The position numbers and the translations under genes were made by a program. DNA of 64,000 nucleotides, taken from a virus. Below the pieces are notes generated by a model. The model was not told where the DNA came from, searched no databases, and was given only the letters and a program-made list of their open reading frames with translations. Below, piece after piece: positions 1 through 64,000 of this stretch; position 1 is the first letter of the stretch, and each line of letters begins with the position of its first letter. The stretch covers positions 1-64,000 of IMG/VR virus record IMGVR_UViG_3300025545_000003. The stretch is one strand, 5' to 3'.

Positions 1-247
1 GGGTGGTACACAGGGAGGAGGGGGGGTGGGGGGAGGGGGATACCCCAAAACCGGTCGGTTAAGATTCTGTTCGGGGCCCCATGGCCCAAATAGCCATATT
101 GGACCTCCGTTGAAAATGGGGCTCTGAAACTGAAACCCCCCGCCCTCACTGTGCAAAGGGGGGCGCTCCCCCCATGGGGGAGGGGCCTCATCCTGGGAAA
201 TCATATATGAGCGGATCGTGGTGTGGGCTTTCCCTATGTGGTGTGGG
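1..247. other. GC-rich non-coding leader of the window
   Basis: I see no gene here. The stretch starts with a G-rich run and contains inverted G/C tracts around 155-190. A short direct repeat built on GTGTGGGCT lies near 219-250. It sits downstream of the first minus-strand gene and may hold a transcript end, but no clear hairpin with a T-tract is visible. Confidence 0.4.
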
Positions 248-850
248 CTACCAGTTTTGGAGAACTGAAATCAAACGGTCCCTGTGTTTGAGGGCCACGG
301 CTTCGGCGTAGGGTGTGAGTGCGGGGAGGGTCTTGATGAAGGCTACGTTGTTCTCGAACTGGCGATGGGGCTCTACCCCGGCCTCTGCGGCAAGCCCTAC
401 CTGAAGGGCCAGTAGTTCGTCGTCGGTCATGAAGGCCATGTTCCAGACGTCGGCGTCTCGTAGCAGCTTGGCCATGCGTGGCAGAGCCTGAACCTCTGCT
501 TCGTCCATAGGGAACCTTGTTCCTCTGATACTGTGTGCGGCCATGGCCTTGTTGGCCTCTGCCGGTAGCAGATCAGTCGGTAGGGACATGACCTTGGTTG
601 CTGCCCTTTCTACGTTGGCGGTGTCGATGTCGGGGTCTCCGAATCCGCCGGGGTGTCGCCAGTCGTGGAACAGTCCTGCGAGCATGACGGTGGGGTTGTG
701 GTTCGTAGCTTGTCCTGCGAAGGCTGCTACCCGTAGGGCGTGCTGGATGTTGTGGTAAGGATTGGTGAGGCTGTCCCCGCCAGTTCGTAGGAACTCATGT
801 AGGGCCGGGGTCAACCCTGCACGGTCTAGGTTCTGGACGATGTGAAGCAT
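248..850 (-). CDS. HD-domain phosphohydrolase, PDEase-like
   Basis: This protein of about 200 residues has the metal-binding signature of HD-superfamily phosphodiesterases. YHNIQHALRVA (His pair) is followed by LAGLFHDWRHPGG, the HD motif with the HxxHPG extension seen in cyclic-nucleotide phosphodiesterases. The HD assignment is secure; the substrate (cyclic nucleotide, dinucleotide or other) is not. I chose the ATG at 850 because AGGAGG lies 7 nt upstream. An in-frame GTG at 871 would put the ribosome site inside the gene. A copy of the phage promoter -10 lies just upstream (871-880). A phage HD phosphodiesterase could remove signalling nucleotides made by host defence, which is inference only. 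Confidence 0.75.
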   Translation of the reverse strand: MLHIVQNLDRAGLTPALHEFLRTGGDSLTNPYHNIQHALRVAAFAGQATNHNPTVMLAGLFHDWRHPGGFGDPDIDTANVERAATKVMSLPTDLLPAEANKAMAAHSIRGTRFPMDEAEVQALPRMAKLLRDADVWNMAFMTDDELLALQVGLAAEAGVEPHRQFENNVAFIKTLPALTPYAEAVALKHRDRLISVLQNW

Positions 851-870
851 GACGGTCCTCCTGTCCTTCA

Positions 871-900
871 CTCTACCCCGTGAAACGGGCCGGGTAATTC
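871..900 (-). promoter_or_regulatory. Phage-type promoter, degenerate -35
   Basis: Reading the minus strand, GGGGTAGAG matches the -10 part of the recurring phage motif. The expected GGCTTAG is replaced by a weak ATTACCC-like sequence. It lies just upstream of the HD phosphohydrolase gene. Confidence 0.5.
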
Positions 901-922
901 AGTACGCTACTCGGGTATAGAG
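891..922 (+). promoter_or_regulatory. Phage-type promoter, divergent partner
   Basis: GGGTATAGAGT at 913-922 resembles the recurring -10 block with one inserted base. It precedes the small plus-strand gene at 947, back to back with the minus-strand promoter. Confidence 0.4.
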
Positions 923-946
923 TGTACCCAAGATGAGGAGGGCTGA

Positions 947-1216
947 GTGAATCCCAAGCTGGAACCTGTCTACACGTTAGGACCTGACTTTGCCGGACCC
1001 GGAGCACGGGACACCCGCCACATGGAGTACTTCACGGGCGAGCCCCCGAAGCACGAGTGCCCCAAGAAGAAGGAGGGGATCGAGACGGTAGAGGATTGCC
1101 TTGTGGCCTACAGGGAGGCTCACCTGTTCCCCTTCTCGAAGAAGAGGCACAAGCCGATCTGCCATAACTGTACTGAGGGTGCGAGGGTGCGGGCGGAGTT
1201 CGCTGAAGCAGACTAG
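947..1216 (+). CDS. Small hypothetical protein with CxxC-like cysteines
   Basis: An 89-residue protein of unknown function. It starts at GTG 947 behind a strong GAGGAGG site at 934-940. Residues around 35-50 and 80-85 carry His/Cys pairs (HEC, CHNC) that could bind a metal. The stop TAG overlaps the stop of the convergent gene in a shared CTAG. I do not recognise a family. Confidence 0.7.
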   Translation: MNPKLEPVYTLGPDFAGPGARDTRHMEYFTGEPPKHECPKKKEGIETVEDCLVAYREAHLFPFSKKRHKPICHNCTEGARVRAEFAEAD

Positions 1217-1709
1217 ACGCCCTTCCTCATCAGGGAGTGTGAGTAGGTGGCCCCAAGTTGCTTCGCCAGCCCCACCGACATCCACTGTGTCTCCCCGTTG
1301 GGGAACTGCACCTGAACCTGCTTGAACTCGTCGATGCCGATGATGAGGGGCTTCTTCCGGTTGTCCCTGAGACTCCGAACCACGACACCTTGCTGGGCCT
1401 GGCTCCGGTAAACCTGTGCCTCACGGAGAGCGGTGTCCCGGATCTCACCGGCCTGCGCCAGAATCCGCTGCGTCAGATCATGTACCGACGGGGCCGGGGT
1501 ATCGGAGGGGGCGGAGCCGGACGGGCCGACTTGGGCCTCTGCTTCCCTGCGTCCGTGCGGATGCTCCCCGTGTCCCTGATGAGCTTGTCGAGGATGCTTG
1601 TCCGGGTCGGGTCACGGTCGTCCTTGACCTCGCCCTCTGTCTCCAGCTTCTCGGACTCAGTAGGCTTGTAGACCAGCTTGGGGACTACTGCTTTACGGAA
1701 CCAACTCAC
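1213..1709 (-). CDS. Hypothetical protein in two reading frames (frameshift)
   Basis: The gene starts at GTG 1709, overlapping the upstream stop as GTGA, and reads well (MSWFRKAVVPKLVYKP...) until about 1545. Its own frame then ends at 1473-1475. The -1 frame instead continues through a Pro/Ser linker (SAPSDTPAPSVHDLTQRI) into a clearly coding segment that ends FKQVQVQFPNGETQW...MRKGV at 1213. The joint product would be about 165 aa. The shift lies in a C-rich stretch containing GCCCCCTCC, which could allow slippage. A sequencing error or a true disruption is equally possible. Function unknown. Confidence 0.5.
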
Positions 1710-2161
1710 AACCAACCCAGACGTTCAGCCGTCCGGGTCAGGAGAGCGGCGAAGCCCTCGTCGTACCCGTACCGCTCTGCGTTGATCTTGATGCTGTTGG
1801 CCAGCCCCTTGCTGTCCGTGTGCCGTTCGCCCGCCGCCTTCCAGTCCGCCAGCATCTCGATCAGGTCGAGGAGGTCCATGCCGTGGATCCCGTTCTCGTG
1901 GAACTCAGGGTGGTGCCGGTTGTTGGCGTAGTGGTGATCGAGGGCGGGCTTCATGTGCTTCAGCGCTTCAGCGTAGGCGGGCGTCCCGTAGTCGAGGTGC
2001 TTGAGCCGGGGTGTGAACACGTCGAAGACGCTCTTCTCGGGTTCCACCAGCTTGGAGGCGTCGTGGTTCACAGCGGCGTCCATGATCTTGCCCATCACCG
2101 TCTGCATCAGTTCCATGACACGGATCTGGTGGGCTCTCGTAGCGTGCGTGCTGTCAGGCAT
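1706..2161 (-). CDS. DUF5662-like protein
   Basis: This 151-aa protein matches what I recall of the DUF5662 family common in phages: NHDASKLVEPE near residues 32-42, HHYANNRHHPE near 75-85, and a C-terminal MDLLDLIEMLADWKAA helix. The conserved His and Asp suggest a metal-binding, possibly HD-like, fold, but no activity is established. It overlaps both neighbours by a few bases and is translationally coupled with them. Confidence 0.7.
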   Translation of the reverse strand: MPDSTHATRAHQIRVMELMQTVMGKIMDAAVNHDASKLVEPEKSVFDVFTPRLKHLDYGTPAYAEALKHMKPALDHHYANNRHHPEFHENGIHGMDLLDLIEMLADWKAAGERHTDSKGLANSIKINAERYGYDEGFAALLTRTAERLGWL

Positions 2162-2645
2162 CGTCGGTGTCCTTCTTCTCTTGGGGTGCTCGATCCAAGT
2201 TCACGGTCTCATCGTCGTTCCACCAGATGTGGAGATCGAAGCCGGGGTGCCACATGACGTGGACCCGCTTGATGGTGTCCTGTGCGATGAAGAGTTGTCG
2301 GGACATGACGACTCGTTGCCGGACGTGGATCCCGTTTTCATGTGGGGTGCAGTATACCTCCCCCTCGGGGGAGAGCACGTAGCCCTTCGGAGGGTAGTGC
2401 CCCATGTTGGTCCGCCCGGAGCAGATCCGTTCCACTACTCGGGTCGTGAGTTCCATGAAGGGAGTCCCCAGGGCAGAGGAAGCTGTCTCGGGCGGGTGGA
2501 CGCACTCCATCTCCAGAAAGACCCTCCAGTCCTCGACCCTGATCATCGCCTTGCCGTGTGTCCACGGGGCAACCCGCACCGGAGGTAGCTCCACCGCAGG
2601 GGGGTGGTCCTCCGGCGGCTTCTTCTTTTCCCAGAGAAATCCCAT
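2154..2645 (-). CDS. Hypothetical protein, 163 aa
   Basis: First gene of a three-gene minus-strand unit behind the divergent promoter at 2666-2694. The ATG at 2645 has AGGAGG just upstream. The N-terminus is Lys/Pro-rich (KKKPPEDHPP) and the middle holds several Cys and His residues without a recognisable motif. I do not recognise a family. Confidence 0.65.
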   Translation of the reverse strand: MGFLWEKKKPPEDHPPAVELPPVRVAPWTHGKAMIRVEDWRVFLEMECVHPPETASSALGTPFMELTTRVVERICSGRTNMGHYPPKGYVLSPEGEVYCTPHENGIHVRQRVVMSRQLFIAQDTIKRVHVMWHPGFDLHIWWNDDETVNLDRAPQEKKDTDDA

Positions 2646-2665
2646 CGAGCCTCCTGTCCTGCTTA

Positions 2666-2694
2666 CTCTACCCCGTGGACGGCTTAGCTAAGCC
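2666..2694 (-). promoter_or_regulatory. Phage-type promoter (minus arm of divergent pair)
   Basis: On the minus strand GGCTTAG, 14 nt and GGGTAGAG fit the recurring motif exactly. Its -35 block shares the palindrome GGCTTAGCTAAGCC at 2681-2694 with the plus-strand promoter. Confidence 0.75.
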
Positions 2695-2709
2695 CGTTCT
2701 CGGGTAGAG
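2681..2709 (+). promoter_or_regulatory. Phage-type promoter (plus arm of divergent pair)
   Basis: GGCTTAG at 2681, a 14-nt gap and GGGTAGAG at 2702. It drives the zinc-finger/adenine methylase gene starting at 2715, leaving almost no leader. Confidence 0.75.
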
Positions 2710-2714
2710 GTTGT

Positions 2715-3884
2715 ATGAGTGGAACGTGGAAAAAGTGGACGGCGGAGGAAGACGCCATCATCAGGGACGCCGATGAGCGGGGGATCAAGACGGTCGCCCT
2801 GTTCAACGCTGGTGTCCTCCCAGGCCGGAGCAAGATCAACATCCAGAACCGCTTGGCCACGAAACGGCAACAGGCCCGTGGGGTTTGTCCCGTGTGCAGG
2901 GAGCACAAGGACTCAGCGGGCAAGCGATGCGCCGATTGCCGTCAGGCGGAGTGTGAGAAGCAGCGGAGGTGGGTGTCTGAGGGCCTTTGTGCGTCCTGCG
3001 GCAAGCCACGGGGCTCGTTGGCCTCCGCTACGAAGTGTGAGGCGTGTATCACCCGCATCAGGAAGATCAACCGGACGAAGCTCCAGAAGCAGCCCAAGAA
3101 GAAGTTCGCCAAGACGCCTCGGGCCGTACAAGGGCCCTTCTACTGGCCGGGAACCCGATCATGTAAGATGATCTCCCGCCATATCCCGCAAGGGGTCGGT
3201 GTCGTGGACTTATTCTCCGGTGCGGGCCGTTCTCTGCTGTGGGCCAAGCACGCAGGGCACCACATCCGGGCCTACAACGACATCCACCCGCTTCTGGCCC
3301 GCCTCGTACAGATCATGACGGTCAGAGGCTCCGACTGGCACCTCCTGCGGGAGCAGATGACCTACCTGCGCTCCATACAGGGCTTGCCGTTCGGGGTCTT
3401 CCAGCGGTGGTACAGAGACGCCCTCAAGGGTGACTTCGATCCAATTCTGGGAGCGGCCCTGTTCTACAGCATGGCCTCGTGCAAGTTCGAGCCTCCGTTC
3501 CGAGTGCCGGACAAGATCCCCCACGCCAACAACTACAGGCAGGCGTTCGGGCAGGTCGACATCCTCTGTGAGGACTACAAGGCCGTCATCGAGCAGTACG
3601 ATCATCCTGACACCCTGTTCCTCGCCGATCCACCGTGGCCGGGTGCCATGCAGTACGAGTTCAGCATGGACGGACGCCACCGGGGACTCGTGGAAGCCCT
3701 CGTGGGGTGCAAAGGCCAGTTCATCCTCGCCATGTCCTCGTCACAGGCCAGCCTTCTGGTGCTGCGAGGCGTCCCTTACATGTATTGGCACTACATCGGC
3801 CTCGGGAAAGAGATCGTAGCGTCCTCGTTCCCGATGGAATCCCCCCAGCTTGAGCCCTTCGACATCAACAACTATGGCGTTTGA
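2715..3884 (+). CDS. Zinc-cluster / adenine DNA methyltransferase fusion
   Basis: A 389-aa protein with three parts. Residues 1-50 look like a SANT/Myb-type helix bundle (WTAEEDAIIRDADERG). Residues 55-110 carry CxxC pairs (CPVCREH, CADC, CASCG, CEAC), a probable zinc ribbon pair. The C-terminal half has a DLFSGAG SAM-binding loop near 165 and a DPPW catalytic motif near 302, as in D12-class N6-adenine methyltransferases (usually DPPY). It probably methylates phage DNA against restriction, with the N-terminus giving DNA binding. It stands alone on the plus strand between minus-strand groups. Confidence 0.75.
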   Translation: MSGTWKKWTAEEDAIIRDADERGIKTVALFNAGVLPGRSKINIQNRLATKRQQARGVCPVCREHKDSAGKRCADCRQAECEKQRRWVSEGLCASCGKPRGSLASATKCEACITRIRKINRTKLQKQPKKKFAKTPRAVQGPFYWPGTRSCKMISRHIPQGVGVVDLFSGAGRSLLWAKHAGHHIRAYNDIHPLLARLVQIMTVRGSDWHLLREQMTYLRSIQGLPFGVFQRWYRDALKGDFDPILGAALFYSMASCKFEPPFRVPDKIPHANNYRQAFGQVDILCEDYKAVIEQYDHPDTLFLADPPWPGAMQYEFSMDGRHRGLVEALVGCKGQFILAMSSSQASLLVLRGVPYMYWHYIGLGKEIVASSFPMESPQLEPFDINNYGV

Positions 3885-4109
3885 ACGAAGGGCACCAGGC
3901 CCCTGACAGGAGCCCAAGGTCCGATGCCCTGAAGGTGGGACCCCAAGGTCGGGGCTAGCAAGGCGGGTTACTCAAGCGGCAGTATCGGGCGTCTATTCAG
4001 TCGGTGACTTGGTTGTACGCTCAGGAGGCACCACAAGGCGTCCGGTAGCTTGTGGGGTAGTGCGGGGGCGGCGTCGGCTGTCGTAGCGTCTGGGGGCATT
4101 GGGGGGCCT
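3885..4109. other. Intergenic stretch between convergent genes
   Basis: About 225 nt without a supported gene, between a plus-strand gene end and a minus-strand gene end. It holds GC-rich partial repeats (AAGGTCCGATG and AAGGTCGGGG near 3918-3955), but I see no convincing terminator. Confidence 0.4.
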
Positions 4110-4538
4110 CTACGGGGGTGTATCTTGGACAGCGTCGAAGGGCAGGACCAGCCCCCAACAGTGGATGACGTGGGACCAGCCGTTATCGTCCATCGCCTTG
4201 GCCAGAACGATGTTGGCCACGCCGGGGACCAAGGTGTTCCCGTGATCCTTGATGTCGGTTCGGGCGTGGACAGTCCCTGCGTAGAAGTGGATGCCCTTGG
4301 AGTAGTTGAACCGGCCCGAGGTGCAGACCCGCTGGATGTCGTTCTCGTCCGTGGTGACGACCTCCACGACGTCGAAGAACCGAACGCCCATGGCGTCGGA
4401 CGGCGGGCCGGGGAACACGTTGGTGTCCCTGTCCTCGACCGACCGCACGGAGTAGTCGACCGTGCCGGGTTCGTGATCGTGCGGGTGCAGGAACTCAGCG
4501 TAGGTCATCATGATCGGGGTGGTGGCGATGACCGTCAT
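4110..4538 (-). CDS. Hypothetical protein, 142 aa
   Basis: Last gene of a minus-strand group running from 6911 to 4110. It overlaps the upstream gene by 4 nt (ATGA). The sequence is compositionally normal with a mixed alpha/beta pattern (TVHARTDIKDHGNTLVPGVANIVL) and no motif I recognise. Confidence 0.65.
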   Translation of the reverse strand: MTVIATTPIMMTYAEFLHPHDHEPGTVDYSVRSVEDRDTNVFPGPPSDAMGVRFFDVVEVVTTDENDIQRVCTSGRFNYSKGIHFYAGTVHARTDIKDHGNTLVPGVANIVLAKAMDDNGWSHVIHCWGLVLPFDAVQDTPP

Positions 4539-4798
4539 GGCTTGTAGACCCCGTAGGTACGAACCATCGCATTCTTGCTGTCCCGTTGCTCCGCTTCAGT
4601 CCACCCTGCGCCTTCGCACTTGGTCTTGACCCGCCAGCGGAACACCTGATCGATCTGCATGAAGTTGCAGGGATACCAACGCTCCTCTTCCATGGCGCAC
4701 AGCACGTCGTACACGCCGAAGGGTTCCCCCTTGTCGAACAGGAGCACGAGGTGCTTGTCGAACAAGGCGGAGGTGGCCGGATCGGGGCTACTTCGCAT
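4535..4798 (-). CDS. Hypothetical protein, 87 aa
   Basis: Small protein between the exonuclease and the 142-aa gene. The ATG at 4798 follows GGAGG at a normal distance; a GTG at 4801 is the alternative. It overlaps the end of the exonuclease gene by about 10 nt. It contains FRWRVKTKCEGAGWTEAEQRDSKN, otherwise unremarkable. Function unknown. Confidence 0.6.
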   Translation of the reverse strand: MRSSPDPATSALFDKHLVLLFDKGEPFGVYDVLCAMEEERWYPCNFMQIDQVFRWRVKTKCEGAGWTEAEQRDSKNAMVRTYGVYKP

Positions 4799-5399
4799 CA
4801 CGGGCCTCCAGCAGCATGTTCATGAACAATGCTCCCTGCCCGATGGCGTCCTCGACGGCGAGGTGTGTGTGCGGGGGCGCACCCTTGAACCACCGCTTGG
4901 GCATCCGGCGCTTCGACGCCTGCCTGAACTCGCAGCCCATCCTGTCCATGGCCATCGTCTTGATGTCCAGCCCCTGAAATCCGAAGGGGGCGGGGAAGCC
5001 CACGAAGTTGACCGTGTACCAGTAGACGAACATGAAGTCGTAGGTCACCGGGTAGCCCACGATCACGGGTCGGGCGTTATCCACCCGGCAGATGTCGTTC
5101 ACCCACTGGATGAACTCTTCCATGACCGTCTTGGGGTCACCGGGGCTACGGGTCACGGCCTCCCACACGGCGGGGTCTTGCTTGGCCCACCACGCCATCG
5201 TGTCCGGGTCGGTCGTGGCTCCGGGCAACGGGGCGAGGTTCGCTTGGAACGTCCCTCGTACCTGTGGCCCTGCCTCCTCCCCGACCAAGTAGTGGTCCGG
5301 GTGGAACATGGCTGCGCCGATCTGGAGCATCGAGAAGGGGCCGGGGATCGGCCCGTCCGCCTCAACGTCGATGCTGATGTACATGGTGGACTTGCTCAT
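4788..5399 (-). CDS. DEDD-family 3'-5' exonuclease
   Basis: A 203-aa RNase-H-fold exonuclease of the DnaQ/RNase T type. The three Exo motifs are visible: IDVEADG near residue 10 (Asp and Glu), YPVTYDFMF near 110 (Asp), and HLAVEDAIGQG near 182 (His then Asp), making it DEDDh. It should trim RNA or DNA 3' ends with two metal ions. Whether it serves replication, RNA turnover or tRNA maturation cannot be told. It overlaps both neighbours by a few bases. Confidence 0.8.
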   Translation of the reverse strand: MSKSTMYISIDVEADGPIPGPFSMLQIGAAMFHPDHYLVGEEAGPQVRGTFQANLAPLPGATTDPDTMAWWAKQDPAVWEAVTRSPGDPKTVMEEFIQWVNDICRVDNARPVIVGYPVTYDFMFVYWYTVNFVGFPAPFGFQGLDIKTMAMDRMGCEFRQASKRRMPKRWFKGAPPHTHLAVEDAIGQGALFMNMLLEARDAK

Positions 5400-5629
5400 G
5401 GTGTCTCCGTAGGGCTCTCGTCCAGCCGGACAATCGACCCGTCCTCTACGTCGGACATCTCGAAGATGCCCTCGTACTCACGCCCGCCCTTCAGGATGGC
5501 CGTGTACCGGAAGTGGTCAGCCGGGTTCTCCCCGGTGACCTTGCAGTGCCAGCCCCAACGGTTGCGCCAGACCTCGTCCTTGACGGGGCGGGCAACGGTG
5601 ATCTCTTCAGCGGCAGCGGACTGGCTCAT
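5396..5629 (-). CDS. Hypothetical protein, 77 aa
   Basis: Acidic small protein (MSQSAAAEEITVARPVKDE...) that overlaps the exonuclease start by 4 nt and is probably co-translated with it. No motif recognised. Confidence 0.6.
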   Translation of the reverse strand: MSQSAAAEEITVARPVKDEVWRNRWGWHCKVTGENPADHFRYTAILKGGREYEGIFEMSDVEDGSIVRLDESPTETP

Positions 5630-5638
5630 TCGGACTCC

Positions 5639-5830
5639 TTACCAAAACCGGAATGATTGGGCGAACCTCATGGCACTTCCGAGGACACCCACAACGATCC
5701 CCACTATGAACAGCAACACCCCGAGGACCACGATGCTTTTCATGGAAGGGCAGACCGGGCATTGGCAAGCCACGGTTGCGGCTTCCGTTGCGGCAGGTAC
5801 GACCCGGTCTGTCAGGGTGGCTAGGAACAT
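5639..5830 (-). CDS. Small membrane protein
   Basis: About 63 residues. I place the start at the ATG at 5830 because AAGGA lies 6 nt upstream; a GTG at 5866 would add 12 residues without a ribosome site. One strong transmembrane helix (IVVLGVLLFIVGIVVGVLG) follows a short segment with two Cys (CQCPVC). Probably an inner-membrane protein, role unknown. Confidence 0.55.
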   Translation of the reverse strand: MFLATLTDRVVPAATEAATVACQCPVCPSMKSIVVLGVLLFIVGIVVGVLGSAMRFAQSFRFW

Positions 5831-5909
5831 GGCTTCCTTGTCCGTCACAGTTGAGGGCGTTCCCACCCGGCCCGGACGGAGGATCGGGCCGGGTGGTAGA
5901 CCCGTAGGG

Positions 5910-6911
5910 TCAGCCCCGGACGTCGAGGATCTTGCTGATCAGGGCGAGCTTGCCGCCGGGGATCTTCGAGGCCCCGACGATCTTGAGGTGGTTGGCGGCG
6001 TAGCCCCGGAGCGTGTCCAGCGGCAGCGTCTTCAACTCGTCCTTGCCCTGCGTGTCCATCTTCGGGTACTGCGCCGGGTCGACCTTCGCCTTGCCCGTGC
6101 TGCCCTTCCGCTTGCCGGTCGCCTTGGACTTCGGAGCCTTGTCACCGAGGCTCTTGGCACCCTTCTCGGGCACGTCGCCCTTCTTGACCGTGGTCGAGGG
6201 CATCACCTGCCCGGTGTGGTGGCCGACCACCTCGTACTTGCAGACCCGCATCTTCTGCTGCCTAGAGTCCTTCGGGATGCAGACGACGTGCTCCGGGTCG
6301 ATCCGGCAGATCACGATCTTGCTCGGGCTGCTGCCGAAGCTCTTGGCGTAGGCCAGCGCACCGACATGGTAGCCGTAGTGGCAGGCCACGTCCGGGTCGT
6401 CGCTGATCTTGTTGCGGGGCATCTCCAGCACGTTCCCCGGCTTGTTGCTGACCGTGCCCGTGTGGTGATCCGTCAGGTTGGACTTCACCGACTTGTAGGC
6501 GAGGAAGCAGCCGTCCTCCTCGATGGGGATGCCCTTGTGGGCGAGGAAGGGGTAAAGCTGCTGCACGGAGCGGAAGCTCGGGTTGCGCTGGAGGCGCTCG
6601 TAGAAGCGCATCAGCGGCTTCGGGCTCTCGCTGCGAGAGGCCATGGAGGCCATGCGGTCGGAGAGCGCCTGCGGGACAGGCTCGCCCTTGTAGTGGAGCT
6701 TGCCATTCACGTCGGTGAAGTCGCCGTCGTCCATCCAACCGGCGATGGCGCTCTCAACGGTCAGGAACTCGCCGAAGCGGTGGTACTCCTGCTTGGCGAT
6801 GACGCCCACGAGTCCAGCGTAGTTGGGGGTGCCCTTCTTGAAGGTCGACGGCTTGCCATCCACGATGATGGTCACCGACTCGTCGGTCAGGTTGAACTTG
6901 GGTGCGCTCAT
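5910..6911 (-). CDS. rIIB: rIIB-like protein
   Basis: A 333-aa protein resembling T4 RIIB. The conserved block GCFLAYKSVKSNLTDHHTG...NKPG is present at about residues 133-160. A CHYGYHVGALAYAK segment follows near 177-190, the counterpart of the GLHVG region of RIIB. The last 90 residues are Lys-rich and probably disordered, then end in a small SAP-like helix pair (LDTLRGYAANHLKIVGASKIPGGKLALISKIL). rII proteins help T-even phages resist a host-encoded exclusion system; the exact role here is inferred. It has its own phage promoter at 6953-6982 and sits just downstream of the rIIA-like gene, the same order as in T4. Confidence 0.8.
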   Translation of the reverse strand: MSAPKFNLTDESVTIIVDGKPSTFKKGTPNYAGLVGVIAKQEYHRFGEFLTVESAIAGWMDDGDFTDVNGKLHYKGEPVPQALSDRMASMASRSESPKPLMRFYERLQRNPSFRSVQQLYPFLAHKGIPIEEDGCFLAYKSVKSNLTDHHTGTVSNKPGNVLEMPRNKISDDPDVACHYGYHVGALAYAKSFGSSPSKIVICRIDPEHVVCIPKDSRQQKMRVCKYEVVGHHTGQVMPSTTVKKGDVPEKGAKSLGDKAPKSKATGKRKGSTGKAKVDPAQYPKMDTQGKDELKTLPLDTLRGYAANHLKIVGASKIPGGKLALISKILDVRG

Positions 6912-6952
6912 GGTGTCCTCCGTTTACGTCCGTTCAGTCGTCCGTTCATGTT

Positions 6953-6982
6953 CTCAACCCGAAACCGGGAACGCCTAAGCCC
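6953..6982 (-). promoter_or_regulatory. Phage-type promoter for rIIB-like gene
   Basis: Minus-strand GGCTTAG, 14 nt, GGGTTGAG. The TAG inside its -35 block is also the stop codon of the rIIA-like gene. Confidence 0.7.
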
Positions 6983-9164
6983 CCTTCGGGAGCAGGGCGG
7001 CCAGTTTGGCGTCATCTACGAGCTTCACGTACTGGAACCAGTGGTCGGCGTCGTCGCCGCACAGGGAATGCAGGCCCTCGCCGCCTACGTCGAGCAACGG
7101 GTAGGTCTCCCGGATGTCCCGAACCGCCCACTCAGCGGCCACGCCCCGCTTCGTGCGGGTCAGCTTGTCCAACTCGGGCAGGCCCTCTAGGACGTAGCGG
7201 CGCAGCAAGCGCCGCTTGGACAGCTTGGTCAGGGCAAGCTGGCTCTTCCGCTGCATCGTGAAGACCCTCGTCACGGGGTGGTCGGCCCCAAGCTCGGTCT
7301 CCAGCCGCTCGTAGAACGCCTTGAGCAGTTCGGCCTTGTTGCGGAAGTACCGCCAATGCCAGTCGTCCCGCCCGAACACGTTGGCCCAACGCCGCTGGCC
7401 GAGGGCCTTGCGGTGGTCCGGGTTCTCCAACAGGCGGCGGAAGAACCCCTTCCTCCAGATGCGGTACTGCGTACCCTTGCAGTCCTCGGGGGTGACCTCC
7501 TTGCGGGCCGTGGTCTTGTAGCCGTAGATGTCCGGCAGCGTGACCCCGAAGATGTCCGCCATCGTCTTGTCTGCCTCGTAGGCAGAGAAGATGTGGAAGC
7601 CACGGGTGTCGTGCTCCGTCGTGAAGTGCGAGATGACCTCAAACACGTCATCGTCGGTCGGGACACGGGTGATGGTCTCCCAGTTATTGGACAGCGCTCC
7701 GTGTCGGTTCGTGCCCACCAGCTTGAAGCTGGTCACCCGGTGCTTGATGTTCTTCTCGATCTCGTTCTTGGGCGGCTCACGCCACTCCACGGAGGAGAGG
7801 TTCACAACGGGCACACCCGTCAGGTTCACCTTCTTGAACAGCAGGGCCAACTCAGCCCGCACGGCCTTCGGCTTGGCGGTCTTGTACGGACGGATGATGA
7901 AGCATTGGCGCTGCTGTTCCCACGAGAAGCGGTAGCCCTGAAGGTGCTTCTCGTCGTCGTCCCGGTAGTAGAAGGCCATCTTCGGATCCATGTCCATGTG
8001 GGACACGGCCTCCCGCCCGCTGGCAGTCAGGATGGTGAAGGTCTTGGGGGCCGGGTCTTCCTCGCCACCCTTCCAGAGGGTGATGGCCTTGCGGCAGAAG
8101 TCCTTGACGTCGGCGGCGAAGGGCAGCGTGCCACGCCCGCCCCATTGGCCTACGAGCGCCCAACCCTTCAGGCGCTTCTCCCAAGGAGACATGGTGTCGT
8201 CCCGTAGCACGTCCGTCAGGCGGTCGATGTACTCGTGCAGGACGGTGACGATCTTGTCGAAGATGATGCTGTTCGTGCCGGGGACGTCGTTCCCCTCTTC
8301 GTCCGTGGTGTCCTCTTCGTACTTGAGTTCCTCACGGCTGGCGCTGATCCTCACCTCACCGATGTTGAGGAACAGGCCGCCAGACAGGTGGCAGGCCATA
8401 TCCCACAGGTTGACCTCGGTCAGCTTCTCTTGGATCTGGTGGATGTCGATGCGGTAGGGGATACAGCCCATGACCGCCATCCACTGGCCCCTCGGGTCGG
8501 GGTTGTCTACAACGTAGCCGGTCTCGACCTCGGTGCGCCCGTTCGTGGGCAGGTCGATGTTGATGATGGGCTGCGGGTTGAAGTGGCGGAACAGGCGCTT
8601 CGCCGTGCTGTCGAAACGCCAGATGTCCGCCTCTTTGACGGGGATCTGAATCTCGATCCCCGTCTCGTCGGCGTTGCAGGGCTCTTCGTGGAGCCGCTGC
8701 ATCAGCCCGAGGTTGGACTTGTCCAGTGTGGCAACGTAGATGCGCTTCATCCCGCCGTGGTAGCTTACGACCGTGAAGGTGTCGGAGTAGGCGAATCCGC
8801 TCTTGCAGCCGATGCCCATCATGCCGACCTGATCGTCGGTGTCCCGCTTCGTGCTGTCTCCGTACTGAGTGTAGACGTGCAGCACGTCATCCTCGGACAG
8901 GCCGTTCCCGAAGTCCCGGATGTAAAGGTTGGGGTCGTCGGTCGTGGGCAGCGTTACCTTGATGGGCTGATCAGCCTTGCCCGCCGAACGGTGGGCGTCC
9001 CATCCGTTGCTGGCGTACTCACGAAGGACAGCAAGGATCCTGTCCGTGTACAGCGTGTCACGCAGGATCGTCATGATGTGAGAAGCGTTGGCCTTGGAGA
9101 TCCCGAACTGGGAGCTTGCCGCCACACCACCCGAACTCTGCGTCCTGTTCACCTGAACCTTCAT
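6975..9164 (-). CDS. rIIA: rIIA-like GHKL ATPase
   Basis: A 729-aa protein with an N-terminal GHKL (histidine-kinase/HSP90/MutL) ATPase domain. Visible motifs are VLREYASNGWDAH near residue 45 (N box), IRDFGNGLSEDDV near 78 (G1) and MMGIGCKSGFAYSD near 108 (G2). This is the arrangement of T4 RIIA, whose usual length is similar. The rest is a long region without motifs I can name. T4 RIIA is membrane-associated and protects against exclusion by a lambda lysogen; the present target is unknown. Its promoter lies at 9195-9223. The next gene, rIIB-like, follows after about 60 nt. Confidence 0.8.
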   Translation of the reverse strand: MKVQVNRTQSSGGVAASSQFGISKANASHIMTILRDTLYTDRILAVLREYASNGWDAHRSAGKADQPIKVTLPTTDDPNLYIRDFGNGLSEDDVLHVYTQYGDSTKRDTDDQVGMMGIGCKSGFAYSDTFTVVSYHGGMKRIYVATLDKSNLGLMQRLHEEPCNADETGIEIQIPVKEADIWRFDSTAKRLFRHFNPQPIINIDLPTNGRTEVETGYVVDNPDPRGQWMAVMGCIPYRIDIHQIQEKLTEVNLWDMACHLSGGLFLNIGEVRISASREELKYEEDTTDEEGNDVPGTNSIIFDKIVTVLHEYIDRLTDVLRDDTMSPWEKRLKGWALVGQWGGRGTLPFAADVKDFCRKAITLWKGGEEDPAPKTFTILTASGREAVSHMDMDPKMAFYYRDDDEKHLQGYRFSWEQQRQCFIIRPYKTAKPKAVRAELALLFKKVNLTGVPVVNLSSVEWREPPKNEIEKNIKHRVTSFKLVGTNRHGALSNNWETITRVPTDDDVFEVISHFTTEHDTRGFHIFSAYEADKTMADIFGVTLPDIYGYKTTARKEVTPEDCKGTQYRIWRKGFFRRLLENPDHRKALGQRRWANVFGRDDWHWRYFRNKAELLKAFYERLETELGADHPVTRVFTMQRKSQLALTKLSKRRLLRRYVLEGLPELDKLTRTKRGVAAEWAVRDIRETYPLLDVGGEGLHSLCGDDADHWFQYVKLVDDAKLAALLPKGA

Positions 9165-9194
9165 CGAATGTCCTCCGTCATCGTCGTCCAGCCC

Positions 9195-9223
9195 TTCTAC
9201 ACAGGCTTGCGGGGGCCTAAGCC
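9195..9223 (-). promoter_or_regulatory. Phage-type promoter for rIIA-like gene
   Basis: Minus-strand GGCTTAG, 14 nt, GTGTAGAA. The TAG in the -10 block is the stop codon of the preceding 56-aa gene. Confidence 0.7.
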
Positions 9224-9367
9224 CACTTTGTCGACAACTGAGTACGCTTCGACCAACGTAATCACACGGCCTTCCCGTGCTTGTGTTGCCTGAAGAGTCA
9301 AGGCGAACAACCGCCTCCGTTTGATGGGATCACGCAGGATCGCTTTGAGGTCGACTCGTCGTTTCAT
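9197..9367 (-). CDS. Small basic protein, 56 aa
   Basis: A short gene with GGAGG six bases before ATG 9367. The product begins MKRRVDLKAILRDPIKRRR and is strongly basic, so it may bind nucleic acid. It has its own phage promoter at 9388-9417. Its stop codon lies inside the next promoter, so the coding frame is bracketed by regulatory signals on both sides, which supports it being real. Confidence 0.6.
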   Translation of the reverse strand: MKRRVDLKAILRDPIKRRRLFALTLQATQAREGRVITLVEAYSVVDKVGLGPRKPV

Positions 9368-9387
9368 TGGGTTCCTCCGTCCGAACT

Positions 9388-9417
9388 CCCTACCCGAATG
9401 AAGCCATGGCTAAGCCT
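9388..9417 (-). promoter_or_regulatory. Phage-type promoter
   Basis: Minus-strand GGCTTAG, 14 nt, GGGTAGGG, upstream of the 56-aa gene. It is divergent from the plus-strand promoter at 9443. Confidence 0.65.
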
Positions 9418-9442
9418 ACATGCTGGAGAATGGCGGGCGGGG

Positions 9443-9471
9443 GGCTTAGCCCGTTCGGGTTTCGGGTAGAG
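9443..9471 (+). promoter_or_regulatory. Phage-type promoter
   Basis: GGCTTAG, 14 nt, GGGTAGAG, ending a few bases before ATG 9477. It opens the 9.5-11.5 kb plus-strand gene run. Confidence 0.75.
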
Positions 9472-9476
9472 GAGAC

Positions 9477-10013
9477 ATGGAAGATCTCTACGAAAAAGCC
9501 AGAGACCTCGCCGCCAAGGCGCACAAGGATCAGACATACTCGGGCGAACCCTACACCGTTCACCTCGATGAGGTAGAGGCGGTGCTGGTCGAGCACGGGT
9601 TCGATGACGAAGTGCTGCGTGCCTTGGCACAGCTACACGACATCATAGAGGACACCCCGCTGGACGAGGCGCTCCTCGCCAAGAAGTTCCAGTGGGAGAT
9701 CGGGCACGTCGTTCAGTTGCTGTCCGACGTGGACGGGCCGAGTCGACGTATCCGCAAGCGGCTGACCTACGCCAAGATGGTCCGGCTCATCTGTGAGTGG
9801 GAGGTAGACCCCGACGCCCACAAGATGTGGCTCGTGGAGCTTGCCGTGCTGGTCAAGCTGGCAGACCGGATCGCCAACCTGCGCCGGTCGCACGGCACCG
9901 ATCTGATGAAGATGTACCGTAAAGAACGGGACACGTTCTGGCTGGCCTACTACTCGCCTGAGATGAAGAAAGCGAGGGCTCTGTGGATTACCTACGAGTC
10001 CCTGTTCAAGTGA
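9477..10013 (+). CDS. RelA/SpoT-type HD hydrolase (alarmone hydrolase-like)
   Basis: A 178-aa HD protein of the small alarmone hydrolase (MESH1/SpoT hydrolase) type. AHKDQTYSGEPYTVHLDEV near residue 15 matches the AHxGQxRxxGxPYxxHP region. LAQLHDIIEDT near 57 is the HD-EDT metal motif. VKLADRIANLR near 130 matches the VKLADRLHN block. No synthetase domain is present. By family it should hydrolyse (p)ppGpp or related nucleotides, which would keep host growth functions on during infection. The substrate has not been shown. It is the first gene behind its promoter. Confidence 0.75.
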   Translation: MEDLYEKARDLAAKAHKDQTYSGEPYTVHLDEVEAVLVEHGFDDEVLRALAQLHDIIEDTPLDEALLAKKFQWEIGHVVQLLSDVDGPSRRIRKRLTYAKMVRLICEWEVDPDAHKMWLVELAVLVKLADRIANLRRSHGTDLMKMYRKERDTFWLAYYSPEMKKARALWITYESLFK

Positions 10014-10020
10014 GGTGCCT

Positions 10021-10443
10021 GTGGGAAAAAACGGCATAAAGATCGACAACCCCGCCACCGTACAGCGGGACGCCGAACGGAAGCGTCTAGCCAAAGCGGA
10101 CGGGGATGTCCTTGTGACAGCTTTCGAGAAGCTGGAGAACGTCACCGCTTTCCTTCGTGGAGGGAAGGTGGTGCTGTTTCGGGGCGGCGTCTACATCGGC
10201 AGCGTGTGCTGGCGGGCGAAGCTCGGGTGGGAGCCTGTCTTCGTCCAGCCGCTCCTGCTGTCCCATCACGACATCGACTTGGCTGTGGCCGAGTTGGATC
10301 TGACCCTCAAGGCGCAAGGGAACGCCCACGAATCGTGGAAGGAGTTCCTGCGGAAGCGCACACACAAGGCGTGGAACCACTACGTCGGGATCTTGGCGGC
10401 CTACTGCGCCCGGATCTTCACCCCCTCGGAGGATGACGAATGA
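10021..10443 (+). CDS. Hypothetical protein, 140 aa
   Basis: It starts at GTG 10021 behind GAGG, eight bases after the alarmone-hydrolase stop. A central segment (FLRGGKVVLFRGGVYIGSVCW) suggests a small beta sheet; the C-terminus is helical. It overlaps the next gene by 4 nt. No family recognised. Confidence 0.6.
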   Translation: MGKNGIKIDNPATVQRDAERKRLAKADGDVLVTAFEKLENVTAFLRGGKVVLFRGGVYIGSVCWRAKLGWEPVFVQPLLLSHHDIDLAVAELDLTLKAQGNAHESWKEFLRKRTHKAWNHYVGILAAYCARIFTPSEDDE

Positions 10444-10697
10444 GCGATACCCTCACCCCCAAGCCTTTCGGCGACTACACCAAGGGCGAACAGGACTTCA
10501 TCACGGAGCGGGCCAAGCAGCTTCTGACGATGTGGGCGGACCATCAACTCGTGTACGGCTCCATGCCGTCCGACGACGATTCCGGCTGGTGGCCTCTGTA
10601 CCTCCAGCGGGCGCAGAGCAAGGGCTGGGTCTCCGCTGACGGAACCCGTGTGCTGGCGCAGGGCTTCAAGACCGCTGCGGCGTTCTTGCGGAGGTAG
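10440..10697 (+). CDS. Hypothetical protein, 85 aa
   Basis: Small protein (MSDTLTPKPFGDYTKGEQDF...) coupled by ATGA overlap to the upstream gene and followed after two bases by the next start. Helical composition, no motif recognised. Confidence 0.6.
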   Translation: MSDTLTPKPFGDYTKGEQDFITERAKQLLTMWADHQLVYGSMPSDDDSGWWPLYLQRAQSKGWVSADGTRVLAQGFKTAAAFLRR

Positions 10698-10699
10698 CG

Positions 10700-11464
10700 A
10701 TGGGGATGATCGACGGCCCGACCCCACCGGACTACAGCGACCCCACCGACGTCCTGTACCGTTTCGCCACGTACCTGCGAACGCTGTCACACGTATCGGA
10801 CGGTGTCGCTGATCAGGTGGACAGGATCGCCACGGGCATCGATGAAGTCCACGGCAAGGCCCTCGACGTGTCCCAGACCCTCCCCGGAGGGGCAGGGCTC
10901 ACGATGATGATGCACCCGTGGGGAGAGCACCGTTGGAAGTTCGACTACCGCTACGTCAAGTACGACACGGAGAACTTCAGGAAGGTGAGGGTGCTCTGCG
11001 ACTGGTCCTGCATCGTGGACTACAAGCAGGGCATCCTCCAGCCGGAGATCGACATCACGATGCACGTCATCGTGCCTGAGCGGGCGGGCAAAGAGGTGGT
11101 CTACGGGTTGGACATCTCCCCCGGCTACAAGACCTATTTTGAGTTCAAGTACCGGCGACTCGGCGACGTGTTCCGGCTGATGGAAGTCCGGCAGGCTGAG
11201 AAGAGGATCGACCTGACCGAGATGTGGGCCGCCGTGGACAAGGGGGACAAGACACCCGTCAAGCCCTTTGAGATCCCGTGGCCCATCGTCGTCCACGACA
11301 CCATCCAGCAGCAGTACGCTGAAACCGCAGAGGACGGCACCGTCCGGCGGTACGGGGACTTCGAACTGACGTTCCCCGTAAACACCGATGATCCATTCAT
11401 GGAGACGGAGCACACGGTTGCCCACGTCCACTTCCCGATGGATCTCCGGCGGAACCCGGCTTAG
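10700..11464 (+). CDS. Hypothetical protein, 254 aa
   Basis: A 254-aa protein with GGAGG before ATG 10700. The sequence alternates beta strands (RKVRVLCDWSCIVDYKQG, IDITMHVIVPERAGKEVVYGLD) with charged loops and has no recognisable motif. The stop TAG is the TAG of the next promoter's GGCTTAG block. Confidence 0.65.
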   Translation: MGMIDGPTPPDYSDPTDVLYRFATYLRTLSHVSDGVADQVDRIATGIDEVHGKALDVSQTLPGGAGLTMMMHPWGEHRWKFDYRYVKYDTENFRKVRVLCDWSCIVDYKQGILQPEIDITMHVIVPERAGKEVVYGLDISPGYKTYFEFKYRRLGDVFRLMEVRQAEKRIDLTEMWAAVDKGDKTPVKPFEIPWPIVVHDTIQQQYAETAEDGTVRRYGDFELTFPVNTDDPFMETEHTVAHVHFPMDLRRNPA

Positions 11465-11486
11465 CCCTTTCCGCCGTCGGGTAGAG
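11458..11486 (+). promoter_or_regulatory. Phage-type promoter
   Basis: GGCTTAG, 14 nt, GGGTAGAG, followed by an AGGAGG site and ATG 11507. Confidence 0.75.
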
Positions 11487-11506
11487 AGCTTGAACAGGAG
11501 GACTCC

Positions 11507-13921
11507 ATGGCCATACATTTCCATACGCCCAGCGCACAGACGCTGAACAACCCCAAGGACAACAACCACTGGCGAAACCAGGACGCCGATGAGTTCCTGA
11601 AGGAGAAGGATCTGCCCGTCCCCGGCAAGGACGTGCCCGTCCAGTGGGTGCAGGTCAAGCTGGCCTCCAACATCAAGGTGGCCTTCTACGTGTGGGGCGA
11701 CCACATCTTCTACTGCGGCATGGATCAGACAGAGGAAGCCTACCGCTATGCGAACCACCAGTTCCGCTGGTGGTTCCGCAACGCCACGACCGACGAGGAG
11801 CTTTCGGACATCCCGATCAAGGTCGAGCCTGTGGGCGACGCCTACCAGTCCGACCCCATCGTCTGCTTCGACCCCAACGAGCGCCGGGGCGGCTACCGGG
11901 AAGTGCGGGACGAAGCCATCCCCTACGCCTTCCTCCGCATCAAGGTTTCGCTCGACGACGCCGTGCTCGGTGAGTTCGTGTCCCACTTCCACCAGCCCCA
12001 GACGGGCAAGGTGGAGATCGTGCCCGGTACGAACGACGTCGAGTTCACGTCCGAGTTCTTCGGGCTTCAGCGGAAGTGGCGGCGGACGCTCCAGTACACG
12101 TCGCACTCCACCCCGATCAAGATGAACCACTGGGAGCGCACTCAGCGGTTCAACACGTCGAGCACGAACCCGATCCGCACGATCCTGCTGGCCCTGTCCG
12201 GTGAGCAGTGTGACGCCGACGCCCTCTGGGATCGCTTCTTCGCCATCAACGGCATCGGCGGCCTGTTCAAGAAGGTGGACGACGCAGGCATCGCCTCCAT
12301 CCTCAAGAGGAAGGCGTACAAGGCCAACATCGAGCGCCTCCAGACGGAGGCCCCGCTGGAGTGGGACTTCTTCCGCTGGCTGATGAACGGCAAGACCAAG
12401 GAGAAGCAGCGGAACAACACCCTGCTCTCGGCCTTCGTACAGGCGGTCGGCGAGGACTACGACGCCCTCCTGTCCGGTATCCAAGCGGCCCGCCGTGGGA
12501 TGCGGTTCGGGAAGACCGACTCGGAGTTGTTCTCGGACTACCGGGAGCACAACGACATGCCGAACCTCTGGTTCCAAGCGAAGCGGGATGTGTGCCTGTC
12601 CCTGCCCGGTGCCTCCGACAAGGTGCAGGAGCAGGAGGCCAAGGCGGACTTCCGCAAGCGCAAGGGCTTCGGCAGTCAGGCCGACGGTCTCGGCGTCACG
12701 AAGGACAACTTCCCGAAGCTCCGCAAGGCCATCGAGGCCGGGGACATCCCCATCTCGGTGTTCAACCAGCCGGGTAAGGACGGCCAGCCGGTCAACCGGG
12801 AGTTCGGTCTGTGGGAGAAGGCCCTCAAGCGCAAGGGGTGGGCCGAGGTGATCTGTGAGATCGCCCGCACGGCCACTGAGCGCAAGAACTACGAACGGGA
12901 CATCACGCCGTTCCTGAACTTCCTGTTCCGCATCGAGGTGTACCTCAAGCGGCACACGAAGAAGAAGTGGACGGCGATGCCCCGCTTCGTGAAGAGCCAG
13001 TTCGAACTGGAGATGGACGACGAGAGCGACACGGGCACCGTCAAGAAGCGCTCGGCGTTCACCCCGGTGGCGGACAACGAGACCAACACGATCACCGTGC
13101 CCTACGTGGCGATGTCCGTGAGCGGCGTCCGCACCCAATGGTGCTACGCCCGCCACTACTACATCTTCGAGGAAGGCTTCACCGACCCCGAGTCCGAGGG
13201 CATCGTCGTGGACGAGTTGGAGAAGGGGCTCAACGGGCGGGACGACTACGGGCTCTGCTACTACACCCTGACGGGCACCGTCACGGCACGGGGCTACCCG
13301 ACCTTCCTGATCATCTTCGAGCGGCTGGAAGAGCGGCTGGTGCGTGGGCCGAAAGACCCGGACTGCCCCGCCTGCTTCCCCGAGAAGCACGGGGTCACGG
13401 ACAACCGTGGGGACATCGCCAAGAAGGGCTGCGCCTACCACTTCCCGAAGACCGAAGGCGGCACCCGTGTCCACTTCCACCGGGTTCGCCCGCAGCGCAG
13501 CAAGAACGGCGTCCAGACGCCCGCCTGCACCTTGATCCAAGCGTGCTACCAGTACATGGCCGGGAACATCCCCGCCTCGGACATCACGGCACAGCAGGGC
13601 GACCTGATCTTCATCCGGCACCCGAACGACCCCATCGCCGCCAAGGCCAAGGTCGAGGATCCCCGTGAGGGCAACGGGATGGAGTTCGAATCCCATCGCT
13701 TCGTGCCCCTCGTGGAGAACGGGGCACTGATGCGGCTGTTCGTGTCCAAGGCGAAGACGCCGAAGAACCGCCTCGGGTTCCTGCACGCCCCCAACGGGCT
13801 GGCCGTCAAGCACCCGGAGCATGACGACATCGACCGCCTCGAAGAGGGCTGGTGGGAGATCCGCCGCTGCAAGTCCTGGGAAGCCAACCCGCAGGCCATC
13901 TGGAGCCTGACCATCGACTAG
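11507..13921 (+). CDS. Large protein of unknown function, 804 aa
   Basis: The largest complete unassigned gene in the window. It has a good ribosome site and coding bias throughout. No signal peptide or membrane segment is visible. A Cys/His group near residues 620-650 (CPACFPEKHG...GCAYHF) may bind zinc. A Lys-rich segment lies near 475-490. It is followed at once by a 115-aa gene and a methyltransferase. I cannot assign a function. A beta-rich C-terminal domain is possible. Confidence 0.7.
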   Translation: MAIHFHTPSAQTLNNPKDNNHWRNQDADEFLKEKDLPVPGKDVPVQWVQVKLASNIKVAFYVWGDHIFYCGMDQTEEAYRYANHQFRWWFRNATTDEELSDIPIKVEPVGDAYQSDPIVCFDPNERRGGYREVRDEAIPYAFLRIKVSLDDAVLGEFVSHFHQPQTGKVEIVPGTNDVEFTSEFFGLQRKWRRTLQYTSHSTPIKMNHWERTQRFNTSSTNPIRTILLALSGEQCDADALWDRFFAINGIGGLFKKVDDAGIASILKRKAYKANIERLQTEAPLEWDFFRWLMNGKTKEKQRNNTLLSAFVQAVGEDYDALLSGIQAARRGMRFGKTDSELFSDYREHNDMPNLWFQAKRDVCLSLPGASDKVQEQEAKADFRKRKGFGSQADGLGVTKDNFPKLRKAIEAGDIPISVFNQPGKDGQPVNREFGLWEKALKRKGWAEVICEIARTATERKNYERDITPFLNFLFRIEVYLKRHTKKKWTAMPRFVKSQFELEMDDESDTGTVKKRSAFTPVADNETNTITVPYVAMSVSGVRTQWCYARHYYIFEEGFTDPESEGIVVDELEKGLNGRDDYGLCYYTLTGTVTARGYPTFLIIFERLEERLVRGPKDPDCPACFPEKHGVTDNRGDIAKKGCAYHFPKTEGGTRVHFHRVRPQRSKNGVQTPACTLIQACYQYMAGNIPASDITAQQGDLIFIRHPNDPIAAKAKVEDPREGNGMEFESHRFVPLVENGALMRLFVSKAKTPKNRLGFLHAPNGLAVKHPEHDDIDRLEEGWWEIRRCKSWEANPQAIWSLTID

Positions 13922-13932
13922 AGGGATCCTCT

Positions 13933-14280
13933 GTGACGGACGAGAAGATCAAAGAGGCCGCCGCCGAGTTGCTTGAGGCCATTCACTATGAGCGGGGCGG
14001 CTCCGAGATCAGCGGACTCCGTAACCCGGACCCCTTGGTCGAGATCTCGGCCTACAAGCCCTTCTACGCTGCCTGCGCCACGTTGCTCTCCCCTTACGAC
14101 CGCAGCTTCCGGGCCAAGGTTCTGGGGGAGGGGTTCGTGAGCTTGGAGGACGCCAAGGCGATCTGCTCCGCAGCGCACCCCTTCTACAAGAAAGCCATCG
14201 AGCGAGAGCCAGATCACTTCAAGGCGACCTACGGATTCATCCGTGGGGCATGGGACGACGACTGGATTGACGAGGACTGA
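13933..14280 (+). CDS. Hypothetical protein, 115 aa
   Basis: It starts at GTG 13933 (MTDEKIKEAAAELLEAIHYERGG) behind GAGGGA. Helical and acidic, ending DDDWIDED. Its stop overlaps the methyltransferase start by one base. The family is not recognised. Confidence 0.6.
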   Translation: MTDEKIKEAAAELLEAIHYERGGSEISGLRNPDPLVEISAYKPFYAACATLLSPYDRSFRAKVLGEGFVSLEDAKAICSAAHPFYKKAIEREPDHFKATYGFIRGAWDDDWIDED

Positions 14281-14975
14281 TGTTCGACTGCACCACTGAG
14301 GACTACGACCGCCTCTATGCCCGCTGGCTGGCCCACCCTGGGGCCTTGCTTACGCACGGCGGCTACGTGGCCGGGGAGAAGCTCCTAGACCTCTGTGGCG
14401 GCTCTGGGGCGGTCTCACGGGAAGCCCTGCGGTGGAACCGGGACAAGGCCGATGCTAGCCAAACCCCAGACGTGACCCTCTTTGATCTCAACCCGAGGGC
14501 AGGGTGGGCCGAGGGGCCTTTCCGCCGAGGGCAGTTCCGTACCGTCCAAGGCAACGCCGAGGAAGTGGACACCCACTTCGCCCACGGCATCTTCGACCTC
14601 ATCGTCTGCCGACAGGCGGTCGCCTATTTTGACTACCGCAAGGCGTTCCCTGCCGTGGCCAAGCTGCTCCGTCCCGGTGGCCGGTTCGCCTTCAACTACT
14701 TCGTCCATCCGCTTGAGGGTGAGGTGAAGCGGTACTCGACGCACCTGTACCAGATGGAGGGTGTGAGGTTCGCCGAGGCCCACCTCTACCTCTGGGGCAA
14801 GGTCTACCACCTACAGGCGAGGCTGAACCGGGGGCCGGGGGTGGACTTCTCAGTGTTCCAGTACCACGACCCCGAAGACATGGCCGCCGTGTTGGCGGAC
14901 GCCGGGTTCGACCTCGCTATTCTCCGGGAGGGCCGCTCCTTGCGGTTCCTCTGCATCAAGAAGGAGACACCATGA
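14280..14975 (+). CDS. Class I SAM-dependent methyltransferase
   Basis: A 231-aa Rossmann-fold methyltransferase. Motif I is LLDLCGGSGAVSREAL near residue 37. An acidic residue at the end of the second strand follows (TLFDLNPR), then FDLIVCRQAVAYF near 108 and LLRPGGRFAFNYF near 128. This is the small-molecule or RNA methyltransferase layout rather than the DPPY type of DNA adenine enzymes. Substrate unknown. It overlaps the next gene by 4 nt. Confidence 0.75.
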   Translation: MFDCTTEDYDRLYARWLAHPGALLTHGGYVAGEKLLDLCGGSGAVSREALRWNRDKADASQTPDVTLFDLNPRAGWAEGPFRRGQFRTVQGNAEEVDTHFAHGIFDLIVCRQAVAYFDYRKAFPAVAKLLRPGGRFAFNYFVHPLEGEVKRYSTHLYQMEGVRFAEAHLYLWGKVYHLQARLNRGPGVDFSVFQYHDPEDMAAVLADAGFDLAILREGRSLRFLCIKKETP

Positions 14976-15205
14976 CCGACCACGACGTAGAAATCCGCAA
15001 CCGTGAGCAGTGCCCCACCTGTGAGGGCCCTGCCGTAACAAGGTGCCGGTGCTTCATCGGCGACCGTACCTGTGCCAAGGGCCACAAGTGGTATGTGTGT
15101 CCTGTCCACGGAACCCGTATTCTGGGAGACGGGCACAGCAAGGCGGGCGCTACGGGCAAACCGTTCGAGTGCCTGTGCGTGAACCCGAAAGTGAGCATGT
15201 TATGA
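14972..15205 (+). CDS. Small zinc-binding protein
   Basis: A 77-aa protein with a dense Cys/His pattern (CPTCEGPAVTRCRC, C...GHKWYVCPVHG, CLC), probably one or two zinc sites. It is coupled by ATGA overlap both to the methyltransferase and to the CoaB-like gene and could be a partner of either. Confidence 0.6.
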   Translation: MTDHDVEIRNREQCPTCEGPAVTRCRCFIGDRTCAKGHKWYVCPVHGTRILGDGHSKAGATGKPFECLCVNPKVSML

Positions 15206-16425
15206 AGGTACTCGTCACCGCTGGGGCGGTCTACGGACGCCTCGACGACAACAAGCTCGTGGGCAACCGGGTGCGTGGAATCTGGGCCTGCAAGTTCGCA
15301 GGGCTCCTGTCCTCCAAGGGCATCGACGTCACCCTCCTCGTGCCGGACACGATGGGCAAGCTCCGCCAGATCGATGAGATGGTGGGCCACTGGCCCAGCC
15401 GGGGCTCGTGCATCAAGGGTGAGGACGCGGGGGAGTACGGTGGCCGGAACAAGGCCATCAAGGTCGTGTTCCAAGACGGCTACGACAGCTACCGGGATCA
15501 GTGTTGGGCGCTCGCCCCGGAGATGGACGCCGCCATCATGGCCGCCGCCGTCGTTAATTGGATCCCTGCGGAGCCCGTGACGGGCAAGATGAACACCAAG
15601 GGCTACGAGGCCGGTGACATCATCCAGATCCCGTTCGTGCTGGCCGAACGGGTCATCGACAAGATGCGGAAGCTCAACCCCAAGCTCACTCTCATCGGGT
15701 GCAAGATGCTCTCGGGGTCCGGGCAGGAAGAGTTGGTCGACACAGCCTACGAGGCTGTGCTGATCAGGAGCCGCTGCAACGTGGTCCTCGCCAACGACAT
15801 GCGGGCGGGCCTCCGCACGAAGTACCTCGTCTACCCTGACCGCAGCGTCCAGACCTACGACGACGACTTCGGTGGGCTGTTCGAGTCCCTGTACAACGTG
15901 ATCCTCGATGAGCATTACTGGACACGCAACGTCGAGGTGACCTCCGAGGGCCCCTCGTGGGCGGCACTGGACTCGGCCCGTGCGATCTTCGGGCGCATCG
16001 TGGAGAAGTACCGGGACCAGTTCAAGAGCCCGACCAATGCCTACACACGGGTGTTCGGTTCCTTGGCTGTCCCCATCGACGGTGCAGGCTGGCTTTGCTC
16101 CCCAAGGGAGAAGGACGGAGCCTTCACGGAGAACGACGCCGTCATCGTGCTGGACATCGACACGGACAAGCGCCGGGTCGATGTCGTGGGTGAGAAGAAG
16201 CGGGCCACATTGAACGCCCCGCTCCTGATCCGCACAGGGCGAAGCCACACGAAGGACGGACGGCGCATGCCTGTCCTGCACCTCCACCGTCCCCTCGCCG
16301 ACGTCCCCACCGTTCCTTACGGGCCGCCCGGAACCGTCCGTGACAACAACCGGGAGATCCCCGGCCCGGTGTTCAACGTCAAGGGCCACGGTTTCGTCAA
16401 AGTCCTCAACGACGAGGACTCCTGA
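15202..16425 (+). CDS. Phosphopantothenate-cysteine ligase-like (CoaB domain)
   Basis: A 407-aa protein starting at ATG 15202. The N-terminal 250 residues resemble the CoaB half of Dfp: VLVTAGAVYGRLDDNKLVGNRVRG near residue 4, DVTLLVPD near 42, MDAAIMAAAVVNW near 112 and RCNVVLANDM near 192, the counterparts of VTAGGTREPID, the AAAVADY block and the IVANDV motif. CoaB joins CTP-activated phosphopantothenate to cysteine in CoA synthesis. The last 150 residues are unfamiliar. The CoaB relation is fairly clear, the activity is not proven, and no CoaC half is present. It lies just upstream of the NAD genes. Confidence 0.65.
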   Translation: MKVLVTAGAVYGRLDDNKLVGNRVRGIWACKFAGLLSSKGIDVTLLVPDTMGKLRQIDEMVGHWPSRGSCIKGEDAGEYGGRNKAIKVVFQDGYDSYRDQCWALAPEMDAAIMAAAVVNWIPAEPVTGKMNTKGYEAGDIIQIPFVLAERVIDKMRKLNPKLTLIGCKMLSGSGQEELVDTAYEAVLIRSRCNVVLANDMRAGLRTKYLVYPDRSVQTYDDDFGGLFESLYNVILDEHYWTRNVEVTSEGPSWAALDSARAIFGRIVEKYRDQFKSPTNAYTRVFGSLAVPIDGAGWLCSPREKDGAFTENDAVIVLDIDTDKRRVDVVGEKKRATLNAPLLIRTGRSHTKDGRRMPVLHLHRPLADVPTVPYGPPGTVRDNNREIPGPVFNVKGHGFVKVLNDEDS

Positions 16426-16640
16426 TGATCGACCCGCAACCTCCCTTCTACGTCATCACCCTCGGACGGCGGTACGTCCGCTACCCCAACATCGCCATCG
16501 TCTGCAACAACCTCCCGCAAGCTGAGAAGTATGACACGGTGGACGAGGCCCGTGCCGCCCGTAACACCCTGATCCAACGCCTGCCCGAGAAGAACAAGAA
16601 GCCCATCCGTATTCTGAGGATCGCCGTCAAAGCCGTGTGA
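16425..16640 (+). CDS. Hypothetical protein, 71 aa
   Basis: Small basic protein starting at ATG 16425, which shares one base with the preceding stop (TGATG). It ends just before the promoter at 16641. No motif recognised. Confidence 0.55.
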   Translation: MIDPQPPFYVITLGRRYVRYPNIAIVCNNLPQAEKYDTVDEARAARNTLIQRLPEKNKKPIRILRIAVKAV

Positions 16641-16669
16641 GGCTTAGCCCTCCACCTCCCTGTGTTGAA
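16641..16669 (+). promoter_or_regulatory. Phage-type promoter upstream of NAPRT
   Basis: GGCTTAG, 14 nt, GTGTTGAA. It is the first of two promoter-like signals before the NAD gene group. Confidence 0.65.
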
Positions 16670-16684
16670 GACGTGAGAAAGGGG

Positions 16685-16730
16685 TTGACTTAGTATCAGC
16701 CCGCTACTATGGTTCGTAGCAGGTTGCTAC
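16685..16730 (+). promoter_or_regulatory. Sigma70-like promoter with overlapping inverted repeats
   Basis: TTGACT at 16685 and TATGGT at 16708 are 17 nt apart. A perfect inverted repeat GTAGCA-ggt-TGCTAC lies at 16716-16730, and a further GCTAC at 16703-16707 pairs with GTAGC at 16716-16720. The repeats cover the likely -10 and start site, as a repressor operator would. The phage NrtR-like Nudix protein is one candidate binder, which is inference. Confidence 0.5.
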
Positions 16731-16753
16731 TAACCGCAACACGGGAGGGCCGG

Positions 16754-18280
16754 ATGGCCGAACGATACGAAGAGCGATTGGCCGAACTGATGATGGGCGG
16801 GTCGAGCAACCCCCTCATGACGGACGGCTACAAGTTCTCAATGGCCCAAGCGGGCTTCCCGATGCGTAGGGAGACCTTCTACAGCGGTTGCCGTAAGGGT
16901 GGCCCGCTGTATATCCCGTTCGATCTTGAGCGGGTCGTGCGTGCGTTCCTTCCCAAGCGCCTGCCGGACGGCAAGGAGCGGGGATTCCTCGACGCCCACG
17001 GTTACGGGATGACCCCTGCCATGGAGACGGCCCTTCTCGGGCACGTCGACATCCAGTGCGCCCCGGTGGGATCGTGGGTACTCCCCAAGGAGCCCCTGTT
17101 CACCGTGGACGGCCCCAGCTTCCTCGCCAGTTGGCTGGAGCCTCTCAGCATCATGCTCAACTTCCCCCTCCAGATCGCCACGGCGATAAAGACGGGGGAC
17201 ACCGAAGCCTTCCAGACCTACATCCCCTCCTGCTCGGACGAGGAGCGGATCGCCAACCTGATCGGCGAGTTGATGACCCCGGCCAACTCGGGCTGGACGT
17301 TCCTCACGGAGAACCCCGACCTCTACCAGTCCCTCGTGCGTGAGCGGGGCTTGGCGGTCATCGAGGCCCTCGGCGGGGACGCCCACAGGGCCTTCGAAGT
17401 TGGCATGCGTGCGGCAACCTGCATGCAGCAGCACCGTCTGGCGCTGGAAGCCCTGAAGGGCATCGGGATCTTCAACACGTCCAACGTGTACCTCGCTTGG
17501 CAACTCTACATGATCCCCGTGGGCACCACGGGTCACGAACACCAGATGCGGTGGAGCGCCGTGGACAATGGCGACGAGGCCGGGTTCAAGGCCATCCGGG
17601 ACATGCGCCGGGAGCCCCCGTCCTACCTGTTCGACACCATCGACCCCATGAAGGTCGGGATTCCCACGGCCCTCAAGGTCATGGCGGAAGACCCCTTCCG
17701 TCCCTGTTCGATGCGCTTCGACTCCGGGGATCAGGACGAGCAGCTTACCACCCTCATCATAGGGTGTACGTCGCAGAACGCCGACGGGCGTGACTACTTC
17801 TACCTGACGCCCAACACGATCTTCGAGGACGGCTACACCGCTGAGAAGACCACCGCCAACGAAGCCTACTGCGAGGATCTCGGGTGGCCCCGTAAGCGCC
17901 GCCTGTACGGCTACGGCGGCTACTGGGTCGGCATGTCCGAGATGAATCCCTTTGGCCGCAACAACGTGAGCGCCATCTTCAAGCTGGCGATGACGGGTGG
18001 CGTGGCAGTCAGGAAGCGTTCGGGCACACCGGGCAAGGACAGCCTCCCCGGCCAGCCCGTGATCTGGCGCAGGTGCATCGGCAACGAGAAGGGCACCTTC
18101 AGCCTGATCGGTCAGGCGGGTGAGCCTGTCCCGACCGGCTACTCACCCCTCGGGACGGTCGGCACCTACCTCTACACGAACACAACCGACGCCACCTCTG
18201 AGTTCTCAGAGGGCACCAAGGCTCTGATGCGGGACTGCGCCGCACAGTGGGCGCAGGCGACCGTAGAAGCGGAGGGCTGA
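16754..18280 (+). CDS. pncB: Nicotinate phosphoribosyltransferase-like (PncB/NAPRT)
   Basis: A 508-aa enzyme of the nicotinate/nicotinamide phosphoribosyltransferase family. It has NPLMTDGYKFSMAQAGFP near residue 19 (the TDxYxxxM block), SMRFDSGDQDEQ near 318 (NAPRT has RLDSGDL; NAMPT has a different block there), and GGVAVRKRSGTPGKDSLPG near 415 (NAPRT: IKxSEDPEKxTxPG). This favours nicotinate over nicotinamide as substrate: nicotinate plus PRPP gives NaMN. Start ATG 16754 follows GGGAGG; an upstream ATG at 16709 lies within the promoter. Gene context (nicotinamidase, NadE, NadD) supports NAPRT. Nicotinamide use cannot be fully excluded. Confidence 0.8.
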   Translation: MAERYEERLAELMMGGSSNPLMTDGYKFSMAQAGFPMRRETFYSGCRKGGPLYIPFDLERVVRAFLPKRLPDGKERGFLDAHGYGMTPAMETALLGHVDIQCAPVGSWVLPKEPLFTVDGPSFLASWLEPLSIMLNFPLQIATAIKTGDTEAFQTYIPSCSDEERIANLIGELMTPANSGWTFLTENPDLYQSLVRERGLAVIEALGGDAHRAFEVGMRAATCMQQHRLALEALKGIGIFNTSNVYLAWQLYMIPVGTTGHEHQMRWSAVDNGDEAGFKAIRDMRREPPSYLFDTIDPMKVGIPTALKVMAEDPFRPCSMRFDSGDQDEQLTTLIIGCTSQNADGRDYFYLTPNTIFEDGYTAEKTTANEAYCEDLGWPRKRRLYGYGGYWVGMSEMNPFGRNNVSAIFKLAMTGGVAVRKRSGTPGKDSLPGQPVIWRRCIGNEKGTFSLIGQAGEPVPTGYSPLGTVGTYLYTNTTDATSEFSEGTKALMRDCAAQWAQATVEAEG

Positions 18281-18281
18281 A

Positions 18282-18614
18282 ATGAAAGTGTTGGAAGCAG
18301 GCCGAAAGCAAAAGGGCTGGTCCCATGAGTTCCGTTGCACCGGAGACGGGAACGACGGCGGCGGGTGCGGGGCACTCTTACTTGTGGAGCAGGGAGACCT
18401 GTTCACCACGGCCAGCCACGCCCGTGACGAAACCACGACCTACAAGACCTTCCGCTGCTCCGAGTGCGGCGTGAACACCGACATCGAGAACGACGAGTCC
18501 GGCAAGCGCCTCGTGCCTCGCACCATCTCGGTGCCCGCAGGCGTCAAGCACAAGGACGGCGGGTACACGCACCCGGACGACCCCACGCTCCCCGACACAG
18601 GAGACCCCCGGTGA
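18282..18614 (+). CDS. Zinc-ribbon protein, copy 1 of tandem pair
   Basis: A 110-aa protein beginning MKVLEAGRKQKGW with cysteines in C...GGGC and FRCSECGVNTDI. The next gene is a clear paralogue: MKVLEAGR, GC.ALLL.E.GDLF, FRCS.CG.NTDI, HKDGG.THP are shared. The role is unknown. It is placed between NAPRT and NadE. Confidence 0.65.
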   Translation: MKVLEAGRKQKGWSHEFRCTGDGNDGGGCGALLLVEQGDLFTTASHARDETTTYKTFRCSECGVNTDIENDESGKRLVPRTISVPAGVKHKDGGYTHPDDPTLPDTGDPR

Positions 18615-18928
18615 AGGTGCTGGAAGCAGGACGCAGGAACAAGGCATGGATCGCCGAGATGCGGTGCTCCGGCAACTGGAACGGGGGAAGAGGGTGTGAT
18701 GCGCTCCTTCTCATTGAGCCGGGTGACCTGTTCATCTCGAAGCACCACACACGTCCGAAGGATGTGTGCGCCACGTTCCGCTGTTCCGCATGTGGAGCGA
18801 ACACCGACATCGCCGTTTCCAGCGCCCTCAAAGGGACACTGCCCTTGGGCGTTGACCACAAGGACGGCGGCTGGACGCACCCCACAGACAACGAAGGACG
18901 GGCCGTCAAGCTCGTTGACGGGAGGTAA
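18611..18928 (+). CDS. Zinc-ribbon protein, copy 2 of tandem pair
   Basis: A 105-aa paralogue of the preceding protein, starting at GTG 18611 that overlaps its stop as GTGA. It keeps both Cys pairs (RCSGNWNGGRGC and FRCSACG). The pair arose by tandem duplication. A structural zinc site is likely. A link to NAD metabolism is suggested only by position. Confidence 0.65.
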   Translation: MKVLEAGRRNKAWIAEMRCSGNWNGGRGCDALLLIEPGDLFISKHHTRPKDVCATFRCSACGANTDIAVSSALKGTLPLGVDHKDGGWTHPTDNEGRAVKLVDGR

Positions 18929-18929
18929 C

Positions 18930-20003
18930 ATGAGCGTCCTCGACCCCATCGCCCTGTTCCACGACCGCTCTGCGGCCATCAAGGAGTACCACGAGGAAAC
19001 CGGCGTGCCCCGTGCGGAACTGGACATCTCGGGCGGCATCGACAGCGCCGTGATGGCCTGCCTCCTCAAGGAGGCCCTCGGGGCTGACAAGATCACGATG
19101 GTCCACAGCCGGTTCTCAACCAGCGGCGATCAGACGCAGCGGGCGCAGGGGCTGGCGGACGCCTTGGGCATCCCCATGATCGACTTCAACGGCGAGGCCA
19201 TGTTCAGTGCCCTCCTTGAATCCATGGAATACGCCATCGTGCAAGCCCATGGTGGGCAGATCTGGAGCAGCATCGAAAACCGGGTTGCCTCCGACCCCAC
19301 CATCCTCGGCAGCATCCGCTCCTGCCTGCGAGCGCCTATCGGGCGAGGCTTCAACCGCCTCCTCGGCAACGGCATCCGCCACGGCACGGGGAACGAGTGC
19401 GAAGACCGCTTCATCCGCTTCTACCAAAAGGGTGGCGACGGTGAAGTGGACACCAACCCGATGGCGATGCTCACGAAGACCGAGGTGTACCAGTTGGCTT
19501 TCGCCTGCGGCGAGGTGATGGGCGACGACGTCAAGAGCGCCCTCCGCCCGATCATCGCTGCCCTCCCCTCCCCCGACCTGTGGGGCACAGGGGACGGGCA
19601 CAGCGACGAGCAGGAGTTGCTGGACTGGCTCGGCGTCCCGTTCACTTACGGGCGGGTAGACCCCGACACCGGCAAGGTGCTGCGCTTCGGGACCATCGAG
19701 CGGGTGGCCCGGTTCCTCGACAGCCAGTGGGGAGCTTGCCCCGCCATCGAGACCCGTCTGTTCATAGACGACCTCTCGCAGGACGAGATGCGGCTGCTCG
19801 TAGAGCAGGCGGTGAAGAGCCCTTGCTTCAGGGGCTGCGCCGAGTTCACGACCAGCAACGACTTCCTCATGCTGCTCCGGGCGACCCGGCGGGTGGAACG
19901 CATCACCCGCCACAAGTCCAACCCGGTGATCGCAACCCTGGGAACCCGTGAGGCGCTCGTGTCGAGCGGCCTCCTTACGAACGACCTGACCTTGGAGGAC
20001 TGA
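18930..20003 (+). CDS. nadE: NAD synthetase (NadE-like)
   Basis: A 357-aa protein of the adenine-nucleotide alpha-hydrolase fold. LDISGGIDSAVMACLL near residue 31 is the SGGxDS ATP-binding loop of NAD synthetase. A second conserved stretch follows near 150-185 (GNGIRHGTGNECEDRFIRFY...). No glutaminase domain is present, so it should use ammonia to convert NaAD to NAD+. Start ATG 18930 follows GGGAGG. It lies two bases upstream of the nicotinamidase gene. Confidence 0.85.
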   Translation: MSVLDPIALFHDRSAAIKEYHEETGVPRAELDISGGIDSAVMACLLKEALGADKITMVHSRFSTSGDQTQRAQGLADALGIPMIDFNGEAMFSALLESMEYAIVQAHGGQIWSSIENRVASDPTILGSIRSCLRAPIGRGFNRLLGNGIRHGTGNECEDRFIRFYQKGGDGEVDTNPMAMLTKTEVYQLAFACGEVMGDDVKSALRPIIAALPSPDLWGTGDGHSDEQELLDWLGVPFTYGRVDPDTGKVLRFGTIERVARFLDSQWGACPAIETRLFIDDLSQDEMRLLVEQAVKSPCFRGCAEFTTSNDFLMLLRATRRVERITRHKSNPVIATLGTREALVSSGLLTNDLTLED

Positions 20004-20005
20004 CC

Positions 20006-20851
20006 ATGAAGATCCATCTCCTGATCGTCGACCCGCAGAACGACTTCTGCGACCCCAAAGGGGCCCTGTGCGTGCCGGGAGCGGACGCCGACATGCAGCG
20101 CACGGCTGACATGATCCGCCGCATCGGCCCGAAGCTCGACGACATCCACGTCACCCTCGACTCGCACCAGATGGTGCAGATCGAGCGCCCCGCCTGGTGG
20201 AAGCACGTCACGACCGGCGACATGCCCGCCCCGTTCACCGTTCTCGGCCTGACCCCGGACAACCGGATCGTCGCCGTGGACATGAGCAGCGGCTCCCCCG
20301 TCCTGACGAACGACGAGTACACGACCTTCGCCCCGTCCCTGTACGACGATGCCCGCGCCTACCTGAAGGCCCTCTCCGACGGCGGACGCTACCCGCACGT
20401 CGTGTGGACGAACCACTGCGTGGTGGGCACTTGGGGCTGGGGCATCGTGCCTGACCTCGCCGACGCCCTGTGCAAGTGGGAAGTCAGCGAGAAGGCCCGC
20501 ATCAACTACGTCGTCAAGGGCAACAACCCGAACACGGAGCACTTCAGCGGCGTCCGTGCCGAGGTGCCCGACCCGAACGACCCCTCGACGCAGGTGAACA
20601 CCGGGCTCATCTCCACGCTGGAAGAGGCGGACATGATCGCCGTCACGGGCGAGGCCCTGTCCCACTGCGTGGCCAACACGGTGCGGGACATCGCCGACCT
20701 GTTCAGCGACCCGAAGTACGTGGAGAAGCTCGTCCTGCTGACGGACGCCTCCAGCAACGTCGGCGGCTTCGACTTCCTCGGGGACGCCTTCATGGCGGAC
20801 ATGCTCGCCAAGGGCATGAAGACCTCGACCACGGTCGACTTCCTCGCCTGA
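20006..20851 (+). CDS. pncA: Nicotinamidase (PncA-like cysteine hydrolase)
   Basis: A 281-aa isochorismatase-fold amidohydrolase. LLIVDPQNDFCDP near residue 5 carries the catalytic Asp. TLDSHQ near 49 carries the metal-site Asp and His. VWTNHCVVGTWG lies near 132. EALSHCVANTVRDI near 215 has the catalytic Cys followed by the conserved V-xxT-x-D run. It should deamidate nicotinamide to nicotinate, feeding the NAPRT encoded 1.7 kb upstream. It is somewhat longer than typical bacterial PncA (about 200 aa) because of inserts near 60-120 and 170-200. It is tightly packed after NadE. Confidence 0.85.
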   Translation: MKIHLLIVDPQNDFCDPKGALCVPGADADMQRTADMIRRIGPKLDDIHVTLDSHQMVQIERPAWWKHVTTGDMPAPFTVLGLTPDNRIVAVDMSSGSPVLTNDEYTTFAPSLYDDARAYLKALSDGGRYPHVVWTNHCVVGTWGWGIVPDLADALCKWEVSEKARINYVVKGNNPNTEHFSGVRAEVPDPNDPSTQVNTGLISTLEEADMIAVTGEALSHCVANTVRDIADLFSDPKYVEKLVLLTDASSNVGGFDFLGDAFMADMLAKGMKTSTTVDFLA

Positions 20852-21039
20852 TGCCACGGCGGACGGAGAAGAAGGCTCGGCGGGAACGCCGGGAGGTGGC
20901 CCGTGTCCGGGCACTCGTCCTCGACCCAGGGAACGGGTGCCCGGACATTGAGCGGGCTGACGCCAAGGTACTGCTCGATGAGATAGACCGTCTGGCCGCA
21001 AGGCTGGACAGGGCAGACATACAGAGAACCGAATCCTGA
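20851..21039 (+). CDS. Small basic protein, 62 aa
   Basis: It starts at ATG 20851, overlapping the nicotinamidase stop (TGATG). Very basic N-terminus (PRRTEKKARRERRE) and a helical C-terminus. Possibly nucleic-acid binding. No family recognised. Confidence 0.5.
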   Translation: MPRRTEKKARRERREVARVRALVLDPGNGCPDIERADAKVLLDEIDRLAARLDRADIQRTES

Positions 21040-21054
21040 AGGAGGAACTACATC

Positions 21055-21813
21055 ATGGCACGTTTGGGACAGACCGATGGCATGCAGGCCCACCAGATCG
21101 GTGGGACGACTTTCCAGTTCTCGGCGGCACGGATCGAGACCCTCGGGGCCAGCGAGTACACGCTCGTGGTCGTGGCGGTCGACGTGTCGTCCTCGCTCTA
21201 CGGGCACGGTGACGCCCTCGACAAGCTCCTCGGCACCATCGTCGAAGCCTGCCGCAAGAGCCCCCGTGCGGACAACATCATGCTGCGGGTGATCATGTTC
21301 AACCGCAGCATCAGCGAGTTCCACGGCTTCCGTCCGTTGCCCGACCTCAACCCGGCGGACTACAACGGTTCGTGCAACCCCTCCGGCACCACGGCGCTCT
21401 ACGACGCCGCCTACAGCGGCATCGAGTCCTGCCTCCAGTACGGCAAGGACCTCGTGGCGCAGGACTTCGACGTCAACGCCGCCGTGTTCGTCCTGACGGA
21501 CGGCATGGACAACGAGTCGAAGGTCACGCCCCGGATGATCAAGGACGCCCTCGACGGTGCCATGAAGTCCGAGGCGGTCGAGTCCATCATGCCCGTCCTG
21601 ATCGGCATCGGTGACGGGGCCTCCGACGACGTGTCCCAGTTGAGCGCCTACTTGGAGCGCTTCAAGACCGAGGCTGGCTTCCAGCAGTACGTCTTCGCCG
21701 GGACGGTCAACAGCGGCACGCTGGCGAAGGTCGCGGGCTTCGTGTCCAAGAGCGTCTCCAGCCAGAGCCAGAGCCTCGGCACGGGCGGCCCCAGCCAATC
21801 TCTTGCTTTTTAG
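21055..21813 (+). CDS. vWA-domain protein (TerY-like)
   Basis: A 252-aa von Willebrand A domain with a MIDAS metal site: VVAVDVSSSLYGHGD near residue 39 (DxSxS), GTTALYDAAYSG near 112 (Thr) and FVLTDGMDNES near 144 (Asp). The length and single-domain layout resemble TerY. It is followed by a homing endonuclease, a PP2C phosphatase and a protein kinase. vWA, PP2C and kinase genes together form the TerY-type phosphorylation triad described in tellurite-resistance-like systems. The last six codons (SQSLAF) are in AT-rich synonymous form, evidently supplied by the inserted endonuclease cassette. Confidence 0.75.
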   Translation: MARLGQTDGMQAHQIGGTTFQFSAARIETLGASEYTLVVVAVDVSSSLYGHGDALDKLLGTIVEACRKSPRADNIMLRVIMFNRSISEFHGFRPLPDLNPADYNGSCNPSGTTALYDAAYSGIESCLQYGKDLVAQDFDVNAAVFVLTDGMDNESKVTPRMIKDALDGAMKSEAVESIMPVLIGIGDGASDDVSQLSAYLERFKTEAGFQQYVFAGTVNSGTLAKVAGFVSKSVSSQSQSLGTGGPSQSLAF

Positions 21814-21873
21814 TCTGTCCGGTGTTACGGGTACTTAGACACCAGAAGGGTGCAGTACCCGACCGGAGGACAG

Positions 21874-22626
21874 ATGGAAGGCAAGCGGGTCGGCAAGTGG
21901 ACAGTGATCGCACCGGCAGGGCACGACAAGCACAAGATGAGGTTGTGGCTCTGCCGGTGTGGTTGCGGTTATGAGAGGACGTTCGGGACATCCTACCTGA
22001 ATACAGGGCAACCGTCCGCATGCCCTGACTGCCGCAAGTCCCTGAGAGGAACGGCGGAACAGGAATTGAAGGATCAACTTCTCGGCCTAAAGGTGGGGAA
22101 GTACACCGTAACCAAGCTGGCAGGGTACAACAAGTACGGTGGACGGATGTGGCTTTGCCGGTGCGAGTGCGGGTTCGAGAGGACGTTCGGAACGGCATAT
22201 CTGTCAGGGAATGGAAAACGTAAGGCAACTCAATGCCCCGAGTGCTTGCACAAAGAAAGGGAACTGATGAACCGCACTGTGTCTGAGTTGCCAGATCGGT
22301 TCTGGTCCCGTCTAGTGGCACAAGCCGTCAGGCGTGGGATCTCTGTCACCCTTACACAAGAGGAAGCCCGAACCTTGTTCCAAGACCATGGGTGCAGATG
22401 TGCCCTGACAGGGGAACCCCTCTATTTCACACGGCTGCGGACAAACTACAGTCGGTACACGACGGCGTCTTTGGACAGGATCGATTCGGAAAAACCTTAT
22501 GAGAAAGGGAACGTTCAGTGGGTTCACAAGGACGTAAACATGATGAAGGGACGGCTTACGCAAGCCTCTTTCATGAGGTGGTGTGCCCTTGTGGCGGGCG
22601 GCCCCTCGCAGTCCCTCGCCTTCTAG
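21874..22626 (+). CDS. HNH homing endonuclease inserted at the vWA gene 3' end
   Basis: A 250-aa protein with two N-terminal repeats, each with a LWLCRC.CG..RTFGT block and a CPDC or CPEC pair (probable DNA-binding zinc elements). An HNH-like region follows (CALTGEPLY...ASLDRIDSEKPYEKGNVQWVHKDVNMMKG). Start ATG 21874 follows GGAGG. Its last residues, GGPSQSLAF, repeat the C-terminus of the vWA protein in different codons. The gene therefore appears inserted into the vWA 3' end, with the displaced native end now closing the endonuclease frame. GC content is lower than that of its neighbours. Confidence 0.8.
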   Translation: MEGKRVGKWTVIAPAGHDKHKMRLWLCRCGCGYERTFGTSYLNTGQPSACPDCRKSLRGTAEQELKDQLLGLKVGKYTVTKLAGYNKYGGRMWLCRCECGFERTFGTAYLSGNGKRKATQCPECLHKERELMNRTVSELPDRFWSRLVAQAVRRGISVTLTQEEARTLFQDHGCRCALTGEPLYFTRLRTNYSRYTTASLDRIDSEKPYEKGNVQWVHKDVNMMKGRLTQASFMRWCALVAGGPSQSLAF

Positions 22627-22652
22627 GCCACCACCGATAGTGCGTAGGGCAA

Positions 22653-22692
22653 CCGGGGAGGGGCCGTTGGGGGTTCTTATGCCCTTCCCCGG
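22653..22692 (+). terminator. Long hairpin after the HNH gene
   Basis: CCGGGGAGGGGC pairs with GCCCTTCCCCGG around a loop of about 16 nt (12 bp, one G-U). The 3' side runs into the GGCTTAG of the next promoter. There is no T-tract, so termination is uncertain. Confidence 0.4.
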
Positions 22693-22719
22693 CTTAGCCC
22701 TTTTCACCACCGGGTAGAA
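22691..22719 (+). promoter_or_regulatory. Phage-type promoter
   Basis: GGCTTAG, 14 nt, GGGTAGAA. It opens the unit that carries the PP2C phosphatase and protein kinase. Confidence 0.75.
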
Positions 22720-22752
22720 GAAGCAGAACCAGATCTCGTGGAGCAACGTGGG

Positions 22753-23106
22753 ATGAGCAAACCCAAGACAGACTTTCTCGGCCAACCCTTCACGGAGGGC
22801 GGCTGGATTGCTGCCACGGGCAAGGGCAACAGCCACGCTGAGTACGGGATGATCCTCTACCAGATCACGGAGATCCTGCCGGACAAGCTGAAGGCACGAC
22901 GACTCCGGGTCTCCTACAAGGACCGCAAGCCATCGGTGACGGTCGGCAACGTCCGGGTCAGCAACCCGAACAAGTACATCGTGGTCCACCCCCCGGCACA
23001 GGTGACCGATCTGTTCCAGCGTGCCGTCGACAGCGTCCTCACGGATGCCGACTGCACCCTGATCGGGAAGTGGATCCACGGCATGGAGGAGGGTCTGTTC
23101 GCATGA
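22753..23106 (+). CDS. Hypothetical protein, 117 aa
   Basis: The start is taken at ATG 22753; a GTG at 22738 is possible and neither has a strong ribosome site. Beta-rich with basic stretches (KLKARRLRVSYKDRKPSVTVGNVRV). It overlaps the phosphatase start by 4 nt. No family recognised. Confidence 0.55.
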   Translation: MSKPKTDFLGQPFTEGGWIAATGKGNSHAEYGMILYQITEILPDKLKARRLRVSYKDRKPSVTVGNVRVSNPNKYIVVHPPAQVTDLFQRAVDSVLTDADCTLIGKWIHGMEEGLFA

Positions 23107-23918
23107 ACGCTGATCACCATTTCGCCATCGGCAGCACCCACAAGGTCTGCGAGGACTACGCCCGCTCCGGGGAGACCCCCGGCGGCAGGCCCTACGCTGT
23201 GGTCGCCGACGGCTGCTCCTCCAGCCCGGACACGGACTTCGGTTCCCGGTTCCTCACCATGACAGCCATCGAGTGCCTGACCCTCTACGGGATGATCAAG
23301 CCTGAGTGGGTGGCGTGGCGCACGAAGGACCGAGTGTCCCTGCCCCTGCCCGTTCGCTGCCTAGACGCCACCCTGTTGACCCTGCTCGGCAACGACGATG
23401 AGATCTACGCCTCGGTGGCGGGAGACGGCGTTGTCGTAGCCAAGTACCGGGACGGCAAGGTCATGGTGCTAGACGTGGACTACAAGGGAGCCCCCGGCTA
23501 CCTGTCCTACCTGCTCGACCAGTCCCGGTTCGACCTCTACATCTCCGAAGGGTACGGCATCCGCACCGCCAAGGTGTACGTCGACGGCGTGGAGACAACG
23601 GTCATCGAGGACGGGTTCAAGATCACGACCCCGGACGAGTTCGAGACCGGGATGAACTTCAGCCTCGCCGAGTGCGAGATGGTCATGGTCTGCACCGACG
23701 GCGTCCACTCGTTCGTAGACGCCGACCACAACCCCGTGCCGATGCTCGACGTCGTCCAGCACCTCGTCAGTATCAAGAGCTACACGGGCGAGTTCCTTCA
23801 ACGCCGCCTCCGCCGGTTCCTGACCAAGACCTGCCCGAACCTCGGGTGGACTCACGGGGACGACCTCGGGGTGGCCGCCATTTACATCCCCGAACCGGAG
23901 GAGGCCCCCGATGCGTAA
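23103..23918 (+). CDS. PP2C-like protein phosphatase
   Basis: A 271-aa PP2C-type phosphatase. The metal-binding Asp residues are visible in YAVVADGCSSSPDTDFGSR near residue 29, SVAGDGVVVAKY near 106, MVCTDGVHSF near 198 and HGDDLGVAAIY near 254. It should dephosphorylate Ser/Thr, most likely countering the kinase encoded 550 nt downstream. With the vWA protein it fits a TerY-type triad. Start ATG 23103 overlaps the upstream stop. It overlaps the pilin-like gene by 8 nt. Confidence 0.8.
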   Translation: MNADHHFAIGSTHKVCEDYARSGETPGGRPYAVVADGCSSSPDTDFGSRFLTMTAIECLTLYGMIKPEWVAWRTKDRVSLPLPVRCLDATLLTLLGNDDEIYASVAGDGVVVAKYRDGKVMVLDVDYKGAPGYLSYLLDQSRFDLYISEGYGIRTAKVYVDGVETTVIEDGFKITTPDEFETGMNFSLAECEMVMVCTDGVHSFVDADHNPVPMLDVVQHLVSIKSYTGEFLQRRLRRFLTKTCPNLGWTHGDDLGVAAIYIPEPEEAPDA

Positions 23919-24168
23919 AGGCTGGACAGTCATCGAGTTGCTCGTCGTCCTCGCCATCATCGCCATCTGTGCGCTGGTGGTCGGCGTGTTCGTCCAACAT
24001 GGGTGTGAGCAGGACGCACAGAGATCCTTCTGCGTGGCGAAGGGTCACATCGGGGCACAGGAATCCATCATCGACTCCTTCAAGGAGGAGTTTCACTGCG
24101 TCACCCAAGAGGGGAAGCTCGACGGCCCCTATGCGTCGGGCGCTGCGCCCTGTGGCAAGAAGGACTGA
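23911..24168 (+). CDS. Prepilin-like protein with type IV pilin leader
   Basis: An 85-aa protein beginning MRKGWTVIELLVVLAIIAI. This is the class III leader of type IV pilins and pseudopilins: short basic leader, Gly before the cleavage site, aromatic residue +1, Glu at +5, and a 20-residue hydrophobic helix. The remainder is small, with three further Cys that could form disulphides. It overlaps the phosphatase end and lies two bases before the next gene. Host prepilin peptidase could process it. Its function in a phage is unknown. Confidence 0.6.
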   Translation: MRKGWTVIELLVVLAIIAICALVVGVFVQHGCEQDAQRSFCVAKGHIGAQESIIDSFKEEFHCVTQEGKLDGPYASGAAPCGKKD

Positions 24169-24169
24169 C

Positions 24170-24475
24170 ATGAGCGACCTCGCCCCAGCAACTACCCAAC
24201 GGCCAGAGCCGTTTGTCGAGTACCACCGGGACCATCCCGAACTGGATACCACTGCGCTCCGTCGGTTCGTGACGAAGTGGCGAGAGATGGGCCACCCTGA
24301 GTTGGGGGAGGTTTGGCGAGATCCCGGTGGGGGCTGGATCCGATGGCTGTGGTTCAAGGACAACGATGGGATGCATCACTGCTTGTGGATTCCTAGCCTC
24401 GTTAACTCGAAACCTTCCCTGACAGACGACGAGACGAAGCTCCTCGTTTACTTGAGGGCAGGAGGATCTGCATGA
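24170..24475 (+). CDS. Hypothetical protein, 101 aa
   Basis: Between the pilin-like gene and the kinase, overlapping the kinase start by 4 nt. Trp-rich middle (WREMGHPELGEVWRDPGGGWIRWLWF). No family recognised. Its tight coupling suggests it acts with the kinase group. Confidence 0.55.
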   Translation: MSDLAPATTQRPEPFVEYHRDHPELDTTALRRFVTKWREMGHPELGEVWRDPGGGWIRWLWFKDNDGMHHCLWIPSLVNSKPSLTDDETKLLVYLRAGGSA

Positions 24476-26154
24476 AAGTCTGGGTCAAGGGGCAGAACAG
24501 CCCGATCAGCCTTACGCAACGGGACTACGTCGGCGAGGGCGGTGAGGGGAAGATCCACGCCAAGGGCGGCATCGCCTACAAGACCTACCACGACCCGAAC
24601 AAGATGCTCCCCCACGGGAAGGTTCAAGCCCTACAGGCGATCCAAGATCCGAACGTGATCCGCCCGCAGGCCCTTCTCGAAGACCAGCAGGGCAAGCCCA
24701 TCGGTTACACGATGCGCTTCATCCCGGACGCTTGGGCCTTGTGCCAGTTGTTCCCCAAGGTGTTCCGTGACAGGAACAACCTTGACCACCCGATGATGCA
24801 GCGCCTTGTCCTGAAGCTCCAACACGTCATGAAGGGCGTCCACGTTGCAGGCGTCCTACTGGTCGACGCCAACGAGATGAACTTCCTCGTGTCCAAGGAC
24901 TTCGCCGAGATCTACGCCATCGACGCCGACAGCTACCAGACCCCCAACTACCCGGCCACGGCCATCATGCCGTCGGTCAGGGACTGGACGATTACGCCCC
25001 CGCACTGGACGGAGGGCTCTGACTGGTACGCCTTCGCCTGCGTGTCCTTCCAGATGTTCACCGGCATCCATCCGTTCAAGGGAAAACACCCGTCCATCAA
25101 GGGACTCGAAGAGCGCATGAAGGCCGGGATCTCCGTGTTCGACCCGAAGGTCAAGGTGCCCCGTGCGACCTATGACTTTGCTGTGATCCCGCAGGCTTAC
25201 AGGGACTGGTACGAGGCCGTGTTCCTGCACGGGCGCAGAGACGCTCCTCCGGGTGACTTCAACGTGGTGGCCATCATCGTCCCGACCGTCAAGGCGGTCA
25301 CGGGCACCGACCTCATCGAGGTGATCGAGTTGGGCCAGTACAGCGGCAACGTCACACGGTACTGGACGACCGGCACCAAGCGGGTCGTGCTGGCAGACAC
25401 CATGTGGGTCGACCGCCGTCAGGTAGGCAAGGCACCCCCGAAGCCCTCGGGTTTGGGTTTCAGCCGGGGCTACGTCCCGGTGCTGGTGGACTCCTCCACG
25501 GACGTCCCCACGCTGCACAACCTCCAAGACCAGACCACGATCCCCTTCAGCCTGAAGGCCGACGAGGTGTCCAGCTACGACGGGCGCATCTACATGAGGG
25601 CCGGGGGCAACCTGTTGGAGATCAAGCTGACGGACGCAGGGAACAAGGTGATCGCTTCTACGCAAGCGGTGGCCAACGTCCTGCCCAACGCTTCCCATCT
25701 GTACCCCGGCGTCCTCTTACAGGACATGCTCGGGTCGACCTTTGCGTCCCTCCTCATTCGTTCCGGGGCCTCACAACAGGTTCGGATCAAGGAGTTGGAT
25801 GAGTACCGTGTGCTGGATGCCAAGTACGACAGCGGCGTCCTCATGGCTGTGGGCGAGAAGAAGGGCCAGTTTGACCGGCTCGTGTTCCGCTTCGACGAGA
25901 CCTTCACCACCTACGACGTGAGGATCGTTGAGGACATCCAGCCGACTGGCCTCAACTTCGTGACCCTCGACTCCGGGGTCTGTGTCTGCCTGAACGAGGA
26001 CGACAAGCTCGAACTGTTCAGCCACCGCAAGGGTTCCAGCAAGGTCAAGGAGATCGAAGACCCCGCCATCAGCGGTGACATGCGACTTGGCAAGGAGGGC
26101 GGCGTGGTGTTGTTCTCCCGTGGCGACCGCCTGTACCGGATGAGGTTGAAGTAG
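24472..26154 (+). CDS. Ser/Thr protein kinase-like with C-terminal beta domain
   Basis: A 560-aa protein. Residues 18-40 (YVGEGGEGKIHAKGGIAYKTYH) form a glycine-rich loop and the strand with the ATP-binding Lys. Near 120-140, HVAGVLLVDANEMNFLV corresponds to the catalytic loop (Asp and Asn kept, HGDL altered). YAIDADSYQ replaces DFG, and SDWYAFACVSFQMFTGIHPFKG matches subdomain IX. The C-terminal 270 residues are beta-rich and may form a propeller. An active or regulatory kinase is likely. Its position with PP2C and vWA proteins supports a phosphorylation module. Confidence 0.7.
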   Translation: MKVWVKGQNSPISLTQRDYVGEGGEGKIHAKGGIAYKTYHDPNKMLPHGKVQALQAIQDPNVIRPQALLEDQQGKPIGYTMRFIPDAWALCQLFPKVFRDRNNLDHPMMQRLVLKLQHVMKGVHVAGVLLVDANEMNFLVSKDFAEIYAIDADSYQTPNYPATAIMPSVRDWTITPPHWTEGSDWYAFACVSFQMFTGIHPFKGKHPSIKGLEERMKAGISVFDPKVKVPRATYDFAVIPQAYRDWYEAVFLHGRRDAPPGDFNVVAIIVPTVKAVTGTDLIEVIELGQYSGNVTRYWTTGTKRVVLADTMWVDRRQVGKAPPKPSGLGFSRGYVPVLVDSSTDVPTLHNLQDQTTIPFSLKADEVSSYDGRIYMRAGGNLLEIKLTDAGNKVIASTQAVANVLPNASHLYPGVLLQDMLGSTFASLLIRSGASQQVRIKELDEYRVLDAKYDSGVLMAVGEKKGQFDRLVFRFDETFTTYDVRIVEDIQPTGLNFVTLDSGVCVCLNEDDKLELFSHRKGSSKVKEIEDPAISGDMRLGKEGGVVLFSRGDRLYRMRLK

Positions 26155-26445
26155 ATGAACCCCCTCGTCATCAAACACATTGACTGCCCCGTGTGCCACG
26201 CCCCCAAGGGCCAGCCCTGCACCCGTGCGAACGGCTGTGGCATGCGGCTGGACGACTTCATGAGGGACGGCCCGCTAGAAGCCCGCCTCGACCTGCACAT
26301 CGACGACAGCATCGCCCTACCACAGCACAAGGACGAGCCTCCGCTGTGGGTGTCTCAAGGGGAGATCGAGGAGGCCAAGGCGTCCGGGCTGTGGGGTACT
26401 GTGGAAGCCCGTGTGAGGGATCGAATAGCCAAGGAACAAGAATGA
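26155..26445 (+). CDS. Small zinc-finger protein
   Basis: A 96-aa protein starting right after the kinase stop. CPVCHAPKGQPCTRANGCGMRLDDF near residue 11 resembles the short CxxC...C...H-type finger common in actinobacterial and phage proteins. The rest is acidic and helical. Function unknown. Confidence 0.6.
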   Translation: MNPLVIKHIDCPVCHAPKGQPCTRANGCGMRLDDFMRDGPLEARLDLHIDDSIALPQHKDEPPLWVSQGEIEEAKASGLWGTVEARVRDRIAKEQE

Positions 26446-27014
26446 AGCAGAACGAACTGGTAGCCCTGATCGATATGGACGGAACCGTCGCTGACTTCGA
26501 CGGCCAGATGCAGCGGGATCTGGAGGCCATGCGGGGGCCGGACGAGGCCCCTTACGAGGCCCACCCCGGAAAGCACCCGAGGCACATCGAAGCCCGCATG
26601 CGGATCATCAAGCAGCGCCCCGGCTGGTGGCGGGAACTCCCGACCCTCCGGTTCGGGATGCGTATGATCTCCGCCCTGAAATCCCACGGGTTCACCCTCA
26701 ACGTCTTGACCAAGGGGCCGTTCCGCAACACCCCTGCATGGACGGAGAAGGTGGAGTGGTGCCGGGAGCACCTCCCCGGCGTGGCCGTGACGATCACGGA
26801 GGACAAGGGCCTCTCCTACGGCAAGGTGCTGATGGACGACTACCCGCCGTACATCGAGCGTTGGCTGGAGTGGCGGCCCCGTGGCCTCGTCATCATGCCC
26901 GACCAGAAGTGGAACAAGGACTTCACCCACCCCAACGTGATCCGGTGGGATGGCTCTACGGAAGCCCTCACTGAAATCACCACCCGCCTCAAGGCCATCG
27001 TGGAGGCCCCATGA
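26442..27014 (+). CDS. HAD-family 5'-nucleotidase (NT5C-like)
   Basis: A 190-aa protein beginning ALIDMDGTVADFDGQM near residue 8, the DxDxT/V HAD motif with the extension typical of 5'(3')-deoxyribonucleotidases. NVLTKGP near 87 supplies motif II. GKVLMDDYPPYIERW near 128 supplies the acidic motif. It should remove phosphate from a nucleoside monophosphate. dNMP is the family norm; NMN or NaMN is conceivable in this neighbourhood. Overlaps on both sides are 4 nt. Confidence 0.7.
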   Translation: MKQNELVALIDMDGTVADFDGQMQRDLEAMRGPDEAPYEAHPGKHPRHIEARMRIIKQRPGWWRELPTLRFGMRMISALKSHGFTLNVLTKGPFRNTPAWTEKVEWCREHLPGVAVTITEDKGLSYGKVLMDDYPPYIERWLEWRPRGLVIMPDQKWNKDFTHPNVIRWDGSTEALTEITTRLKAIVEAP

Positions 27015-27781
27015 GAAACCTCGCCCCTCTCCAACAGCCCGACCAGAAGTGGGCGCTCTACGACAGGCATACCCACGACTTCGTGCGGCTCAACGCCCCC
27101 AGGAGCGTCGTTGAGACGGCGCTCAAAAGCCTCATGGGCATTTCCAGTGCCGCCGCAAGGGCAGAGGCCGACCGGGCCGACTTGCACGAGGACTGGTGGG
27201 CGGACGCAGTGGCTGACTCCGTCGAGGCCCACGGGCCAAGGGCGGCGGGCATCCTCGACACCCTCCTCGCTGACGGGCGGCATACCCACAACGAGATGGG
27301 CCTCATCGCACGCACCCAGACGGTTCACCTCTCCGTCAACGGCCCTGAGCCGGAGCCGATGAGGAACCCCTGCGCCGAGATCTCGTTGCAGCCCTGTGTC
27401 CTGGGTAGCAGGCACATCGCCATCCGTGAGATCCTGATGCCCAAGGACTTGAACCACCACGGGGTCGCCTTCGGCGGTTGGGTCCTGTCCAAGATCGATC
27501 TGGCCGGTGCGGTAGAAGCTAGACGGCATACGCAGCACGACGTCGTGACCCGGTTCATGAACGGGATCGAGTTCACCCACCCTGTGAAGGTGGGCGACCA
27601 GGTCACCTTCTACACGTCGCTGGTCTGTATCGGGAACACCTCCATCACCGTCAAGGTGGAGATCGAGGCCAGCAGGGACGGCAAGGACGCCCCCATCGCT
27701 GTCACAGCGGCGGAGATCGTCTACGTGACCGTCAAGCGGGACGCCACGGGCAACATCCACAAGGTGCCCGTCAAGGGGTAG
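27011..27781 (+). CDS. Hotdog acyl-CoA thioesterase with extra N-terminal domain
   Basis: The C-terminal half (from about residue 130) matches YciA-type acyl-CoA thioesterases: MPKDLNHHGVAFGGWVLSKIDLAGAVEA, FMNGIEFTHPVKVGDQVTFY and GNTSITVKVEI. The N-terminal 120 residues are different and end in MRNPCAEISLQPC, which resembles a conserved block of ribonucleotide reductases. The protein may be a fusion, or may include a relic. The thioesterase call is good. The N-terminal origin is inference. Confidence 0.7.
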   Translation: MRNLAPLQQPDQKWALYDRHTHDFVRLNAPRSVVETALKSLMGISSAAARAEADRADLHEDWWADAVADSVEAHGPRAAGILDTLLADGRHTHNEMGLIARTQTVHLSVNGPEPEPMRNPCAEISLQPCVLGSRHIAIREILMPKDLNHHGVAFGGWVLSKIDLAGAVEARRHTQHDVVTRFMNGIEFTHPVKVGDQVTFYTSLVCIGNTSITVKVEIEASRDGKDAPIAVTAAEIVYVTVKRDATGNIHKVPVKG

Positions 27782-27809
27782 CCCGACCGGGGACGCTGTT
27801 CGGGTAGAG
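27780..27809 (+). promoter_or_regulatory. Phage-type promoter, -10 only
   Basis: GGGTAGAG at 27802 with no GGCTTAG at the usual distance, 16 nt before the methylase start at 27825. GGAGG follows at 27816. Confidence 0.4.
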
Positions 27810-27824
27810 TCCCCCGGAGGTGAC

Positions 27825-28868
27825 ATGGACTACATCGGCTCCAAGGCCAAGCTGCTCGACTGGATCTTCGGGCACGCCGAACGGCACATGCAGATTCTGG
27901 GGATTGATCCCGCCAAGTCTACGTTCTTGGACGCTTGCATGGGGACAGGTGCGGTCACGTTCAAGGCATTGATGACGTTCCAAAAGGTCATCGCCCTCGA
28001 CCTGCTTGCGTTCCCGGCTGTTCGGGTCAACGGCCTGACCACCCTGACAGAGGATGAGGCCCTCGAGAGTGCCACCCATCTGGAGTTGATCTCCGGGCTG
28101 GAGGGGATCGAGGGCTTCTTCTACCGTGAGTACTCACCCGCTGGAAACCGCATGTACCTCACAGAGGACAACGCCAAGCGGGTAGACGCCACCAGACAGT
28201 ACATTGAGAGCGTCAGGAGTCCCCGTGTGCGGGCTTACCTGCTCTACTGTGGGATAGAGGCCATGTCCCGTGTCCTCAACACAGCAGGGACGCAGGGGGC
28301 CTATCTGAAGCACTGGCAGGACAAGGCCCTGAATCCGTACTTCCCGAAGGACGAGATCCTCGTGGCCATGAGTGCCGACGTCACAGCGATGCAGGACGAC
28401 ATCCTCGTGTACCTTGACCATCCGGGCAGGGCACCGGAGGACGTGCTGTACATCGACCCGCCGTACAACAACCGCCAGTACGGCCCCAACTACCACCTCT
28501 ACGATACCTTCGTGATGAACGACAACCCGAGGGTCAAGGGCGTGACCGGGCTCCGCCCGTACCCCCGCTCCACGTTCAGCGGCAAGGCCGAGGACGTGGC
28601 CGACCTGATCCGGGCGATCATGAAGCGGACGACGGCCAAGCTCGTCCTCATCAGCTACAGTTCTGACGGGACACTCAGCCGGGATGAGATGGAGCAGTGC
28701 ATGCTGGAGGGGTTCCAGCACACCGAGATGGAGATCCAGGTCCGGGCCTACAAGCGGTACAAGGCAGACGCCTCCGATGATCGGACGTATTCTGACTCGC
28801 TTCTACGAGAGTACCTGTTCATCATCCGGCATCGCCCGGAGCAATCAGGGCTAAACGACCTCTGGTGA
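27825..28868 (+). CDS. D12-class adenine-specific DNA methyltransferase
   Basis: A 347-aa enzyme starting MDYIGSKAKLLDWIF, the typical D12 opening (YxGSK). The SAM loop is LDACMGTGAVTFKAL near residue 36. The catalytic DPPYNNRQYGPNYH is near 210. This makes N6-methyladenine within a specific DNA site and would protect phage DNA or mark it. No restriction partner is adjacent. It is the second adenine methylase in the window. Confidence 0.85.
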   Translation: MDYIGSKAKLLDWIFGHAERHMQILGIDPAKSTFLDACMGTGAVTFKALMTFQKVIALDLLAFPAVRVNGLTTLTEDEALESATHLELISGLEGIEGFFYREYSPAGNRMYLTEDNAKRVDATRQYIESVRSPRVRAYLLYCGIEAMSRVLNTAGTQGAYLKHWQDKALNPYFPKDEILVAMSADVTAMQDDILVYLDHPGRAPEDVLYIDPPYNNRQYGPNYHLYDTFVMNDNPRVKGVTGLRPYPRSTFSGKAEDVADLIRAIMKRTTAKLVLISYSSDGTLSRDEMEQCMLEGFQHTEMEIQVRAYKRYKADASDDRTYSDSLLREYLFIIRHRPEQSGLNDLW

Positions 28869-28873
28869 TCTCC

Positions 28874-29683
28874 ATGAACCCCTATGAGGGAAAGGTCTGC
28901 CTCGTCACAGGTGCCACGTCAGGGAACGGACTGGCAGTAGCCAAGACCCTGCTCCGCAGGGGAGCCTCCAAGGTCTACACGCTGGGCCGCAACCACGCCA
29001 AGCTCTGGGAGTTGGAAGAGTGCGGCGGCACGTCCCTGTTCTGTGACTTCACGAACCAGGACTCCATCGACGAGGCCGCCGCTGCCGTTCTGGATGGGCC
29101 GCCGCTGGACTACCTGTTCCACCTGGCCGGGAATGCCCTCCACGGCCCCGCAGACGCCTACCAGCGGGGTTCCTTTGTCCGGTCGGACCTACTAGGCCCA
29201 CAGCACCTCATCGAGGGCTTGTTGGGCCACATGAACCCCGGAGCGTGCATGGGGATCGTGACGTCGGGGTCGGCGGCCTTGGGCTCGATCCCGACCCTGC
29301 GGTTCTACCAGAAGGTGAAAGCCGAGATGGTCCGTTGGTGGCACTGCCACCGTGCGGGCTGGCAGGCGAGGGGCATCTACAGCACCCTCATCTCCATGGG
29401 GGTCATCGCTACGGACATCTGGAACAGGACAGACGGCATCAGTCCCGTGACCCGTTACCTGATTCCCAAGGTCGTACCTGGTGCGAACCGTTGGGCGCAG
29501 CAGATTCTGGACGACGTGGCGCAGAGGAAGCTGGTGTCGTACCCAGGACGGTTCTCCAGCCTAGCACCCTTGGATCCGTGGTCGGGGTGCTACTACCCCA
29601 ACCCCATCCTCAAGGCGGCATTTACTGCCGCTGCCCGTGTCTGGACAGGCTTAGAGAGCCGTCAAGCTGTGTTGAAGAGATAG
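28874..29683 (+). CDS. Short-chain dehydrogenase/reductase
   Basis: A 269-aa SDR: VCLVTGATSGNGLAVAKTL near residue 9 (TGxxxGxG), FHLAGNALHG near 85, Ser in TSGSAALG near 130, and the YxxxK pair in FYQKVKAEM near 146. It should use NAD(H) or NADP(H). The start is placed at ATG 28874 because SDRs normally begin about ten residues before the TGxxxGxG loop. A GTG at 28865 overlapping the methylase stop is possible. The substrate is unknown; NAD dependence fits the neighbourhood. Confidence 0.75.
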   Translation: MNPYEGKVCLVTGATSGNGLAVAKTLLRRGASKVYTLGRNHAKLWELEECGGTSLFCDFTNQDSIDEAAAAVLDGPPLDYLFHLAGNALHGPADAYQRGSFVRSDLLGPQHLIEGLLGHMNPGACMGIVTSGSAALGSIPTLRFYQKVKAEMVRWWHCHRAGWQARGIYSTLISMGVIATDIWNRTDGISPVTRYLIPKVVPGANRWAQQILDDVAQRKLVSYPGRFSSLAPLDPWSGCYYPNPILKAAFTAAARVWTGLESRQAVLKR

Positions 29684-29695
29684 AAGGAGGACCTG

Positions 29696-30574
29696 ATGAC
29701 TCGAAACAAACGTGCGGAACTACAGATCGCAGCCCGCCAGTTCATGCGGGTGTGCTCTCTGAAGGCCGCCGAAATGATCGGTGAGGACGGCAACACGGTC
29801 GAGGCCGGGATGCGGTATCACCAGCCCCCGCTCCCCGAGGGCTGCACGATGGGCGACCTGTTCGACCTGATGGACCACGCCCACGTCTACGAGTTCCCCA
29901 AGGTAGACCACACCACCGACGCCGTTGTGTTCGCCCTCGACATCGAGGAGCGCACCCTCAAGGTACTGCTCATCCGCCGTGGCCGTGAAGGAGAGCCCTT
30001 CTATGACCACTGGGCGCTACCGGGCGGCTTCATCAACGAGAACGAGCCTCTCCGTGAAACGGCGATGCGGGAACTGCTGGAAGAGACCGGCGTGGCCCTG
30101 TCCTACATGGAGCAGCTTGCCACCTTCAGCGATCCCGGACGTGACCCCCGAGGCCCGGTCATCTCGACCGCCTACATGGGCCTCGTCCGCCCCAAGGACG
30201 TGACCGTCAAGGCGGACGACGACGCCTCCGACGCCCGCTGGTTCGACGTGGGCGACCTTCCCGACATGGCCTTCGACCACAACAAGATCCTCGCAGAGGG
30301 CCTCAAGCGCCTGCGCTCCAAGCTCCGCTGGCAACCCGTTGGCCTCGGCCTGTTGGACGAGGAGTTCACCCTGACCGAGTTGCAGACCGTGTACGAGATT
30401 ATCCTCGGCCACCAACTCCACAAGGCCAGCTTCCGCCGCAAGGTGGAGAAGCTGGAGGTGCTCATCGACACCGGCAAGACCCGCAAGGCAGGCCACCGGC
30501 CCGCCAAGGTCTACCGCTTTGACACCCCCGCCTACCTCCAACTGGAGGGGCAGGGCATCGAGTTTGAGGTGTGA
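29696..30574 (+). CDS. NrtR-like Nudix protein with winged-helix C-terminus
   Basis: A 292-aa protein. Residues 75-200 form a Nudix domain with a full Nudix box (GGFINENE-7-RELLEETG). Residues 205-292 (LTELQTVYEIILGHQLHKASFRRKVEKLEVL...HRPAKVYRF) match the winged helix of NrtR-type regulators. NrtR proteins bind ADP-ribose and repress NAD salvage genes; others in the family hydrolyse ADP-ribose. The intact box allows hydrolysis. Located between an SDR and the NadD-like gene, it may control or assist NAD synthesis. The N-terminal 70 residues are extra. Confidence 0.75.
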   Translation: MTRNKRAELQIAARQFMRVCSLKAAEMIGEDGNTVEAGMRYHQPPLPEGCTMGDLFDLMDHAHVYEFPKVDHTTDAVVFALDIEERTLKVLLIRRGREGEPFYDHWALPGGFINENEPLRETAMRELLEETGVALSYMEQLATFSDPGRDPRGPVISTAYMGLVRPKDVTVKADDDASDARWFDVGDLPDMAFDHNKILAEGLKRLRSKLRWQPVGLGLLDEEFTLTELQTVYEIILGHQLHKASFRRKVEKLEVLIDTGKTRKAGHRPAKVYRFDTPAYLQLEGQGIEFEV

Positions 30575-30575
30575 C

Positions 30576-30815
30576 ATGGGAGACGTCTGCTACCAGCCTT
30601 CGGGCAGCACCAAGCCCGCCTGCGGCAACAAGGGCAACCAGACCACCTCGGACATGGGGCAGGCCACCTGTCCTGACTGCTACCGTGTGATGCGGGACGG
30701 CTACGACCGTACACAGCTACAGATGGTGGACTACCGGGAGTACGGGGCTTCTCCGCCCACGCCCAGTGAGCCAGAGCCCGAATGGAGCTTCTTCAACCTC
30801 GACACGGTGCATTAG
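30576..30815 (+). CDS. Small Cys-rich protein, 79 aa
   Basis: It starts at ATG 30576, two bases after the Nudix gene. C...C...CPDC spacing in the first 35 residues suggests a zinc ribbon. The C-terminus is Pro/Glu-rich. Function unknown. Confidence 0.55.
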   Translation: MGDVCYQPSGSTKPACGNKGNQTTSDMGQATCPDCYRVMRDGYDRTQLQMVDYREYGASPPTPSEPEPEWSFFNLDTVH

Positions 30816-31085
30816 ATGACTGGACAGGCAGGAACACCCGACGGCCCTGAGTGCGTGTGCTTGAACTGTGAGAGAGGCGTGCTCAGCAAGGTGTTCCTCC
30901 ACGAGGAGCAGCAAGGGTTCGTCATCTTCGCCATGGAGGGGGAGACGGACGGCCTCATCGTCCAGCGTGACCCCCGTGACGGCAAGGCCAAGGTCATGAT
31001 CGGGCCGGTACGCATCGAGACGCCGCCTACCGTGACGGAAGACCCCGACTGCTACGAGATGGGCAGCTACGGAGGCACCGACTGA
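30816..31085 (+). CDS. Hypothetical protein, 89 aa
   Basis: Directly abuts the preceding stop and overlaps the NadD start by one base (TGATG). It has a CVCLNC motif near residue 13 and beta-type sequence after it. No family recognised. Confidence 0.55.
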   Translation: MTGQAGTPDGPECVCLNCERGVLSKVFLHEEQQGFVIFAMEGETDGLIVQRDPRDGKAKVMIGPVRIETPPTVTEDPDCYEMGSYGGTD

Positions 31086-31657
31086 TGTGGCGCTACGGGA
31101 TCTTCGGGGGCGGCTTCAACCCGCCACACCTTGCCCATGTCATGACGGCGGCCTACGCCATCGCACAGCGCAACCTCGAGATCCTGTACGTCAGCCCCTG
31201 CGGCCACCACGCCTTCGCCAAGAACGACAAGCTGATCCCGTGGGAACACCGGGCCGAGATGTGCCGCAGGGCCTTCGAGGGCTTCGGAGGCACCGTCCGC
31301 ATCCCCAAGTGGGAGGAGAAGGGCGACTACACCTATACGGTCGATCTGCTCCGTGACGTAGCCCGCCACGGGGAACCCCACCTCATCATCGGATCGGACA
31401 ACTGGGATCTCCGCCACCAGTGGAAGGGGTGGGACGAGATCCTCGACATCCTTGGCGGGGAGGAGCGCATCCTCGTGGTCCCCCGTCCCGATACCAAGAT
31501 GGCCGAACAGTTGGGGTGGGCGATGCCCGACGTTTCATCCACCCGCCTCCGGGAATTGATCGCTGCGGGCAATACGGACGAGGTTCTTAAGTGGGTGCCC
31601 CCGTCTGTGGTCGCCTACATCAGACACCACGGTCTCTACGGACACACCACACGATAG
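31085..31657 (+). CDS. nadD: Nicotinate/nicotinamide mononucleotide adenylyltransferase (NadD-like)
   Basis: A 190-aa nucleotidyltransferase. GIFGGGFNPPHLAHV near residue 5 is the GGxFxPxHxGH ATP-binding motif. SSTRLRELIAAGN near 155 is the SSTxIR motif. The end WVPPSVVAYIRHHGLY matches the NadD C-terminus (VPxxVxxYIxxxxLY). It adenylates NaMN to NaAD, and perhaps NMN to NAD+. It completes the nicotinamidase-NAPRT-NadD-NadE route, though it sits about 11 kb from the other three genes. Confidence 0.85.
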   Translation: MWRYGIFGGGFNPPHLAHVMTAAYAIAQRNLEILYVSPCGHHAFAKNDKLIPWEHRAEMCRRAFEGFGGTVRIPKWEEKGDYTYTVDLLRDVARHGEPHLIIGSDNWDLRHQWKGWDEILDILGGEERILVVPRPDTKMAEQLGWAMPDVSSTRLRELIAAGNTDEVLKWVPPSVVAYIRHHGLYGHTTR

Positions 31658-31700
31658 ACCCCCGACATCACACCAGATCCAACTTTTCTTCCCCGAAGTG

Positions 31701-31729
31701 GGCTTAGGCCCCTTCGGTTTCGGGTTGAG
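31701..31729 (+). promoter_or_regulatory. Phage-type promoter before the RNA island
   Basis: GGCTTAG, 14 nt, GGGTTGAG, 44 nt after the NadD stop. No coding gene follows, so it probably makes the ncRNA or tRNA transcript. Confidence 0.65.
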
Positions 31730-31769
31730 TGAGGGCAACGGGGAAAGTTCCCCGGCCTGAGAAAAACCC

Positions 31770-31798
31770 TTGACAGGGCTTCAGGCTGCCGTTATTCC
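31770..31798 (+). promoter_or_regulatory. Sigma70-like promoter for ncRNA
   Basis: Perfect TTGACA at 31770 and TATTCC at 31793 with a 17-nt spacer. Transcription should start near 31805. It uses the host consensus rather than the phage motif. Confidence 0.65.
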
Positions 31799-31804
31799 TT
31801 TGAG

Positions 31805-32063
31805 CAAGTGCCGCCGAATGATCGGCGAGCGGAGGTTTTGGTTCCATGTTGATCACGACGAAAAACGAACGCAGAAAGCGTCAAGCGCACGGGGCAACCC
31901 TGGCGTCGAAGCGCGACTCTCTGTTCGCAGCAGTCGTGAATCACCAGCCTGCCCCCGCCGCCATTGAGGGTTGTGATGACCCGATGGGGGCACCCGGCGA
32001 GTAACCAAGCTCCATAAGTGGACTGGTGAAAGCCGGGTAACCGAAAGGTTCCCCGGCTTTTTT
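31805..32063 (+). ncRNA. Candidate structured ncRNA of about 260 nt
   Basis: Bounded by a consensus-like promoter and a strong terminator, with no supported reading frame. Long-range pairings are visible: CACGAC (about 31856) with GTCGTG (about 31933), and a CGAAC...AGA arm with TCT...GTTCG inside it. TGCCCCC (near 31951) can pair with GGGGGCA (near 31986). I do not recognise tmRNA, 6S or RNase P hallmarks. Confidence 0.55.
32030..32063 (+). terminator. Rho-independent terminator
   Basis: AGCCGGG-TAACC stem, GAAA loop, GGTT-CCCCGGC, then six T at 32058-32063. Confidence 0.85.
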
Positions 32064-32119
32064 GCTTCTTGGGCCTGAGTTGGAACGTAGGGCCTACCCG
32101 GTAGCACCGGGAGTTGCGG

Positions 32120-32138
32120 TCTTTGACAACTGAATAGT
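32120..32138 (+). promoter_or_regulatory. boxA-like antitermination element
   Basis: TCTTTGACAACTGAATAGT resembles the boxA/leader sequence before bacterial 16S genes (CTTTnAnAACTnAATA). Its place just before a 12-kb tRNA array suggests NusB/NusE-type antitermination of untranslated RNA. Family knowledge plus position; not proven. Confidence 0.5.
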
Positions 32139-32156
32139 ACGTGAAAACGCACCAAC

Positions 32157-32198
32157 GAGGGCAGGGCGGGTCTAGCCCACTCGTCCTGCCCTCATTTT
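32157..32198 (+). terminator. Hairpin before the first tRNA
   Basis: GAGGGCAGG pairs with CCTGCCCTC (9 bp) around an inner GGG/CCC arm, followed by ATTTTC. It could be a weak terminator or a processing hairpin. Confidence 0.45.
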
Positions 32199-32290
32199 CA
32201 TAATGAACCCGTGCCCCGGTGGGCACGGCCAATCCCCTAACGGGGCAAGGTCAAGCAGGCTCAACACCTGCCACGGGTTCCCATGTTCAT

Positions 32291-32367
32291 GGTGGACGTA
32301 GCTCAATAGGTAGAGCCCCGGGTTGTGATCCCGGTGGTTGCGGGTTCGAAGCCCGTCGTTCACCCCA
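32291..32367 (+). tRNA. tRNA-His(GTG), copy 1
   Basis: Acceptor GTGGACG/CGTTCAC preceded by the extra G(-1) typical of tRNA-His, which pairs with C73. Loop TTGTGAT gives anticodon GTG. CCA is encoded. Confidence 0.9.
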
Positions 32368-32469
32368 TGAGAGGGGCTAAGGTCTGGTGTCCCGCACGGA
32401 GACGTGCAAAGGCAGCGTCGTCTAGGGTAGGCCACCCAACGATGACGGCGTTGTACTAGACCACATTAT
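32368..32469. other. Spacer with possible tRNA remnant
   Basis: A small hairpin (GCACGGAGACGTGC) is followed by GCGTCGTCTAGGGTAGGCC, which looks like the D-arm of a Glu/Asp-type tRNA without its remainder. Confidence 0.3.
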
Positions 32470-32502
32470 TCCGGCGAAGCTCATCTGGTAGAGCGGGCGG
32501 TT
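32470..32502 (+). pseudogene. 5' fragment of split tRNA A
   Basis: Acceptor TCCGGCG, D-arm and 5' anticodon stem up to the loop TTGACA, where the similarity ends. The matching 3' acceptor CGCCGGA lies 540 nt away at 33045-33051. TTGACA here is also the -35 box of the endonuclease promoter. Confidence 0.75.
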
Positions 32503-32529
32503 GACAACCGAAGGGTCTTGCCTTACTTT
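32501..32529 (+). promoter_or_regulatory. Promoter of endonuclease A
   Basis: TTGACA, 17 nt, TACTTT. The predicted start site falls at the ATG (32536), so the message would be leaderless. Confidence 0.55.
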
Positions 32530-32535
32530 GAGGGC

Positions 32536-32946
32536 ATGAACAAGAGCCCTAAAACTATCGGCGAGCGCAGTGAAGGCATGGTGCTGGCAGCCCTCTTGAG
32601 GGCGGGCAAGGTTGTGTTGCAACCCTTCGGGGACAACCAACGGTACGACCTTGTGGTGGATGAGGATGGGAAATTCATCCGGGTCCAGTGCAAGACCGCC
32701 CGCTTGAAGAACGGCGCTTTGGCCTTCGATACATGCTCCTCTCAAACCCATCGGGGGAAGGGGAAGCAAGATTACAGGGGGCAAGCGGACTTGTTTGGGG
32801 TCTATTCTCCTGACAGGGACGCCGTGTACCTTGTACCCGTTGAGGATGTCGGGGTTACCCAAGCCCGACTCAGGCTGTCCAAACCTCGTAATGGCCAATC
32901 CAAAGGCGTCCGCTTTGCGGCGGATTATCTTCTCGATCTGGGGTAG
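32536..32946 (+). CDS. PD-(D/E)XK-type homing endonuclease (cassette A)
   Basis: About 136 aa. YDLVVDEDGKFIRVQCKTARLKNG near residue 34 matches the Asp...QxK catalytic core of PD-(D/E)XK homing nucleases such as I-Ssp6803I. SPKTIGERSEGMVLAALLRAG at the N-terminus is the usual helix with an acidic residue. The stop TAG (32944-32946) is formed by positions 8-10 of the following tRNA-Asn, so the last codons are the tRNA acceptor stem. The gene lies between the 5' and 3' pieces of a broken tRNA together with that intact tRNA. Confidence 0.75.
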   Translation: MNKSPKTIGERSEGMVLAALLRAGKVVLQPFGDNQRYDLVVDEDGKFIRVQCKTARLKNGALAFDTCSSQTHRGKGKQDYRGQADLFGVYSPDRDAVYLVPVEDVGVTQARLRLSKPRNGQSKGVRFAADYLLDLG

Positions 32947-33009
32947 CTCAATAGGTAGAGCGCCGGTCTGTTAAATCGGTTGTTGAGGGTTCAAGTCCCT
33001 CCCCCAGAG
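32937..33009 (+). tRNA. tRNA-Asn(GTT)
   Basis: Perfect acceptor TCTGGGG/CCCCAGA; loop CTGTTAA. Overlaps the end of endonuclease A by 10 nt. Confidence 0.92.
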
Positions 33010-33017
33010 CTACAAGC

Positions 33018-33052
33018 TCCTCATGTTGTGGGTTCGAGTCCCACCGCCGGAG
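33018..33052 (+). pseudogene. 3' fragment of split tRNA A
   Basis: Variable region, T-arm GTGGG-TTCGAGT-CCCAC and acceptor CGCCGGA, fully complementary to the 5' fragment at 32470-32476. Confidence 0.75.
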
Positions 33053-33562
33053 CTTGAAGGGCTGGCTGTTCCCTTTCGGGGGTTCAGTCTGTGACGGGCC
33101 GTATGGGGTCCGTAGGAAACATCGGAGCAATCCGGTGGAAGGGGAGTCCTTGTCACAGGCCCCCGCCAGTCACCTCTCGGGGTGGTTGGTCCGTCCATGC
33201 AAGCCGTAGGTAGCCCGGTCAGGGCGGGTCGTCCACCAAAGGCGGCTCTAGTCCCGAGTCTGGGGTTGGCCCCACCGACAGGTGGGTGAAGCATGGCCTG
33301 TCAGCGATGGCAGTCATGCGAAGGATAGGCGGGGACGCCTTGAGCCAACCAATCCAACTGGACGAAGGAGGATTCCCAAGCGGCAGTCGGTCAGTTTGAG
33401 GGGTGGGAGCCCTGAAGGCGGTCGGCATGTAGAGGGGCGAAGGGTGAAATCCCCGGAGTCCTGAAGACAGGGTAAAGCCCGCCGGGGCGAATACCAGAGG
33501 ACGTGTTGCATTCCCCTCCTCAAAAGGGAAGGGAACGACTGGCAGGGCACGCCCTTATGACA
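33053..33562 (+). ncRNA. Structured non-coding segment R1
   Basis: About 510 nt without a plausible gene, between tRNA pieces. CTGTGAC at 33089-33095 pairs perfectly with GTCACAG at 33152-33158, closing a folded domain. Near 33448-33490 CCCCGG pairs with CCGGGG around two small hairpins. The family is not recognised; RNase P and group I core motifs were looked for and not found. Confidence 0.45.
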
Positions 33563-33635
33563 TGCGAATTAGCTCAGTTGGTAGAGCGCATCCTTCGTAG
33601 GGATGAGGTCGTTGGTTCAAGTCCAACCCTTGCAA
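33563..33635 (+). tRNA. tRNA-Thr(CGT)
   Basis: D, anticodon (CATCC-TTCGTAG-GGATG) and T arms are good. The acceptor TGCGAAT/CCTTGCA has two mismatches next to the body, so function is slightly doubtful. Confidence 0.75.
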
Positions 33636-33971
33636 ACAAAGGAAAGACCCTGCCGGTCTGTGTGGTAAGTGACCTAATCCCGTCCCCGCAAGGGAAGGCG
33701 GGCCGGTGAAGCCCCCAAGGTGGAGCCGGTTGGTGGGAAGCTGAAGCGTAGGGGCGGCCACCCCTGCCGGATGTGGAAAGCCGATGCAGCACAGGCGACG
33801 AGGGAAACGCCACCCTCCAACAAAGGCGGTCACGACTGGCTACCGGGGAGACCCGGTGGACACGGGGAGAACTTGGCGGGGGACCGTCAAGGTAATGCCC
33901 TGAGAGGCCGGTTATGAAAACGGGTAGTCTCACCGTTCCTCATTCTCCCCTCCCTTCGGGGCGGGGACTAT
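33636..33971 (+). ncRNA. Structured non-coding segment R2
   Basis: About 335 nt without a supported gene. It is GC-rich with many local hairpins (for example CCGGGGAGACCCGG near 33842) and shares the short string CAAAGGCGG, after CCAC or CCAA, with segment R1. Family not recognised. Confidence 0.4.
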
Positions 33972-34045
33972 CGGAGAGTAGCGCAGCCTGGTAGCGCACC
34001 TGGTTCGGGACCAGGGGGTCGGGGGTTCGAATCCCCCCTCTCCGA
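33972..34045 (+). tRNA. tRNA-Pro(CGG)
   Basis: Perfect acceptor CGGAGAG/CTCTCCG; loop TTCGGGA; encoded CCA at 34046-34048. Confidence 0.92.
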
Positions 34046-34080
34046 CCACGACAGAGACAGCCCGGAGAGACGGGCACCAT

Positions 34081-34154
34081 CGGGATGTGGCGCAGTCTGG
34101 CAGCGCACTTGGCTGGGGGCCAAGGGGCCGTCGGTTCGAATCCGACCATCCCGA
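34081..34154 (+). tRNA. tRNA-Pro(GGG)
   Basis: Acceptor CGGGATG/CATCCCG; loop CTGGGGG; no encoded CCA. Confidence 0.9.
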
Positions 34155-34162
34155 CTTTCAAT

Positions 34163-34233
34163 CCTGACCTAGCTCAATGGCAGAGCGCTCGGCTGTGGAC
34201 CGGGAGATTCGGGTTCAACTCCCGGGGTTAGGA
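34163..34233 (+). tRNA. tRNA with anticodon GTG (His), copy 2
   Basis: Acceptor CCTGACC/GGTTAGG; loop CTGTGGA. Unlike copy 1 the -1 base is T facing A73, so histidine charging is uncertain. Confidence 0.8.
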
Positions 34234-34240
34234 CGGACAA

Positions 34241-34262
34241 GGGCTATGGGGTAGAGGCCGAA
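34241..34262 (+). pseudogene. Possible 5' fragment of split tRNA E
   Basis: GGGCTAT followed by GGGGTAGAGG resembles an acceptor and D-loop, with 5 of 7 acceptor pairs to CTATCCC at 35028-35034. The D-stem is poor, so this is the least certain of the five cassettes. Confidence 0.35.
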
Positions 34263-34263
34263 G

Positions 34264-34293
34264 TTGGACGAGGCACATTAGACTGGCTATACT
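34264..34293 (+). promoter_or_regulatory. Promoter of endonuclease E
   Basis: TTGGAC, 18 nt, TATACT, followed by AGGAGG and ATG 34316. Confidence 0.55.
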
Positions 34294-34315
34294 CTCCTCA
34301 TTAGTAGGAGGTAGC

Positions 34316-34936
34316 ATGTACAAGGAAGCCACGAAGCAAGAGGCCCTCCGCCTTCGCCAACAGCAGCGCCTTTCCCTTCGAGAGATCCAAGCCCAAACAG
34401 GGGTCTCTAAAGGAACCCTCTCCAAGTGGTTGCAGGGGATGCCGTTAGACAGGGAAGAGGTGCGGGCAAAACTCCGCCTCAATGGAACCAGCAAGGGACG
34501 AGCAAAAGCTGACCGGGTTGAATCTGCCTTACACCGCCGTTTCGGTGTTCCCATGAACAGCCACTACAAGGCTAAGATTGCAGAAGCAGCGATCCTTCTT
34601 CGGGCTGGCTTGTTGGGGGTGGATACCTACCAGAGCCCCTTTGATGGAGACAAGGCCGACTGGGTGTTTGATGTGAAGGGACGCCTCCTTAAGGTGCAGG
34701 TGAAATGGGCGGCCACACCAGCCAAACATGGGGCACCACAAGTGAAAGTACGATGTGCCGGGGGCCGTTCTGGACTCCGGTGCTACACGGAGGGGGAATT
34801 CGACATTCTTGTAGGATATGACCTTTACACCGACACTGCCTATGTGTGGACGTGGGATGAGGTGAAGGATTTCACCAGCACTGTTTCCTGTTGGGATGAA
34901 GCAGAGGAACGCTGGGACAAGATCACGGTCTCATAG
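34316..34936 (+). CDS. HTH / PD-(D/E)XK homing endonuclease (cassette E)
   Basis: A 206-aa protein. Residues 15-60 form a helix-turn-helix (LSLREIQAQTGVSKGTLSKWLQG). Residues 85-140 carry the nuclease core: KIAEAAILLRAG, then DWVFDVKGRLLKVQVKWA with Asp and QxK as in I-Ssp6803I-like enzymes. The stop TAG (34934-34936) is positions 8-10 of the next tRNA-Asp. GC content is lower than in most phage genes, consistent with mobility. Confidence 0.75.
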   Translation: MYKEATKQEALRLRQQQRLSLREIQAQTGVSKGTLSKWLQGMPLDREEVRAKLRLNGTSKGRAKADRVESALHRRFGVPMNSHYKAKIAEAAILLRAGLLGVDTYQSPFDGDKADWVFDVKGRLLKVQVKWAATPAKHGAPQVKVRCAGGRSGLRCYTEGEFDILVGYDLYTDTAYVWTWDEVKDFTSTVSCWDEAEERWDKITVS

Positions 34937-35001
34937 GGGAGTCAGGAGTCCCCACCTGCCTGTCACGCAGGAGATCCCGGGTTCAAATCCCGGTGGGACC
35001 G
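34927..35001 (+). tRNA. tRNA-Asp(GTC), copy 1
   Basis: Acceptor GGTCTCA/TGGGACC (one wobble); loop CTGTCAC. Overlaps the end of endonuclease E. Confidence 0.9.
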
Positions 35002-35005
35002 CCGG

Positions 35006-35035
35006 AGGAAGTGGGTTCGAGTCCCATCTATCCCG
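35006..35035 (+). pseudogene. 3' fragment of a tRNA (cassette E)
   Basis: T-arm GTGGG-TTCGAGT-CCCAT and acceptor strand CTATCCC with no D or anticodon arm in front. Confidence 0.6.
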
Positions 35036-35098
35036 CTAATCGCCGGGGGTGAAACCCGGAGGAACACAGTGGAAGCAGCAGGCTCCCCCTCGGGGGAG

Positions 35099-35222
35099 GC
35101 CGTGCAAGCGTAACTCCTGCCGTGGAAGCTGTGGAAAACCGGGCGAATCCCCACTTGGGACCTTGTGGACACGCAGGCTGGGTAGCTCCAATCGGCAGAG
35201 CGCTGGGCAACGCTTGCACGGC
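35099..35222 (+). repeat. 13-bp perfect inverted repeat reaching into a tRNA-like gene
   Basis: GCCGTGCAAGCGT at 35099-35111 is the exact reverse complement of ACGCTTGCACGGC at 35210-35222. The second copy lies in the enlarged anticodon loop of the tRNA-like element at 35173-35262. Confidence 0.7.
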
Positions 35223-35262
35223 TTTGGGCCCAGAGGTAGGGGGTTCGAGTCCTTCCCTGGGT
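35173..35262 (+). tRNA. Anomalous tRNA-like gene, enlarged anticodon loop
   Basis: T-arm GGGGG-TTCGAGT-CCTTC, D-arm and anticodon stem CTGGG/CCCAG are present. The anticodon loop has 21 nt instead of 7, of which 13 pair with upstream sequence. If 14 nt were removed the loop CTTTGGG would read TTG (Gln). The acceptor fits only as ACGCAGG/CCTGGGT with five extra bases before position 8. Confidence 0.4.
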
Positions 35263-35304
35263 ACACAAGAAGCGGGATGTCCAAGTTCCAACGGCGATTT
35301 TCAT

Positions 35305-35377
35305 GGGGGTGAGGTCTGCTGGGCGGACGCTGGCTTGTCAGGTCAGAACGGGGAGGGTTCGATTCCCTTCACTCCCG
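35305..35377 (+). tRNA. tRNA-Asp(GTC), copy 2
   Basis: Acceptor GGGGGTG/CACTCCC; loop TTGTCAG. Positions 8-9 are AG instead of TA, which is unusual. Confidence 0.82.
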
Positions 35378-35381
35378 CTTT

Positions 35382-35454
35382 GGGTCCGTAGTGTTAATGT
35401 AGCATCCCTGGCTCTTAACCAGGCGGGTGGCGGGTTCAAGTCCCCCCGGACTCA
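35382..35454 (+). tRNA. tRNA-Lys(CTT), copy 1
   Basis: Acceptor GGGTCCG/CGGACTC; stem CCTGG/CCAGG with loop CTCTTAA. Confidence 0.88.
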
Positions 35455-35469
35455 CTGAAGTGTTTTCAT

Positions 35470-35542
35470 CCCTCCGTGGCGCAATTGGTAGCGCAAACGG
35501 CTCTTAACCGTGAGGTTGAAGGTTCGATTCCTTCCGGGGGGA
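35470..35542 (+). tRNA. tRNA-Lys(CTT), copy 2
   Basis: Acceptor CCCTCCG/CGGGGGG; loop CTCTTAA; sequence quite different from copy 1. Confidence 0.85.
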
Positions 35543-35560
35543 CTAGCGTTTGTACTTTGT

Positions 35561-35634
35561 GACCCCGTCGTCTAGTTGGCTAGGACACCAGACTCTCAAT
35601 CTGGAGATCGCCGGTTCAAACCCGGTCGGGGTTA
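35561..35634 (+). tRNA. tRNA-Glu(CTC)
   Basis: Acceptor GACCCCG/CGGGGTT; loop CTCTCAA; encoded CCA. Confidence 0.92.
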
Positions 35635-35638
35635 CCAT

Positions 35639-35712
35639 CCTCCCGTAGCTCAGTAGGTAGAGCGGCGGCCCGATAAGCCGTGACAGCGAAGGTTCAATTC
35701 CTTTCGGGAGGA
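35639..35712 (+). tRNA. tRNA-Ile(GAT), copy 1
   Basis: Perfect acceptor CCTCCCG/CGGGAGG; loop CCGATAA. Position 33 is C rather than the near-universal T. Confidence 0.82.
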
Positions 35713-35739
35713 CTAGCAGAGGACTGTGGTGCTGGTTCA

Positions 35740-35812
35740 GCATAGATAGCTCAATTGGTTGAGCATCGGTCATTCAAACCGACGGTTACAGGTTCGATCC
35801 CTGTTCGTTTGC
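35740..35812 (+). tRNA. tRNA-Glu(TTC), copy 1, imperfect acceptor
   Basis: Good D, anticodon (TCGGT-CATTCAA-ACCGA) and T arms. The acceptor GCATAGA pairs poorly with TCGTTTGC unless a bulge and one mismatch are allowed. Possibly decaying. Confidence 0.65.
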
Positions 35813-35846
35813 AACAGCCCGACACCCGACCTTCCTCTGCTTCCCT

Positions 35847-35966
35847 CGAACAGTAGCTCAGTGTTGATGTACCCCCGCCAAGTTGCCGGTTGATGAAGCG
35901 GAAGGGCATCGATAGGGAGAGCGCCGGGACACTCGGAGGCCGCTGGTTCAAACCCAGCCTGTTCGA
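35847..35966 (+). tRNA. tRNA-like gene with about 50-nt D-loop insertion
   Basis: Acceptor CGAACAG/CTGTTCG is perfect and the T-arm GCTGG/CCAGC is intact. D-stem GCTC (35856) and GAGC (35919) are separated by 59 nt instead of 8-11. The anticodon arm is also irregular and I cannot name the anticodon. Confidence 0.45.
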
Positions 35967-35970
35967 CTTT

Positions 35971-36042
35971 GCGGGCGTAGCTCAGTGGTAGAGCATCGGG
36001 TTGCCAATCCGAAGGTCGTGGGTTCGAATCCCATCGCCCGCT
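35971..36042 (+). tRNA. tRNA-Gly(GCC)
   Basis: Perfect acceptor GCGGGCG/CGCCCGC; loop TTGCCAA. Confidence 0.93.
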
Positions 36043-36046
36043 CTAT

Positions 36047-36120
36047 GGTGTGGTCTTCTAATTGGCTAGGAAATCGGCCTTTCAAGCCGGGGAATGCGGG
36101 TTCGAATCCCGTCCACACTA
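36047..36120 (+). tRNA. tRNA-Glu(TTC), copy 2
   Basis: Acceptor GGTGTGG/CCACACT; loop CTTTCAA gives TTC. A sound duplicate of the imperfect copy at 35740. Confidence 0.88.
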
Positions 36121-36293
36121 CAAGAAGTCCGGTAGCCACCGGACGCGGCCGGAGACACCCCCGGTCGTCAGTCAGGTTGGCATCTGACGAACAGGGTAGC
36201 CGATCCCCGGTAATGGGGCGTCGTCAGGGAGGCGAAAGTAGGGCAACCGAAGGACGGTCTGAAATACATCGTCCGGGTCTTACCCCTGATCAT
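36121..36293 (+). ncRNA. Structured non-coding segment R4
   Basis: About 170 nt with clear hairpins (GTCCGGTAGCCACCGGAC; GTCAG...CTGAC) and the string GTAGGGCAAC also seen, as GGTAGGGCAAC, in the segment at 41252. No gene. Family not recognised. Confidence 0.4.
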
Positions 36294-36366
36294 GGGGCCT
36301 TAGCTCACTTGGGAGAGCGTCGGGATGGCATTCCGAAGGTAGCGGGTTCGATCCCCGCAGGCTCCA
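36294..36366 (+). tRNA. tRNA-Ala(GGC)
   Basis: Acceptor GGGGCCT/AGGCTCC; loop ATGGCAT; encoded CCA. Confidence 0.92.
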
Positions 36367-36370
36367 CCAG

Positions 36371-36399
36371 GGCTTAGTTGCAGATCTATCTGCGTTGAT
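36371..36399 (+). promoter_or_regulatory. Phage-type promoter within the tRNA array
   Basis: GGCTTAG, 14 nt, GCGTTGAT, ending at the first base of tRNA-Gln(TTG). It would restart transcription of the array and of the RNase Z-like gene. Confidence 0.55.
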
Positions 36400-36469
36400 G
36401 GGGCGTCGTCCAAAGGCAGGACCCTGGGTTTTGGTCCCAGTGATGAGGGTTCGAATCCTTCCGCCTCAG
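36399..36469 (+). tRNA. tRNA-Gln(TTG)
   Basis: Acceptor TGGGGCG/CGCCTCA with the T1-A72 pair usual for tRNA-Gln; loop TTTTGGT; encoded CCA. Confidence 0.92.
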
Positions 36470-36486
36470 CCATTCAAGGAGGTGTC

Positions 36487-37287
36487 ATGAGCAAGATAGT
36501 AAAAGGCACCTCCCGGAGCGGTGTAGGAACTACGTTGGTGGTTCCGCAGCACCGGCTGGTGTTCGACATGGGGGCTCCCCTGGTGGAGTCCTTGGGCGTC
36601 CGTAAGGTGTTCATCACCCACGGGCACATGGATCACGCAGGGGCTCTGGTGTTCCACGCCAGCACACGGGGAATGATGGGAATGGGGCCGCCCCTGTTCC
36701 ACGTCCCGGCCTGGATGGAAGCCGACCTTCGGGTGATACTGAAGGCCGCCGCCCGCCTCAACGGTGGGGGAGTCCAGTTCGACATGGTCCCCATGGAAGC
36801 GGGCAAGAGTCACGATCTGGGAGGGCCTCGCAGAGTGGTGCCCTTCTACACCGACCACCGGCTACCGTGCCTCGGCTACAAGGTCTACCAGACCCGAAAC
36901 AAGCTCCGGGATGAGTTCATAGGACTTCCCGGAGAGGAGATCGGGCGGCTTCGGAAGGGTGGAACGGAAGTCACCCGTGAGGTAGAAGCCTTGGCACACA
37001 CGCACGTAGGGGACAGCCGGGTGACCGTGCTGGACAAACACCCCGAGGTGTTCCAGTCAGATGTGCTGGTGCTTGAGTGTACGTTCGTGGGCGACTACTC
37101 CTTGGAGGAAACGCACAAGCGGGGGCACACGCACCTGTCCGAACTGGCAGAGCGTGCGGAATTATTCAAGGACGTGAAGGCCGTTGTCCTGACACACTTC
37201 TCGATGCGACACAGCGAGAAGGAGGTCAAGGCGGAGGTCGCCAAGCTCCCCGAGTCCCTTCGGGACAAGATCCACCTCGTTTTCTAG
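36487..37287 (+). CDS. RNase Z-like metallo-beta-lactamase fold nuclease
   Basis: A 266-aa protein. FITHGHMDHAGAL near residue 42 is the HxHxDH metal motif. LECTFVGDY near 199 and KRGHTHLSELAERAELFKDVKAVVLTHFSMRHSEKEV near 214-250 match the HT/HST and LTHFSxRY segments of tRNase Z. It should cut tRNA precursors at the 3' end, and it lies inside the tRNA array. AGGAGG precedes ATG 36487. A different metallohydrolase function is possible but less likely. Confidence 0.75.
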   Translation: MSKIVKGTSRSGVGTTLVVPQHRLVFDMGAPLVESLGVRKVFITHGHMDHAGALVFHASTRGMMGMGPPLFHVPAWMEADLRVILKAAARLNGGGVQFDMVPMEAGKSHDLGGPRRVVPFYTDHRLPCLGYKVYQTRNKLRDEFIGLPGEEIGRLRKGGTEVTREVEALAHTHVGDSRVTVLDKHPEVFQSDVLVLECTFVGDYSLEETHKRGHTHLSELAERAELFKDVKAVVLTHFSMRHSEKEVKAEVAKLPESLRDKIHLVF

Positions 37288-37307
37288 CCCCCTCTCGGGG
37301 GCATCAT

Positions 37308-37338
37308 TGGGGCATAGCTCAATTGGTAGAGTACCGTT
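37308..37338 (+). pseudogene. 5' fragment of split tRNA B
   Basis: Acceptor TGGGGCA and D-arm ending in the 5' anticodon stem at CCGTT. It is perfectly complementary to TGCCCCA at 38044-38050. The T1-A72 pair suggests a former tRNA-Gln. Confidence 0.75.
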
Positions 37339-37365
37339 GAACTTTGTGCGCTTTACCCTTACACT
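37337..37365 (+). promoter_or_regulatory. Promoter of endonuclease B
   Basis: TTGAAC, 17 nt, TACACT. The predicted start is at the ATG (37372), so the message would be leaderless, as in cassette A. Confidence 0.55.
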
Positions 37366-37371
37366 AGAAGC

Positions 37372-37953
37372 ATGGGACGAAAGAGCCACATCTGGGACAC
37401 ACCCCCGGAACGCTTCCGCCAACTGGTACACACCCACACCACATGGAAAGGGCTCGCATTAGCCCTTGGGATGTCGATCTGTGGGGGGACATTCAAGACC
37501 ATCCGTAAAAGGATCCAGCAAGATGGGTTGGACGATCATCATTTGCGAGAGGGGGCCTCAAAACGAGGTGGCCTTTTGGCCGCTAAGAAACAGGAGCAGC
37601 CCCTTTCAGAGATCATGGTGAAAGATTCTTCCTACTCACGGTACCACCTAAAGGCCCGTCTACTGCGAGACAGGGTGTTGGAAAACAAGTGTGCCATGTG
37701 CGGTCTCGATCCTGTTTGGGAAGGAGATCCCCTCGTGATGGTTCTTGACCACATAAACGGGGAACCCCAAGACCACCGGGCAGGGAATCTGAGGTTGGTC
37801 TGCCCCAACTGCAACTCACAGCTTCCAACCTTTGCAGGTCGGAAAACGAAAAAGGGCGAGGTTCTTTGTGTGGACTGCGGGACACCCATCCACACAAGAA
37901 GTACCAGATGTCGTTCATGTAGCGGCAGGCATCGTTATTTTACTGGGGAGTAA
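37372..37953 (+). CDS. HNH homing endonuclease (cassette B)
   Basis: A 193-aa protein. The N-terminal 60 residues look like a helix-turn-helix (TWKGLALALGMSICGGTFKTIRKRI). The HNH core is CAMCGLDPVWEGDPLVMVLDHINGEPQDHRAGNLRLVCPNCNSQ near 103-140. A third zinc-type Cys group follows (CVDC...CRSC). The stop TAA is positions 8-10 of the next tRNA-Gln(CTG). Confidence 0.8.
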   Translation: MGRKSHIWDTPPERFRQLVHTHTTWKGLALALGMSICGGTFKTIRKRIQQDGLDDHHLREGASKRGGLLAAKKQEQPLSEIMVKDSSYSRYHLKARLLRDRVLENKCAMCGLDPVWEGDPLVMVLDHINGEPQDHRAGNLRLVCPNCNSQLPTFAGRKTKKGEVLCVDCGTPIHTRSTRCRSCSGRHRYFTGE

Positions 37954-38016
37954 CTCAACTGGCAGAGTGCCGTCCTCTGAAGGCGGATGTTGTGGGTTCG
38001 AGTCCCACCTCCCCAG
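37944..38016 (+). tRNA. tRNA-Gln(CTG)
   Basis: Perfect acceptor TGGGGAG/CTCCCCA; loop CTCTGAA. Overlaps the end of endonuclease B. Confidence 0.92.
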
Positions 38017-38020
38017 CCCA

Positions 38021-38051
38021 TAGGTTGAAGGTTCAAGTCCTTCTGCCCCAG
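38021..38051 (+). pseudogene. 3' fragment of split tRNA B
   Basis: AGGTT variable region, T-arm GAAGG-TTCAAGT-CCTTC and acceptor TGCCCCA, complementary to the fragment at 37308. Confidence 0.75.
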
Positions 38052-38087
38052 CTATGGCGGGACGCACAGGCAGTGCAGGCCGTCTAA

Positions 38088-38160
38088 CGCAGTGTAGCTC
38101 AACAGGTAGAGCGCTGGTCTCATAAGCCGGAGGTTCCCGGTTCAATTCCGGGCACTGCGA
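38088..38160 (+). tRNA. tRNA(CAT), elongator Met or Ile2, copy 1
   Basis: Perfect acceptor CGCAGTG/CACTGCG; loop CTCATAA. Whether it decodes AUG or, after lysidine modification, AUA cannot be told. Confidence 0.88.
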
Positions 38161-38175
38161 CTACAGCGGTACTAG

Positions 38176-38249
38176 GGCGACGTAGCCAAGTTGGTTAAAG
38201 CACTGGTCTGCAAAACCAGAGATCCCCGGTTCGAATCCGGGCGTCGCCT
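38176..38249 (+). tRNA. tRNA-Cys(GCA)
   Basis: Acceptor GGCGACG/CGTCGCC; loop CTGCAAA. Confidence 0.92.
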
Positions 38250-38254
38250 CTTTT

Positions 38255-38285
38255 CGGACGGTAGCTCAGTGGTAGAGCTTCGGTA
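38255..38285 (+). pseudogene. 5' fragment of split tRNA C
   Basis: Acceptor CGGACGG and D-arm, ending in CGG. It pairs with TCGTCCG at 38770-38776 (one G-U). Confidence 0.7.
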
Positions 38286-38322
38286 GCTCTCCTATCAGGA
38301 GTCTCATGGTAGGAGGTGGGCT

Positions 38323-38670
38323 GTGACAACCATCGTGAAATGTGAGCAGTGCGGCAGGGAGTACGTCCCGGACAGGAAAAAGGGACACCGTGGAACCCTT
38401 TGCAACTCTTGTGTGGTCAACACCAGGAGAGCAAGCGTAAAGGAAAAGGCAGTCTCCTACAAAGGAGGGGCGTGCGCCATCTGCGGTTACGACCGGTGTG
38501 CGAGAGCCTTGGGGTTCCACCATAAGGACCCTGCCAAGAAGGATTTTCCTCTTGGGGCCAACTACACGAGGTCGTGGGACAAACTGAAGGTGGAGTTGGA
38601 TAAGTGCATCCTCCTCTGCGCCAACTGTCACGCTGAAGTTCATGATGGGATGGTTGAACTCGGGGGGTAG
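38323..38670 (+). CDS. HNH homing endonuclease (cassette C)
   Basis: A 115-aa HNH protein: CEQCGREY and CNSC form an N-terminal zinc site; CAICGYDRCARALGFHHKDP and CILLCANCHAEVHD form the HNH core. It is homologous to the cassette D enzyme. GTG start with AGGAGG upstream; a -10-like TATCAG lies at 38293. The stop TAG is positions 8-10 of the following tRNA-Ile, so its tail ELGG is read from the tRNA acceptor. Confidence 0.8.
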   Translation: MTTIVKCEQCGREYVPDRKKGHRGTLCNSCVVNTRRASVKEKAVSYKGGACAICGYDRCARALGFHHKDPAKKDFPLGANYTRSWDKLKVELDKCILLCANCHAEVHDGMVELGG

Positions 38671-38733
38671 CTCAGTGGCTAGAGCGAACGGCTGATAACC
38701 GTTAGGGCGAGGGTTCGAGTCCCTCTCTCCCGA
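38661..38733 (+). tRNA. tRNA-Ile(GAT), copy 2
   Basis: Acceptor CGGGGGG/TCTCCCG (wobbles); loop CTGATAA with normal T33. Overlaps endonuclease C. Confidence 0.9.
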
Positions 38734-38744
38734 CTTTTACTACC

Positions 38745-38780
38745 GTGGGGCCGGAGGTTCGAATCCTCCTCGTCCGACCA
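38745..38780 (+). pseudogene. 3' fragment of split tRNA C
   Basis: T-arm GGAGG-TTCGAAT-CCTCC, acceptor TCGTCCG, A73 and encoded CCA; partner of the fragment at 38255. Confidence 0.7.
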
Positions 38781-38877
38781 GTAGGGAAAGGTGGCGGTCT
38801 GAGAGCCTGCCGGGTTCTGCAAGGCCCAATGGTTCAACGTCTGTTGCAGCAGGCCCCGTGCGCCGCCCTGCGTTCAT

Positions 38878-38947
38878 GCCCTCGCCCGTGGATCGGGGCT
38901 TTGGTCTTCTAAACCGGAGGTCGAGGGTTCGATTCCTTCCGGGGGCG
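38878..38947 (+). tRNA. tRNA-Arg(TCT), shortened D-arm
   Basis: Acceptor GCCCTCG/CGGGGGC; loop CTTCTAA gives TCT. The D-arm is reduced to CCCG-TGGAT-CGGG, giving a 70-nt tRNA. Confidence 0.7.
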
Positions 38948-39006
38948 CTAGTTTGTCTATGGGCAGGGGATGGTAGAGTGGATCGACTCCACGAGGAGAT
39001 ACCGTC

Positions 39007-40179
39007 ATGGGCTACAACGTCCCCGAACCTTACGCCTCGCTCCTTGCCACGTACCCCGACGTAGCGAACGTCAAGTACGTGTCCCCACCGGATGCTAACC
39101 ATCTGGAGGGAACGGGGGACGGCTCATTGGTCAACCCGTACAGGGGCATCCAGACGGCCATCGATGCTTTTCCGCCCACAGAGATGCCTCCGCCTGACCC
39201 GGCGGACATGGGCCCAGAGGATCTGGTCAACCTGTTCCGGTTCATCGTCGTCAATTCGGGTGTGTACGACGAGAGCCCCATTATCACAGAGGCAGGGCTC
39301 TGGTCCTTTCAATCAGCAGGGCAGGTCCTGCTGATCTCCCCTGTGGCTTTCGCTTACCTGTGGGATCCTGAGCACGAGCCGCCCCCGTCCATTGACGACA
39401 TGCGGTTCTTCCACCTGAACCCGGATGAAACCAAGCTTGACGCTTGGGGCATGTTCATCTTGGACATTCAGCCCCTCTACGGTGCCCCGAAAGACAAGAT
39501 GATCGGCGGCATCGGCAGGAACGGCAGCACCGGGGGTCTGCAGATGTGGACCCTTATGGGCGGGATCGTCTACGAGGTGGAAGCACCCCTCGGTGGCTGG
39601 ACGCACACCCCGTCGCCGTCCATTAGCTTGAAAGATGTCTACGGCCTGGTACTCGTCCCTGGAGAGAACGGGGATTGGGAAGCCGACATCAACATCGACT
39701 GTGACCGAGTCTCGTTCAACTACTTCGAAGTCCTGGGGCTGGAGAAGTACGACGTCGAGATCCTCAACTCCGCCTTCAGTGGCCTTGAGCAGTACTCTGG
39801 ACCTGGTGCCCCTATCTACACGCAGACCTGCCGGTTCTGGGCCAGCAACTGCAACATCACGGGCGACGTGTTCGTGGCAGACGCCGACATCGTGTTCGAC
39901 CACGTTTCCATGAGCGGTGGAGACCTGATTTTCAGGACCTACTGGTCCATCCTGGACTGCAACCTGGACGTCAACGAGTGGGAACACACACAGTCCCCGT
40001 CGGGATCGGTCATCATCAACACCTACTTCGACGTGAACTCGTGGGGTGCGGCCCTTCCCCTGAACGCCCTGAACGTCTGCGCCACCACCTGTGCGATGAG
40101 CAGTTCGGCCCTGTCCAGCTTGCCCGTCCCACATAGCAACTACGCATCAGTCACGAACAGCGTCGTGATCCCCCCGTAA
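39007..40179 (+). CDS. Probable beta-helix (pectin-lyase-like) protein
   Basis: A 390-aa protein in the middle of the tRNA array, behind GAGGAG. The N-terminus (DANHLEGTGDGSLVNPYRGIQTAIDAFPP) is the typical entry of parallel beta-helix proteins. The rest is a run of short strands (DRVSFNYFEVLGLEKYDVEILNSAF...CNITGDVFVADADIVFDHVSMSGGDLIF). No signal peptide. In phages such folds serve in tail or baseplate proteins and depolymerases. No catalytic residues can be pointed out. A virion protein here would be out of place, so it may be a late-acquired gene. Confidence 0.6.
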   Translation: MGYNVPEPYASLLATYPDVANVKYVSPPDANHLEGTGDGSLVNPYRGIQTAIDAFPPTEMPPPDPADMGPEDLVNLFRFIVVNSGVYDESPIITEAGLWSFQSAGQVLLISPVAFAYLWDPEHEPPPSIDDMRFFHLNPDETKLDAWGMFILDIQPLYGAPKDKMIGGIGRNGSTGGLQMWTLMGGIVYEVEAPLGGWTHTPSPSISLKDVYGLVLVPGENGDWEADINIDCDRVSFNYFEVLGLEKYDVEILNSAFSGLEQYSGPGAPIYTQTCRFWASNCNITGDVFVADADIVFDHVSMSGGDLIFRTYWSILDCNLDVNEWEHTQSPSGSVIINTYFDVNSWGAALPLNALNVCATTCAMSSSALSSLPVPHSNYASVTNSVVIPP

Positions 40180-40182
40180 CCT

Positions 40183-40255
40183 GCCCCAGTAGCTCAGTGG
40201 ATAGAGCATCGGTCTCCTAAACCGAGGGCCGCAGGTTCGATTCCTGCTTGGGGCA
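40183..40255 (+). tRNA. tRNA-Arg(CCT)
   Basis: Acceptor GCCCCAG/TTGGGGC; loop CTCCTAA. Confidence 0.92.
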
Positions 40256-40289
40256 CTCCCTTCAACAGCACCGCAACAAGGAGAACACC

Positions 40290-40343
40290 ATGGTACTTCG
40301 TCTCAAACAGCCGCCGACCCCCATTCGTTTACTGGGCCGGTAG
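40290..40343 (+). CDS. 17-codon peptide ending inside tRNA-Lys
   Basis: AAGGAG at 40278 precedes ATG 40290. The frame MVLRLKQPPTPIRLLGR stops at TAG 40341-40343, which is positions 8-10 of tRNA-Lys(TTT). The stop arrangement copies that of the endonuclease cassettes. It could be a decayed cassette or a real micro-peptide. Confidence 0.4.
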   Translation: MVLRLKQPPTPIRLLGR

Positions 40344-40409
40344 CTCAACTGGATAGTCAGCAAGCGGCTTTTAACCGCTAGGTTCCGGGTTCAAGTCCCG
40401 GTCGGCCCA
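40334..40409 (+). tRNA. tRNA-Lys(TTT)
   Basis: Acceptor GGGCCGG/TCGGCCC; loop CTTTTAA. The D-stem has one mismatch. Confidence 0.88.
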
Positions 40410-40414
40410 CTATT

Positions 40415-40485
40415 GCGGACGTAGCCAAGAGGTAAGGCATCGGGCTTCCACCCCGTGAGCGCCGGTTCGATTCCGGTCGTCCGCT
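40415..40485 (+). tRNA. tRNA-Gly(TCC)
   Basis: Perfect acceptor GCGGACG/CGTCCGC; loop CTTCCAC; encoded CCA. Confidence 0.92.
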
Positions 40486-40495
40486 CCACCAACAG

Positions 40496-40524
40496 GGCTT
40501 AGGTAGTTCCTCTATTGCGTAGAC
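40496..40524 (+). promoter_or_regulatory. Phage-type promoter for ncRNA R3
   Basis: GGCTTAG, 14 nt, GCGTAGAC. It is followed by 370 nt of structured, gene-free sequence. Confidence 0.6.
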
Positions 40525-40898
40525 ACCCATGGGTAGGATGTCAGCCTCGGTGAAGCTGGGTACGCAGTGGAGGGGCACAAAACGACGCCTGCACCGCCCG
40601 TGAGATAGGCCCAAACGGGGAACCGTCAACCGGGGAGGGGGTGGAAGTCCTCTTGACCCGCCCGGAAGGGTCCTGCGTTGAGCCGTCATCTTGAGGGCGG
40701 CCTTGAAGGGCAGCGTAGGTACACCCCCTGAAGGACGCCCTTTGGCTGGTGCTTGGACTGGCCCCTGTGGATGAGGGTTTGTATCAACCAAGCTGGAAGC
40801 GGAGTACTCGTCCCCATTGTTGAATCCCACCTTCGGGTGCGGTACTGGACGAGCCGGAAGTACCCCATGGCACGGCGTACTTCCGGCTGTGGGCGTGA
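40525..40898 (+). ncRNA. Structured ncRNA candidate R3
   Basis: Starts at a phage-type promoter and carries no supported gene. Its 3' part folds clearly: CTCGTCC (40807) with GGACGAG (40847) around a CCCACC-TTCG-GGTG hairpin, then a 12-bp perfect stem AGCCGGAAGTAC (40852) with GTACTTCCGGCT (40877). It runs into tRNA-Val(GAC) and may be cut from the same transcript. Large ornate RNAs such as ROOL and GOLLD often lie beside phage tRNAs, but I cannot assign either. Confidence 0.5.
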
Positions 40899-40970
40899 GG
40901 GCGTATAACTCAGCGGAAGAGTGCCGTCTTGACAAGGCGGAAGTCCCTGGTTCAATCCCAGGTACGCCCA
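40899..40970 (+). tRNA. tRNA-Val(GAC)
   Basis: Perfect acceptor GGGCGTA/TACGCCC; loop TTGACAA. Confidence 0.92.
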
Positions 40971-40987
40971 CTGAATCGGAGGGCTAG

Positions 40988-41173
40988 GTGACGAACAAGG
41001 ACAAGTGGTTCGCAACCTGTATGGTGTTGATGCTTGTGACAGGCTTCGGTCTTGTGGGGCTTGGCCTCGACTCAACGCTGGCATCGATCTTTGAGGTGGC
41101 CGCAGCCGCCATCTGGCTCTTTGGAGTTCCGAAAGTCAGCCGTAGAGCACACCAGTACATCTACGGCAGGTAG
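40988..41173 (+). CDS. Small membrane protein, 61 aa
   Basis: GTG 40988 behind GGAGG. Two hydrophobic helices (FATCMVLMLVTGFGLVGLGL and ASIFEVAAAAIWLFGV) separated by a short turn, and a basic C-terminus. Probably spans the inner membrane twice. The role is unknown. Confidence 0.6.
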   Translation: MTNKDKWFATCMVLMLVTGFGLVGLGLDSTLASIFEVAAAAIWLFGVPKVSRRAHQYIYGR

Positions 41174-41179
41174 TTTTGG

Positions 41180-41251
41180 CGCGGGGTAGGGAAGTGGCAT
41201 CCTCCTTGGCTCATAACCAAGGGATCGGCGGTTCAAGTCCGCCCCCCGCAA
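41180..41251 (+). tRNA. Initiator tRNA-fMet(CAT)
   Basis: Acceptor CGCGGGG/CCCCGCA has the C1xA72 mismatch that marks bacterial initiator tRNA; loop CTCATAA. The usual three G-C pairs in the anticodon stem are only partly kept (CTTGG/CCAAG). Confidence 0.8.
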
Positions 41252-41398
41252 CCTCTCGGGCAATCTGACTCGGCCCGTAAGCCCGCCCCACGTCCCCGTC
41301 AGGGTGACGAGCACCCGAAAGGGTAGGGCAACAGGAGCAGACCGTGGGAAGACGCTTTGTACAGCGTCGGAATGCGTCCCGGAGGGACGCCCCACCGT
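41252..41398 (+). ncRNA. Structured non-coding segment R5
   Basis: About 147 nt with hairpins such as GACGC-TTTGTACA-GCGTC and GCGTCCC-GGA-GGGACGC, and the string GGTAGGGCAAC resembling segment R4. No gene seen. Confidence 0.4.
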
Positions 41399-41470
41399 GC
41401 GGGTGTAGTTCAGGGGTAGAACGTCAGCTTCCCAAGCTGGATGTCGTGGGTTCGAATCCCATCACCCGCT
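41399..41470 (+). tRNA. tRNA-Gly(CCC)
   Basis: Perfect acceptor GCGGGTG/CACCCGC; loop TTCCCAA. Confidence 0.92.
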
Positions 41471-41474
41471 CTAT

Positions 41475-41547
41475 GGGGCCTTAGCTCACTTGGGAGAGCG
41501 CCGCTTTTGCAAGGCGGAGGTAGCCGGTTCGATCCCGGCAGGCTCCA
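41475..41547 (+). tRNA. tRNA-Ala(TGC)
   Basis: Acceptor GGGGCCT/AGGCTCC; loop TTTGCAA. Confidence 0.92.
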
Positions 41548-41551
41548 CTAT

Positions 41552-41607
41552 GGGGAGGGCGGGGTGGTCAGGCCCGAAAGGGAGCAGCCATCCTGACCCT
41601 ACCCACC
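41552..41607 (+). ncRNA. SRP-RNA (4.5S) domain-IV-like hairpin
   Basis: The core at 41566-41589 reads GGTCAGG-CCC-GAAA-GGG-AGCAGCC. Bacterial SRP RNA has GGTCAGG-TCC-GGAA-GGA-AGCAGCC, so both asymmetric strands (CAGG and AGCA) and the GNRA loop are kept, and the one changed pair is compensated (T-A to C-G). Flanking stems GGGTGG/CCATCC and GGGAGGG/CCCTaCCC extend it to about 56 nt. It would bind the M domain of Ffh. It lies just after tRNA-Ala and before a phage promoter. Confidence 0.7.
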
Positions 41608-41608
41608 A

Positions 41609-41637
41609 GGCTTAGCCTCCCGTTCACCTGTGTTGAA
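41609..41637 (+). promoter_or_regulatory. Phage-type promoter
   Basis: GGCTTAG, 14 nt, GTGTTGAA, upstream of the gene pair ending in RNase H. Confidence 0.65.
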
Positions 41638-41659
41638 GAGGTGGACGACGGAGGACGAC

Positions 41660-42106
41660 ATGAGCGTTACATTTTGGTGCCCCGAAGCTCCCCGAGAGGC
41701 CATCGAGACCCCTTGCTGGGGCGAGTGCGACGAAACCTGCCCCATGTGTCACGGCACCAACGTGACCACGGAACAGGTCAGCCCGCACGAGATGAACCTC
41801 GCCAACGCCAACGCCTACAACATCCTCCTCGCCTTGGGTGTCCAGAGTGACGAATCCATGTGCGGCGGGTGGGAGACCCCCGAGGACATCCGCACCATCA
41901 GGGCGGCGATCCTCAAGGCCCGCAACGTGACAGGCCGCAGGGAAGGGGCACACCGAGACGCCGAATCCTACGGCGGGCCGGGAACTGGAACCTGCCGGGT
42001 CGTTTCGCAGGGCTACACCGACGAGCAGGTACTCGACCGGCTGACCCGGTTGGACAAGCTCCTCGCCTACGCTTTGGAGAACAGTCACCGGGTGGTTTGG
42101 GGATGA
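41660..42106 (+). CDS. Hypothetical protein with CPMC motif, 148 aa
   Basis: ATG 41660 follows GGAGG; an earlier in-frame start at 41630 has no ribosome site. The N-terminal 40 residues hold five Cys (CPE, CWGECDETCPMC) that may bind zinc. The rest is helical. It overlaps the RNase H start by 4 nt and may act with it. Confidence 0.6.
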   Translation: MSVTFWCPEAPREAIETPCWGECDETCPMCHGTNVTTEQVSPHEMNLANANAYNILLALGVQSDESMCGGWETPEDIRTIRAAILKARNVTGRREGAHRDAESYGGPGTGTCRVVSQGYTDEQVLDRLTRLDKLLAYALENSHRVVWG

Positions 42107-42681
42107 GTGCTCACCGTGAGCGTGTGAAAATGCTCAAGCGGGTCAACGCCCACCAGCAAGTCAACGACCCCTTCTGGTTGTCCGGCTACACCGACGGAAG
42201 CCACCATCCCGACACAGGGAAGGGCGGCGTGGGCCTGTGGGTACGGGACAACGAGACCCGAATCCTCAAGGCTATACCGACCCCTCCGTGGGCTGTGAAC
42301 TCCAACCTCGTGGAACTGTTCGGGGTCTGCGCCGCCATTGAGACGGCCCTGACGGAACTCACACAGGAAGCCAACATCCTCGTCATCAAGACGGACAGCC
42401 AGAGCACGGCCAACTGGTTCGGCTGGCAGGGCAACAAGTCCGTACCGAAGCAGCCTGAAGCCCTCGAGATGATGCAGCACGTCCTAGAGCTTGCCACCGA
42501 CCGCCGAGTGAAGGTGGTCGTCAAGTGGGTGAAGGGACACCAAGGCACGGGCAGCGTCGTGGGCTACTTGAACAACCGGGTCGACAAGATGGCCCGTGAT
42601 GCACGACTGAAAGGTGTACCCTCTCGCTGGTCCTGCCGGGTCAACGAGGAACGCAAGCAAGGGCCTGTAGCTCAACGGTAG
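42103..42681 (+). CDS. RNase HI-like ribonuclease
   Basis: A 192-aa RNase H. YTDGSHHPDTGKGGVGLWVRD near residue 27 has the first Asp and the GG strand. NLVELFGVCAAIETAL near 68 supplies the catalytic Glu. IKTDSQSTANWF near 96 supplies the second Asp. KWVKGHQGTGSVVGYLNNRVDKMARDA near 142 has the loop and last Asp. It should cut RNA in RNA-DNA hybrids. The start is at ATG 42103. The stop TAG falls inside the D-loop of the next tRNA, so the last seven codons are tRNA sequence. Confidence 0.85.
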   Translation: MSAHRERVKMLKRVNAHQQVNDPFWLSGYTDGSHHPDTGKGGVGLWVRDNETRILKAIPTPPWAVNSNLVELFGVCAAIETALTELTQEANILVIKTDSQSTANWFGWQGNKSVPKQPEALEMMQHVLELATDRRVKVVVKWVKGHQGTGSVVGYLNNRVDKMARDARLKGVPSRWSCRVNEERKQGPVAQR

Positions 42682-42733
42682 AGCCTCCCGCTCATAACGG
42701 GACGGTCGACGGGTTCGACTCCCTCCGGGCCCA
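42661..42733 (+). tRNA. tRNA(CAT), elongator Met or Ile2, copy 2
   Basis: Acceptor GGGCCTG/CGGGCCC; stem TCCCG/CGGGA with loop CTCATAA. The T-stem has weak pairs. Overlaps the end of the RNase H gene by 21 nt. Confidence 0.85.
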
Positions 42734-42783
42734 CTAGCCCCTAAACAGCAAGCAGCAGGGTAGGATAAGGCAGGAGGTGCCTC

Positions 42784-43023
42784 ATGCCGGATCTACCCTA
42801 CGTGATGCTCACTGGACTCATCCTCATGCTGGTCGGTGTTCCCCTCTGGATGTACCGCTCAGAGAAGAAGAAGGTGGAGGCCGGGTGTTGCGGGAAGCCG
42901 TGGATCTCCTACTGCCGTGACTCACAGGGCGGCATCGGCTTGAACTGTCAGGAGTGCGACAACGGCACTTGGGTATCCTACTACCGCAAGGGCTTCGTTG
43001 AGGGCGAACAGCAACCATTCTAG
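42784..43023 (+). CDS. Membrane-anchored zinc-ribbon-like protein, 79 aa
   Basis: One N-terminal transmembrane helix (YVMLTGLILMLVGVPLWMY) followed by KKK and a small domain with CC...C...CQEC, perhaps a zinc site on the cytoplasmic side. AGGAGG precedes the start. The stop TAG overlaps base 1 of tRNA-Val(CAC). Confidence 0.6.
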   Translation: MPDLPYVMLTGLILMLVGVPLWMYRSEKKKVEAGCCGKPWISYCRDSQGGIGLNCQECDNGTWVSYYRKGFVEGEQQPF

Positions 43024-43093
43024 GCTCGTAGCTCAGTGGGAGAGCGCCTGCTTCACACGCAGGAAGTCCCCGGTTCAAAACCGGGCGGGCCTA
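43022..43093 (+). tRNA. tRNA-Val(CAC)
   Basis: Acceptor AGGCTCG/CGGGCCT; loop TTCACAC. Confidence 0.9.
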
Positions 43094-43111
43094 CTTTGAA
43101 GGAGGGCTAAC

Positions 43112-43639
43112 ATGGAAAGCACACGCAGAGGGTTCCTTGCAGGAGCCGCTGGAGTCACAGGTTGGCTCCTGTTCGGCAAGGGTGCCGAAGCCGCAGCGAA
43201 GGCCGAGGGCAACCGTGTCCTGCGGGAGTTCGATGAGGACGTTGAGGGGTTTCCGCATCACGTCATCGAGATGCAGTTGACCTACGACAACCCGATGCTC
43301 CAGTTCGACGTGCCACTGCCGGACTCGGACTTCGATGGCCTACAGATCAGCATCCCAAGGCGTCAGACGGTGGGCCGCCACACGGCGACGGAGCTTGTGG
43401 ACTACCACAAGCGGAGCCAACCCGACGGTGACATCTGGGGGATCATCCGCCAGCGTGTACCCCAGATGGCACAGGCGAGGGTGAAGAATCCCGCCTACGG
43501 CGACCACAAGATGCACATCGCCACGGTGGTGTGCCACTGCCCGAGCGGGATCGAGGTGGGCATGACGGTGTTGCCCGTAGGCGTGACCGTCGAGGACATG
43601 CACCTGACCATCCCGGCAACGCTGTTGCCGCAGTCCTGA
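43112..43639 (+). CDS. Exported protein with Tat-type signal peptide
   Basis: A 175-aa protein starting MESTRRGFLAGAAGVTGWLLFGKGAEA: twin arginine in a TRRGFLAG context, a hydrophobic stretch and an A-x-A cleavage site near residue 27. This is a twin-arginine (Tat) leader, often used for cofactor-bearing or pre-folded proteins. The mature part (about 148 aa) is beta-rich with one short CHC motif and no recognisable domain. AAGGAGG precedes the ATG. Confidence 0.65.
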   Translation: MESTRRGFLAGAAGVTGWLLFGKGAEAAAKAEGNRVLREFDEDVEGFPHHVIEMQLTYDNPMLQFDVPLPDSDFDGLQISIPRRQTVGRHTATELVDYHKRSQPDGDIWGIIRQRVPQMAQARVKNPAYGDHKMHIATVVCHCPSGIEVGMTVLPVGVTVEDMHLTIPATLLPQS

Positions 43640-43657
43640 CAACGCACAAGGCTCCAA

Positions 43658-43730
43658 GGGCGAGTAGCGCAGTGGAAGTAGCACCGGCTTTACAAGCCGT
43701 AGGTCGTGGGTTCAATCCCCACCTCGCCCA
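43658..43730 (+). tRNA. tRNA-Val(TAC)
   Basis: Perfect acceptor GGGCGAG/CTCGCCC; loop TTTACAA; encoded CCA. Confidence 0.92.
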
Positions 43731-43737
43731 CCATTCA

Positions 43738-43766
43738 GGCTTAGCCGGACGCCCGTCCGTGTAGAG
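43738..43766 (+). promoter_or_regulatory. Phage-type promoter
   Basis: GGCTTAG, 14 nt, GTGTAGAG, directly before the small HNH gene at 43773. Confidence 0.7.
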
Positions 43767-43772
43767 AACCTC

Positions 43773-44078
43773 ATGAAGCAGGAAACCCAAGAGTGCCCCC
43801 TGTGCCACCGTGACTGCCCACAGGCGATCATGACGGAGCACCACTTGAAGACCCGCAGGGTGGACAAGGACGACACGGCGATGCTGTGCCGGGAGTGCCA
43901 CAAGACGGTACACGGGCTCTTTGACAACAAGGAACTACGGGACTCGTCCAGAGGGCTGGACACGGTCGAGGGGCTGCTTGCAGACCCCTTGATCCGAAAG
44001 GCCCTCTCCCACATCAGGAAGCTCCCGCCCGGTCAGTTCATGCGGATGTATCGGGCCGGACGCCGCAAGAAGCGCTAG
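43773..44078 (+). CDS. Small HNH-type nuclease
   Basis: A 101-aa protein: CPLCHRDC, EHHLKTRRVDKDDTAMLCRECHKTVHGLFDNKEL give the His-Asn/Asp-His core with two CxxC pairs. Unlike the cassette enzymes it has its own phage-type promoter and does not share its stop with a tRNA, so it may be a phage maintenance nuclease. Confidence 0.75.
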   Translation: MKQETQECPLCHRDCPQAIMTEHHLKTRRVDKDDTAMLCRECHKTVHGLFDNKELRDSSRGLDTVEGLLADPLIRKALSHIRKLPPGQFMRMYRAGRRKKR

Positions 44079-44094
44079 ACACCAATCCAAACAT

Positions 44095-44168
44095 GCCCCG
44101 GTAGCTCAGTGGATTAGAGCACACCCCTGCGGAGGGTGGGGTCGGAGGTTCGAATCCTCTCCGGGGTA
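44095..44168 (+). tRNA. tRNA-Arg(GCG)
   Basis: Acceptor GCCCCGG/CCGGGGT; stem CACCC/GGGTG with loop CTGCGGA. Confidence 0.9.
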
Positions 44169-44173
44169 CTTGT

Positions 44174-44192
44174 GCGCCCGTAGCTTTATGGT
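44174..44192 (+). pseudogene. 5' fragment of split tRNA D
   Basis: Acceptor GCGCCCG then TAGC and a damaged D-arm. It pairs with CGGGCGT at 44829-44835. Confidence 0.6.
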
Positions 44193-44228
44193 TTCTCCTC
44201 CGGTATTATCCGGGCAACAGGAGGAACC

Positions 44229-44741
44229 ATGCCAACCTGCAAGAAATGTGGTGTCTCATTCCCCAACAGGATAACGGTTGAGGGGGGCAGGCGAAACATC
44301 TCCAGACGGAAATTCTGCCTGACATGTTCCCCTTGGGGGTCTCGAAACCGAAAAGACCTGAGTGCCCCCTCGATTACCAGCGGAGTGAAAACCTGCCCTC
44401 GGTGTGGGGACGTGAAGGAACTCACTGAGTTCTACACCAGACGGAGAGGTAAGGAGTCCGAGCCTTCCTCCTACTGTAAGGCATGCGCCGCAGAGGAAGC
44501 ACGGGGACGTATGCGGGCATTGAAAGCCCGTTGCGTTGAGTACAAGGGAGGCGGGTGCCGGGTTTGTGGGTACTCGAAAAGCCTCGCTGCGTTGGATTTC
44601 CATCACAGGGATCCCAAGGAGAAAGGTTACGGGATTTCGCAGATCCGAGGTTGGAAATTCGAACGGGTAAAGGAAGAATTAGATAAATGTGACCTTCTGT
44701 GTCGGAATTGCCACTCAGAGGTTCATGACGAGGCCCTGTAA
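44229..44741 (+). CDS. HNH homing endonuclease (cassette D)
   Basis: A 170-aa protein with two zinc ribbons (CKKCGVSFPN...CLTC; CPRCGDVKELTEFYTRR...CKAC) and an HNH core (CRVCGYSKSLAALDFHHRDP...CDLLCRNCHSEVHD). The core is clearly homologous to cassette C. GGAGG precedes ATG 44229; TATTAT at 44204 is a likely -10. The stop TAA is positions 8-10 of tRNA-Arg(TCG). Confidence 0.82.
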   Translation: MPTCKKCGVSFPNRITVEGGRRNISRRKFCLTCSPWGSRNRKDLSAPSITSGVKTCPRCGDVKELTEFYTRRRGKESEPSSYCKACAAEEARGRMRALKARCVEYKGGGCRVCGYSKSLAALDFHHRDPKEKGYGISQIRGWKFERVKEELDKCDLLCRNCHSEVHDEAL

Positions 44742-44804
44742 CCCAGTGGATAGGGTGCCTGACTTCGAATCAGGTTGTCGCAGGTTCGAGTCCTGCCAGG
44801 GCCA
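44732..44804 (+). tRNA. tRNA-Arg(TCG)
   Basis: Perfect acceptor GGCCCTG/CAGGGCC; loop CTTCGAA. Overlaps the end of endonuclease D. Confidence 0.92.
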
Positions 44805-44836
44805 TCAGGTTGGGAGTTCGAATCTCCCCGGGCGTT
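44805..44836 (+). pseudogene. 3' fragment of split tRNA D
   Basis: Variable AGGTT, T-arm GGGAG-TTCGAAT-CTCCC and acceptor CGGGCGT, matching the fragment at 44174. Confidence 0.7.
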
Positions 44837-44841
44837 CTTTT

Positions 44842-44915
44842 CAGGGGGTAGCTCAGTCTGGCAGAGTCCCGGCCTTGGACGCCGGTTGTCGCGGGTTCGA
44901 ATCCCGCCTCCCTGA
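44842..44915 (+). tRNA. tRNA-Pro(TGG)
   Basis: Perfect acceptor CAGGGGG/CTCCCTG; loop CTTGGAC; encoded CCA. Last tRNA of the array. Confidence 0.92.
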
Positions 44916-45018
44916 CCAGCCGTAGGAAAAGCGTTGATCACGTATTGTTCAGATAGGAGTATGAGGGGGAGTGCCATGACCGGCATGTCGTAATCAACAA
45001 CCCTCCGAGGAGGCGGAG

Positions 45019-45564
45019 ATGGAAACCTTGGTTTTGAGTCAGAGTTACACGCCGATAAGCCGAGTCCCGTGGCAGAAGGCCATCACATGGGTCGTGCTGG
45101 ATCGTGCCGAAGTCGTAGAAGAGTACGACGAGGCCCAGATCCGCTCCGCCTACAAGGTCTTCCCGATGCCGTCGGTTATCCGTCTGCTCCACAACGTGAC
45201 TGGCTTGTTCCGCAAGGGTGCGAAGTTCAACCGCAAGAACGTATGGCTCCGTGACAAGGGGAAGTGCCAGTACTGCGGGACCAAGGTCTCCATGTCTGAC
45301 TTCACGTTCGACCACGTCGTGCCCCAGTCCAAGGGCGGGCGCACCAAGTGGGAGAACATCGTCGTGGCCTGCTACAAGTGCAACCAGCGGAAGGGTGACC
45401 TCACCTTGGAGAAGGCACGGATGCGCCTGCGTGTCCCGCCGGTAAAGCCGAGGTCGCTGCCCGGTATGGCGTTCCCGACGTTGACGTGGGGAGACAAGAT
45501 GCCGGAGACGTGGAAGGACTACCTCGGCTCCTACAGCTACTGGAACCAGTCCCTCAAGGAATGA
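45019..45564 (+). CDS. McrA-type HNH endonuclease
   Basis: A 181-aa protein of the HNH family often found in phages and actinobacteria. LSQSYTPISRVPWQKAITWVVLDRAEVVEEYD is the usual N-terminal domain. The HNH core is VWLRDKGKCQYCGTKVSMSDFTFDHVVPQSKGGRTKWENIVVACYKCNQRKGD near 75-125. A strong terminator follows directly, so it ends the plus-strand tRNA-region transcript. It may act in DNA packaging or competition; function not settled. Confidence 0.8.
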   Translation: METLVLSQSYTPISRVPWQKAITWVVLDRAEVVEEYDEAQIRSAYKVFPMPSVIRLLHNVTGLFRKGAKFNRKNVWLRDKGKCQYCGTKVSMSDFTFDHVVPQSKGGRTKWENIVVACYKCNQRKGDLTLEKARMRLRVPPVKPRSLPGMAFPTLTWGDKMPETWKDYLGSYSYWNQSLKE

Positions 45565-45569
45565 CCTGG

Positions 45570-45604
45570 CCGGGGTCGGATTCGTCCGACCCCGGTTTCT
45601 TTCC
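45570..45604 (+). terminator. Strong Rho-independent terminator
   Basis: CCGGGGTCGGA, TTCG loop, TCCGACCCCGG (11 bp, perfect), then TTTCTTTCC. Confidence 0.9.
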
Positions 45605-45616
45605 TCTACTACCATC

Positions 45617-45645
45617 GGCTTAGCCGCCCTACTTCTAGGGTAGAG
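45617..45645 (+). promoter_or_regulatory. Phage-type promoter
   Basis: GGCTTAG, 14 nt, GGGTAGAG, just after the terminator and before the Nudix gene. Confidence 0.75.
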
Positions 45646-45664
45646 TCCCATGAGGAGGTGCTGC

Positions 45665-46240
45665 ATGGCCGGACACGATCAACTAGAACTCGACGTCGCC
45701 TATCACGGCGGACAGATCATCAACCTGACCCCCGACGCTGATTGGGTTTCTCTTCGCAAGATCGAGATCCCCTCCAAGAACATCGGATACGACTACGCCC
45801 ACGAGGAGAAGTCCCGTGGACACATCATCGCCGTGCTCCCCTTCAGGGTGTCCTACGTGAGTGGGAACCGTGAGTATCTCATCCGCTCCGAAGTGATCCC
45901 GCCGTGGGGCCTCGCTCCGCAAACGTGTGCCGTCACAGGCTCATGGGACAAGGAAGGCGAAACCTTCGATGAGGTAGCCGTTCGGGAGATGCTGGAGGAG
46001 ACCGGGTTCACCGTGACCCTCGGCGAACTGATCGACTTGGGAACCTGCCGGGGCACCAAGGCGCTGGACACCGTCTACCACCTCTACGCCGTGGACACGT
46101 CCGGGAAGATCCCGGAGGAACCGACAGGTGATGGTTCAGAGATGGAAGCCCTCGCCGGGATGCTTTGGGTAGAGTCGTTGGTGGACGTGGAGGATCCCCT
46201 GGTCCCCACGATGTTCCTTCGTCTTCAGTCCAAGGGGTAG
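45665..46240 (+). CDS. Nudix hydrolase
   Basis: A 191-aa protein starting at ATG 45665 behind GAGGAGG. The Nudix box is GSWDKEGETFDEVAVREMLEETG near residue 99; the first segment has one residue more than the canonical G-x5-E, while RE-xx-EE-x-G is intact. It probably hydrolyses a nucleoside diphosphate derivative. ADP-ribose or NADH would fit this phage, but the substrate is open. It is followed after three bases by an HD phosphohydrolase. Confidence 0.75.
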   Translation: MAGHDQLELDVAYHGGQIINLTPDADWVSLRKIEIPSKNIGYDYAHEEKSRGHIIAVLPFRVSYVSGNREYLIRSEVIPPWGLAPQTCAVTGSWDKEGETFDEVAVREMLEETGFTVTLGELIDLGTCRGTKALDTVYHLYAVDTSGKIPEEPTGDGSEMEALAGMLWVESLVDVEDPLVPTMFLRLQSKG

Positions 46241-46243
46241 CGG

Positions 46244-46870
46244 ATGGCTCACAAGATCAAGCCCACAGATATCACCCTCGCCCACAGACGCCCTCCAACG
46301 TGGAAGGGCTGGATCCCAACCTTCACCGGAGACGGGTTCAACGTCCTGAAACCCGAGGTAGACCAGATCCGATTGGAGGACCTGGCCCACGGCCTCGCCT
46401 TCAAGTTCCGGTACGCTGGACAGACGACGCCCGTGACGGTCGCCGAGCACTCCATCATGGTTTCAAGGGTGATCGGGATTCTGTGGCCCGAGTCCAAAGA
46501 GATGGCGGGCGGCCTACTCCATGACTCCTGCCAAGCGTACCTGCACGACATCCAGAGTCCCGTCCGGCGATACGCCCGCATGGATCTCCCCCACGGAGAG
46601 AGCATCCCGTGGGACAAGCTAGAGGCCAAGGTCAACGGGATCATCGCCAAGGCGTTGGGGCTGGAGCCCCGATTCTGGGCCACCGCTACGGTGAAGGCTG
46701 CGAACCTGCTGGCAGTAGTGATCGAACGCAGGGACTGTGCGGTCCTCTCAAGGCAGACCCGCAAGGGCCTCCCCAAGCTGCCGGAGGAGATCGACCACCT
46801 GCATCTGTCCTACTTGTCGCCGGAGGATGCACAGGAAGCGTTCTTGGCCGAGTACAGCAGCCTGACCTAG
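46244..46870 (+). CDS. HD-domain phosphohydrolase (YfbR-like)
   Basis: A 208-aa HD protein: YAGQTTPVTVAEHSIMVS near residue 57 (first His), GGLLHDSCQAYLHDIQSPVR near 87 (HD plus second HD-like). This resembles the 5'-deoxynucleotidase / HD hydrolase type. It would act on nucleotides. Its stop overlaps the convergent gene. Confidence 0.7.
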   Translation: MAHKIKPTDITLAHRRPPTWKGWIPTFTGDGFNVLKPEVDQIRLEDLAHGLAFKFRYAGQTTPVTVAEHSIMVSRVIGILWPESKEMAGGLLHDSCQAYLHDIQSPVRRYARMDLPHGESIPWDKLEAKVNGIIAKALGLEPRFWATATVKAANLLAVVIERRDCAVLSRQTRKGLPKLPEEIDHLHLSYLSPEDAQEAFLAEYSSLT

Positions 46871-47079
46871 TCCTCTTCCTCTGCCACGTCGACGGTGATC
46901 TCCTTCTCAGGGACCAACTCCAACAGGTCTTCCGCAATATCGCCGATCAGGTCAGCGTTCTCTGCCAGTTGTACCCGCTGAACCACGACGGTCTCTTCCG
47001 TCCCTGCGGTAGCGGCCTTCAACAAGGCCGAGAACTCTTTGAGGAGTGAGATCCTCTTGGCAAGCGCACGCTGGTTCAT
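46867..47079 (-). CDS. Small acidic protein, 70 aa
   Basis: Start at ATG 47079 (MNQRALAKRISLLKEF) with GGGGG upstream. Helical, ending in an acidic tail (ITVDVAEEED). It is the last gene of the long minus-strand block and overlaps the plus-strand HD gene by 4 nt at its end. Function unknown. Confidence 0.55.
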   Translation of the reverse strand: MNQRALAKRISLLKEFSALLKAATAGTEETVVVQRVQLAENADLIGDIAEDLLELVPEKEITVDVAEEED

Positions 47080-47534
47080 GGTTCCCCCGTAATGGCTCTG
47101 CACGCCGCCCTGAGTGCCCCCTGGAGCGTTTGCTCTGCGATGTGGGCATCGTCGGGCAGGAACGGCCCCTTGCAGCCCCAGCAGTCATTCTCGGGGCAAT
47201 CAGGGTCCGTGTAGAACACAGGCTCGAGACTGAAGGCGTTGGCGTTGTCCAACAGGGCCTCTGCGTCGTTCGCCTCTACGAACAGGTCGGCGTAGGACTG
47301 GAGGAGCGTGGCCTTCAGGACAGGGTCCATGGTGAAGCCCGTCTCACAACACCCCGTGCGGAGGATGCCGAGGCGGCTGTCCCCGTTGTGCTTGCCGTGG
47401 ATGTAGGAGTGCCGAGTGCAACGACCCCACAGGGCGTGCAGGGACGGGAACTCTCCCCGCTTGCACAGGCCGCAGTGAGGCTTGATCTGGTAGCCTACAT
47501 CCCGAAGGGTCTGGAACTTCATCTCGTCGGGCAT
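47076..47534 (-). CDS. Cys-rich hypothetical protein, 152 aa
   Basis: AGGAGGAG precedes ATG 47534. CGLCKRGEFPSLHALWGRCTRHSYIHGKHNG and a later C...C...CWGCKGP give several potential zinc ligands. No family recognised. Confidence 0.6.
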   Translation of the reverse strand: MPDEMKFQTLRDVGYQIKPHCGLCKRGEFPSLHALWGRCTRHSYIHGKHNGDSRLGILRTGCCETGFTMDPVLKATLLQSYADLFVEANDAEALLDNANAFSLEPVFYTDPDCPENDCWGCKGPFLPDDAHIAEQTLQGALRAACRAITGEP

Positions 47535-47544
47535 GTTCTCCTCC

Positions 47545-48030
47545 TCAGTACAGGGCGAGCACCACGATAGGCCAGAGGAAGGCCAGATGCCATAGTTGGT
47601 CAATGACCAGCACGAGGGACGGGCGGAACAGGAGCGGGGTCGTGATGAATTCATAGTTGGGGAATATGTCGGTCGGGACTTGGACATCAGTGCCCGTGAA
47701 GCTGCCGTCGTCCTCCGGTATCCGCATCGAAGTCATGCGGCGGAGGTACTTCGCCCACAGGAACACCACGAGGTAGGTGTCCCCGATGAAGTGGCTGACG
47801 TACAGGAGCAGGAAGCCCAACACCATCTCCCACGACTCCAGCCCGTACAGGTAGAAAGCCGGGATGAACATCACGGAGTAAATCAGGCAGTGGAGCGCCA
47901 GAATCCCGAACTTGTGGGACTTGGCCTCCGCCATCTTCTCGGTCTGGGTCAGCCAGTCGGCCACGAAATGCCAGAACACGAGGGGGACGAACAGGCCACC
48001 CGCTAGTGCGATGGTTTCAAGGGTGATCAT
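47545..48030 (-). CDS. DUF3307-like membrane protein
   Basis: A 161-aa multi-span membrane protein with about five helices. FWHFVADWLTQTEKMAEAK near residue 19 and YVSHFIGDTYL near 78 resemble the His/Asp pattern of DUF3307 proteins found in bacteria and phages. No activity is established. It overlaps its upstream neighbour by 4 nt. Confidence 0.6.
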   Translation of the reverse strand: MITLETIALAGGLFVPLVFWHFVADWLTQTEKMAEAKSHKFGILALHCLIYSVMFIPAFYLYGLESWEMVLGFLLLYVSHFIGDTYLVVFLWAKYLRRMTSMRIPEDDGSFTGTDVQVPTDIFPNYEFITTPLLFRPSLVLVIDQLWHLAFLWPIVVLALY

Positions 48031-48371
48031 GGTTTCTCCCTTGGGTGTTCCTCAACGACCACCCCGATGACAGACCCGCAGTAGGATGAGAACACACGCT
48101 TGACGTCGCCGTTCCCGAACTGCATCAGGCCGTCCTTCAGGAAGATGGCAGGGCCCTGGTAGTGGGTGTCTTGGACGTAGCAGACGGAGGATTGCTCGAA
48201 CCAGTCTACCCGAGGGTGGCTGGCGAACCGGACACGCAGGGTCTCCCCGGTGTTCGGGTGTTGGATAGTGGCCCACACATCCTCATCTGCCCGGAGCGCT
48301 CGTACCTTGTCCTGCGGCAGGGGGAAACACTGAGGTTTCTTGTGTCTCTTGTCGTGTCCGGGTTTGGGCAT
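48027..48371 (-). CDS. Hypothetical protein, 114 aa
   Basis: Start at ATG 48371 (MPKPGHDKRHKKPQCF), one base after the preceding gene's stop, with GAGG upstream. Basic N-terminus, beta-rich remainder. Family not recognised. Confidence 0.55.
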   Translation of the reverse strand: MPKPGHDKRHKKPQCFPLPQDKVRALRADEDVWATIQHPNTGETLRVRFASHPRVDWFEQSSVCYVQDTHYQGPAIFLKDGLMQFGNGDVKRVFSSYCGSVIGVVVEEHPREKP

Positions 48372-48372
48372 G

Positions 48373-49101
48373 TCAGCCTCGTAGCTTGGCGAGGATGCCT
48401 GGTAGGTCACTCATGGGTCGGAAAGAGGGCTTCCCCATGCGGTGAGCCATGTAGTTGCAGCCGGGGTGGATCGGATTCGGCCCCACGGCAGGCTTGTCGT
48501 CCACGAACTGCCCCGTCCACCCGCACTTGGTGCAGATGTACACGTCCAGGTCGGGACAGGCCAACAGGTCGCCCCTGTGGATGAAGTTCTCCGGGGTCTC
48601 TCCGTTCTCGAACAGCTTGGTCGCTGCCAGCACGGCCCAAGCCTTGTCGCTGGAGTGGATCTCCCCGTAGAAGGTCAGGAGGACGTCGGGCCGCACGACC
48701 TTCGAACCGTCAGGCAACTCCAGCGTGGGGTAGTCCCCGACGAAGAAGTCGATGGTCAGGCGGTACTCCGGGTGCTTCTTGTCGTCCACGACCCGCTCGT
48801 ACCGGCGGAAGTCCTCTGCGCTGGGCAGGCGGTCGTACTTCGTATTGACCTTCTTGTACCCCAGGACGCTCAGGAGGCCCATGACGGTGCCTACTGCCTC
48901 CTTCGGGCAGTGTATGTCCACGTCCTTGTGATCGTGGGCGTGCTTGCGTTCAGCGTGGCCTGGGGGCGAGAGCAGGTGCCAAGCCCAACCGCCAGAGAAC
49001 ACGACGAAGGGCTTGAGAGGTTCCATGTCCGTTGCATAGGCGTCGATCTTGTACTGGTGCCAGCACTCGCCGTACCGCTCAGGGTTGTGTGGATCAGCCA
49101 T
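48373..49101 (-). CDS. Nucleotidyltransferase-like protein
   Basis: A 242-aa protein with VVFSGGWAWHLLSP near residue 33, HKDVDIHCPKEA near 57 and LTIDFFVGD near 113. This is the GG...DxD...D layout of the polymerase-beta-type nucleotidyltransferase fold, as in AbiEii/MNT-like proteins. VLAATKLFENGETPENFIHRGDL near 157 resembles the helical part of those families. A C-terminal CTKCGW finger is extra. Activity inferred only. Confidence 0.55.
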   Translation of the reverse strand: MADPHNPERYGECWHQYKIDAYATDMEPLKPFVVFSGGWAWHLLSPPGHAERKHAHDHKDVDIHCPKEAVGTVMGLLSVLGYKKVNTKYDRLPSAEDFRRYERVVDDKKHPEYRLTIDFFVGDYPTLELPDGSKVVRPDVLLTFYGEIHSSDKAWAVLAATKLFENGETPENFIHRGDLLACPDLDVYICTKCGWTGQFVDDKPAVGPNPIHPGCNYMAHRMGKPSFRPMSDLPGILAKLRG

Positions 49102-49104
49102 CTG

Positions 49105-49365
49105 TCAATCCTTATCAAACATGCGGTCGAGCGACCGGCTCATTGAATCCAAGGACTTCGACATCTCCGCCATGGACTCGTCGAACGCTGCGAGGGCCTT
49201 CTTGCCCTCCGGGCTCTCCGGGTCGATGTCCTTGCCGTTGACACGCAGGACAGTCACCTCGCCGTTCTCTCGAACGACCTTGGTGGAGGTGGACTCGAAA
49301 ACCTCCCGGTCGATGGGGTTTATGACCCTCTTCAGGCGGCGGAAGGCTCGTCCAAGGGCACTCAT
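49105..49365 (-). CDS. Hypothetical protein, 86 aa
   Basis: Start at ATG 49365, overlapping the upstream stop (ATGA). It ends in a heptad-like Ser/Met/Leu run (MAEMSKSLDSMSRSLDRMF), so a short coiled coil is likely. Probably a partner of the coiled-coil membrane protein encoded just upstream. Confidence 0.55.
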   Translation of the reverse strand: MSALGRAFRRLKRVINPIDREVFESTSTKVVRENGEVTVLRVNGKDIDPESPEGKKALAAFDESMAEMSKSLDSMSRSLDRMFDKD

Positions 49366-50297
49366 TTCAGGGCATCTCCGATCTCTTCCCAAAGGCCGTC
49401 GTCGTCCATCGAGGTGCCCGAAAGGGCGTCCCTCGTGTCCGAGATGACCTCAAGGTCGTCAATGACGGACACGTCTACGAGGTTGTCCACCGTGGTGTCG
49501 AGCAGCTTGCTGGACACGTCGGCCATACCCGCCGACCGAACCTGCTGGTTCACCTTCTCGATGTGGTGGGCGATGCCTTCGGCCTGTGCCACGGCCAGCC
49601 CCTCACGGCGTTCCAGCTTGGGGATCGACTCCACCTTGGACTTCAGGGTACGGAGGCGCTCGCTGATCACGATCCGGGTGCTGGGGTCGGCCTCTGCGGC
49701 CTGTTCCCGTAGACGCCCGAACTCCGTCCGCAGGCTGTCCTTGTCCATACGGAGGAGGGCGGCCTTGGCATCCTTGGCCGTGTTGTGCAGGGCCAGCCAG
49801 TTGTTGATCATCTCGTCCAGCTTCCTGATCTGGCTGGTGGAGATCGAACTCTTGCGAACGTCATGCAGCTTGCGGAGTTCGTGGACGACCTCGCACATCC
49901 GCAGGAACGTCCGCTTGTGCTCCATCGTGCTGTCTTGGTTACGGACTCGCCGGTAACCGCTGTCCGGGTTCAGGTCTAGCTGGTGCCATGCCACGTCTAC
50001 ACCGAACACGGCACCGAGGAACCCAAGGGATTGATCAGGCTCCAACCCCCACAGGGAGCGGAGGTAGTACCAGCGCTGCTCATCCACGTCCTCGGTCTTG
50101 GCGGTCACCGTGAGGAACCGCTGGACGAGGGCTAGGTCGGGAAGGATCCACAGGAAGGCGACCTCAATCCCGAGCACCACGAACAACCCCGTCATGCCAC
50201 CCGAGGCGAGTCCGATGACAATGCCTCCTGCGAGGAATGACAGGTTGAGCCAATGCGTCAGGAAGGCCATCCGGTAGTTGGGGGTTTTATCGGACAC
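49362..50297 (-). CDS. Coiled-coil membrane protein (XpaC-like layout)
   Basis: A 311-aa protein with two N-terminal transmembrane helices (LSFLAGGIVIGLASGG and LFVVLGIEVAFLWILPDLAL) and a long helical, probably coiled-coil, cytoplasmic part with a basic/acidic heptad pattern. The layout resembles XpaC-type proteins that accompany TelA and toxic-anion genes, but similarity at sequence level cannot be judged here. It lies next to the ABC importer genes and may belong to the same system. Confidence 0.5.
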   Translation of the reverse strand: MSDKTPNYRMAFLTHWLNLSFLAGGIVIGLASGGMTGLFVVLGIEVAFLWILPDLALVQRFLTVTAKTEDVDEQRWYYLRSLWGLEPDQSLGFLGAVFGVDVAWHQLDLNPDSGYRRVRNQDSTMEHKRTFLRMCEVVHELRKLHDVRKSSISTSQIRKLDEMINNWLALHNTAKDAKAALLRMDKDSLRTEFGRLREQAAEADPSTRIVISERLRTLKSKVESIPKLERREGLAVAQAEGIAHHIEKVNQQVRSAGMADVSSKLLDTTVDNLVDVSVIDDLEVISDTRDALSGTSMDDDGLWEEIGDALK

Positions 50298-50306
50298 GGG
50301 GGCCTC

Positions 50307-51338
50307 CTAAACGCTGATGGTCAACTCACCGCCACTGTCAGAAGCCTCTGAGGCGTCACTGATCAGGTGCAGGATCTTGGCTTCCAGACCGGCATACTCC
50401 GGCGTGTGCTTCCAGTCCTCCGGCCTGTTCGCAGGCAGTCGGATGTCGCCAGCGATGGTAGCCGGTCGGGTGGAGAGCACGATGATGCGGTCGGCCAGAT
50501 CGAGGGCACGGCGCACGTTGTGCGTCACGAACAGGATAAGGCAGGGGTACTTGTCCCGCAAGCGCACGATGATCTCTTGCATCGCCTTGCTGGACGTCGG
50601 GTCGAGGGCGCTGAACGGCTCGTCCATGCACAGGATCTTGGGCTCAACGACCAGCGAGGTAGCGAGGCTACACCGCTGCTTCATCCCACCCGAAAGCTGA
50701 TGCGGGAACTGGTGAAGGGAGTCACCCAACCCGACCTCTTTCAGCAGGGTGATGGCCTTGGCCTCGATCTCCTTGTAGGGATCCGAACACGGGATCTTCA
50801 GGCGGGTGGCCTCAAAGCGGTCACCGATGGCCGCTACGAAGTCCTGCGCCACCTCCCAGGGCCAACGGGGCCGGGGGCCGAACAGGAACGGCTTGAAGGA
50901 GAGCATGACGTTGCCCAACACGGACAGCCACGGGACCAGCACAGGGCTCTGGAACACCGTGACGACGTCGTCGTGCGGGGTCAGCACGGCCTCTCCGTTG
51001 ATGCAGCACTCGCCCACCGTCGGCATCCGAATGCCTCTGGGGTGCATGCCGGACACCATCCGCAGGAGGGTGGACTTGCCGCAGCCGGACGGCCCGAGGA
51101 TGGCGATGGTCTGGTTGCCCTCCACCGTGAAGGTGATGTCCTTGACCACCTCGACCAGTTCGCCGTCGTTCCTGAAGGTCTGCCCGCAGCCCTTGAAGTC
51201 CAGCTTCAGGTCGCTGCCCTTGGCCGCCACGGGGGCGGGAACGGGAGCCGGGGTAGCCGCCACAGGGGCAGCGGGTGCGGCGAAAGCCTCGTCGATGGAG
51301 ACGTGTCCGTCTCCGGTGTTGTCCGCTGTGCCGCTCAT
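50307..51338 (-). CDS. ABC transporter ATPase (nitrate/taurine/sulfonate type)
   Basis: A 343-aa ATPase. Walker A GPSGCGKST near residue 92, Q-loop VFQSP near 138, signature LSGGMKQR near 228, Walker B ILCMDEPF near 248 and H-loop THN near 283 are all intact. The order and spacing match SsuB/TauB/NrtD-like importers. An Ala/Pro-rich 40-residue N-terminal extension is unusual. Start ATG 51338 follows GGGAGCG and overlaps the permease stop by 4 nt. Confidence 0.85.
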   Translation of the reverse strand: MSGTADNTGDGHVSIDEAFAAPAAPVAATPAPVPAPVAAKGSDLKLDFKGCGQTFRNDGELVEVVKDITFTVEGNQTIAILGPSGCGKSTLLRMVSGMHPRGIRMPTVGECCINGEAVLTPHDDVVTVFQSPVLVPWLSVLGNVMLSFKPFLFGPRPRWPWEVAQDFVAAIGDRFEATRLKIPCSDPYKEIEAKAITLLKEVGLGDSLHQFPHQLSGGMKQRCSLATSLVVEPKILCMDEPFSALDPTSSKAMQEIIVRLRDKYPCLILFVTHNVRRALDLADRIIVLSTRPATIAGDIRLPANRPEDWKHTPEYAGLEAKILHLISDASEASDSGGELTISV

Positions 51339-52213
51339 GCTTCGCTCCCTTGGTTCAACATCGGGACGACCTTCTTGATGACCCGGAACAGGTAGTCGGA
51401 AAGCACCCCGAGGATCAGGATAATGAGGATCGCAGCGTAGACCCTCGGTGTATTTTGGAACCGCTGTGCGTTGGCTTCCATAGCCCCGAGGCCGGTGGTG
51501 ACGTTCATCACCTCCGCTGCTACGAGGTACGTCCACGCTACGCCCGTACACAGGCGGATGCCGTCCCACAGACGGGGCAGCGCTGACGGCAGGACGTAGT
51601 ACCAGAGCGTTCCCATGGGGCGGAACCCCATGTCGACCGCCTTGTCGATGATCAGGGGCGGCACGTTCCTCACGGCGTCAAACGCCGCAGGGATAATGAA
51701 CACGATGGTGCCGAAGGCGAGGAAGCTGATCTTCATCTGCTCCTCGATCCCGTAGATCAGGATGAACAGCGGGGCGAAGGCCATGATCGGGGCGTTCCGC
51801 ATGGGCATCACGAGGGCCTGTAGCAGACTCTCAAACCACCCGAAGGCCCCCATGAAGATCCCGATGGGGATCCCGAACAGGCACGCCCAAAACAACGCCA
51901 AGAAGATGCGCTTCAAGCTGAAGCCCGCCCCTTGGATTGCGCTGGAGTGGACGAAGGTGTCCCACCCCGGCTGGATGTCCCGCCATTCGCCCTTGGTCCC
52001 CTCCACGAGTGTCTGCGGGGGTGCGTCCACGAACGCTTCCGCCAGCGCCCCGAAGGTTGCCTTGGGGGAAGGGAGGAAGTTGGGATTCACCAGTTCAAGC
52101 TTGGTCACGGCTACCCATGCCAGCAGGAACAGGACAAGCCCCGCGACCGGGAGCACATAGCGCATGCTCCCGGTCGTAGGCGTGCAGATGTACTTCGCAG
52201 AGTGGGCCGACAT
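51335..52213 (-). CDS. ABC transporter permease (SsuC/TauC type)
   Basis: A 292-aa inner-membrane permease with about six helices. EVMNVTTGLGAMEANAQRF near residue 221 is the EAA loop that contacts the ATPase. The N-terminus (YVLPVAGLVLFLLAWVAVTKLELVNPNFLPSP) is typical of SsuC/TauC. An insertion near 60-95 is unlike the bacterial proteins I know. It forms an operon with the ATPase and the binding protein. Confidence 0.82.
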   Translation of the reverse strand: MSAHSAKYICTPTTGSMRYVLPVAGLVLFLLAWVAVTKLELVNPNFLPSPKATFGALAEAFVDAPPQTLVEGTKGEWRDIQPGWDTFVHSSAIQGAGFSLKRIFLALFWACLFGIPIGIFMGAFGWFESLLQALVMPMRNAPIMAFAPLFILIYGIEEQMKISFLAFGTIVFIIPAAFDAVRNVPPLIIDKAVDMGFRPMGTLWYYVLPSALPRLWDGIRLCTGVAWTYLVAAEVMNVTTGLGAMEANAQRFQNTPRVYAAILIILILGVLSDYLFRVIKKVVPMLNQGSEA

Positions 52214-52223
52214 GATCGCCCTC

Positions 52224-53909
52224 CTAGTTGGCCGAAACGAACAGGATCTCGGTGCGGCGGTTCCGTGAACGGCAGTCGGGGGTCTTCAGGTCGCAGAGCG
52301 GGTTGTCCTCGCCGTTGCCCTGTGCCGCAATACGGGCCGGGTCGATGCCCTGCGAGATCAGGTAGTCAACGACCGCCTGCGCCCGCTTGCCCGAGAGGGT
52401 CTTGTTGCCGCTGTCACTGCCCACGTCGTCGGTGTTGCCCTCGACACGGATGCTCATGGCCGTCGCCAGCATCAACTGCGGCAACACCTGACGCTTCAGG
52501 ATCGAGCGGGACTGCGTGTCGATGGCGTAGGCACCCGTGTCGAAGTGGATGCTCACCGGCTTGACCAGCTTGGGTGCCGCCGTCTTGGCGACCTGCGGGT
52601 TGTAGACCGGCTTCGCCGCTGCCACGGGAACCGCTGCCACACCGGACGAGGCGGCGACCTGCTGGCGTCGGGCCATCTCAGCGTCGTACAGGGGCTTCAC
52701 GATGGCTGCGGTACGCAGACCGTGGGCGCTGAAGCGCTGCGAGAGGACCGGGGTGCCGTCAGGCTCCGTGTACTCCGACCAGATGCTGTCCGCCTGCTTG
52801 TAGACCGTGTCGAAGAGGGGCGCAGTCCCGCCGAGGCCGAAGAAGGACGTGTTGTCGCCGAGATCGTTCCAGCGGACCCAGTTGAGCGCCTTGAGGGTGC
52901 CCTCGTACTTGAGTTCGTCACGGAAACGGGGCACGACCGTCGAGATCAGGCGGGCCGCTGCGGGCTTGTCCGCCGTACCTAGCTTGGCACCTTCCATGAA
53001 GATCTTCGCCACCTTGCGGGCGATCTCGGGCTGCTGCTGGAGGAAGTCCTTCTTACCGAGCAGCACGTCGGCGACCAGCGTGTCGGCGTCCTTGGTGCTG
53101 AACACACGGTGGGCACCGGGGCGGCACTCAAGGGCGAGCGTCACGTCAGGCTCCCACAGGCATGCCACGTCGACCTGCTTCTGACAGAACAGGTTGCGCC
53201 CGAACTCCCATGAGTCCATCGAGAACTTGGTCTGCTGGCGAAGCTGCCGCACTTCCTGCGGGTTCAGGTCGCTGTTGTTGATCCAGAACTCGTAGACCGT
53301 GTGGTCGGGGCTGAACTTCATCATGGCTGCGCCACGGCTGGCCAGCAGATCACGGGGCGTCTTCACGTTGGCCGCTGCCACACAGGCGTCACCGCCACGG
53401 GACCAGTCGATCTGGACGAACGCCTGCGCTTCGACGCCGGAGCGTGCGTAACCGGGCATGTTCAGGGGCATCTCGTCGACCACCTGCCAAGTGAAGTCGA
53501 CCTCGCCGGACTGGAGGGCAGCGTTCTTCTTGTCCGGCTCCTCGATGAAGACGAACTCAAGCTGGATCCCCTCCTTGGCACAGATGGAACCCGGCTGCGT
53601 CGTCAGGCCGCCGCAGGCGATGATGCCCGCCATGTGACCGGGCCACTGCGACAGGGCCACCTTGTAGTGGGTCTTGGGCTGGACGCCGGTCGGCTTGATC
53701 GCCGCAGGGGCCTGGACACCCGCCACCGCACCGGGGGTCGTCGTGGGGGTCACAGCCGCAGGCTGCGTCGTGGTGGCGGTCGCCGTCGCCGGAGCGGTGG
53801 CGGTCGCCGTCTCGGTCGTGGACTCGTGGAAGAACCCGAAGTACGCACCCGCCGCCGCTCCCGCGACGACTAGGACGAGCAGGATCTTTCCCATCGGCTT
53901 GAGCTTCAT
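52224..53909 (-). CDS. Substrate-binding protein fused to OmpA peptidoglycan-binding domain
   Basis: A 561-aa exported or membrane-anchored protein. The N-terminal helix (MGKILLVLVVAGAAAGAYFGF) is followed by an Ala/Thr/Pro linker. An NMT1/THI5-like binding domain then starts at YKVALSQWPGHMAG near residue 83 and runs to about 420. The C-terminal OmpA domain (IHFDTGAYAID...MSIRVEGNTDDVGSDSGNKTLSGKRAQAVVDYL...NRRTEILF) would bind peptidoglycan. This design fixes the receptor to the cell wall. NCBI-style names for such proteins include phosphate-binding/OmpA; the ligand here is unknown. Confidence 0.82.
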   Translation of the reverse strand: MKLKPMGKILLVLVVAGAAAGAYFGFFHESTTETATATAPATATATTTQPAAVTPTTTPGAVAGVQAPAAIKPTGVQPKTHYKVALSQWPGHMAGIIACGGLTTQPGSICAKEGIQLEFVFIEEPDKKNAALQSGEVDFTWQVVDEMPLNMPGYARSGVEAQAFVQIDWSRGGDACVAAANVKTPRDLLASRGAAMMKFSPDHTVYEFWINNSDLNPQEVRQLRQQTKFSMDSWEFGRNLFCQKQVDVACLWEPDVTLALECRPGAHRVFSTKDADTLVADVLLGKKDFLQQQPEIARKVAKIFMEGAKLGTADKPAAARLISTVVPRFRDELKYEGTLKALNWVRWNDLGDNTSFFGLGGTAPLFDTVYKQADSIWSEYTEPDGTPVLSQRFSAHGLRTAAIVKPLYDAEMARRQQVAASSGVAAVPVAAAKPVYNPQVAKTAAPKLVKPVSIHFDTGAYAIDTQSRSILKRQVLPQLMLATAMSIRVEGNTDDVGSDSGNKTLSGKRAQAVVDYLISQGIDPARIAAQGNGEDNPLCDLKTPDCRSRNRRTEILFVSAN

Positions 53910-53975
53910 CTCGAACCTCCCTTGCGAATTGTCTGTCTCACCGTACCGGGGTCATTCCCGGCAGGCACCTTCGGC

Positions 53976-54692
53976 CTAGCCCTTCTGCTGGCCGAAGAAA
54001 GTCACGAGCTTGGTGTAACGGACGCCTTCCTTGGCCGCTGCGGCCTTGGCATCCTCGCCACGCTTGGTCACCGCTGCCGCCCTGTCCTTGGCCGAAACCT
54101 GAGACTCGGAGATGTCCTGCATCACCTGCTCACGTTCGGACTGGAGGGCGGCGATCTGCGCCTCAAGCGCCTTGATGCGGTCATCGCTGCTGGTCTTCAG
54201 GCCCTCGAACTGGCTCTGGATCGCCGTACAGCGGGTGGCTACGTCCTTGTCGATGAAGGATCCGTACTGGCGCAGGACGTTGACACGCTTCTCAGCGTCC
54301 GCCTTGACCGTGGGCTCGTCCCATGCGTCGTCGGCGGCGTCCATCGCCCGGATCATGGCGAGGCGCTGCGGTTCGGGGAACTGTGCGAGGTTGTCCAGCA
54401 GGGTGAGGACGGTGTGGGCCGAGTTCGCCCCGGTGCCTACCTTGCCTGCGGCGAAGACCTCGTCGAGCGTCCAGTCCAACGCTGTCCGCTTGGGGGCCGG
54501 AGGCGCTGCCGGGGCGGCGGGTGCCGCCTCTACGGGTGCCGTTGGGGTAGCCGTGAAGGCTGCCAGCGGGTCATCGGACACCGCAGGAGCGGCGACCTCG
54601 GTCACGTCGGTCGCATCGTCGGGGGTCTCTTCCGTGTCGTAGTCCACGAACATGGACAGGAACCCGCCCTTCTTTTTCTCTTCACCGGCCAT
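53976..54692 (-). CDS. Coiled-coil protein of the ABC importer operon
   Basis: A 238-aa soluble protein. N-terminal 65 residues are low-complexity (Ala/Pro/Thr). DWTLDEVFAAGKVGTGANSAHTVLTLLDNL near 73 is a compact helical part. Residues 130-225 form a long coiled coil. Promoter 54715-54743 places it first in the operon leading to the binding protein, permease and ATPase, so it may regulate or assemble them. The family is not recognised. Confidence 0.6.
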   Translation of the reverse strand: MAGEEKKKGGFLSMFVDYDTEETPDDATDVTEVAAPAVSDDPLAAFTATPTAPVEAAPAAPAAPPAPKRTALDWTLDEVFAAGKVGTGANSAHTVLTLLDNLAQFPEPQRLAMIRAMDAADDAWDEPTVKADAEKRVNVLRQYGSFIDKDVATRCTAIQSQFEGLKTSSDDRIKALEAQIAALQSEREQVMQDISESQVSAKDRAAAVTKRGEDAKAAAAKEGVRYTKLVTFFGQQKG

Positions 54693-54714
54693 CAGGCACC
54701 TCCTCTTGCTCTAT

Positions 54715-54743
54715 CTCTACCCGAACCACGAAAGGGCTAAGCC
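54715..54743 (-). promoter_or_regulatory. Phage-type promoter of the ABC importer operon
   Basis: Minus-strand GGCTTAG, 14 nt, GGGTAGAG, just upstream of ATG 54692. Confidence 0.75.
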
Positions 54744-54752
54744 CCCCGAGGG

Positions 54753-55754
54753 TCAGGCATCTTCACTTTTGTCTTCATCAGGGGTGCTCTCGTGCCACCC
54801 CATGACATACCCACACGTCTTGCAGAACCCGTCCCCGTCGTCCTCACAGGCCGAGATCCAGTCCCCATTCATGGCATCATCGTTCTCGAAGGAGCCCTCG
54901 CACTTCTCGGGGGCCTCTGCCCTCTCGGTGCCGTCGTCGTGGTAGAAGAACCGGACGAGGCGGGCGAGTTCCATCAGAGCCGTTTCCCAGTCCGGGCCGC
55001 CACAGTCGAGGCGGATGTCGTGACAGGACTGCCAGCGGTTGTACTTGTTCCACCCCTCCTCCGGGATCATCTCGTTGTCGTCCTCGGAGCGGTCGTACCA
55101 GCCTCCGGCTTCGACCCAGACACGGGACGCATTGTTGCGGGGGTCGTCCACGCCGTCGGAAAGCTCGTCGTGGATGCGCTCCGCCAGCGGGTCGACGTGG
55201 TGGAAGGTGGTCTCAACGGACTCGTAGAACCCGCCGCCGATCCGGTGTACCTCGTCCTGCCAGTCCGGGCCGTCGAACAGCATGGGGACGGCCTTGAGCA
55301 CGCCCTCCGAGTCCGGCTCCGCCGAAACGACCTTGTGGCCGGACTTGTCGACGTCCCCGATCTCAATGGGGTCCCCGAAGTAGCTGCCTCCCTCGGGCGG
55401 GCAGCGCATCTCGACAGGGTACGTCCACAGGGGGTGCTCCATCAGCCACTCGACCTCTGCCTTGCGGAGAGGGGCGTCCACGGGGAGCGGGGGAGCCGTC
55501 CGGTGGAACGGGAGTTCCTTGAACTGGAGGTGGGACAGGATGGTCTTCGCCAGACGTTCGGCGTCGTCCGACCGGAGGCCGAACCCCCGAACGGACTCGT
55601 CGAAGGACACCATGACGGAGCCCAACGCAGGGTTCCATCCAATGGTCAGGTTGAACTGTTGCGGGGCGGCCTGTTTCGGAGCGCCGCCCATCTCAGGGAA
55701 CAGGGTGATGATCTTGCCGTTCCCGTTCCCGTTCCCGTTACCCTTGTCCGTCAT
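54753..55754 (-). CDS. Hypothetical protein, 333 aa
   Basis: Acidic protein starting MTDKGNGNGNGNGK, where a GGGAAC hexanucleotide repeat encodes the Gly-Asn run. Near the C-terminus CEGSFENDDAMNGDWISACEDDGDGFCKTCG may form a zinc site. No domain recognised. It abuts the next gene on the minus strand. Confidence 0.6.
   Translation of the reverse strand: MTDKGNGNGNGNGKIITLFPEMGGAPKQAAPQQFNLTIGWNPALGSVMVSFDESVRGFGLRSDDAERLAKTILSHLQFKELPFHRTAPPLPVDAPLRKAEVEWLMEHPLWTYPVEMRCPPEGGSYFGDPIEIGDVDKSGHKVVSAEPDSEGVLKAVPMLFDGPDWQDEVHRIGGGFYESVETTFHHVDPLAERIHDELSDGVDDPRNNASRVWVEAGGWYDRSEDDNEMIPEEGWNKYNRWQSCHDIRLDCGGPDWETALMELARLVRFFYHDDGTERAEAPEKCEGSFENDDAMNGDWISACEDDGDGFCKTCGYVMGWHESTPDEDKSEDA
55721..55742. 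repeat. Short tandem hexanucleotide repeat
   Basis: About three and a half copies of CGTTCC on the plus strand, coding the Gly-Asn repeat of the 333-aa protein. Confidence 0.7.
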
Positions 55755-55755
55755 G

Positions 55756-56016
55756 CTAGTCTCCGTTTCGGATCCATCTCAGGAGCCGGGGTTCCACTAA
55801 ACGCCACCAGAGGGTCATGGCTACGATACCGAACAGGATGCCTCGGGCGTAATAGTACCGGGCCTCAAGGTTCTCGGACGCCATGTTGGTGTTCATGGTG
55901 ATCTCGATCCCGGCCTCCGCACCAGCCATGAAGCCGGTGACGATCATGGCCAGCACCACACCGCACACAACTAGCCCGAACAGACAGGCGCAGGCCGTCC
56001 TTTGGAGTTTCGTCAT
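55756..56016 (-). CDS. Small membrane protein, 86 aa
   Basis: Two transmembrane helices (CACLFGLVVCGVVLAMIVTGFMAG and YYARGILFGIVAMTLWW) with a basic C-terminus (RLLRWIRNGD). Probably inner membrane. Role unknown. Confidence 0.55.
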   Translation of the reverse strand: MTKLQRTACACLFGLVVCGVVLAMIVTGFMAGAEAGIEITMNTNMASENLEARYYYARGILFGIVAMTLWWRLVEPRLLRWIRNGD

Positions 56017-56019
56017 CCG

Positions 56020-56220
56020 TCACCTCTGCTTGAAGGCTCTGCCCTTACCGCACAGGAACAGGAAGGTGTCCCCGTCCCGTTCTTGGATCATCAGGTCGAA
56101 GTGCAGAGCCAACTCCTCGATCTCGTGGTACTCAAAGCTCACGTACCCCTCACGGGGCGGAGCCTTCGGGTGGCCCTTCACCTCGGGCCACATCACGACT
56201 TTCAGACTGATGTCGTTCAT
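56020..56220 (-). CDS. Hypothetical protein, 66 aa
   Basis: Start at ATG 56220, overlapping the RtcB stop (TAATG). A small mixed protein (MNDISLKVVMWPEVKGHPKAPP...FLFLCGKGRAFKQR) coupled to RtcB. No family recognised. Confidence 0.55.
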   Translation of the reverse strand: MNDISLKVVMWPEVKGHPKAPPREGYVSFEYHEIEELALHFDLMIQERDGDTFLFLCGKGRAFKQR

Positions 56221-57632
56221 TACTCCAGCCCCTTGAGGTTGGCGACCGGGAACAGGCGCAGGGTCATCTTGGCGATGCCCTCGTCCTCCAACACCCGGAG
56301 CACAGCGTTGAGATCCTTGTAGGCGTGGCCGCACTCGTCCAGCGGCGTCCGCTCCGAGTTCATGACGATGCCCTCGACGATGGTTCCGTCCGCGCAGACG
56401 ACACGGGCGTCCCGCATCTCCTCGTCGATCTCATCGTGGATTGCCCGAAGCTCACGCTTGGCCTCCCCACGTCCCATGAGCCGTCCGGCCCCGTGGTTGA
56501 CGGAGCAGCCCGTCTTCCTCGTCCCGGAGAGCGGGAACAGGATCGCAGCCCCGTCCTTCATGGAACCGGGGATCAAGCACGGGTGGCCCGTCTCAGCCCA
56601 CTTCGTGCGGGCGAGATCCGGGTGTCCAGCCGGGAAGGCACGGGTCGCCCCCTTGCGGTGAACGAAGCCCTCCGTCAGCGAACCGTCCGGCAGGTAGATG
56701 CGCTCCTGCTGGATCAGGTTGTGGCTGATCTCGTACAGGGTCTCAGACTCAGCCCCTCCGAACACCGTCGCCGTGGCGTCCGCCAGCCCTCTGGCTATGA
56801 CGTGCCTGTTGGCGATGGCGTAGTTGGCCGCCGAGTTGTGGTGCGCCCAATACTCCTTCCCGAGATCCTCGTCCATGCGGAGGTAGGACTCCTCCCGTCG
56901 CTTGGACTGGAGGCACCGCAATCGGGCACCCTCGTAGAAGTAGTGGTTGGCCGTGTGCCACCCGTACCCACGGGAGCCGCAGTGCAGCATCAGCCAGACA
57001 GAGGAGTCCGTCGGGTCTACCTGCATCTCGATGAAGTGGTTCCCACCACCGAGGGATCCCATCTGCGGGACGGCCTTCGGCCACGCCCGGTCGATGCGGT
57101 TGGCCTTGAAGTGCGCCGTGTCCACACGCATGAAGACACGCTCGCACTCGTCCGCCGTGACACCCACCGGCTCTCCGCCGTGGGCAAGCATCTCCTGCAC
57201 GTCCGTCCACCCGTAGGTCGGCATCTTGACCGGACGGTGCGAACCGAGGCCCGTGGCTACACGCTCCTCAACCGCATGAATCCACTCCAGCCGCTTGGCC
57301 GGATCGACGATGTCCGCCGCCTTGAGGCTCGTCTTCATGTAGAGGACGCCGCACGAGATGTCGTAGCCGGAGCCTGACTGGACCAGCGTGTCGTCGGTCA
57401 CGATGACGCTGCCGATGGGAACCCCGAACCCGAAGTGGGTGTCCGGCATCAGGAAGGCGTGAGTCACACCCTTGTAGGATGCGGCCTGTACAGCCTGTGC
57501 CCAGAGCCCCTCTTCGGTGGCCTCCCATAGTTCCTTGGTGAGGAAAGCTGTGACGTCGCACCGCATCCCGGCCCGTGCGGGCAGGACACAGCAGTTGTCA
57601 GTCAGCCAGTGGATGTCGTACTTGTGAGACAT
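56220..57632 (-). CDS. rtcB: RtcB-type RNA ligase
   Basis: A 470-aa RtcB ligase with all its hallmarks: MPDTHFGFGVPIGSV near residue 62, SGSGYDISCGV near 85, GSLGGGNHFIEM near 193, a metal His in EISHNLIQQE near 310, HRKGATRAFP near 327, the GMP-binding VNHGAGR near 378 and DECGHAYKDLNAV near 435. It joins RNA ends with 2',3'-cyclic phosphate and 5'-OH using GTP and manganese. It could repair tRNAs cut by host anticodon nucleases, or join the halves from the split tRNA genes at 32-45 kb. Single-gene promoter at 57650-57678. Confidence 0.9.
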   Translation of the reverse strand: MSHKYDIHWLTDNCCVLPARAGMRCDVTAFLTKELWEATEEGLWAQAVQAASYKGVTHAFLMPDTHFGFGVPIGSVIVTDDTLVQSGSGYDISCGVLYMKTSLKAADIVDPAKRLEWIHAVEERVATGLGSHRPVKMPTYGWTDVQEMLAHGGEPVGVTADECERVFMRVDTAHFKANRIDRAWPKAVPQMGSLGGGNHFIEMQVDPTDSSVWLMLHCGSRGYGWHTANHYFYEGARLRCLQSKRREESYLRMDEDLGKEYWAHHNSAANYAIANRHVIARGLADATATVFGGAESETLYEISHNLIQQERIYLPDGSLTEGFVHRKGATRAFPAGHPDLARTKWAETGHPCLIPGSMKDGAAILFPLSGTRKTGCSVNHGAGRLMGRGEAKRELRAIHDEIDEEMRDARVVCADGTIVEGIVMNSERTPLDECGHAYKDLNAVLRVLEDEGIAKMTLRLFPVANLKGLE

Positions 57633-57649
57633 GAGTCCCTCCTCGGGTC

Positions 57650-57678
57650 ATCTACACGGAAGCGGAGGGCACTAAGCC
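57650..57678 (-). promoter_or_regulatory. Phage-type promoter of rtcB
   Basis: Minus-strand GGCTTAG, 14 nt, GTGTAGAT. Confidence 0.7.
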
Positions 57679-57681
57679 CGC

Positions 57682-58692
57682 TCAGGGCTCGACAGGCAAG
57701 AACTCAAGGGCAGCGAGGAGGTATTCGATCAGCTTGTCACGGCCCCATGCGTGGATCGTCATGGACTTGGCGTGGTCTTCGGGGCCCTGCCAGCGACCAC
57801 TGGATTCGTAGGTCACCTTGTCCCGCTTCCCGAGATCCCGGAGGTGGTCCACGGCGAACAGGCGTTCCGACTTCATGGACAGGCTGATTACCCGCTTGCG
57901 GGGGCCGACCGTGAACTCGGTCTCGGCGTAGACGAACGTGTACCACGGCTCCGACTTCGTGCTGTCCCCGTAGTACTGGTTGGGGATCACGGTGGGTTCG
58001 AAGGTGCGGCCCGACTTGTCCTGCACCTCCTTGAACACCCCGGCCCAGAACTCGTCGTGGTTGCGGCGGATCGGGTCAATGATCTCTTCGGTGCGGGCCT
58101 CTTCTCGGGGGACGTGCTTCCAGCCGCCCTCCGTCCCGAGGTAGACACGGAAGATCATTTCCGGCCAGAGCGGCGGGTTCTCGGGGGCGAGGAGCGTCCG
58201 GGGGTTGTACTGGACGTACCCGGCACGGAACGCTTCGATCAGGGCCTTGCCGTCCACGGGGAGGCGGTTCCCCTCGTCGTCCTCGTACCACTCGCCCACC
58301 AGCTTGTGGTCGTCGTTGTACTCGGACTTGTAGTGGTAGCCCTTGGCCGGGTCGAGGCCGAATGTCCCAGCGATGGCGTCGGCGTCTTCGTTCTCCTTGG
58401 CCTTCTTGAGGGGCATCCAGCCGTCCATCTCGTAGGCACGGGAAGCGGTGGCCAGCTTGGTGTTGAACCAATCGAACACCGGCTGGAGGAACGTCTCGGT
58501 AAAGTCGTCGGGGACGCCCTTCGGACCATCCGGGAAGATGGAGAACGTGCTGTAGCCGTTGTTGCTGATCTCCAAGGCACGGAGGCCGCAGGGGCAGAAG
58601 TGATGGGCCGAGTAACCGGCTCCCATCGTGCAGCCACCTTGTCGCCACTCGTTGCGGCCACAGGTGCAGTTGGGGAGTACTCGTTCAGTCAT
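57682..58692 (-). CDS. Hypothetical protein, 336 aa
   Basis: Starts MTERVLPNCTCGRNEWRQGGCTMG with further Cys/His (HHFCPCG), a likely N-terminal zinc site. The rest is mixed alpha/beta without recognised motif. It has its own promoter and lies between rtcB and the CobS/CobT group. Confidence 0.6.
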   Translation of the reverse strand: MTERVLPNCTCGRNEWRQGGCTMGAGYSAHHFCPCGLRALEISNNGYSTFSIFPDGPKGVPDDFTETFLQPVFDWFNTKLATASRAYEMDGWMPLKKAKENEDADAIAGTFGLDPAKGYHYKSEYNDDHKLVGEWYEDDEGNRLPVDGKALIEAFRAGYVQYNPRTLLAPENPPLWPEMIFRVYLGTEGGWKHVPREEARTEEIIDPIRRNHDEFWAGVFKEVQDKSGRTFEPTVIPNQYYGDSTKSEPWYTFVYAETEFTVGPRKRVISLSMKSERLFAVDHLRDLGKRDKVTYESSGRWQGPEDHAKSMTIHAWGRDKLIEYLLAALEFLPVEP

Positions 58693-58712
58693 GGGCTCCT
58701 CCTATTCAGGGA

Positions 58713-58741
58713 TCCCACACGGAACAGGAAGGGGCTAAGCC
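58713..58741 (-). promoter_or_regulatory. Phage-type promoter, weak -10
   Basis: Minus-strand GGCTTAG, 14 nt, GTGTGGGA. Confidence 0.55.
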
Positions 58742-58748
58742 GGATCCG

Positions 58749-59231
58749 CTACTTGAAGTACACCCGAGGGGTGCCCTCTTTCACGTCCACCGCTTCAAGG
58801 ACGGCATCCCGCTTGGCTTGATCAGCCCCGGCGACACGGGTAGCGAGGGTATCACGGGCCTTGTAGGTCACGACCGTGTCGAAGAAGCGGTCGAAGTCAT
58901 CTCCCAGAATCCCCTTCAAGCCGTCCATGTCGGCGTCCTTGCGAACGACCGTGTTGGGCTTGGGGATCGAGACCGTACAGCGGGAGCCGTCGTTCCCATC
59001 GAAGTGCTCTGCGCCGGGATCTCCCGCACGGGCCTGTACGGCCAGTTCACGCAGCTTGCCCTTGATGGGTTCCAAGGCTTCCCCGGCCTCTTTGGAGATG
59101 CCCGCCAGCTTGTGCCCCAAGGCCACAGCCTCCTCGTCCGGCATGGCGGTGAGGAGGCTGGGCAGGGCACGGCGGAGGTCTTCGATGGTACGGATAACCG
59201 TGATCAGGTCGGCAGTTTTCGGCGTGGGCAT
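58749..59231 (-). CDS. Hypothetical protein, 160 aa
   Basis: Starts at ATG 59231, which overlaps the upstream stop. Helical protein (ALGHKLAGISKEAGEALEPIKGKLRELAVQARAG) with a basic C-terminal half. It belongs to the minus-strand operon headed by the CobS-like ATPase. Family not recognised. Confidence 0.55.
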   Translation of the reverse strand: MPTPKTADLITVIRTIEDLRRALPSLLTAMPDEEAVALGHKLAGISKEAGEALEPIKGKLRELAVQARAGDPGAEHFDGNDGSRCTVSIPKPNTVVRKDADMDGLKGILGDDFDRFFDTVVTYKARDTLATRVAGADQAKRDAVLEAVDVKEGTPRVYFK

Positions 59232-60073
59232 CAATCTTCCTCGTAGCAGTGAACGTGGTAGATGCCGGGTGGGCCTTGTGACGCATTCGCCGAGCGAATC
59301 CAGACAGCATCCTCACCCTTCGACACCACGTTACCGCACTTCTTGCAGATGGCCTTCTGCTGACAGGTGATTCGTTGCGTTTCACCCGACATGCTCGTGG
59401 CACCACTCGTCGCCGGTCGGGCGGCGGGCTTTGAGGGCTTCACGGCAGGCCCCACGACGGTCGAGGGCTGTACCTGCTTGGCGGCAGCGGCGTCGATGTC
59501 CTCTTTGGCCAACAGGGTGGACAGCCGGGACAGGTGAGCCGCCATGGCGTTGAGGCAGCGGTTCTTCACCGCACAGTCGGTGCATACGTCCGACTTGTCC
59601 GAGTACGCCCCGTAACAGGGCGTCTGCTCGATGGCCAGCCCCCGAATGTAGGCGTCGTCGTGGTAATCGTTGCCCTCGTCGTGTCCGGGGGACACCGGCA
59701 AGGGCATCGAGGCTACCTGAGTTTTGTCACCGTCCACGCTGTCCTCCGAGGACTTGGCATCCCGTAGGGACTGTGCCTTGATTACTCCATCCGGGGTCAG
59801 CTTCCACGTACCCCGGCCTTCACGGGCGGCCCAACCCTCTGCGATGAGGGTCTTGAACGCCGCCTGCATCCAACGCACGGTGCTGAAAGCGTTGACCCCT
59901 GCGGGCTTTCCGAACTGGTCGATGGTGATGCCCATGTCCACACAGGTCGGATCGTAGGTGGCCTCGCTTTGGACGGGGACGTCCGGCTTGAACCCGGAGA
60001 GCTTCCCCAGAGTCAGGAGCAGCGGGCTAACGAAGCTCTTGGCGCTAACGGTGTGCTTGGGTGTGCCTCTCAT
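59231..60073 (-). CDS. Zinc-site protein with winged-helix-like N-terminus, 280 aa
   Basis: ATG 60073 lies just after the CobS-like stop. Residues 45-110 (VNAFSTVRWMQAAFKTLIAEGWAAREGRGTWKLTPDGVIKAQ) look like a winged helix. C...CTDCAVKNRC near 160 and CQQKAICKKCGNVV...HVHC at the end are probable zinc sites. The role is unknown; co-transcription with a CobS-like ATPase suggests an adaptor. Confidence 0.6.
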   Translation of the reverse strand: MRGTPKHTVSAKSFVSPLLLTLGKLSGFKPDVPVQSEATYDPTCVDMGITIDQFGKPAGVNAFSTVRWMQAAFKTLIAEGWAAREGRGTWKLTPDGVIKAQSLRDAKSSEDSVDGDKTQVASMPLPVSPGHDEGNDYHDDAYIRGLAIEQTPCYGAYSDKSDVCTDCAVKNRCLNAMAAHLSRLSTLLAKEDIDAAAAKQVQPSTVVGPAVKPSKPAARPATSGATSMSGETQRITCQQKAICKKCGNVVSKGEDAVWIRSANASQGPPGIYHVHCYEED

Positions 60074-60074
60074 C

Positions 60075-61313
60075 CTATCGGCCCCCCTTGAACCCGCCGA
60101 CAGTGGATCCCGGAGGAGCCTTGCCAACGTCCAGCATGGAGATGTGGGGATCCATGATCTTGATCGCCGATTCCCGGTTCTCCTCGTCGGGTAGCCGGTC
60201 GAGCCACGAACGGGAGGCCAGCTTCAACAGGTTCTTCGGCACCTTGGCAGAGCCGTTGCACTCCAGCATGTCCTCTGCGTGCATCAGGATCGAGCACAGG
60301 CCACGGTGGGAGAACTCGCCGTACAGTTCGCCGTCGAGGATGGCCTCACGGAGCGACTTCGTCACCTTGCCCATCTTCTCGAACAGGGTGTCTCCGACCC
60401 GCTGTGCCAGCACCGGGAACTTGGCCCGGACAATGGACTCCTCGTCCCGCCAGTCCATCCAGCGGAACTGGAAGACCTTCTCAAAGCGGTCGAGCAGGGA
60501 GGCGTCGATGGGGTTGGCCGAGATCATACGCCCACGTTCGTCGCCCGAACCCGCCGTGTTGCCTGTAGCGGCGACCAGCGTGCCGGGGAGTACCGGGTAG
60601 ACCTTGCCAGCGGGGCCGTCGATGCGGCCTTGGATGGAGTCCGTGATGAGGCGGAGGTGTTCGGCCTGTTCCCGGTCGGCCCGGTCGAAGTCAGTGACCA
60701 GCATCATGTAAGGGATGCGTCGTCCGGTAGGGGTGACGAACCCGTCACGCAGGGCCTTGAGGGCCTCGCCCTCTTCCCAATGCGTGCCCGCCTCTGTGAA
60801 CCCACGGCTGAAGAACCACGCCTCGATGTCCGTGCCCGGTTTCACCTGCCGGATCATCGCCGGGGTGCGGGTCAGGTTGCTCCAAGCGTGGAACAGGGCG
60901 TCCTTCCCGCTACCGGGAAGCCCCCACACGTAGATCGACCGCTTGAAGAACAGGGACACGACAGCGTGCTCCACGTCCTCCCCGAGCAGTCCGTACCGGG
61001 GGATCCGGTAATGGTCCGGCATGGGGAGGCAGTTTTCCACTGGCACGTCCACGTTAACCGGGAACTCGATCCGCCCAAACTTCACCTTCAGGGAGGTGGG
61101 CTTGGGCGGGTGCGCCCGCTTGCGGGGGTTCACAGTCTGCTGGAAGCGGGCATGGAGCCGCTGGCTGACGGTGCCCGCATCCGGGTACGTGTCGAGGTAC
61201 TTTGATGCTGTCATGCCGTGGGCTTCCAAGAGGTGGTCCCCCAGGAAGTCCTGCTCTACGTGACCGCAGATCCGGCACTTGAGCCCATCAGGCTTGGTCT
61301 TGCTATCCGTCAC
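60075..61313 (-). CDS. CobS-like MoxR-type AAA+ ATPase
   Basis: A 412-aa protein. N-terminus CRICGHVEQDFLGDHLLEAHGMTASKYL is the MucR/Ros-type finger usual in CobS-like proteins. Walker A is GLPGSGKDALFHA near residue 131 (the usual T/S after GK is Asp). Walker B is MMLVTDFDRAD near 197. Sensor 1 is VAATGNTAG near 238. CobS works with CobT in cobalt insertion in cobalamin-producing bacteria; in phages the pair is common and its role unknown. The CobT-like partner starts 150 bp away on the opposite strand. Confidence 0.8.
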   Translation of the reverse strand: MTDSKTKPDGLKCRICGHVEQDFLGDHLLEAHGMTASKYLDTYPDAGTVSQRLHARFQQTVNPRKRAHPPKPTSLKVKFGRIEFPVNVDVPVENCLPMPDHYRIPRYGLLGEDVEHAVVSLFFKRSIYVWGLPGSGKDALFHAWSNLTRTPAMIRQVKPGTDIEAWFFSRGFTEAGTHWEEGEALKALRDGFVTPTGRRIPYMMLVTDFDRADREQAEHLRLITDSIQGRIDGPAGKVYPVLPGTLVAATGNTAGSGDERGRMISANPIDASLLDRFEKVFQFRWMDWRDEESIVRAKFPVLAQRVGDTLFEKMGKVTKSLREAILDGELYGEFSHRGLCSILMHAEDMLECNGSAKVPKNLLKLASRSWLDRLPDEENRESAIKIMDPHISMLDVGKAPPGSTVGGFKGGR

Positions 61314-61354
61314 TTGCCCCTCTCGGTGAGTAGGGTTTCTCGTCCGTCTGCCCC

Positions 61355-61383
61355 TTCTACCCGTTGCCCCCTTTCGCTAAGCC
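61355..61383 (-). promoter_or_regulatory. Phage-type promoter of the CobS-like operon
   Basis: Minus-strand GGCTTAG, 14 nt, GGGTAGAA. Confidence 0.7.
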
Positions 61384-61395
61384 CCCCGAAGCGTG

Positions 61396-61424
61396 GGCTT
61401 AGGCTTTTCTCGTTCCGGGTAGAA
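61396..61424 (+). promoter_or_regulatory. Phage-type promoter of the CobT-like gene
   Basis: GGCTTAG, 14 nt, GGGTAGAA. It is divergent from the CobS-like promoter, so both partners can be expressed together. Confidence 0.75.
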
Positions 61425-61461
61425 TGGTCACCGGGTGGTAACTTGCGCCCCGTGAGGTGAC

Positions 61462-64000
61462 ATGGCCAAGCCAGCAGCGAAACAGGAACTCACCCCCGTT
61501 GTAAGGGGAGACCGCTACCGACGAACCCACAGGGCCTCCGTGATCGGTGTCCTGGGCCGTCAGGCTCCTCCCGTTCTCAGCCGGGGATCCATGTTCTACA
61601 ACCTTGACCGCTGGACTGCACGGGCGCTCGTGTCCGAGATGTGCCAGTGGGCCGGGAAGAACAGGGGCTGCACCCCCACAGCGAAGGACGTAGCCGACTG
61701 GGTCTCCAAGGCCAACAACATGACCGCCCCGGAGCGGTGCATCGTCATTGCCAACACACCCGACAAGCTGCCCCTCAAGGTAGCCCTTGGCCTGACCGGC
61801 GGGGCGTACCACGAGGCGTTCCACACGAAGTACTCCTGCCGCAGACCACTACAGGTGAAGGAGTGCGTGAACTTCATCCTGCCCCGTTGGGCGCTGGTGA
61901 AGGACTGGAGTGGGCTCCACAAGGCCCTCCAAGAGTGGAACAACATCATCGAGGACATACGCATCGAGCGCCGGGGCCGTGAGGACTACGAGGGTTCGCA
62001 CACGAAGCTGGCCGACTTGCAGGACTTCATCCTCGACAAGGAGGCCGCAGGCGTCGAACAGGTGCGCTCCCACGGGGGCAAGCCGGGAGCCTTGTCTGTG
62101 ATCGTCCGGGCGTTCCGTGACGTGGGTCTTGGGTACAACACCGAGCGCCAGCGTGAAGCCTTCGCCGAGTACAAGACGGACAACCCGGATGCCGTCGACC
62201 TTGTGATGACCGGCCCGCTGACCCCGATGCTTCAGGACACCATCGATCTGTCCGCCAAGGACGATCTCGGGTGCATCCGACTGGCGATGGACGTCGTTGC
62301 CAAGATCGGGGAGTTGGGCGGTATGGACGAGTCCGACGACAAGGCCCAGGACGGGCAGCACGGCGACGGGATGCAAACGTGCCCCGGTTGTGGCGCACCC
62401 GCCTCCAAGATCGTTGTACGGCCCCTCTCAGACGGCAAGGGAGGCAAGGTTCGGGGCAAGGGCCTCGCTACCTGCACGGCCTGTGGCCATCAGGAAGAGG
62501 TCGACGTCAAGAAGAAGTCTGCCGCCGATAAGGCCAAGGACAAGAAGGACAAGCAGGCGGGCAAGAAGTCCGCACCCGGCCCCAAGTTCGAAGGCTTCGA
62601 CGAGGACGACTTCGACGATGAAGGCGACGGTGGGGGCGAAGGTGAGGCCGGTGACGGTCAGGGTGGCTCCGGTTCGTCCGGTGGCAAGTCTGACGGGGAC
62701 GAGGACGGCGACGGTTCGTCCGGCTCCGGTGGAGACGAAGACGGCGATGACGACGGGGACGGCTCCGGGTCTGGGAAAGACGGCGATGAGGGTGACGAAG
62801 ACGGCGACGGTTCCAAGGACGGCAGCGACAAGGATGGCGATGCTGCCGGTGGCGATGGTGGTGACGGAGACGGGGACGGGGACGACGAGGGCAAGGACGG
62901 CAAGGCCGGACAGGGAGCCAATCAGGGAAGCGCCAGCCAGCACCAAGGCATCGACCAGCCGGACATAGGCCCGGACGGGAGCGACCAGTCGGGCGGGGCC
63001 GGGGGGCACCACCACGCCCAAGGCCCCCACGCAGGCAACGATCACAAGTGGGAGGACGTCGCCGAGCAGGCGTTGAACGACGCACAGTCCGGCAAGGACA
63101 CCCACGCCCTCGACAACAACAAGGCGCTGGAGAATGCGGTCAACGCTGCCGAGGACAAGGAAGACTCGGACACGGAGACCGGCGAGGCCCCGTGGAAGCC
63201 CTACAATCCGGGCCTCGATGAAGCGCTGCTGGTTCCTCATTCGGGCCGGGGCCGGGAACACGACATGGCCGAAGCCACGAAGCTGGTCAAGTCCGTTACG
63301 TCCGAGTCCGCCTACACGAGAGCCCGCCTGCGGAACATCGTCCGGGCACTGGAGATGACCAGCACTGTTCATGGCGTACAGCACGGGCGCAACCTGTCCA
63401 CCCGCTACCTCGTGGACTCCAAGGCGTGCCTGCGGGGCGGGGAGATGCCGAAGCGTCCCTACTACCGCAAGGGCTTGCAGACGGACATGTCGATGGCGGC
63501 AGCGGTTGTCGTGGACGAGTCCGGTTCGATGAGCGGGTGGCTGGCCGACGCCGCCCGGATCATGATCGCCATCACGGAGCCTCTGGACGCCCTCAACTGC
63601 CCGACACTGGCCTTGGGATTCAGGGACGGGCGTCGGGGAGGGCGGTACAACGACTACCGGACTGACCCGGACGAGGACGTCAAGAACCGCCTGTACCACC
63701 GCCATGAGGGCGTCATCTACGACATCTTCAAGCAGTGGCACGAAGGATTCCGCACCGTGAAGTGGCGCTTCGCCAACACGAGGGCCACTGGCGGCACCCC
63801 GATGTCCGACGGGATCCAGTACGCCCTCAACGCCATCTCCCTGCGGAGCGAAGCTCACCGCTTCGTGTTCGTAGTCACGGACGGTTGCCCCAACTACGGG
63901 CACGAGGCCGTGATCAAGCGGCAGATCCGCCTCGCCAAGCAGGCCAACATCCACGTCGTCGGGGTTGGGATGGGCTACGGAGCCAAGTACGTCGAGGCCC
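61462..64000 (+). CDS. CobT-like vWA protein (partial, runs off the window)
   Basis: ATG 61462 follows GAGGTGA; at least 846 residues are read with no stop before the end. The N-terminal part has GGAYHEAFH near residue 114, an HExxH-like site. Near 305-345 two CxxC pairs form a zinc ribbon (CPGCG...CTACG). Residues about 375-500 are an extremely acidic Asp/Gly/Ser low-complexity linker. The vWA domain then begins with VVVDESGSMSGWL near 687 (MIDAS DxSxS), followed by TRATGGTPMSDG and VVTDGCPNYG. This is the CobT layout, expected to work with the CobS-like ATPase. Confidence 0.82.
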   Translation, partial: MAKPAAKQELTPVVRGDRYRRTHRASVIGVLGRQAPPVLSRGSMFYNLDRWTARALVSEMCQWAGKNRGCTPTAKDVADWVSKANNMTAPERCIVIANTPDKLPLKVALGLTGGAYHEAFHTKYSCRRPLQVKECVNFILPRWALVKDWSGLHKALQEWNNIIEDIRIERRGREDYEGSHTKLADLQDFILDKEAAGVEQVRSHGGKPGALSVIVRAFRDVGLGYNTERQREAFAEYKTDNPDAVDLVMTGPLTPMLQDTIDLSAKDDLGCIRLAMDVVAKIGELGGMDESDDKAQDGQHGDGMQTCPGCGAPASKIVVRPLSDGKGGKVRGKGLATCTACGHQEEVDVKKKSAADKAKDKKDKQAGKKSAPGPKFEGFDEDDFDDEGDGGGEGEAGDGQGGSGSSGGKSDGDEDGDGSSGSGGDEDGDDDGDGSGSGKDGDEGDEDGDGSKDGSDKDGDAAGGDGGDGDGDGDDEGKDGKAGQGANQGSASQHQGIDQPDIGPDGSDQSGGAGGHHHAQGPHAGNDHKWEDVAEQALNDAQSGKDTHALDNNKALENAVNAAEDKEDSDTETGEAPWKPYNPGLDEALLVPHSGRGREHDMAEATKLVKSVTSESAYTRARLRNIVRALEMTSTVHGVQHGRNLSTRYLVDSKACLRGGEMPKRPYYRKGLQTDMSMAAAVVVDESGSMSGWLADAARIMIAITEPLDALNCPTLALGFRDGRRGGRYNDYRTDPDEDVKNRLYHRHEGVIYDIFKQWHEGFRTVKWRFANTRATGGTPMSDGIQYALNAISLRSEAHRFVFVVTDGCPNYGHEAVIKRQIRLAKQANIHVVGVGMGYGAKYVEA

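What the first reader, a model, noticed from the sequence alone, without database searches (positions are those of the whole stretch)
16754..31657. Complete deamidating NAD+ salvage route encoded by one phage
The sequence shows four enzymes with intact family motifs: nicotinamidase (20006-20851), NAPRT-like (16754-18280), NadD-like (31085-31657) and NadE-like (18930-20003). Together they turn nicotinamide into nicotinate, NaMN, NaAD and NAD+. An NrtR-like Nudix protein (29696-30574) and further NAD-related genes lie between them. Known phage NAD rebuilding pathways (NARP1: ADP-ribose plus nicotinamide; NARP2: NAMPT plus NMNAT) do not use deamidation. A Preiss-Handler version would also start from the nicotinamide released by NAD-cleaving defence systems, which gives it a plausible anti-defence role. 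That role is inference.
Basis: partly seen in the sequence, partly recalled or inferred. Interest (0 to 1): 0.92.

Follow-up and report, generated by a model that had tools for sequence, protein, structure and literature searches.

The report
Huge-phage NAD recycling operon with kinase
A very large virus of bacteria carries all four enzymes needed to turn spent nicotinamide back into the coenzyme NAD+ by a chemical route not previously described for phages, and in dozens of related viruses and some bacteria these genes sit beside a three-protein phosphorylation switch, which suggests a regulated NAD+ module that phages and bacteria have exchanged.

Summary
Observation confirmed. Nicotinamidase (PncA), nicotinate phosphoribosyltransferase (NAPRT), NadE and NadD lie at the stated coordinates with intact catalytic motifs. 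The phosphoribosyltransferase is the nicotinate type, not NAMPT (residue, profile, tree and PDB evidence agree), so the deamidating route is complete on paper. It recurs: 19 distinct virus records encode all four enzymes, and none of 31 carrier records searched has a NAMPT.

PncA is locked to a vWA-PP2C-kinase triad (E. coli YegL-PphC-YegI / TerY-P-like; here the kinase has a C-terminal beta-propeller). Searching from the kinase found PncA in 65 of 66 loci with enough flank and in 32 of 32 large records, against 0 of 14 controls. In some phages all four salvage genes are interleaved with the triad. The same clusters occur on bacterial chromosomes, and the PncA tree mixes phage and cellular branches, so the module is shared.

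The anti-defence role remains inference; NAD+ supply for phage enzymes (NAD+-dependent ligase in 15 of 31 carriers) is an equal rival. Enzyme activity and the kinase's role are untested. Verdict: new variant of a known kind.

The parts
16685..16713 (+). sigma-70-like promoter TTGACT-17-TATGGT, the only one found in 13.8-32.0 kb
   Evidence: consensus match only, and shuffles give 2.3 on average in this region, so candidate
16711..16735 (+). 25-bp inverted repeat GGTTcGTAGCAggtTGCTACtAACC overlapping the likely transcription start; candidate NrtR operator
   Evidence: single copy in the window; regulator assignment is inference
16754..18280 (+). NAPRT (nicotinate phosphoribosyltransferase), 508 aa
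18282..18614 (+). small Cys-rich protein, 110 aa, paralogue of the next
   Evidence: sequence; no Pfam match
18611..18928 (+). small Cys-rich protein, 105 aa, overlaps the previous gene by 4 nt
   Evidence: sequence; no Pfam match; spacing
18930..20003 (+). NadE, NH3-dependent NAD+ synthetase, 357 aa
20006..20851 (+). PncA, nicotinamidase, 281 aa
21055..21813 (+). vWA protein (YegL/TerY-like) with MIDAS motif and conserved C-tail SSQSQxLGTGGPSQxLxF
23103..23918 (+). PP2C phosphatase (PphC/YegK-like)
24472..26154 (+). Ser/Thr kinase (YegI-like) with C-terminal beta-propeller, 560 aa
29696..30574 (+). NrtR-like Nudix plus winged-helix regulator with full Nudix box
31085..31657 (+). NadD, nicotinate mononucleotide adenylyltransferase, 190 aa
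15202..16425 (+). CoaB-like (DFP domain) protein; neighbour that is syntenic in several relatives

Best explanation
This is a regulated NAD+ regeneration module of a huge phage. PncA deamidates nicotinamide to nicotinate, NAPRT makes NaMN from nicotinate and PRPP, NadD makes NaAD, and NadE amidates NaAD to NAD+ using ammonia. An NrtR-type Nudix repressor that senses ADP-ribose or NAD probably controls the first genes through a palindrome at the NAPRT promoter. A vWA-PP2C-kinase triad with a beta-propeller sensor is part of the module and probably gates the salvage enzymes, or the host's use of NAD+, by phosphorylation. Shown by sequence: enzyme families, intact catalytic residues, conserved linkage, recurrence in phages and bacteria. 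Inferred: catalytic activity, flux direction, operator, kinase target. The module is exchanged between bacteria and phages and lets the phage hold NAD+ up during a long infection, whether the drain is its own NAD+-using enzymes or host NADases.
For: Families and motifs. NAPRT not NAMPT: KVP40 NadV has GTDT where the window and nearly all huge-phage homologues have TSN; TIGR01513 2e-16 against NAMPT phrog_448 7e-5; profile against PDB NAPRT 1.6e-58, best NAMPT 1e-11; true NAMPT detected only in a control record (3e-116). NAPRT, the two small genes, NadE and PncA are spaced by -4 to +2 nt. All four salvage genes interleaved with the triad in L007, L008, L017 and L120, and syntenic in L084 and L087. 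PncA in 32 of 32 kinase-anchored large records against 0 of 14 controls, p=4e-12; NadE 22 of 32 against 0 of 14, p=1e-5. Bacterial loci pair the same PncA with NrtR, NAPRT and NadE, which supports its role in NAD salvage.
Against: No biochemistry. NadE (57.4 against 63.65 bits), NadD and NAPRT score below the NCBIfam equivalog cut-offs, so they are divergent. NadD was not detected in more than half of the carriers, so many phages would borrow the host enzyme or use an undetected one. Fisher tests treat related records as independent, and the control records are smaller on average. NrtR-operator pairing is unproven, and the palindromes upstream of relatives' NAPRT genes differ in sequence. The record is a 107-kb fragment.
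Confidence: 0.72

Rival explanations
1. Anti-NADase counter-defence: the module's main role is to rebuild NAD+ after TIR, SIR2 or similar defence effectors cleave it to nicotinamide and ADP-ribose, as NARP1 and NARP2 do by other chemistry.
For: The route starts from nicotinamide, the product of NADases. The NrtR-like regulator belongs to a family that senses ADP-ribose (PMC9503650). NARP1 and NARP2 show that phages do rebuild NAD+ (PMC11984713).
Against: No defence assay. The same cluster is found in bacterial chromosomes. No known counter-defence gene was recognised among the proteins tested. The route costs PRPP and ATP and takes four steps, where NAMPT plus NMNAT needs two.
Confidence: 0.35
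2. Ordinary metabolic supply: the module feeds the phage's own NAD+ demand (NAD+-dependent ligase, redox for nucleotide synthesis) and has nothing specific to do with defence.
For: NAD+-dependent DNA ligase over the cut-off in 15 of 31 large carrier records and 0 of 7 controls; the phage encodes a ribonucleotide reductase, an SDR and other metabolic genes.
Against: Half of the carriers show no such ligase. Ligase use is small beside the cellular NAD+ pool. The near-constant partnership with a signalling triad is not expected of simple supply.
Confidence: 0.35
3. The PncA-vWA-PP2C-kinase set is a signalling or conflict system in its own right (TerY-P-like, as in the triads reported as antiphage modules), in which nicotinamide or nicotinate is a signal and NAD+ salvage is secondary. 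The phage may use it against competing phages.
For: PncA and the triad are linked more tightly than any other pair (65 of 66 loci), while NAPRT, NadE and NadD are often elsewhere or not found. TerY-P-like triads with an OB-fold kinase act as antiphage systems (PMC11090510). The kinase has a predicted beta-propeller that could be a sensor.
Against: No defence-family match for PncA or the triad. Bacterial relatives sit next to NAPRT, NadE and NrtR, which points to metabolism. The kinase lacks the zinc ribbon or OB-fold of known TerY-P kinases.
Confidence: 0.25
4. The 508-aa enzyme is a nicotinamide phosphoribosyltransferase and the route is really NARP2-like.
For: Same fold superfamily; Foldseek ranks NAMPT structures close behind NAPRT.
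Against: Ser replaces the amide-selecting Asp; profile E-values favour NAPRT by many orders; no NAMPT chain in the single-sequence PDB search.
Confidence: 0.04

Closest known systems
NARP2 / phage NadV plus NadM or NadR (e.g. Vibrio phage KVP40)
   Same: phage-encoded route from nicotinamide and PRPP to NAD+
   Different: NARP2 keeps the amide (NMN intermediate, two enzymes); here nicotinamide is deamidated and NAD+ is re-amidated by NadE (four enzymes). None of 31 carrier records searched has a NAMPT.
NARP1 (ADP-ribose pyrophosphate synthetase plus Namat)
   Same: phage rebuilding of NAD+
   Different: different substrates and enzymes; no homologue was sought separately here
Bacterial NrtR-linked PncA-NAPRT-NadE clusters (e.g. 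Chitinimonas L203, Andreprevotia L242)
   Same: same PncA subfamily, NrtR, NAPRT and NadE side by side
   Different: those isolates lack the vWA-PP2C-kinase triad beside them; the phage adds NadD and the triad
TerY-P triad / E. coli yegL-pphC-yegI
   Same: vWA, PP2C and Ser/Thr kinase encoded together in the same order
   Different: kinase C-terminus is a predicted beta-propeller, not a zinc ribbon or OB-fold; nicotinamidase is a near-constant partner
Cyanophage and pelagiphage NadE (e.g. P-TIM68, HTVC008M)
   Same: NH3-dependent NAD+ synthetase in phages
   Different: PncA and NAPRT of the present kind were not found in those records by tblastn

Membership tests
Nicotinamidase (PncA) | catalytic Asp-Lys-Cys triad, DxH...H metal site, aromatic residues sandwiching nicotinamide | tested here: met
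   D9, K171, C221, D52, H54, H137, F14, W134 invariant in 27 homologues; profile's best PDB match is yeast nicotinamidase, 1.4e-15. A further His (position 61) common in relatives is Arg in the window.
Nicotinamidase (PncA) | hydrolyses nicotinamide | not testable with these tools
   needs an enzyme assay
NAPRT | NAPRT motifs and no NAMPT-type Asp at the substrate pocket | tested here: met
   TSNV/GTTGHE/RFDSGD present; Ser in the window and Asp in KVP40 NadV; profile best match 2f7f NAPRT 1.6e-58 (that profile includes one classical bacterial NAPRT, L193)
NAPRT | score over the NCBIfam equivalog cut-off | tested here: not met
   59.8 against 297.4 bits for TIGR01513; divergent member
NadE (NH3-dependent) | NAD synthase domain with SGGxDS and GDG motifs, no nitrilase domain | tested here: met
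   PF02540 62.2 bits over the 21-bit cut-off; motifs; some other phages have the two-domain glutamine-dependent form
NadD | GGxF(D/N)PxHxxH and SSTxxR motifs; closer to NadD than to NadM | tested here: met
   NadD 1.5e-12 against bifunctional NadM-type 0.0013
NrtR | Nudix domain plus NrtR winged helix | tested here: met
   PF21906 6e-24, NF050029 3.5e-48 but under its 400-bit cut-off
NrtR | binds an operator at NAD genes and releases it with ADP-ribose | not testable with these tools
   palindrome at 16711-16735 is only a candidate
TerY-P triad | adjacent vWA, PP2C and Ser/Thr kinase genes | tested here: met
   66 of 66 kinase-anchored loci with 9 kb upstream hold vWA and PP2C; homology to YegL, PphC, YegI
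TerY-P triad | kinase fused to a C-terminal zinc ribbon (or OB-fold in the antiphage form) | tested here: not met
   AlphaFold model shows a beta-propeller (about residues 276-560); so TerY-P-like, not filed as TerY-P
NARP2 | NAMPT plus NMNAT | tested here: not met
   no NAMPT in the window's record or other carriers
NARP1 | ADPR-pyrophosphate synthetase plus Namat | not tested
   homologues were not sought separately
NAD+ counter-defence system | restores NAD+ and phage growth against a NADase defence | not testable with these tools
   needs infection experiments

The most novel reading that the evidence does not exclude
Nicotinamidase, vWA, PP2C and a beta-propeller kinase form an undescribed NAD-linked phospho-signalling system, shared by huge phages and bacteria, which senses NAD+ breakdown and controls a complete deamidating NAD+ resynthesis pathway. 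In phages it acts as a counter-measure to NAD+-depleting immunity distinct from NARP1 and NARP2.
Probability: 0.3. Interest if true: 0.92.

Novelty: new variant of a known kind. Interest (0 to 1): 0.76.

Why it matters
Phage NAD+ rebuilding is a recent and active topic, but the reports found here describe only routes that keep the amide. A deamidating route in at least 19 virus records would make a third chemistry by which phages may restore NAD+. The near-constant link between a nicotinamidase and a kinase-phosphatase-vWA switch, in phages and in bacteria, gives a concrete and testable lead on what YegL-PphC-YegI/TerY-P-like triads do, for which I found no established answer.

Tried and rejected
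Rejected: NAMPT identity of the 508-aa enzyme. Rejected: four unrelated stray genes (synteny). Rejected: a purely phage-specific system, because bacterial chromosomal contexts exist (histidine kinase and MacB/FtsX beside L192, succinyl-CoA ligase beside L168, sigma factor beside L179, molybdate transporter beside L194). Led nowhere: megablast and NAPRT tblastn of the phage collection; RIIA-anchored scan for control phages; exact junction scan for further assemblies; PADLOC (one weak Nudix match only); the 2008 NrtR paper is not held. A strong RNA fold between PncA and vWA (z -4.7) was not pursued, because a short ORF overlapping the PncA stop (from 20850) probably fills that gap.
Full report
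What the window is. The window is bases 1-64,000 of a 106,830-base linear IMG/VR virus record. It encodes RIIA (6975-9164, minus strand), and the rest of the record encodes a ribonucleotide reductase, a UvsX-like recombinase, an exonuclease V/Dda-like helicase, GroEL and a RuvC-like resolvase. ARAGORN finds 35 tRNA genes. No virion gene turned up among the 20 proteins scanned with PHROGs for hallmarks, and the record is a fragment. A syntenic relative is a 435,804-base virus record (L084), so a huge phage is the natural reading. The same ribonucleotide reductase is found at 100% identity in two other virus records (L244, L245), so this virus or a very near one was assembled more than once.

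The four enzymes. All four ORFs are intact at the stated coordinates. Family matches: PncA PF00857 9e-8; NAPRT TIGR01513 2e-16; NadE PF02540 5e-17; NadD TIGR00482 9e-25. Single-sequence comparison with the PDB gives yeast nicotinamidase, human and E. faecalis NAPRT, an NH3-dependent NAD+ synthetase and a NadD as best matches. The catalytic motifs are present in all four. In an alignment of 27 PncA homologues the catalytic triad D9/K171/C221, the metal site D52/H54/H137 and the substrate-stacking F14 and W134 do not vary (roles of these residues from established PncA structures). NAPRT, NadE and NadD score below the NCBIfam equivalog cut-offs, so these are divergent members.

Nicotinate or nicotinamide. 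This decides whether the pathway is new. In NAMPT an Asp (Asp219 in mammals, from general knowledge) contacts the amide. KVP40 NadV, a phage NAMPT, has it (GTDT). The window enzyme, E. coli PncB and all but one of the other homologues aligned have Ser in TSN (Thr in the exception, L177). A profile of the long-type enzymes (A5) matches PDB NAPRTs at 1.6e-58 and 1e-49 and the best NAMPT at 1e-11 (one classical bacterial NAPRT in the profile, L193, helps the NAPRT score, but the window sequence alone also finds only NAPRTs). AlphaFold gives a confident model (pLDDT 89, pTM 0.91) whose top two Foldseek matches are NAPRTs, though NAMPTs follow closely because the fold is shared. As a positive control, the NAMPT family model finds a true NAMPT (3e-116) in a control record that has no PncA or NadE, and only weak cross-matches in the carriers.

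The missed part. PncA is followed on the same strand by a vWA protein, a PP2C phosphatase and a Ser/Thr kinase. Profile comparison matches them one to one with E. coli YegL (1e-5), PphC (8e-6) and YegI (2e-15), and not crosswise; the gene order in E. coli is the same apart from yegJ. The vWA metal site (D43, S47, T113, D149) is invariant, and the protein ends in a conserved Ser-rich tail. The kinase keeps G23/G24, K37, D132, N137 and D151. AlphaFold predicts a kinase domain followed by a beta-propeller (pLDDT 89), and Foldseek matches kinases, WD40-type propellers and LRRK2, which has both. TerY-P triads are described as vWA, PP2C and a kinase with a C-terminal zinc ribbon, and a form with an OB-fold is an antiphage system (PMC11090510). 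The present triad has the same parts but fails the C-terminal criterion, so I call it TerY-P-like.

Linkage counts. Searching from PncA gave 27 virus loci; 28 of the 30 loci then in hand held a vWA gene near PncA. Searching independently from the kinase gave 80 loci. Of the 66 with at least 9 kb upstream, 65 hold PncA and all hold vWA and PP2C. In 32 further records of at least 100 kb found by the kinase, PncA is present in 32, NAPRT in 24, NadE in 22 and a clear NadD in 11. In 14 records found through the unrelated ribonucleotide reductase, PncA is in 0, NadE in 0, NadD in 0, and the NAPRT model rings in 2, at least one of which is a NAMPT. Fisher p values are 4e-12 for PncA and 1e-5 for NadE, with the caveat that records are related and controls are smaller. 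Complete four-enzyme sets occur in 8 distinct PncA-anchored records, including this one, and in 11 kinase-anchored records: 19 in all. In L007/L008, L017 and L120 the order is PncA-vWA-NAPRT-NadE-PP2C-NadD-kinase, all in one run.

Different parts, same pathway. NAPRTs in these phages fall into distinct groups: the long form of the window, E. coli PncB-like forms and a third form. NadE is the short NH3-dependent form in the window and others, and the two-domain glutamine-dependent form in L006, L007 and L017. The same route has thus been put together from different enzymes, which argues for selection on the pathway (inference).

Where it comes from. The PncA profile also finds more than 500 loci in bacterial and archaeal assemblies. 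Of the best 80, 38 have a vWA gene, 31 vWA plus kinase and 22 a NAPRT nearby. Chromosome-type neighbours were confirmed for four. Isolates such as Chitinimonas and Andreprevotia have NrtR-PncA-NAPRT-NadE without the triad. In the PncA tree phage and cellular sequences interleave, with at least 5 and up to 20 switches (many cellular records are MAGs and may include phage contigs). The module has therefore moved between bacteria and phages more than once; direction is not resolved.

Regulation. NAPRT, two small Cys-rich genes, NadE and PncA are spaced by -4 to +2 nt, so they look co-transcribed. The one sigma-70-like promoter found in 18 kb lies before NAPRT, and a 25-bp palindrome overlaps the likely start. 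With an NrtR-like gene in the same cluster this is a candidate operator. The promoter match by itself is no better than chance, and relatives have other palindromes, so this stays a hypothesis.

What it does. The chemistry follows from the families: nicotinamide to nicotinate to NaMN to NaAD to NAD+. The purpose does not. Anti-NADase defence is plausible because NADases release nicotinamide and phages do rebuild NAD+ (NARP1 and NARP2), but no result here tests it. NAD+ supply for phage enzymes is equally open: an NAD+-dependent ligase is over the cut-off in 15 of 31 large carriers and 0 of 7 controls. The triad suggests that the pathway is switched.

Novelty. The 2022 survey of 21,191 viral proteomes names NadV, NadM and NadR as the phage NAD+-synthesis enzymes and does not mention nicotinamidase or NadE (PMC9503650); a jumbo-phage overview is similar (PMC7824862). 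Isolated NadE genes are annotated in cyanophages, PncC is reported in a marine megaphage (PMC9723777) and a nicotinamidase is listed in one gut phage group (PMC10607447). Searches of the held open literature found no report of the four-gene route in a phage or of nicotinamidase with a vWA-PP2C-kinase triad; subscription papers are mostly not held. I rate it a new variant of a known kind.

Noticed in passing
window 21850-22626: HNH/zinc-finger-like ORF between vWA and PP2C ends in GGPSQSLAF, the same tail as vWA, while vWA's own end is written with different codons. It looks like a homing endonuclease inserted into the vWA 3' end that brought a recoded copy of that end.
   Followed up: partly
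window 32292-44918: 34 tRNA genes in about 12.6 kb, several isoacceptors doubled (His, Asp, Lys, Ile, Met), interspersed with small ORFs.
   Followed up: no
window 15202-16425; L084, L109, L110, L113, L016: A CoaB-like phosphopantothenate-cysteine ligase domain protein travels with the NAD module in several phages; a CoA-thioesterase-like gene (27011-27781) also does in some.
   Followed up: partly
window 56220-57632: RtcB-like tRNA-splicing ligase (PHROG 7e-69), possibly RNA repair.
   Followed up: no
L120 (122,654-bp record), NadD frame: NadD is open only if two TAG codons are read through, which hints at a stop-recoded phage with the same module.
   Followed up: no
window 18282-18928: Tandem paralogous Cys-rich small proteins lie between NAPRT and NadE, with no family match.
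   Followed up: no
L192 12150-14414 and L208 12181-14400: In Acidobacteria the PncA-vWA-PP2C-kinase cluster is followed by a conserved 740-755 aa methyltransferase-domain protein.
   Followed up: no
window 20852-21054: Very stable predicted RNA fold (z -4.7) between PncA and vWA; overlaps a probable 62-aa ORF.
   Followed up: partly
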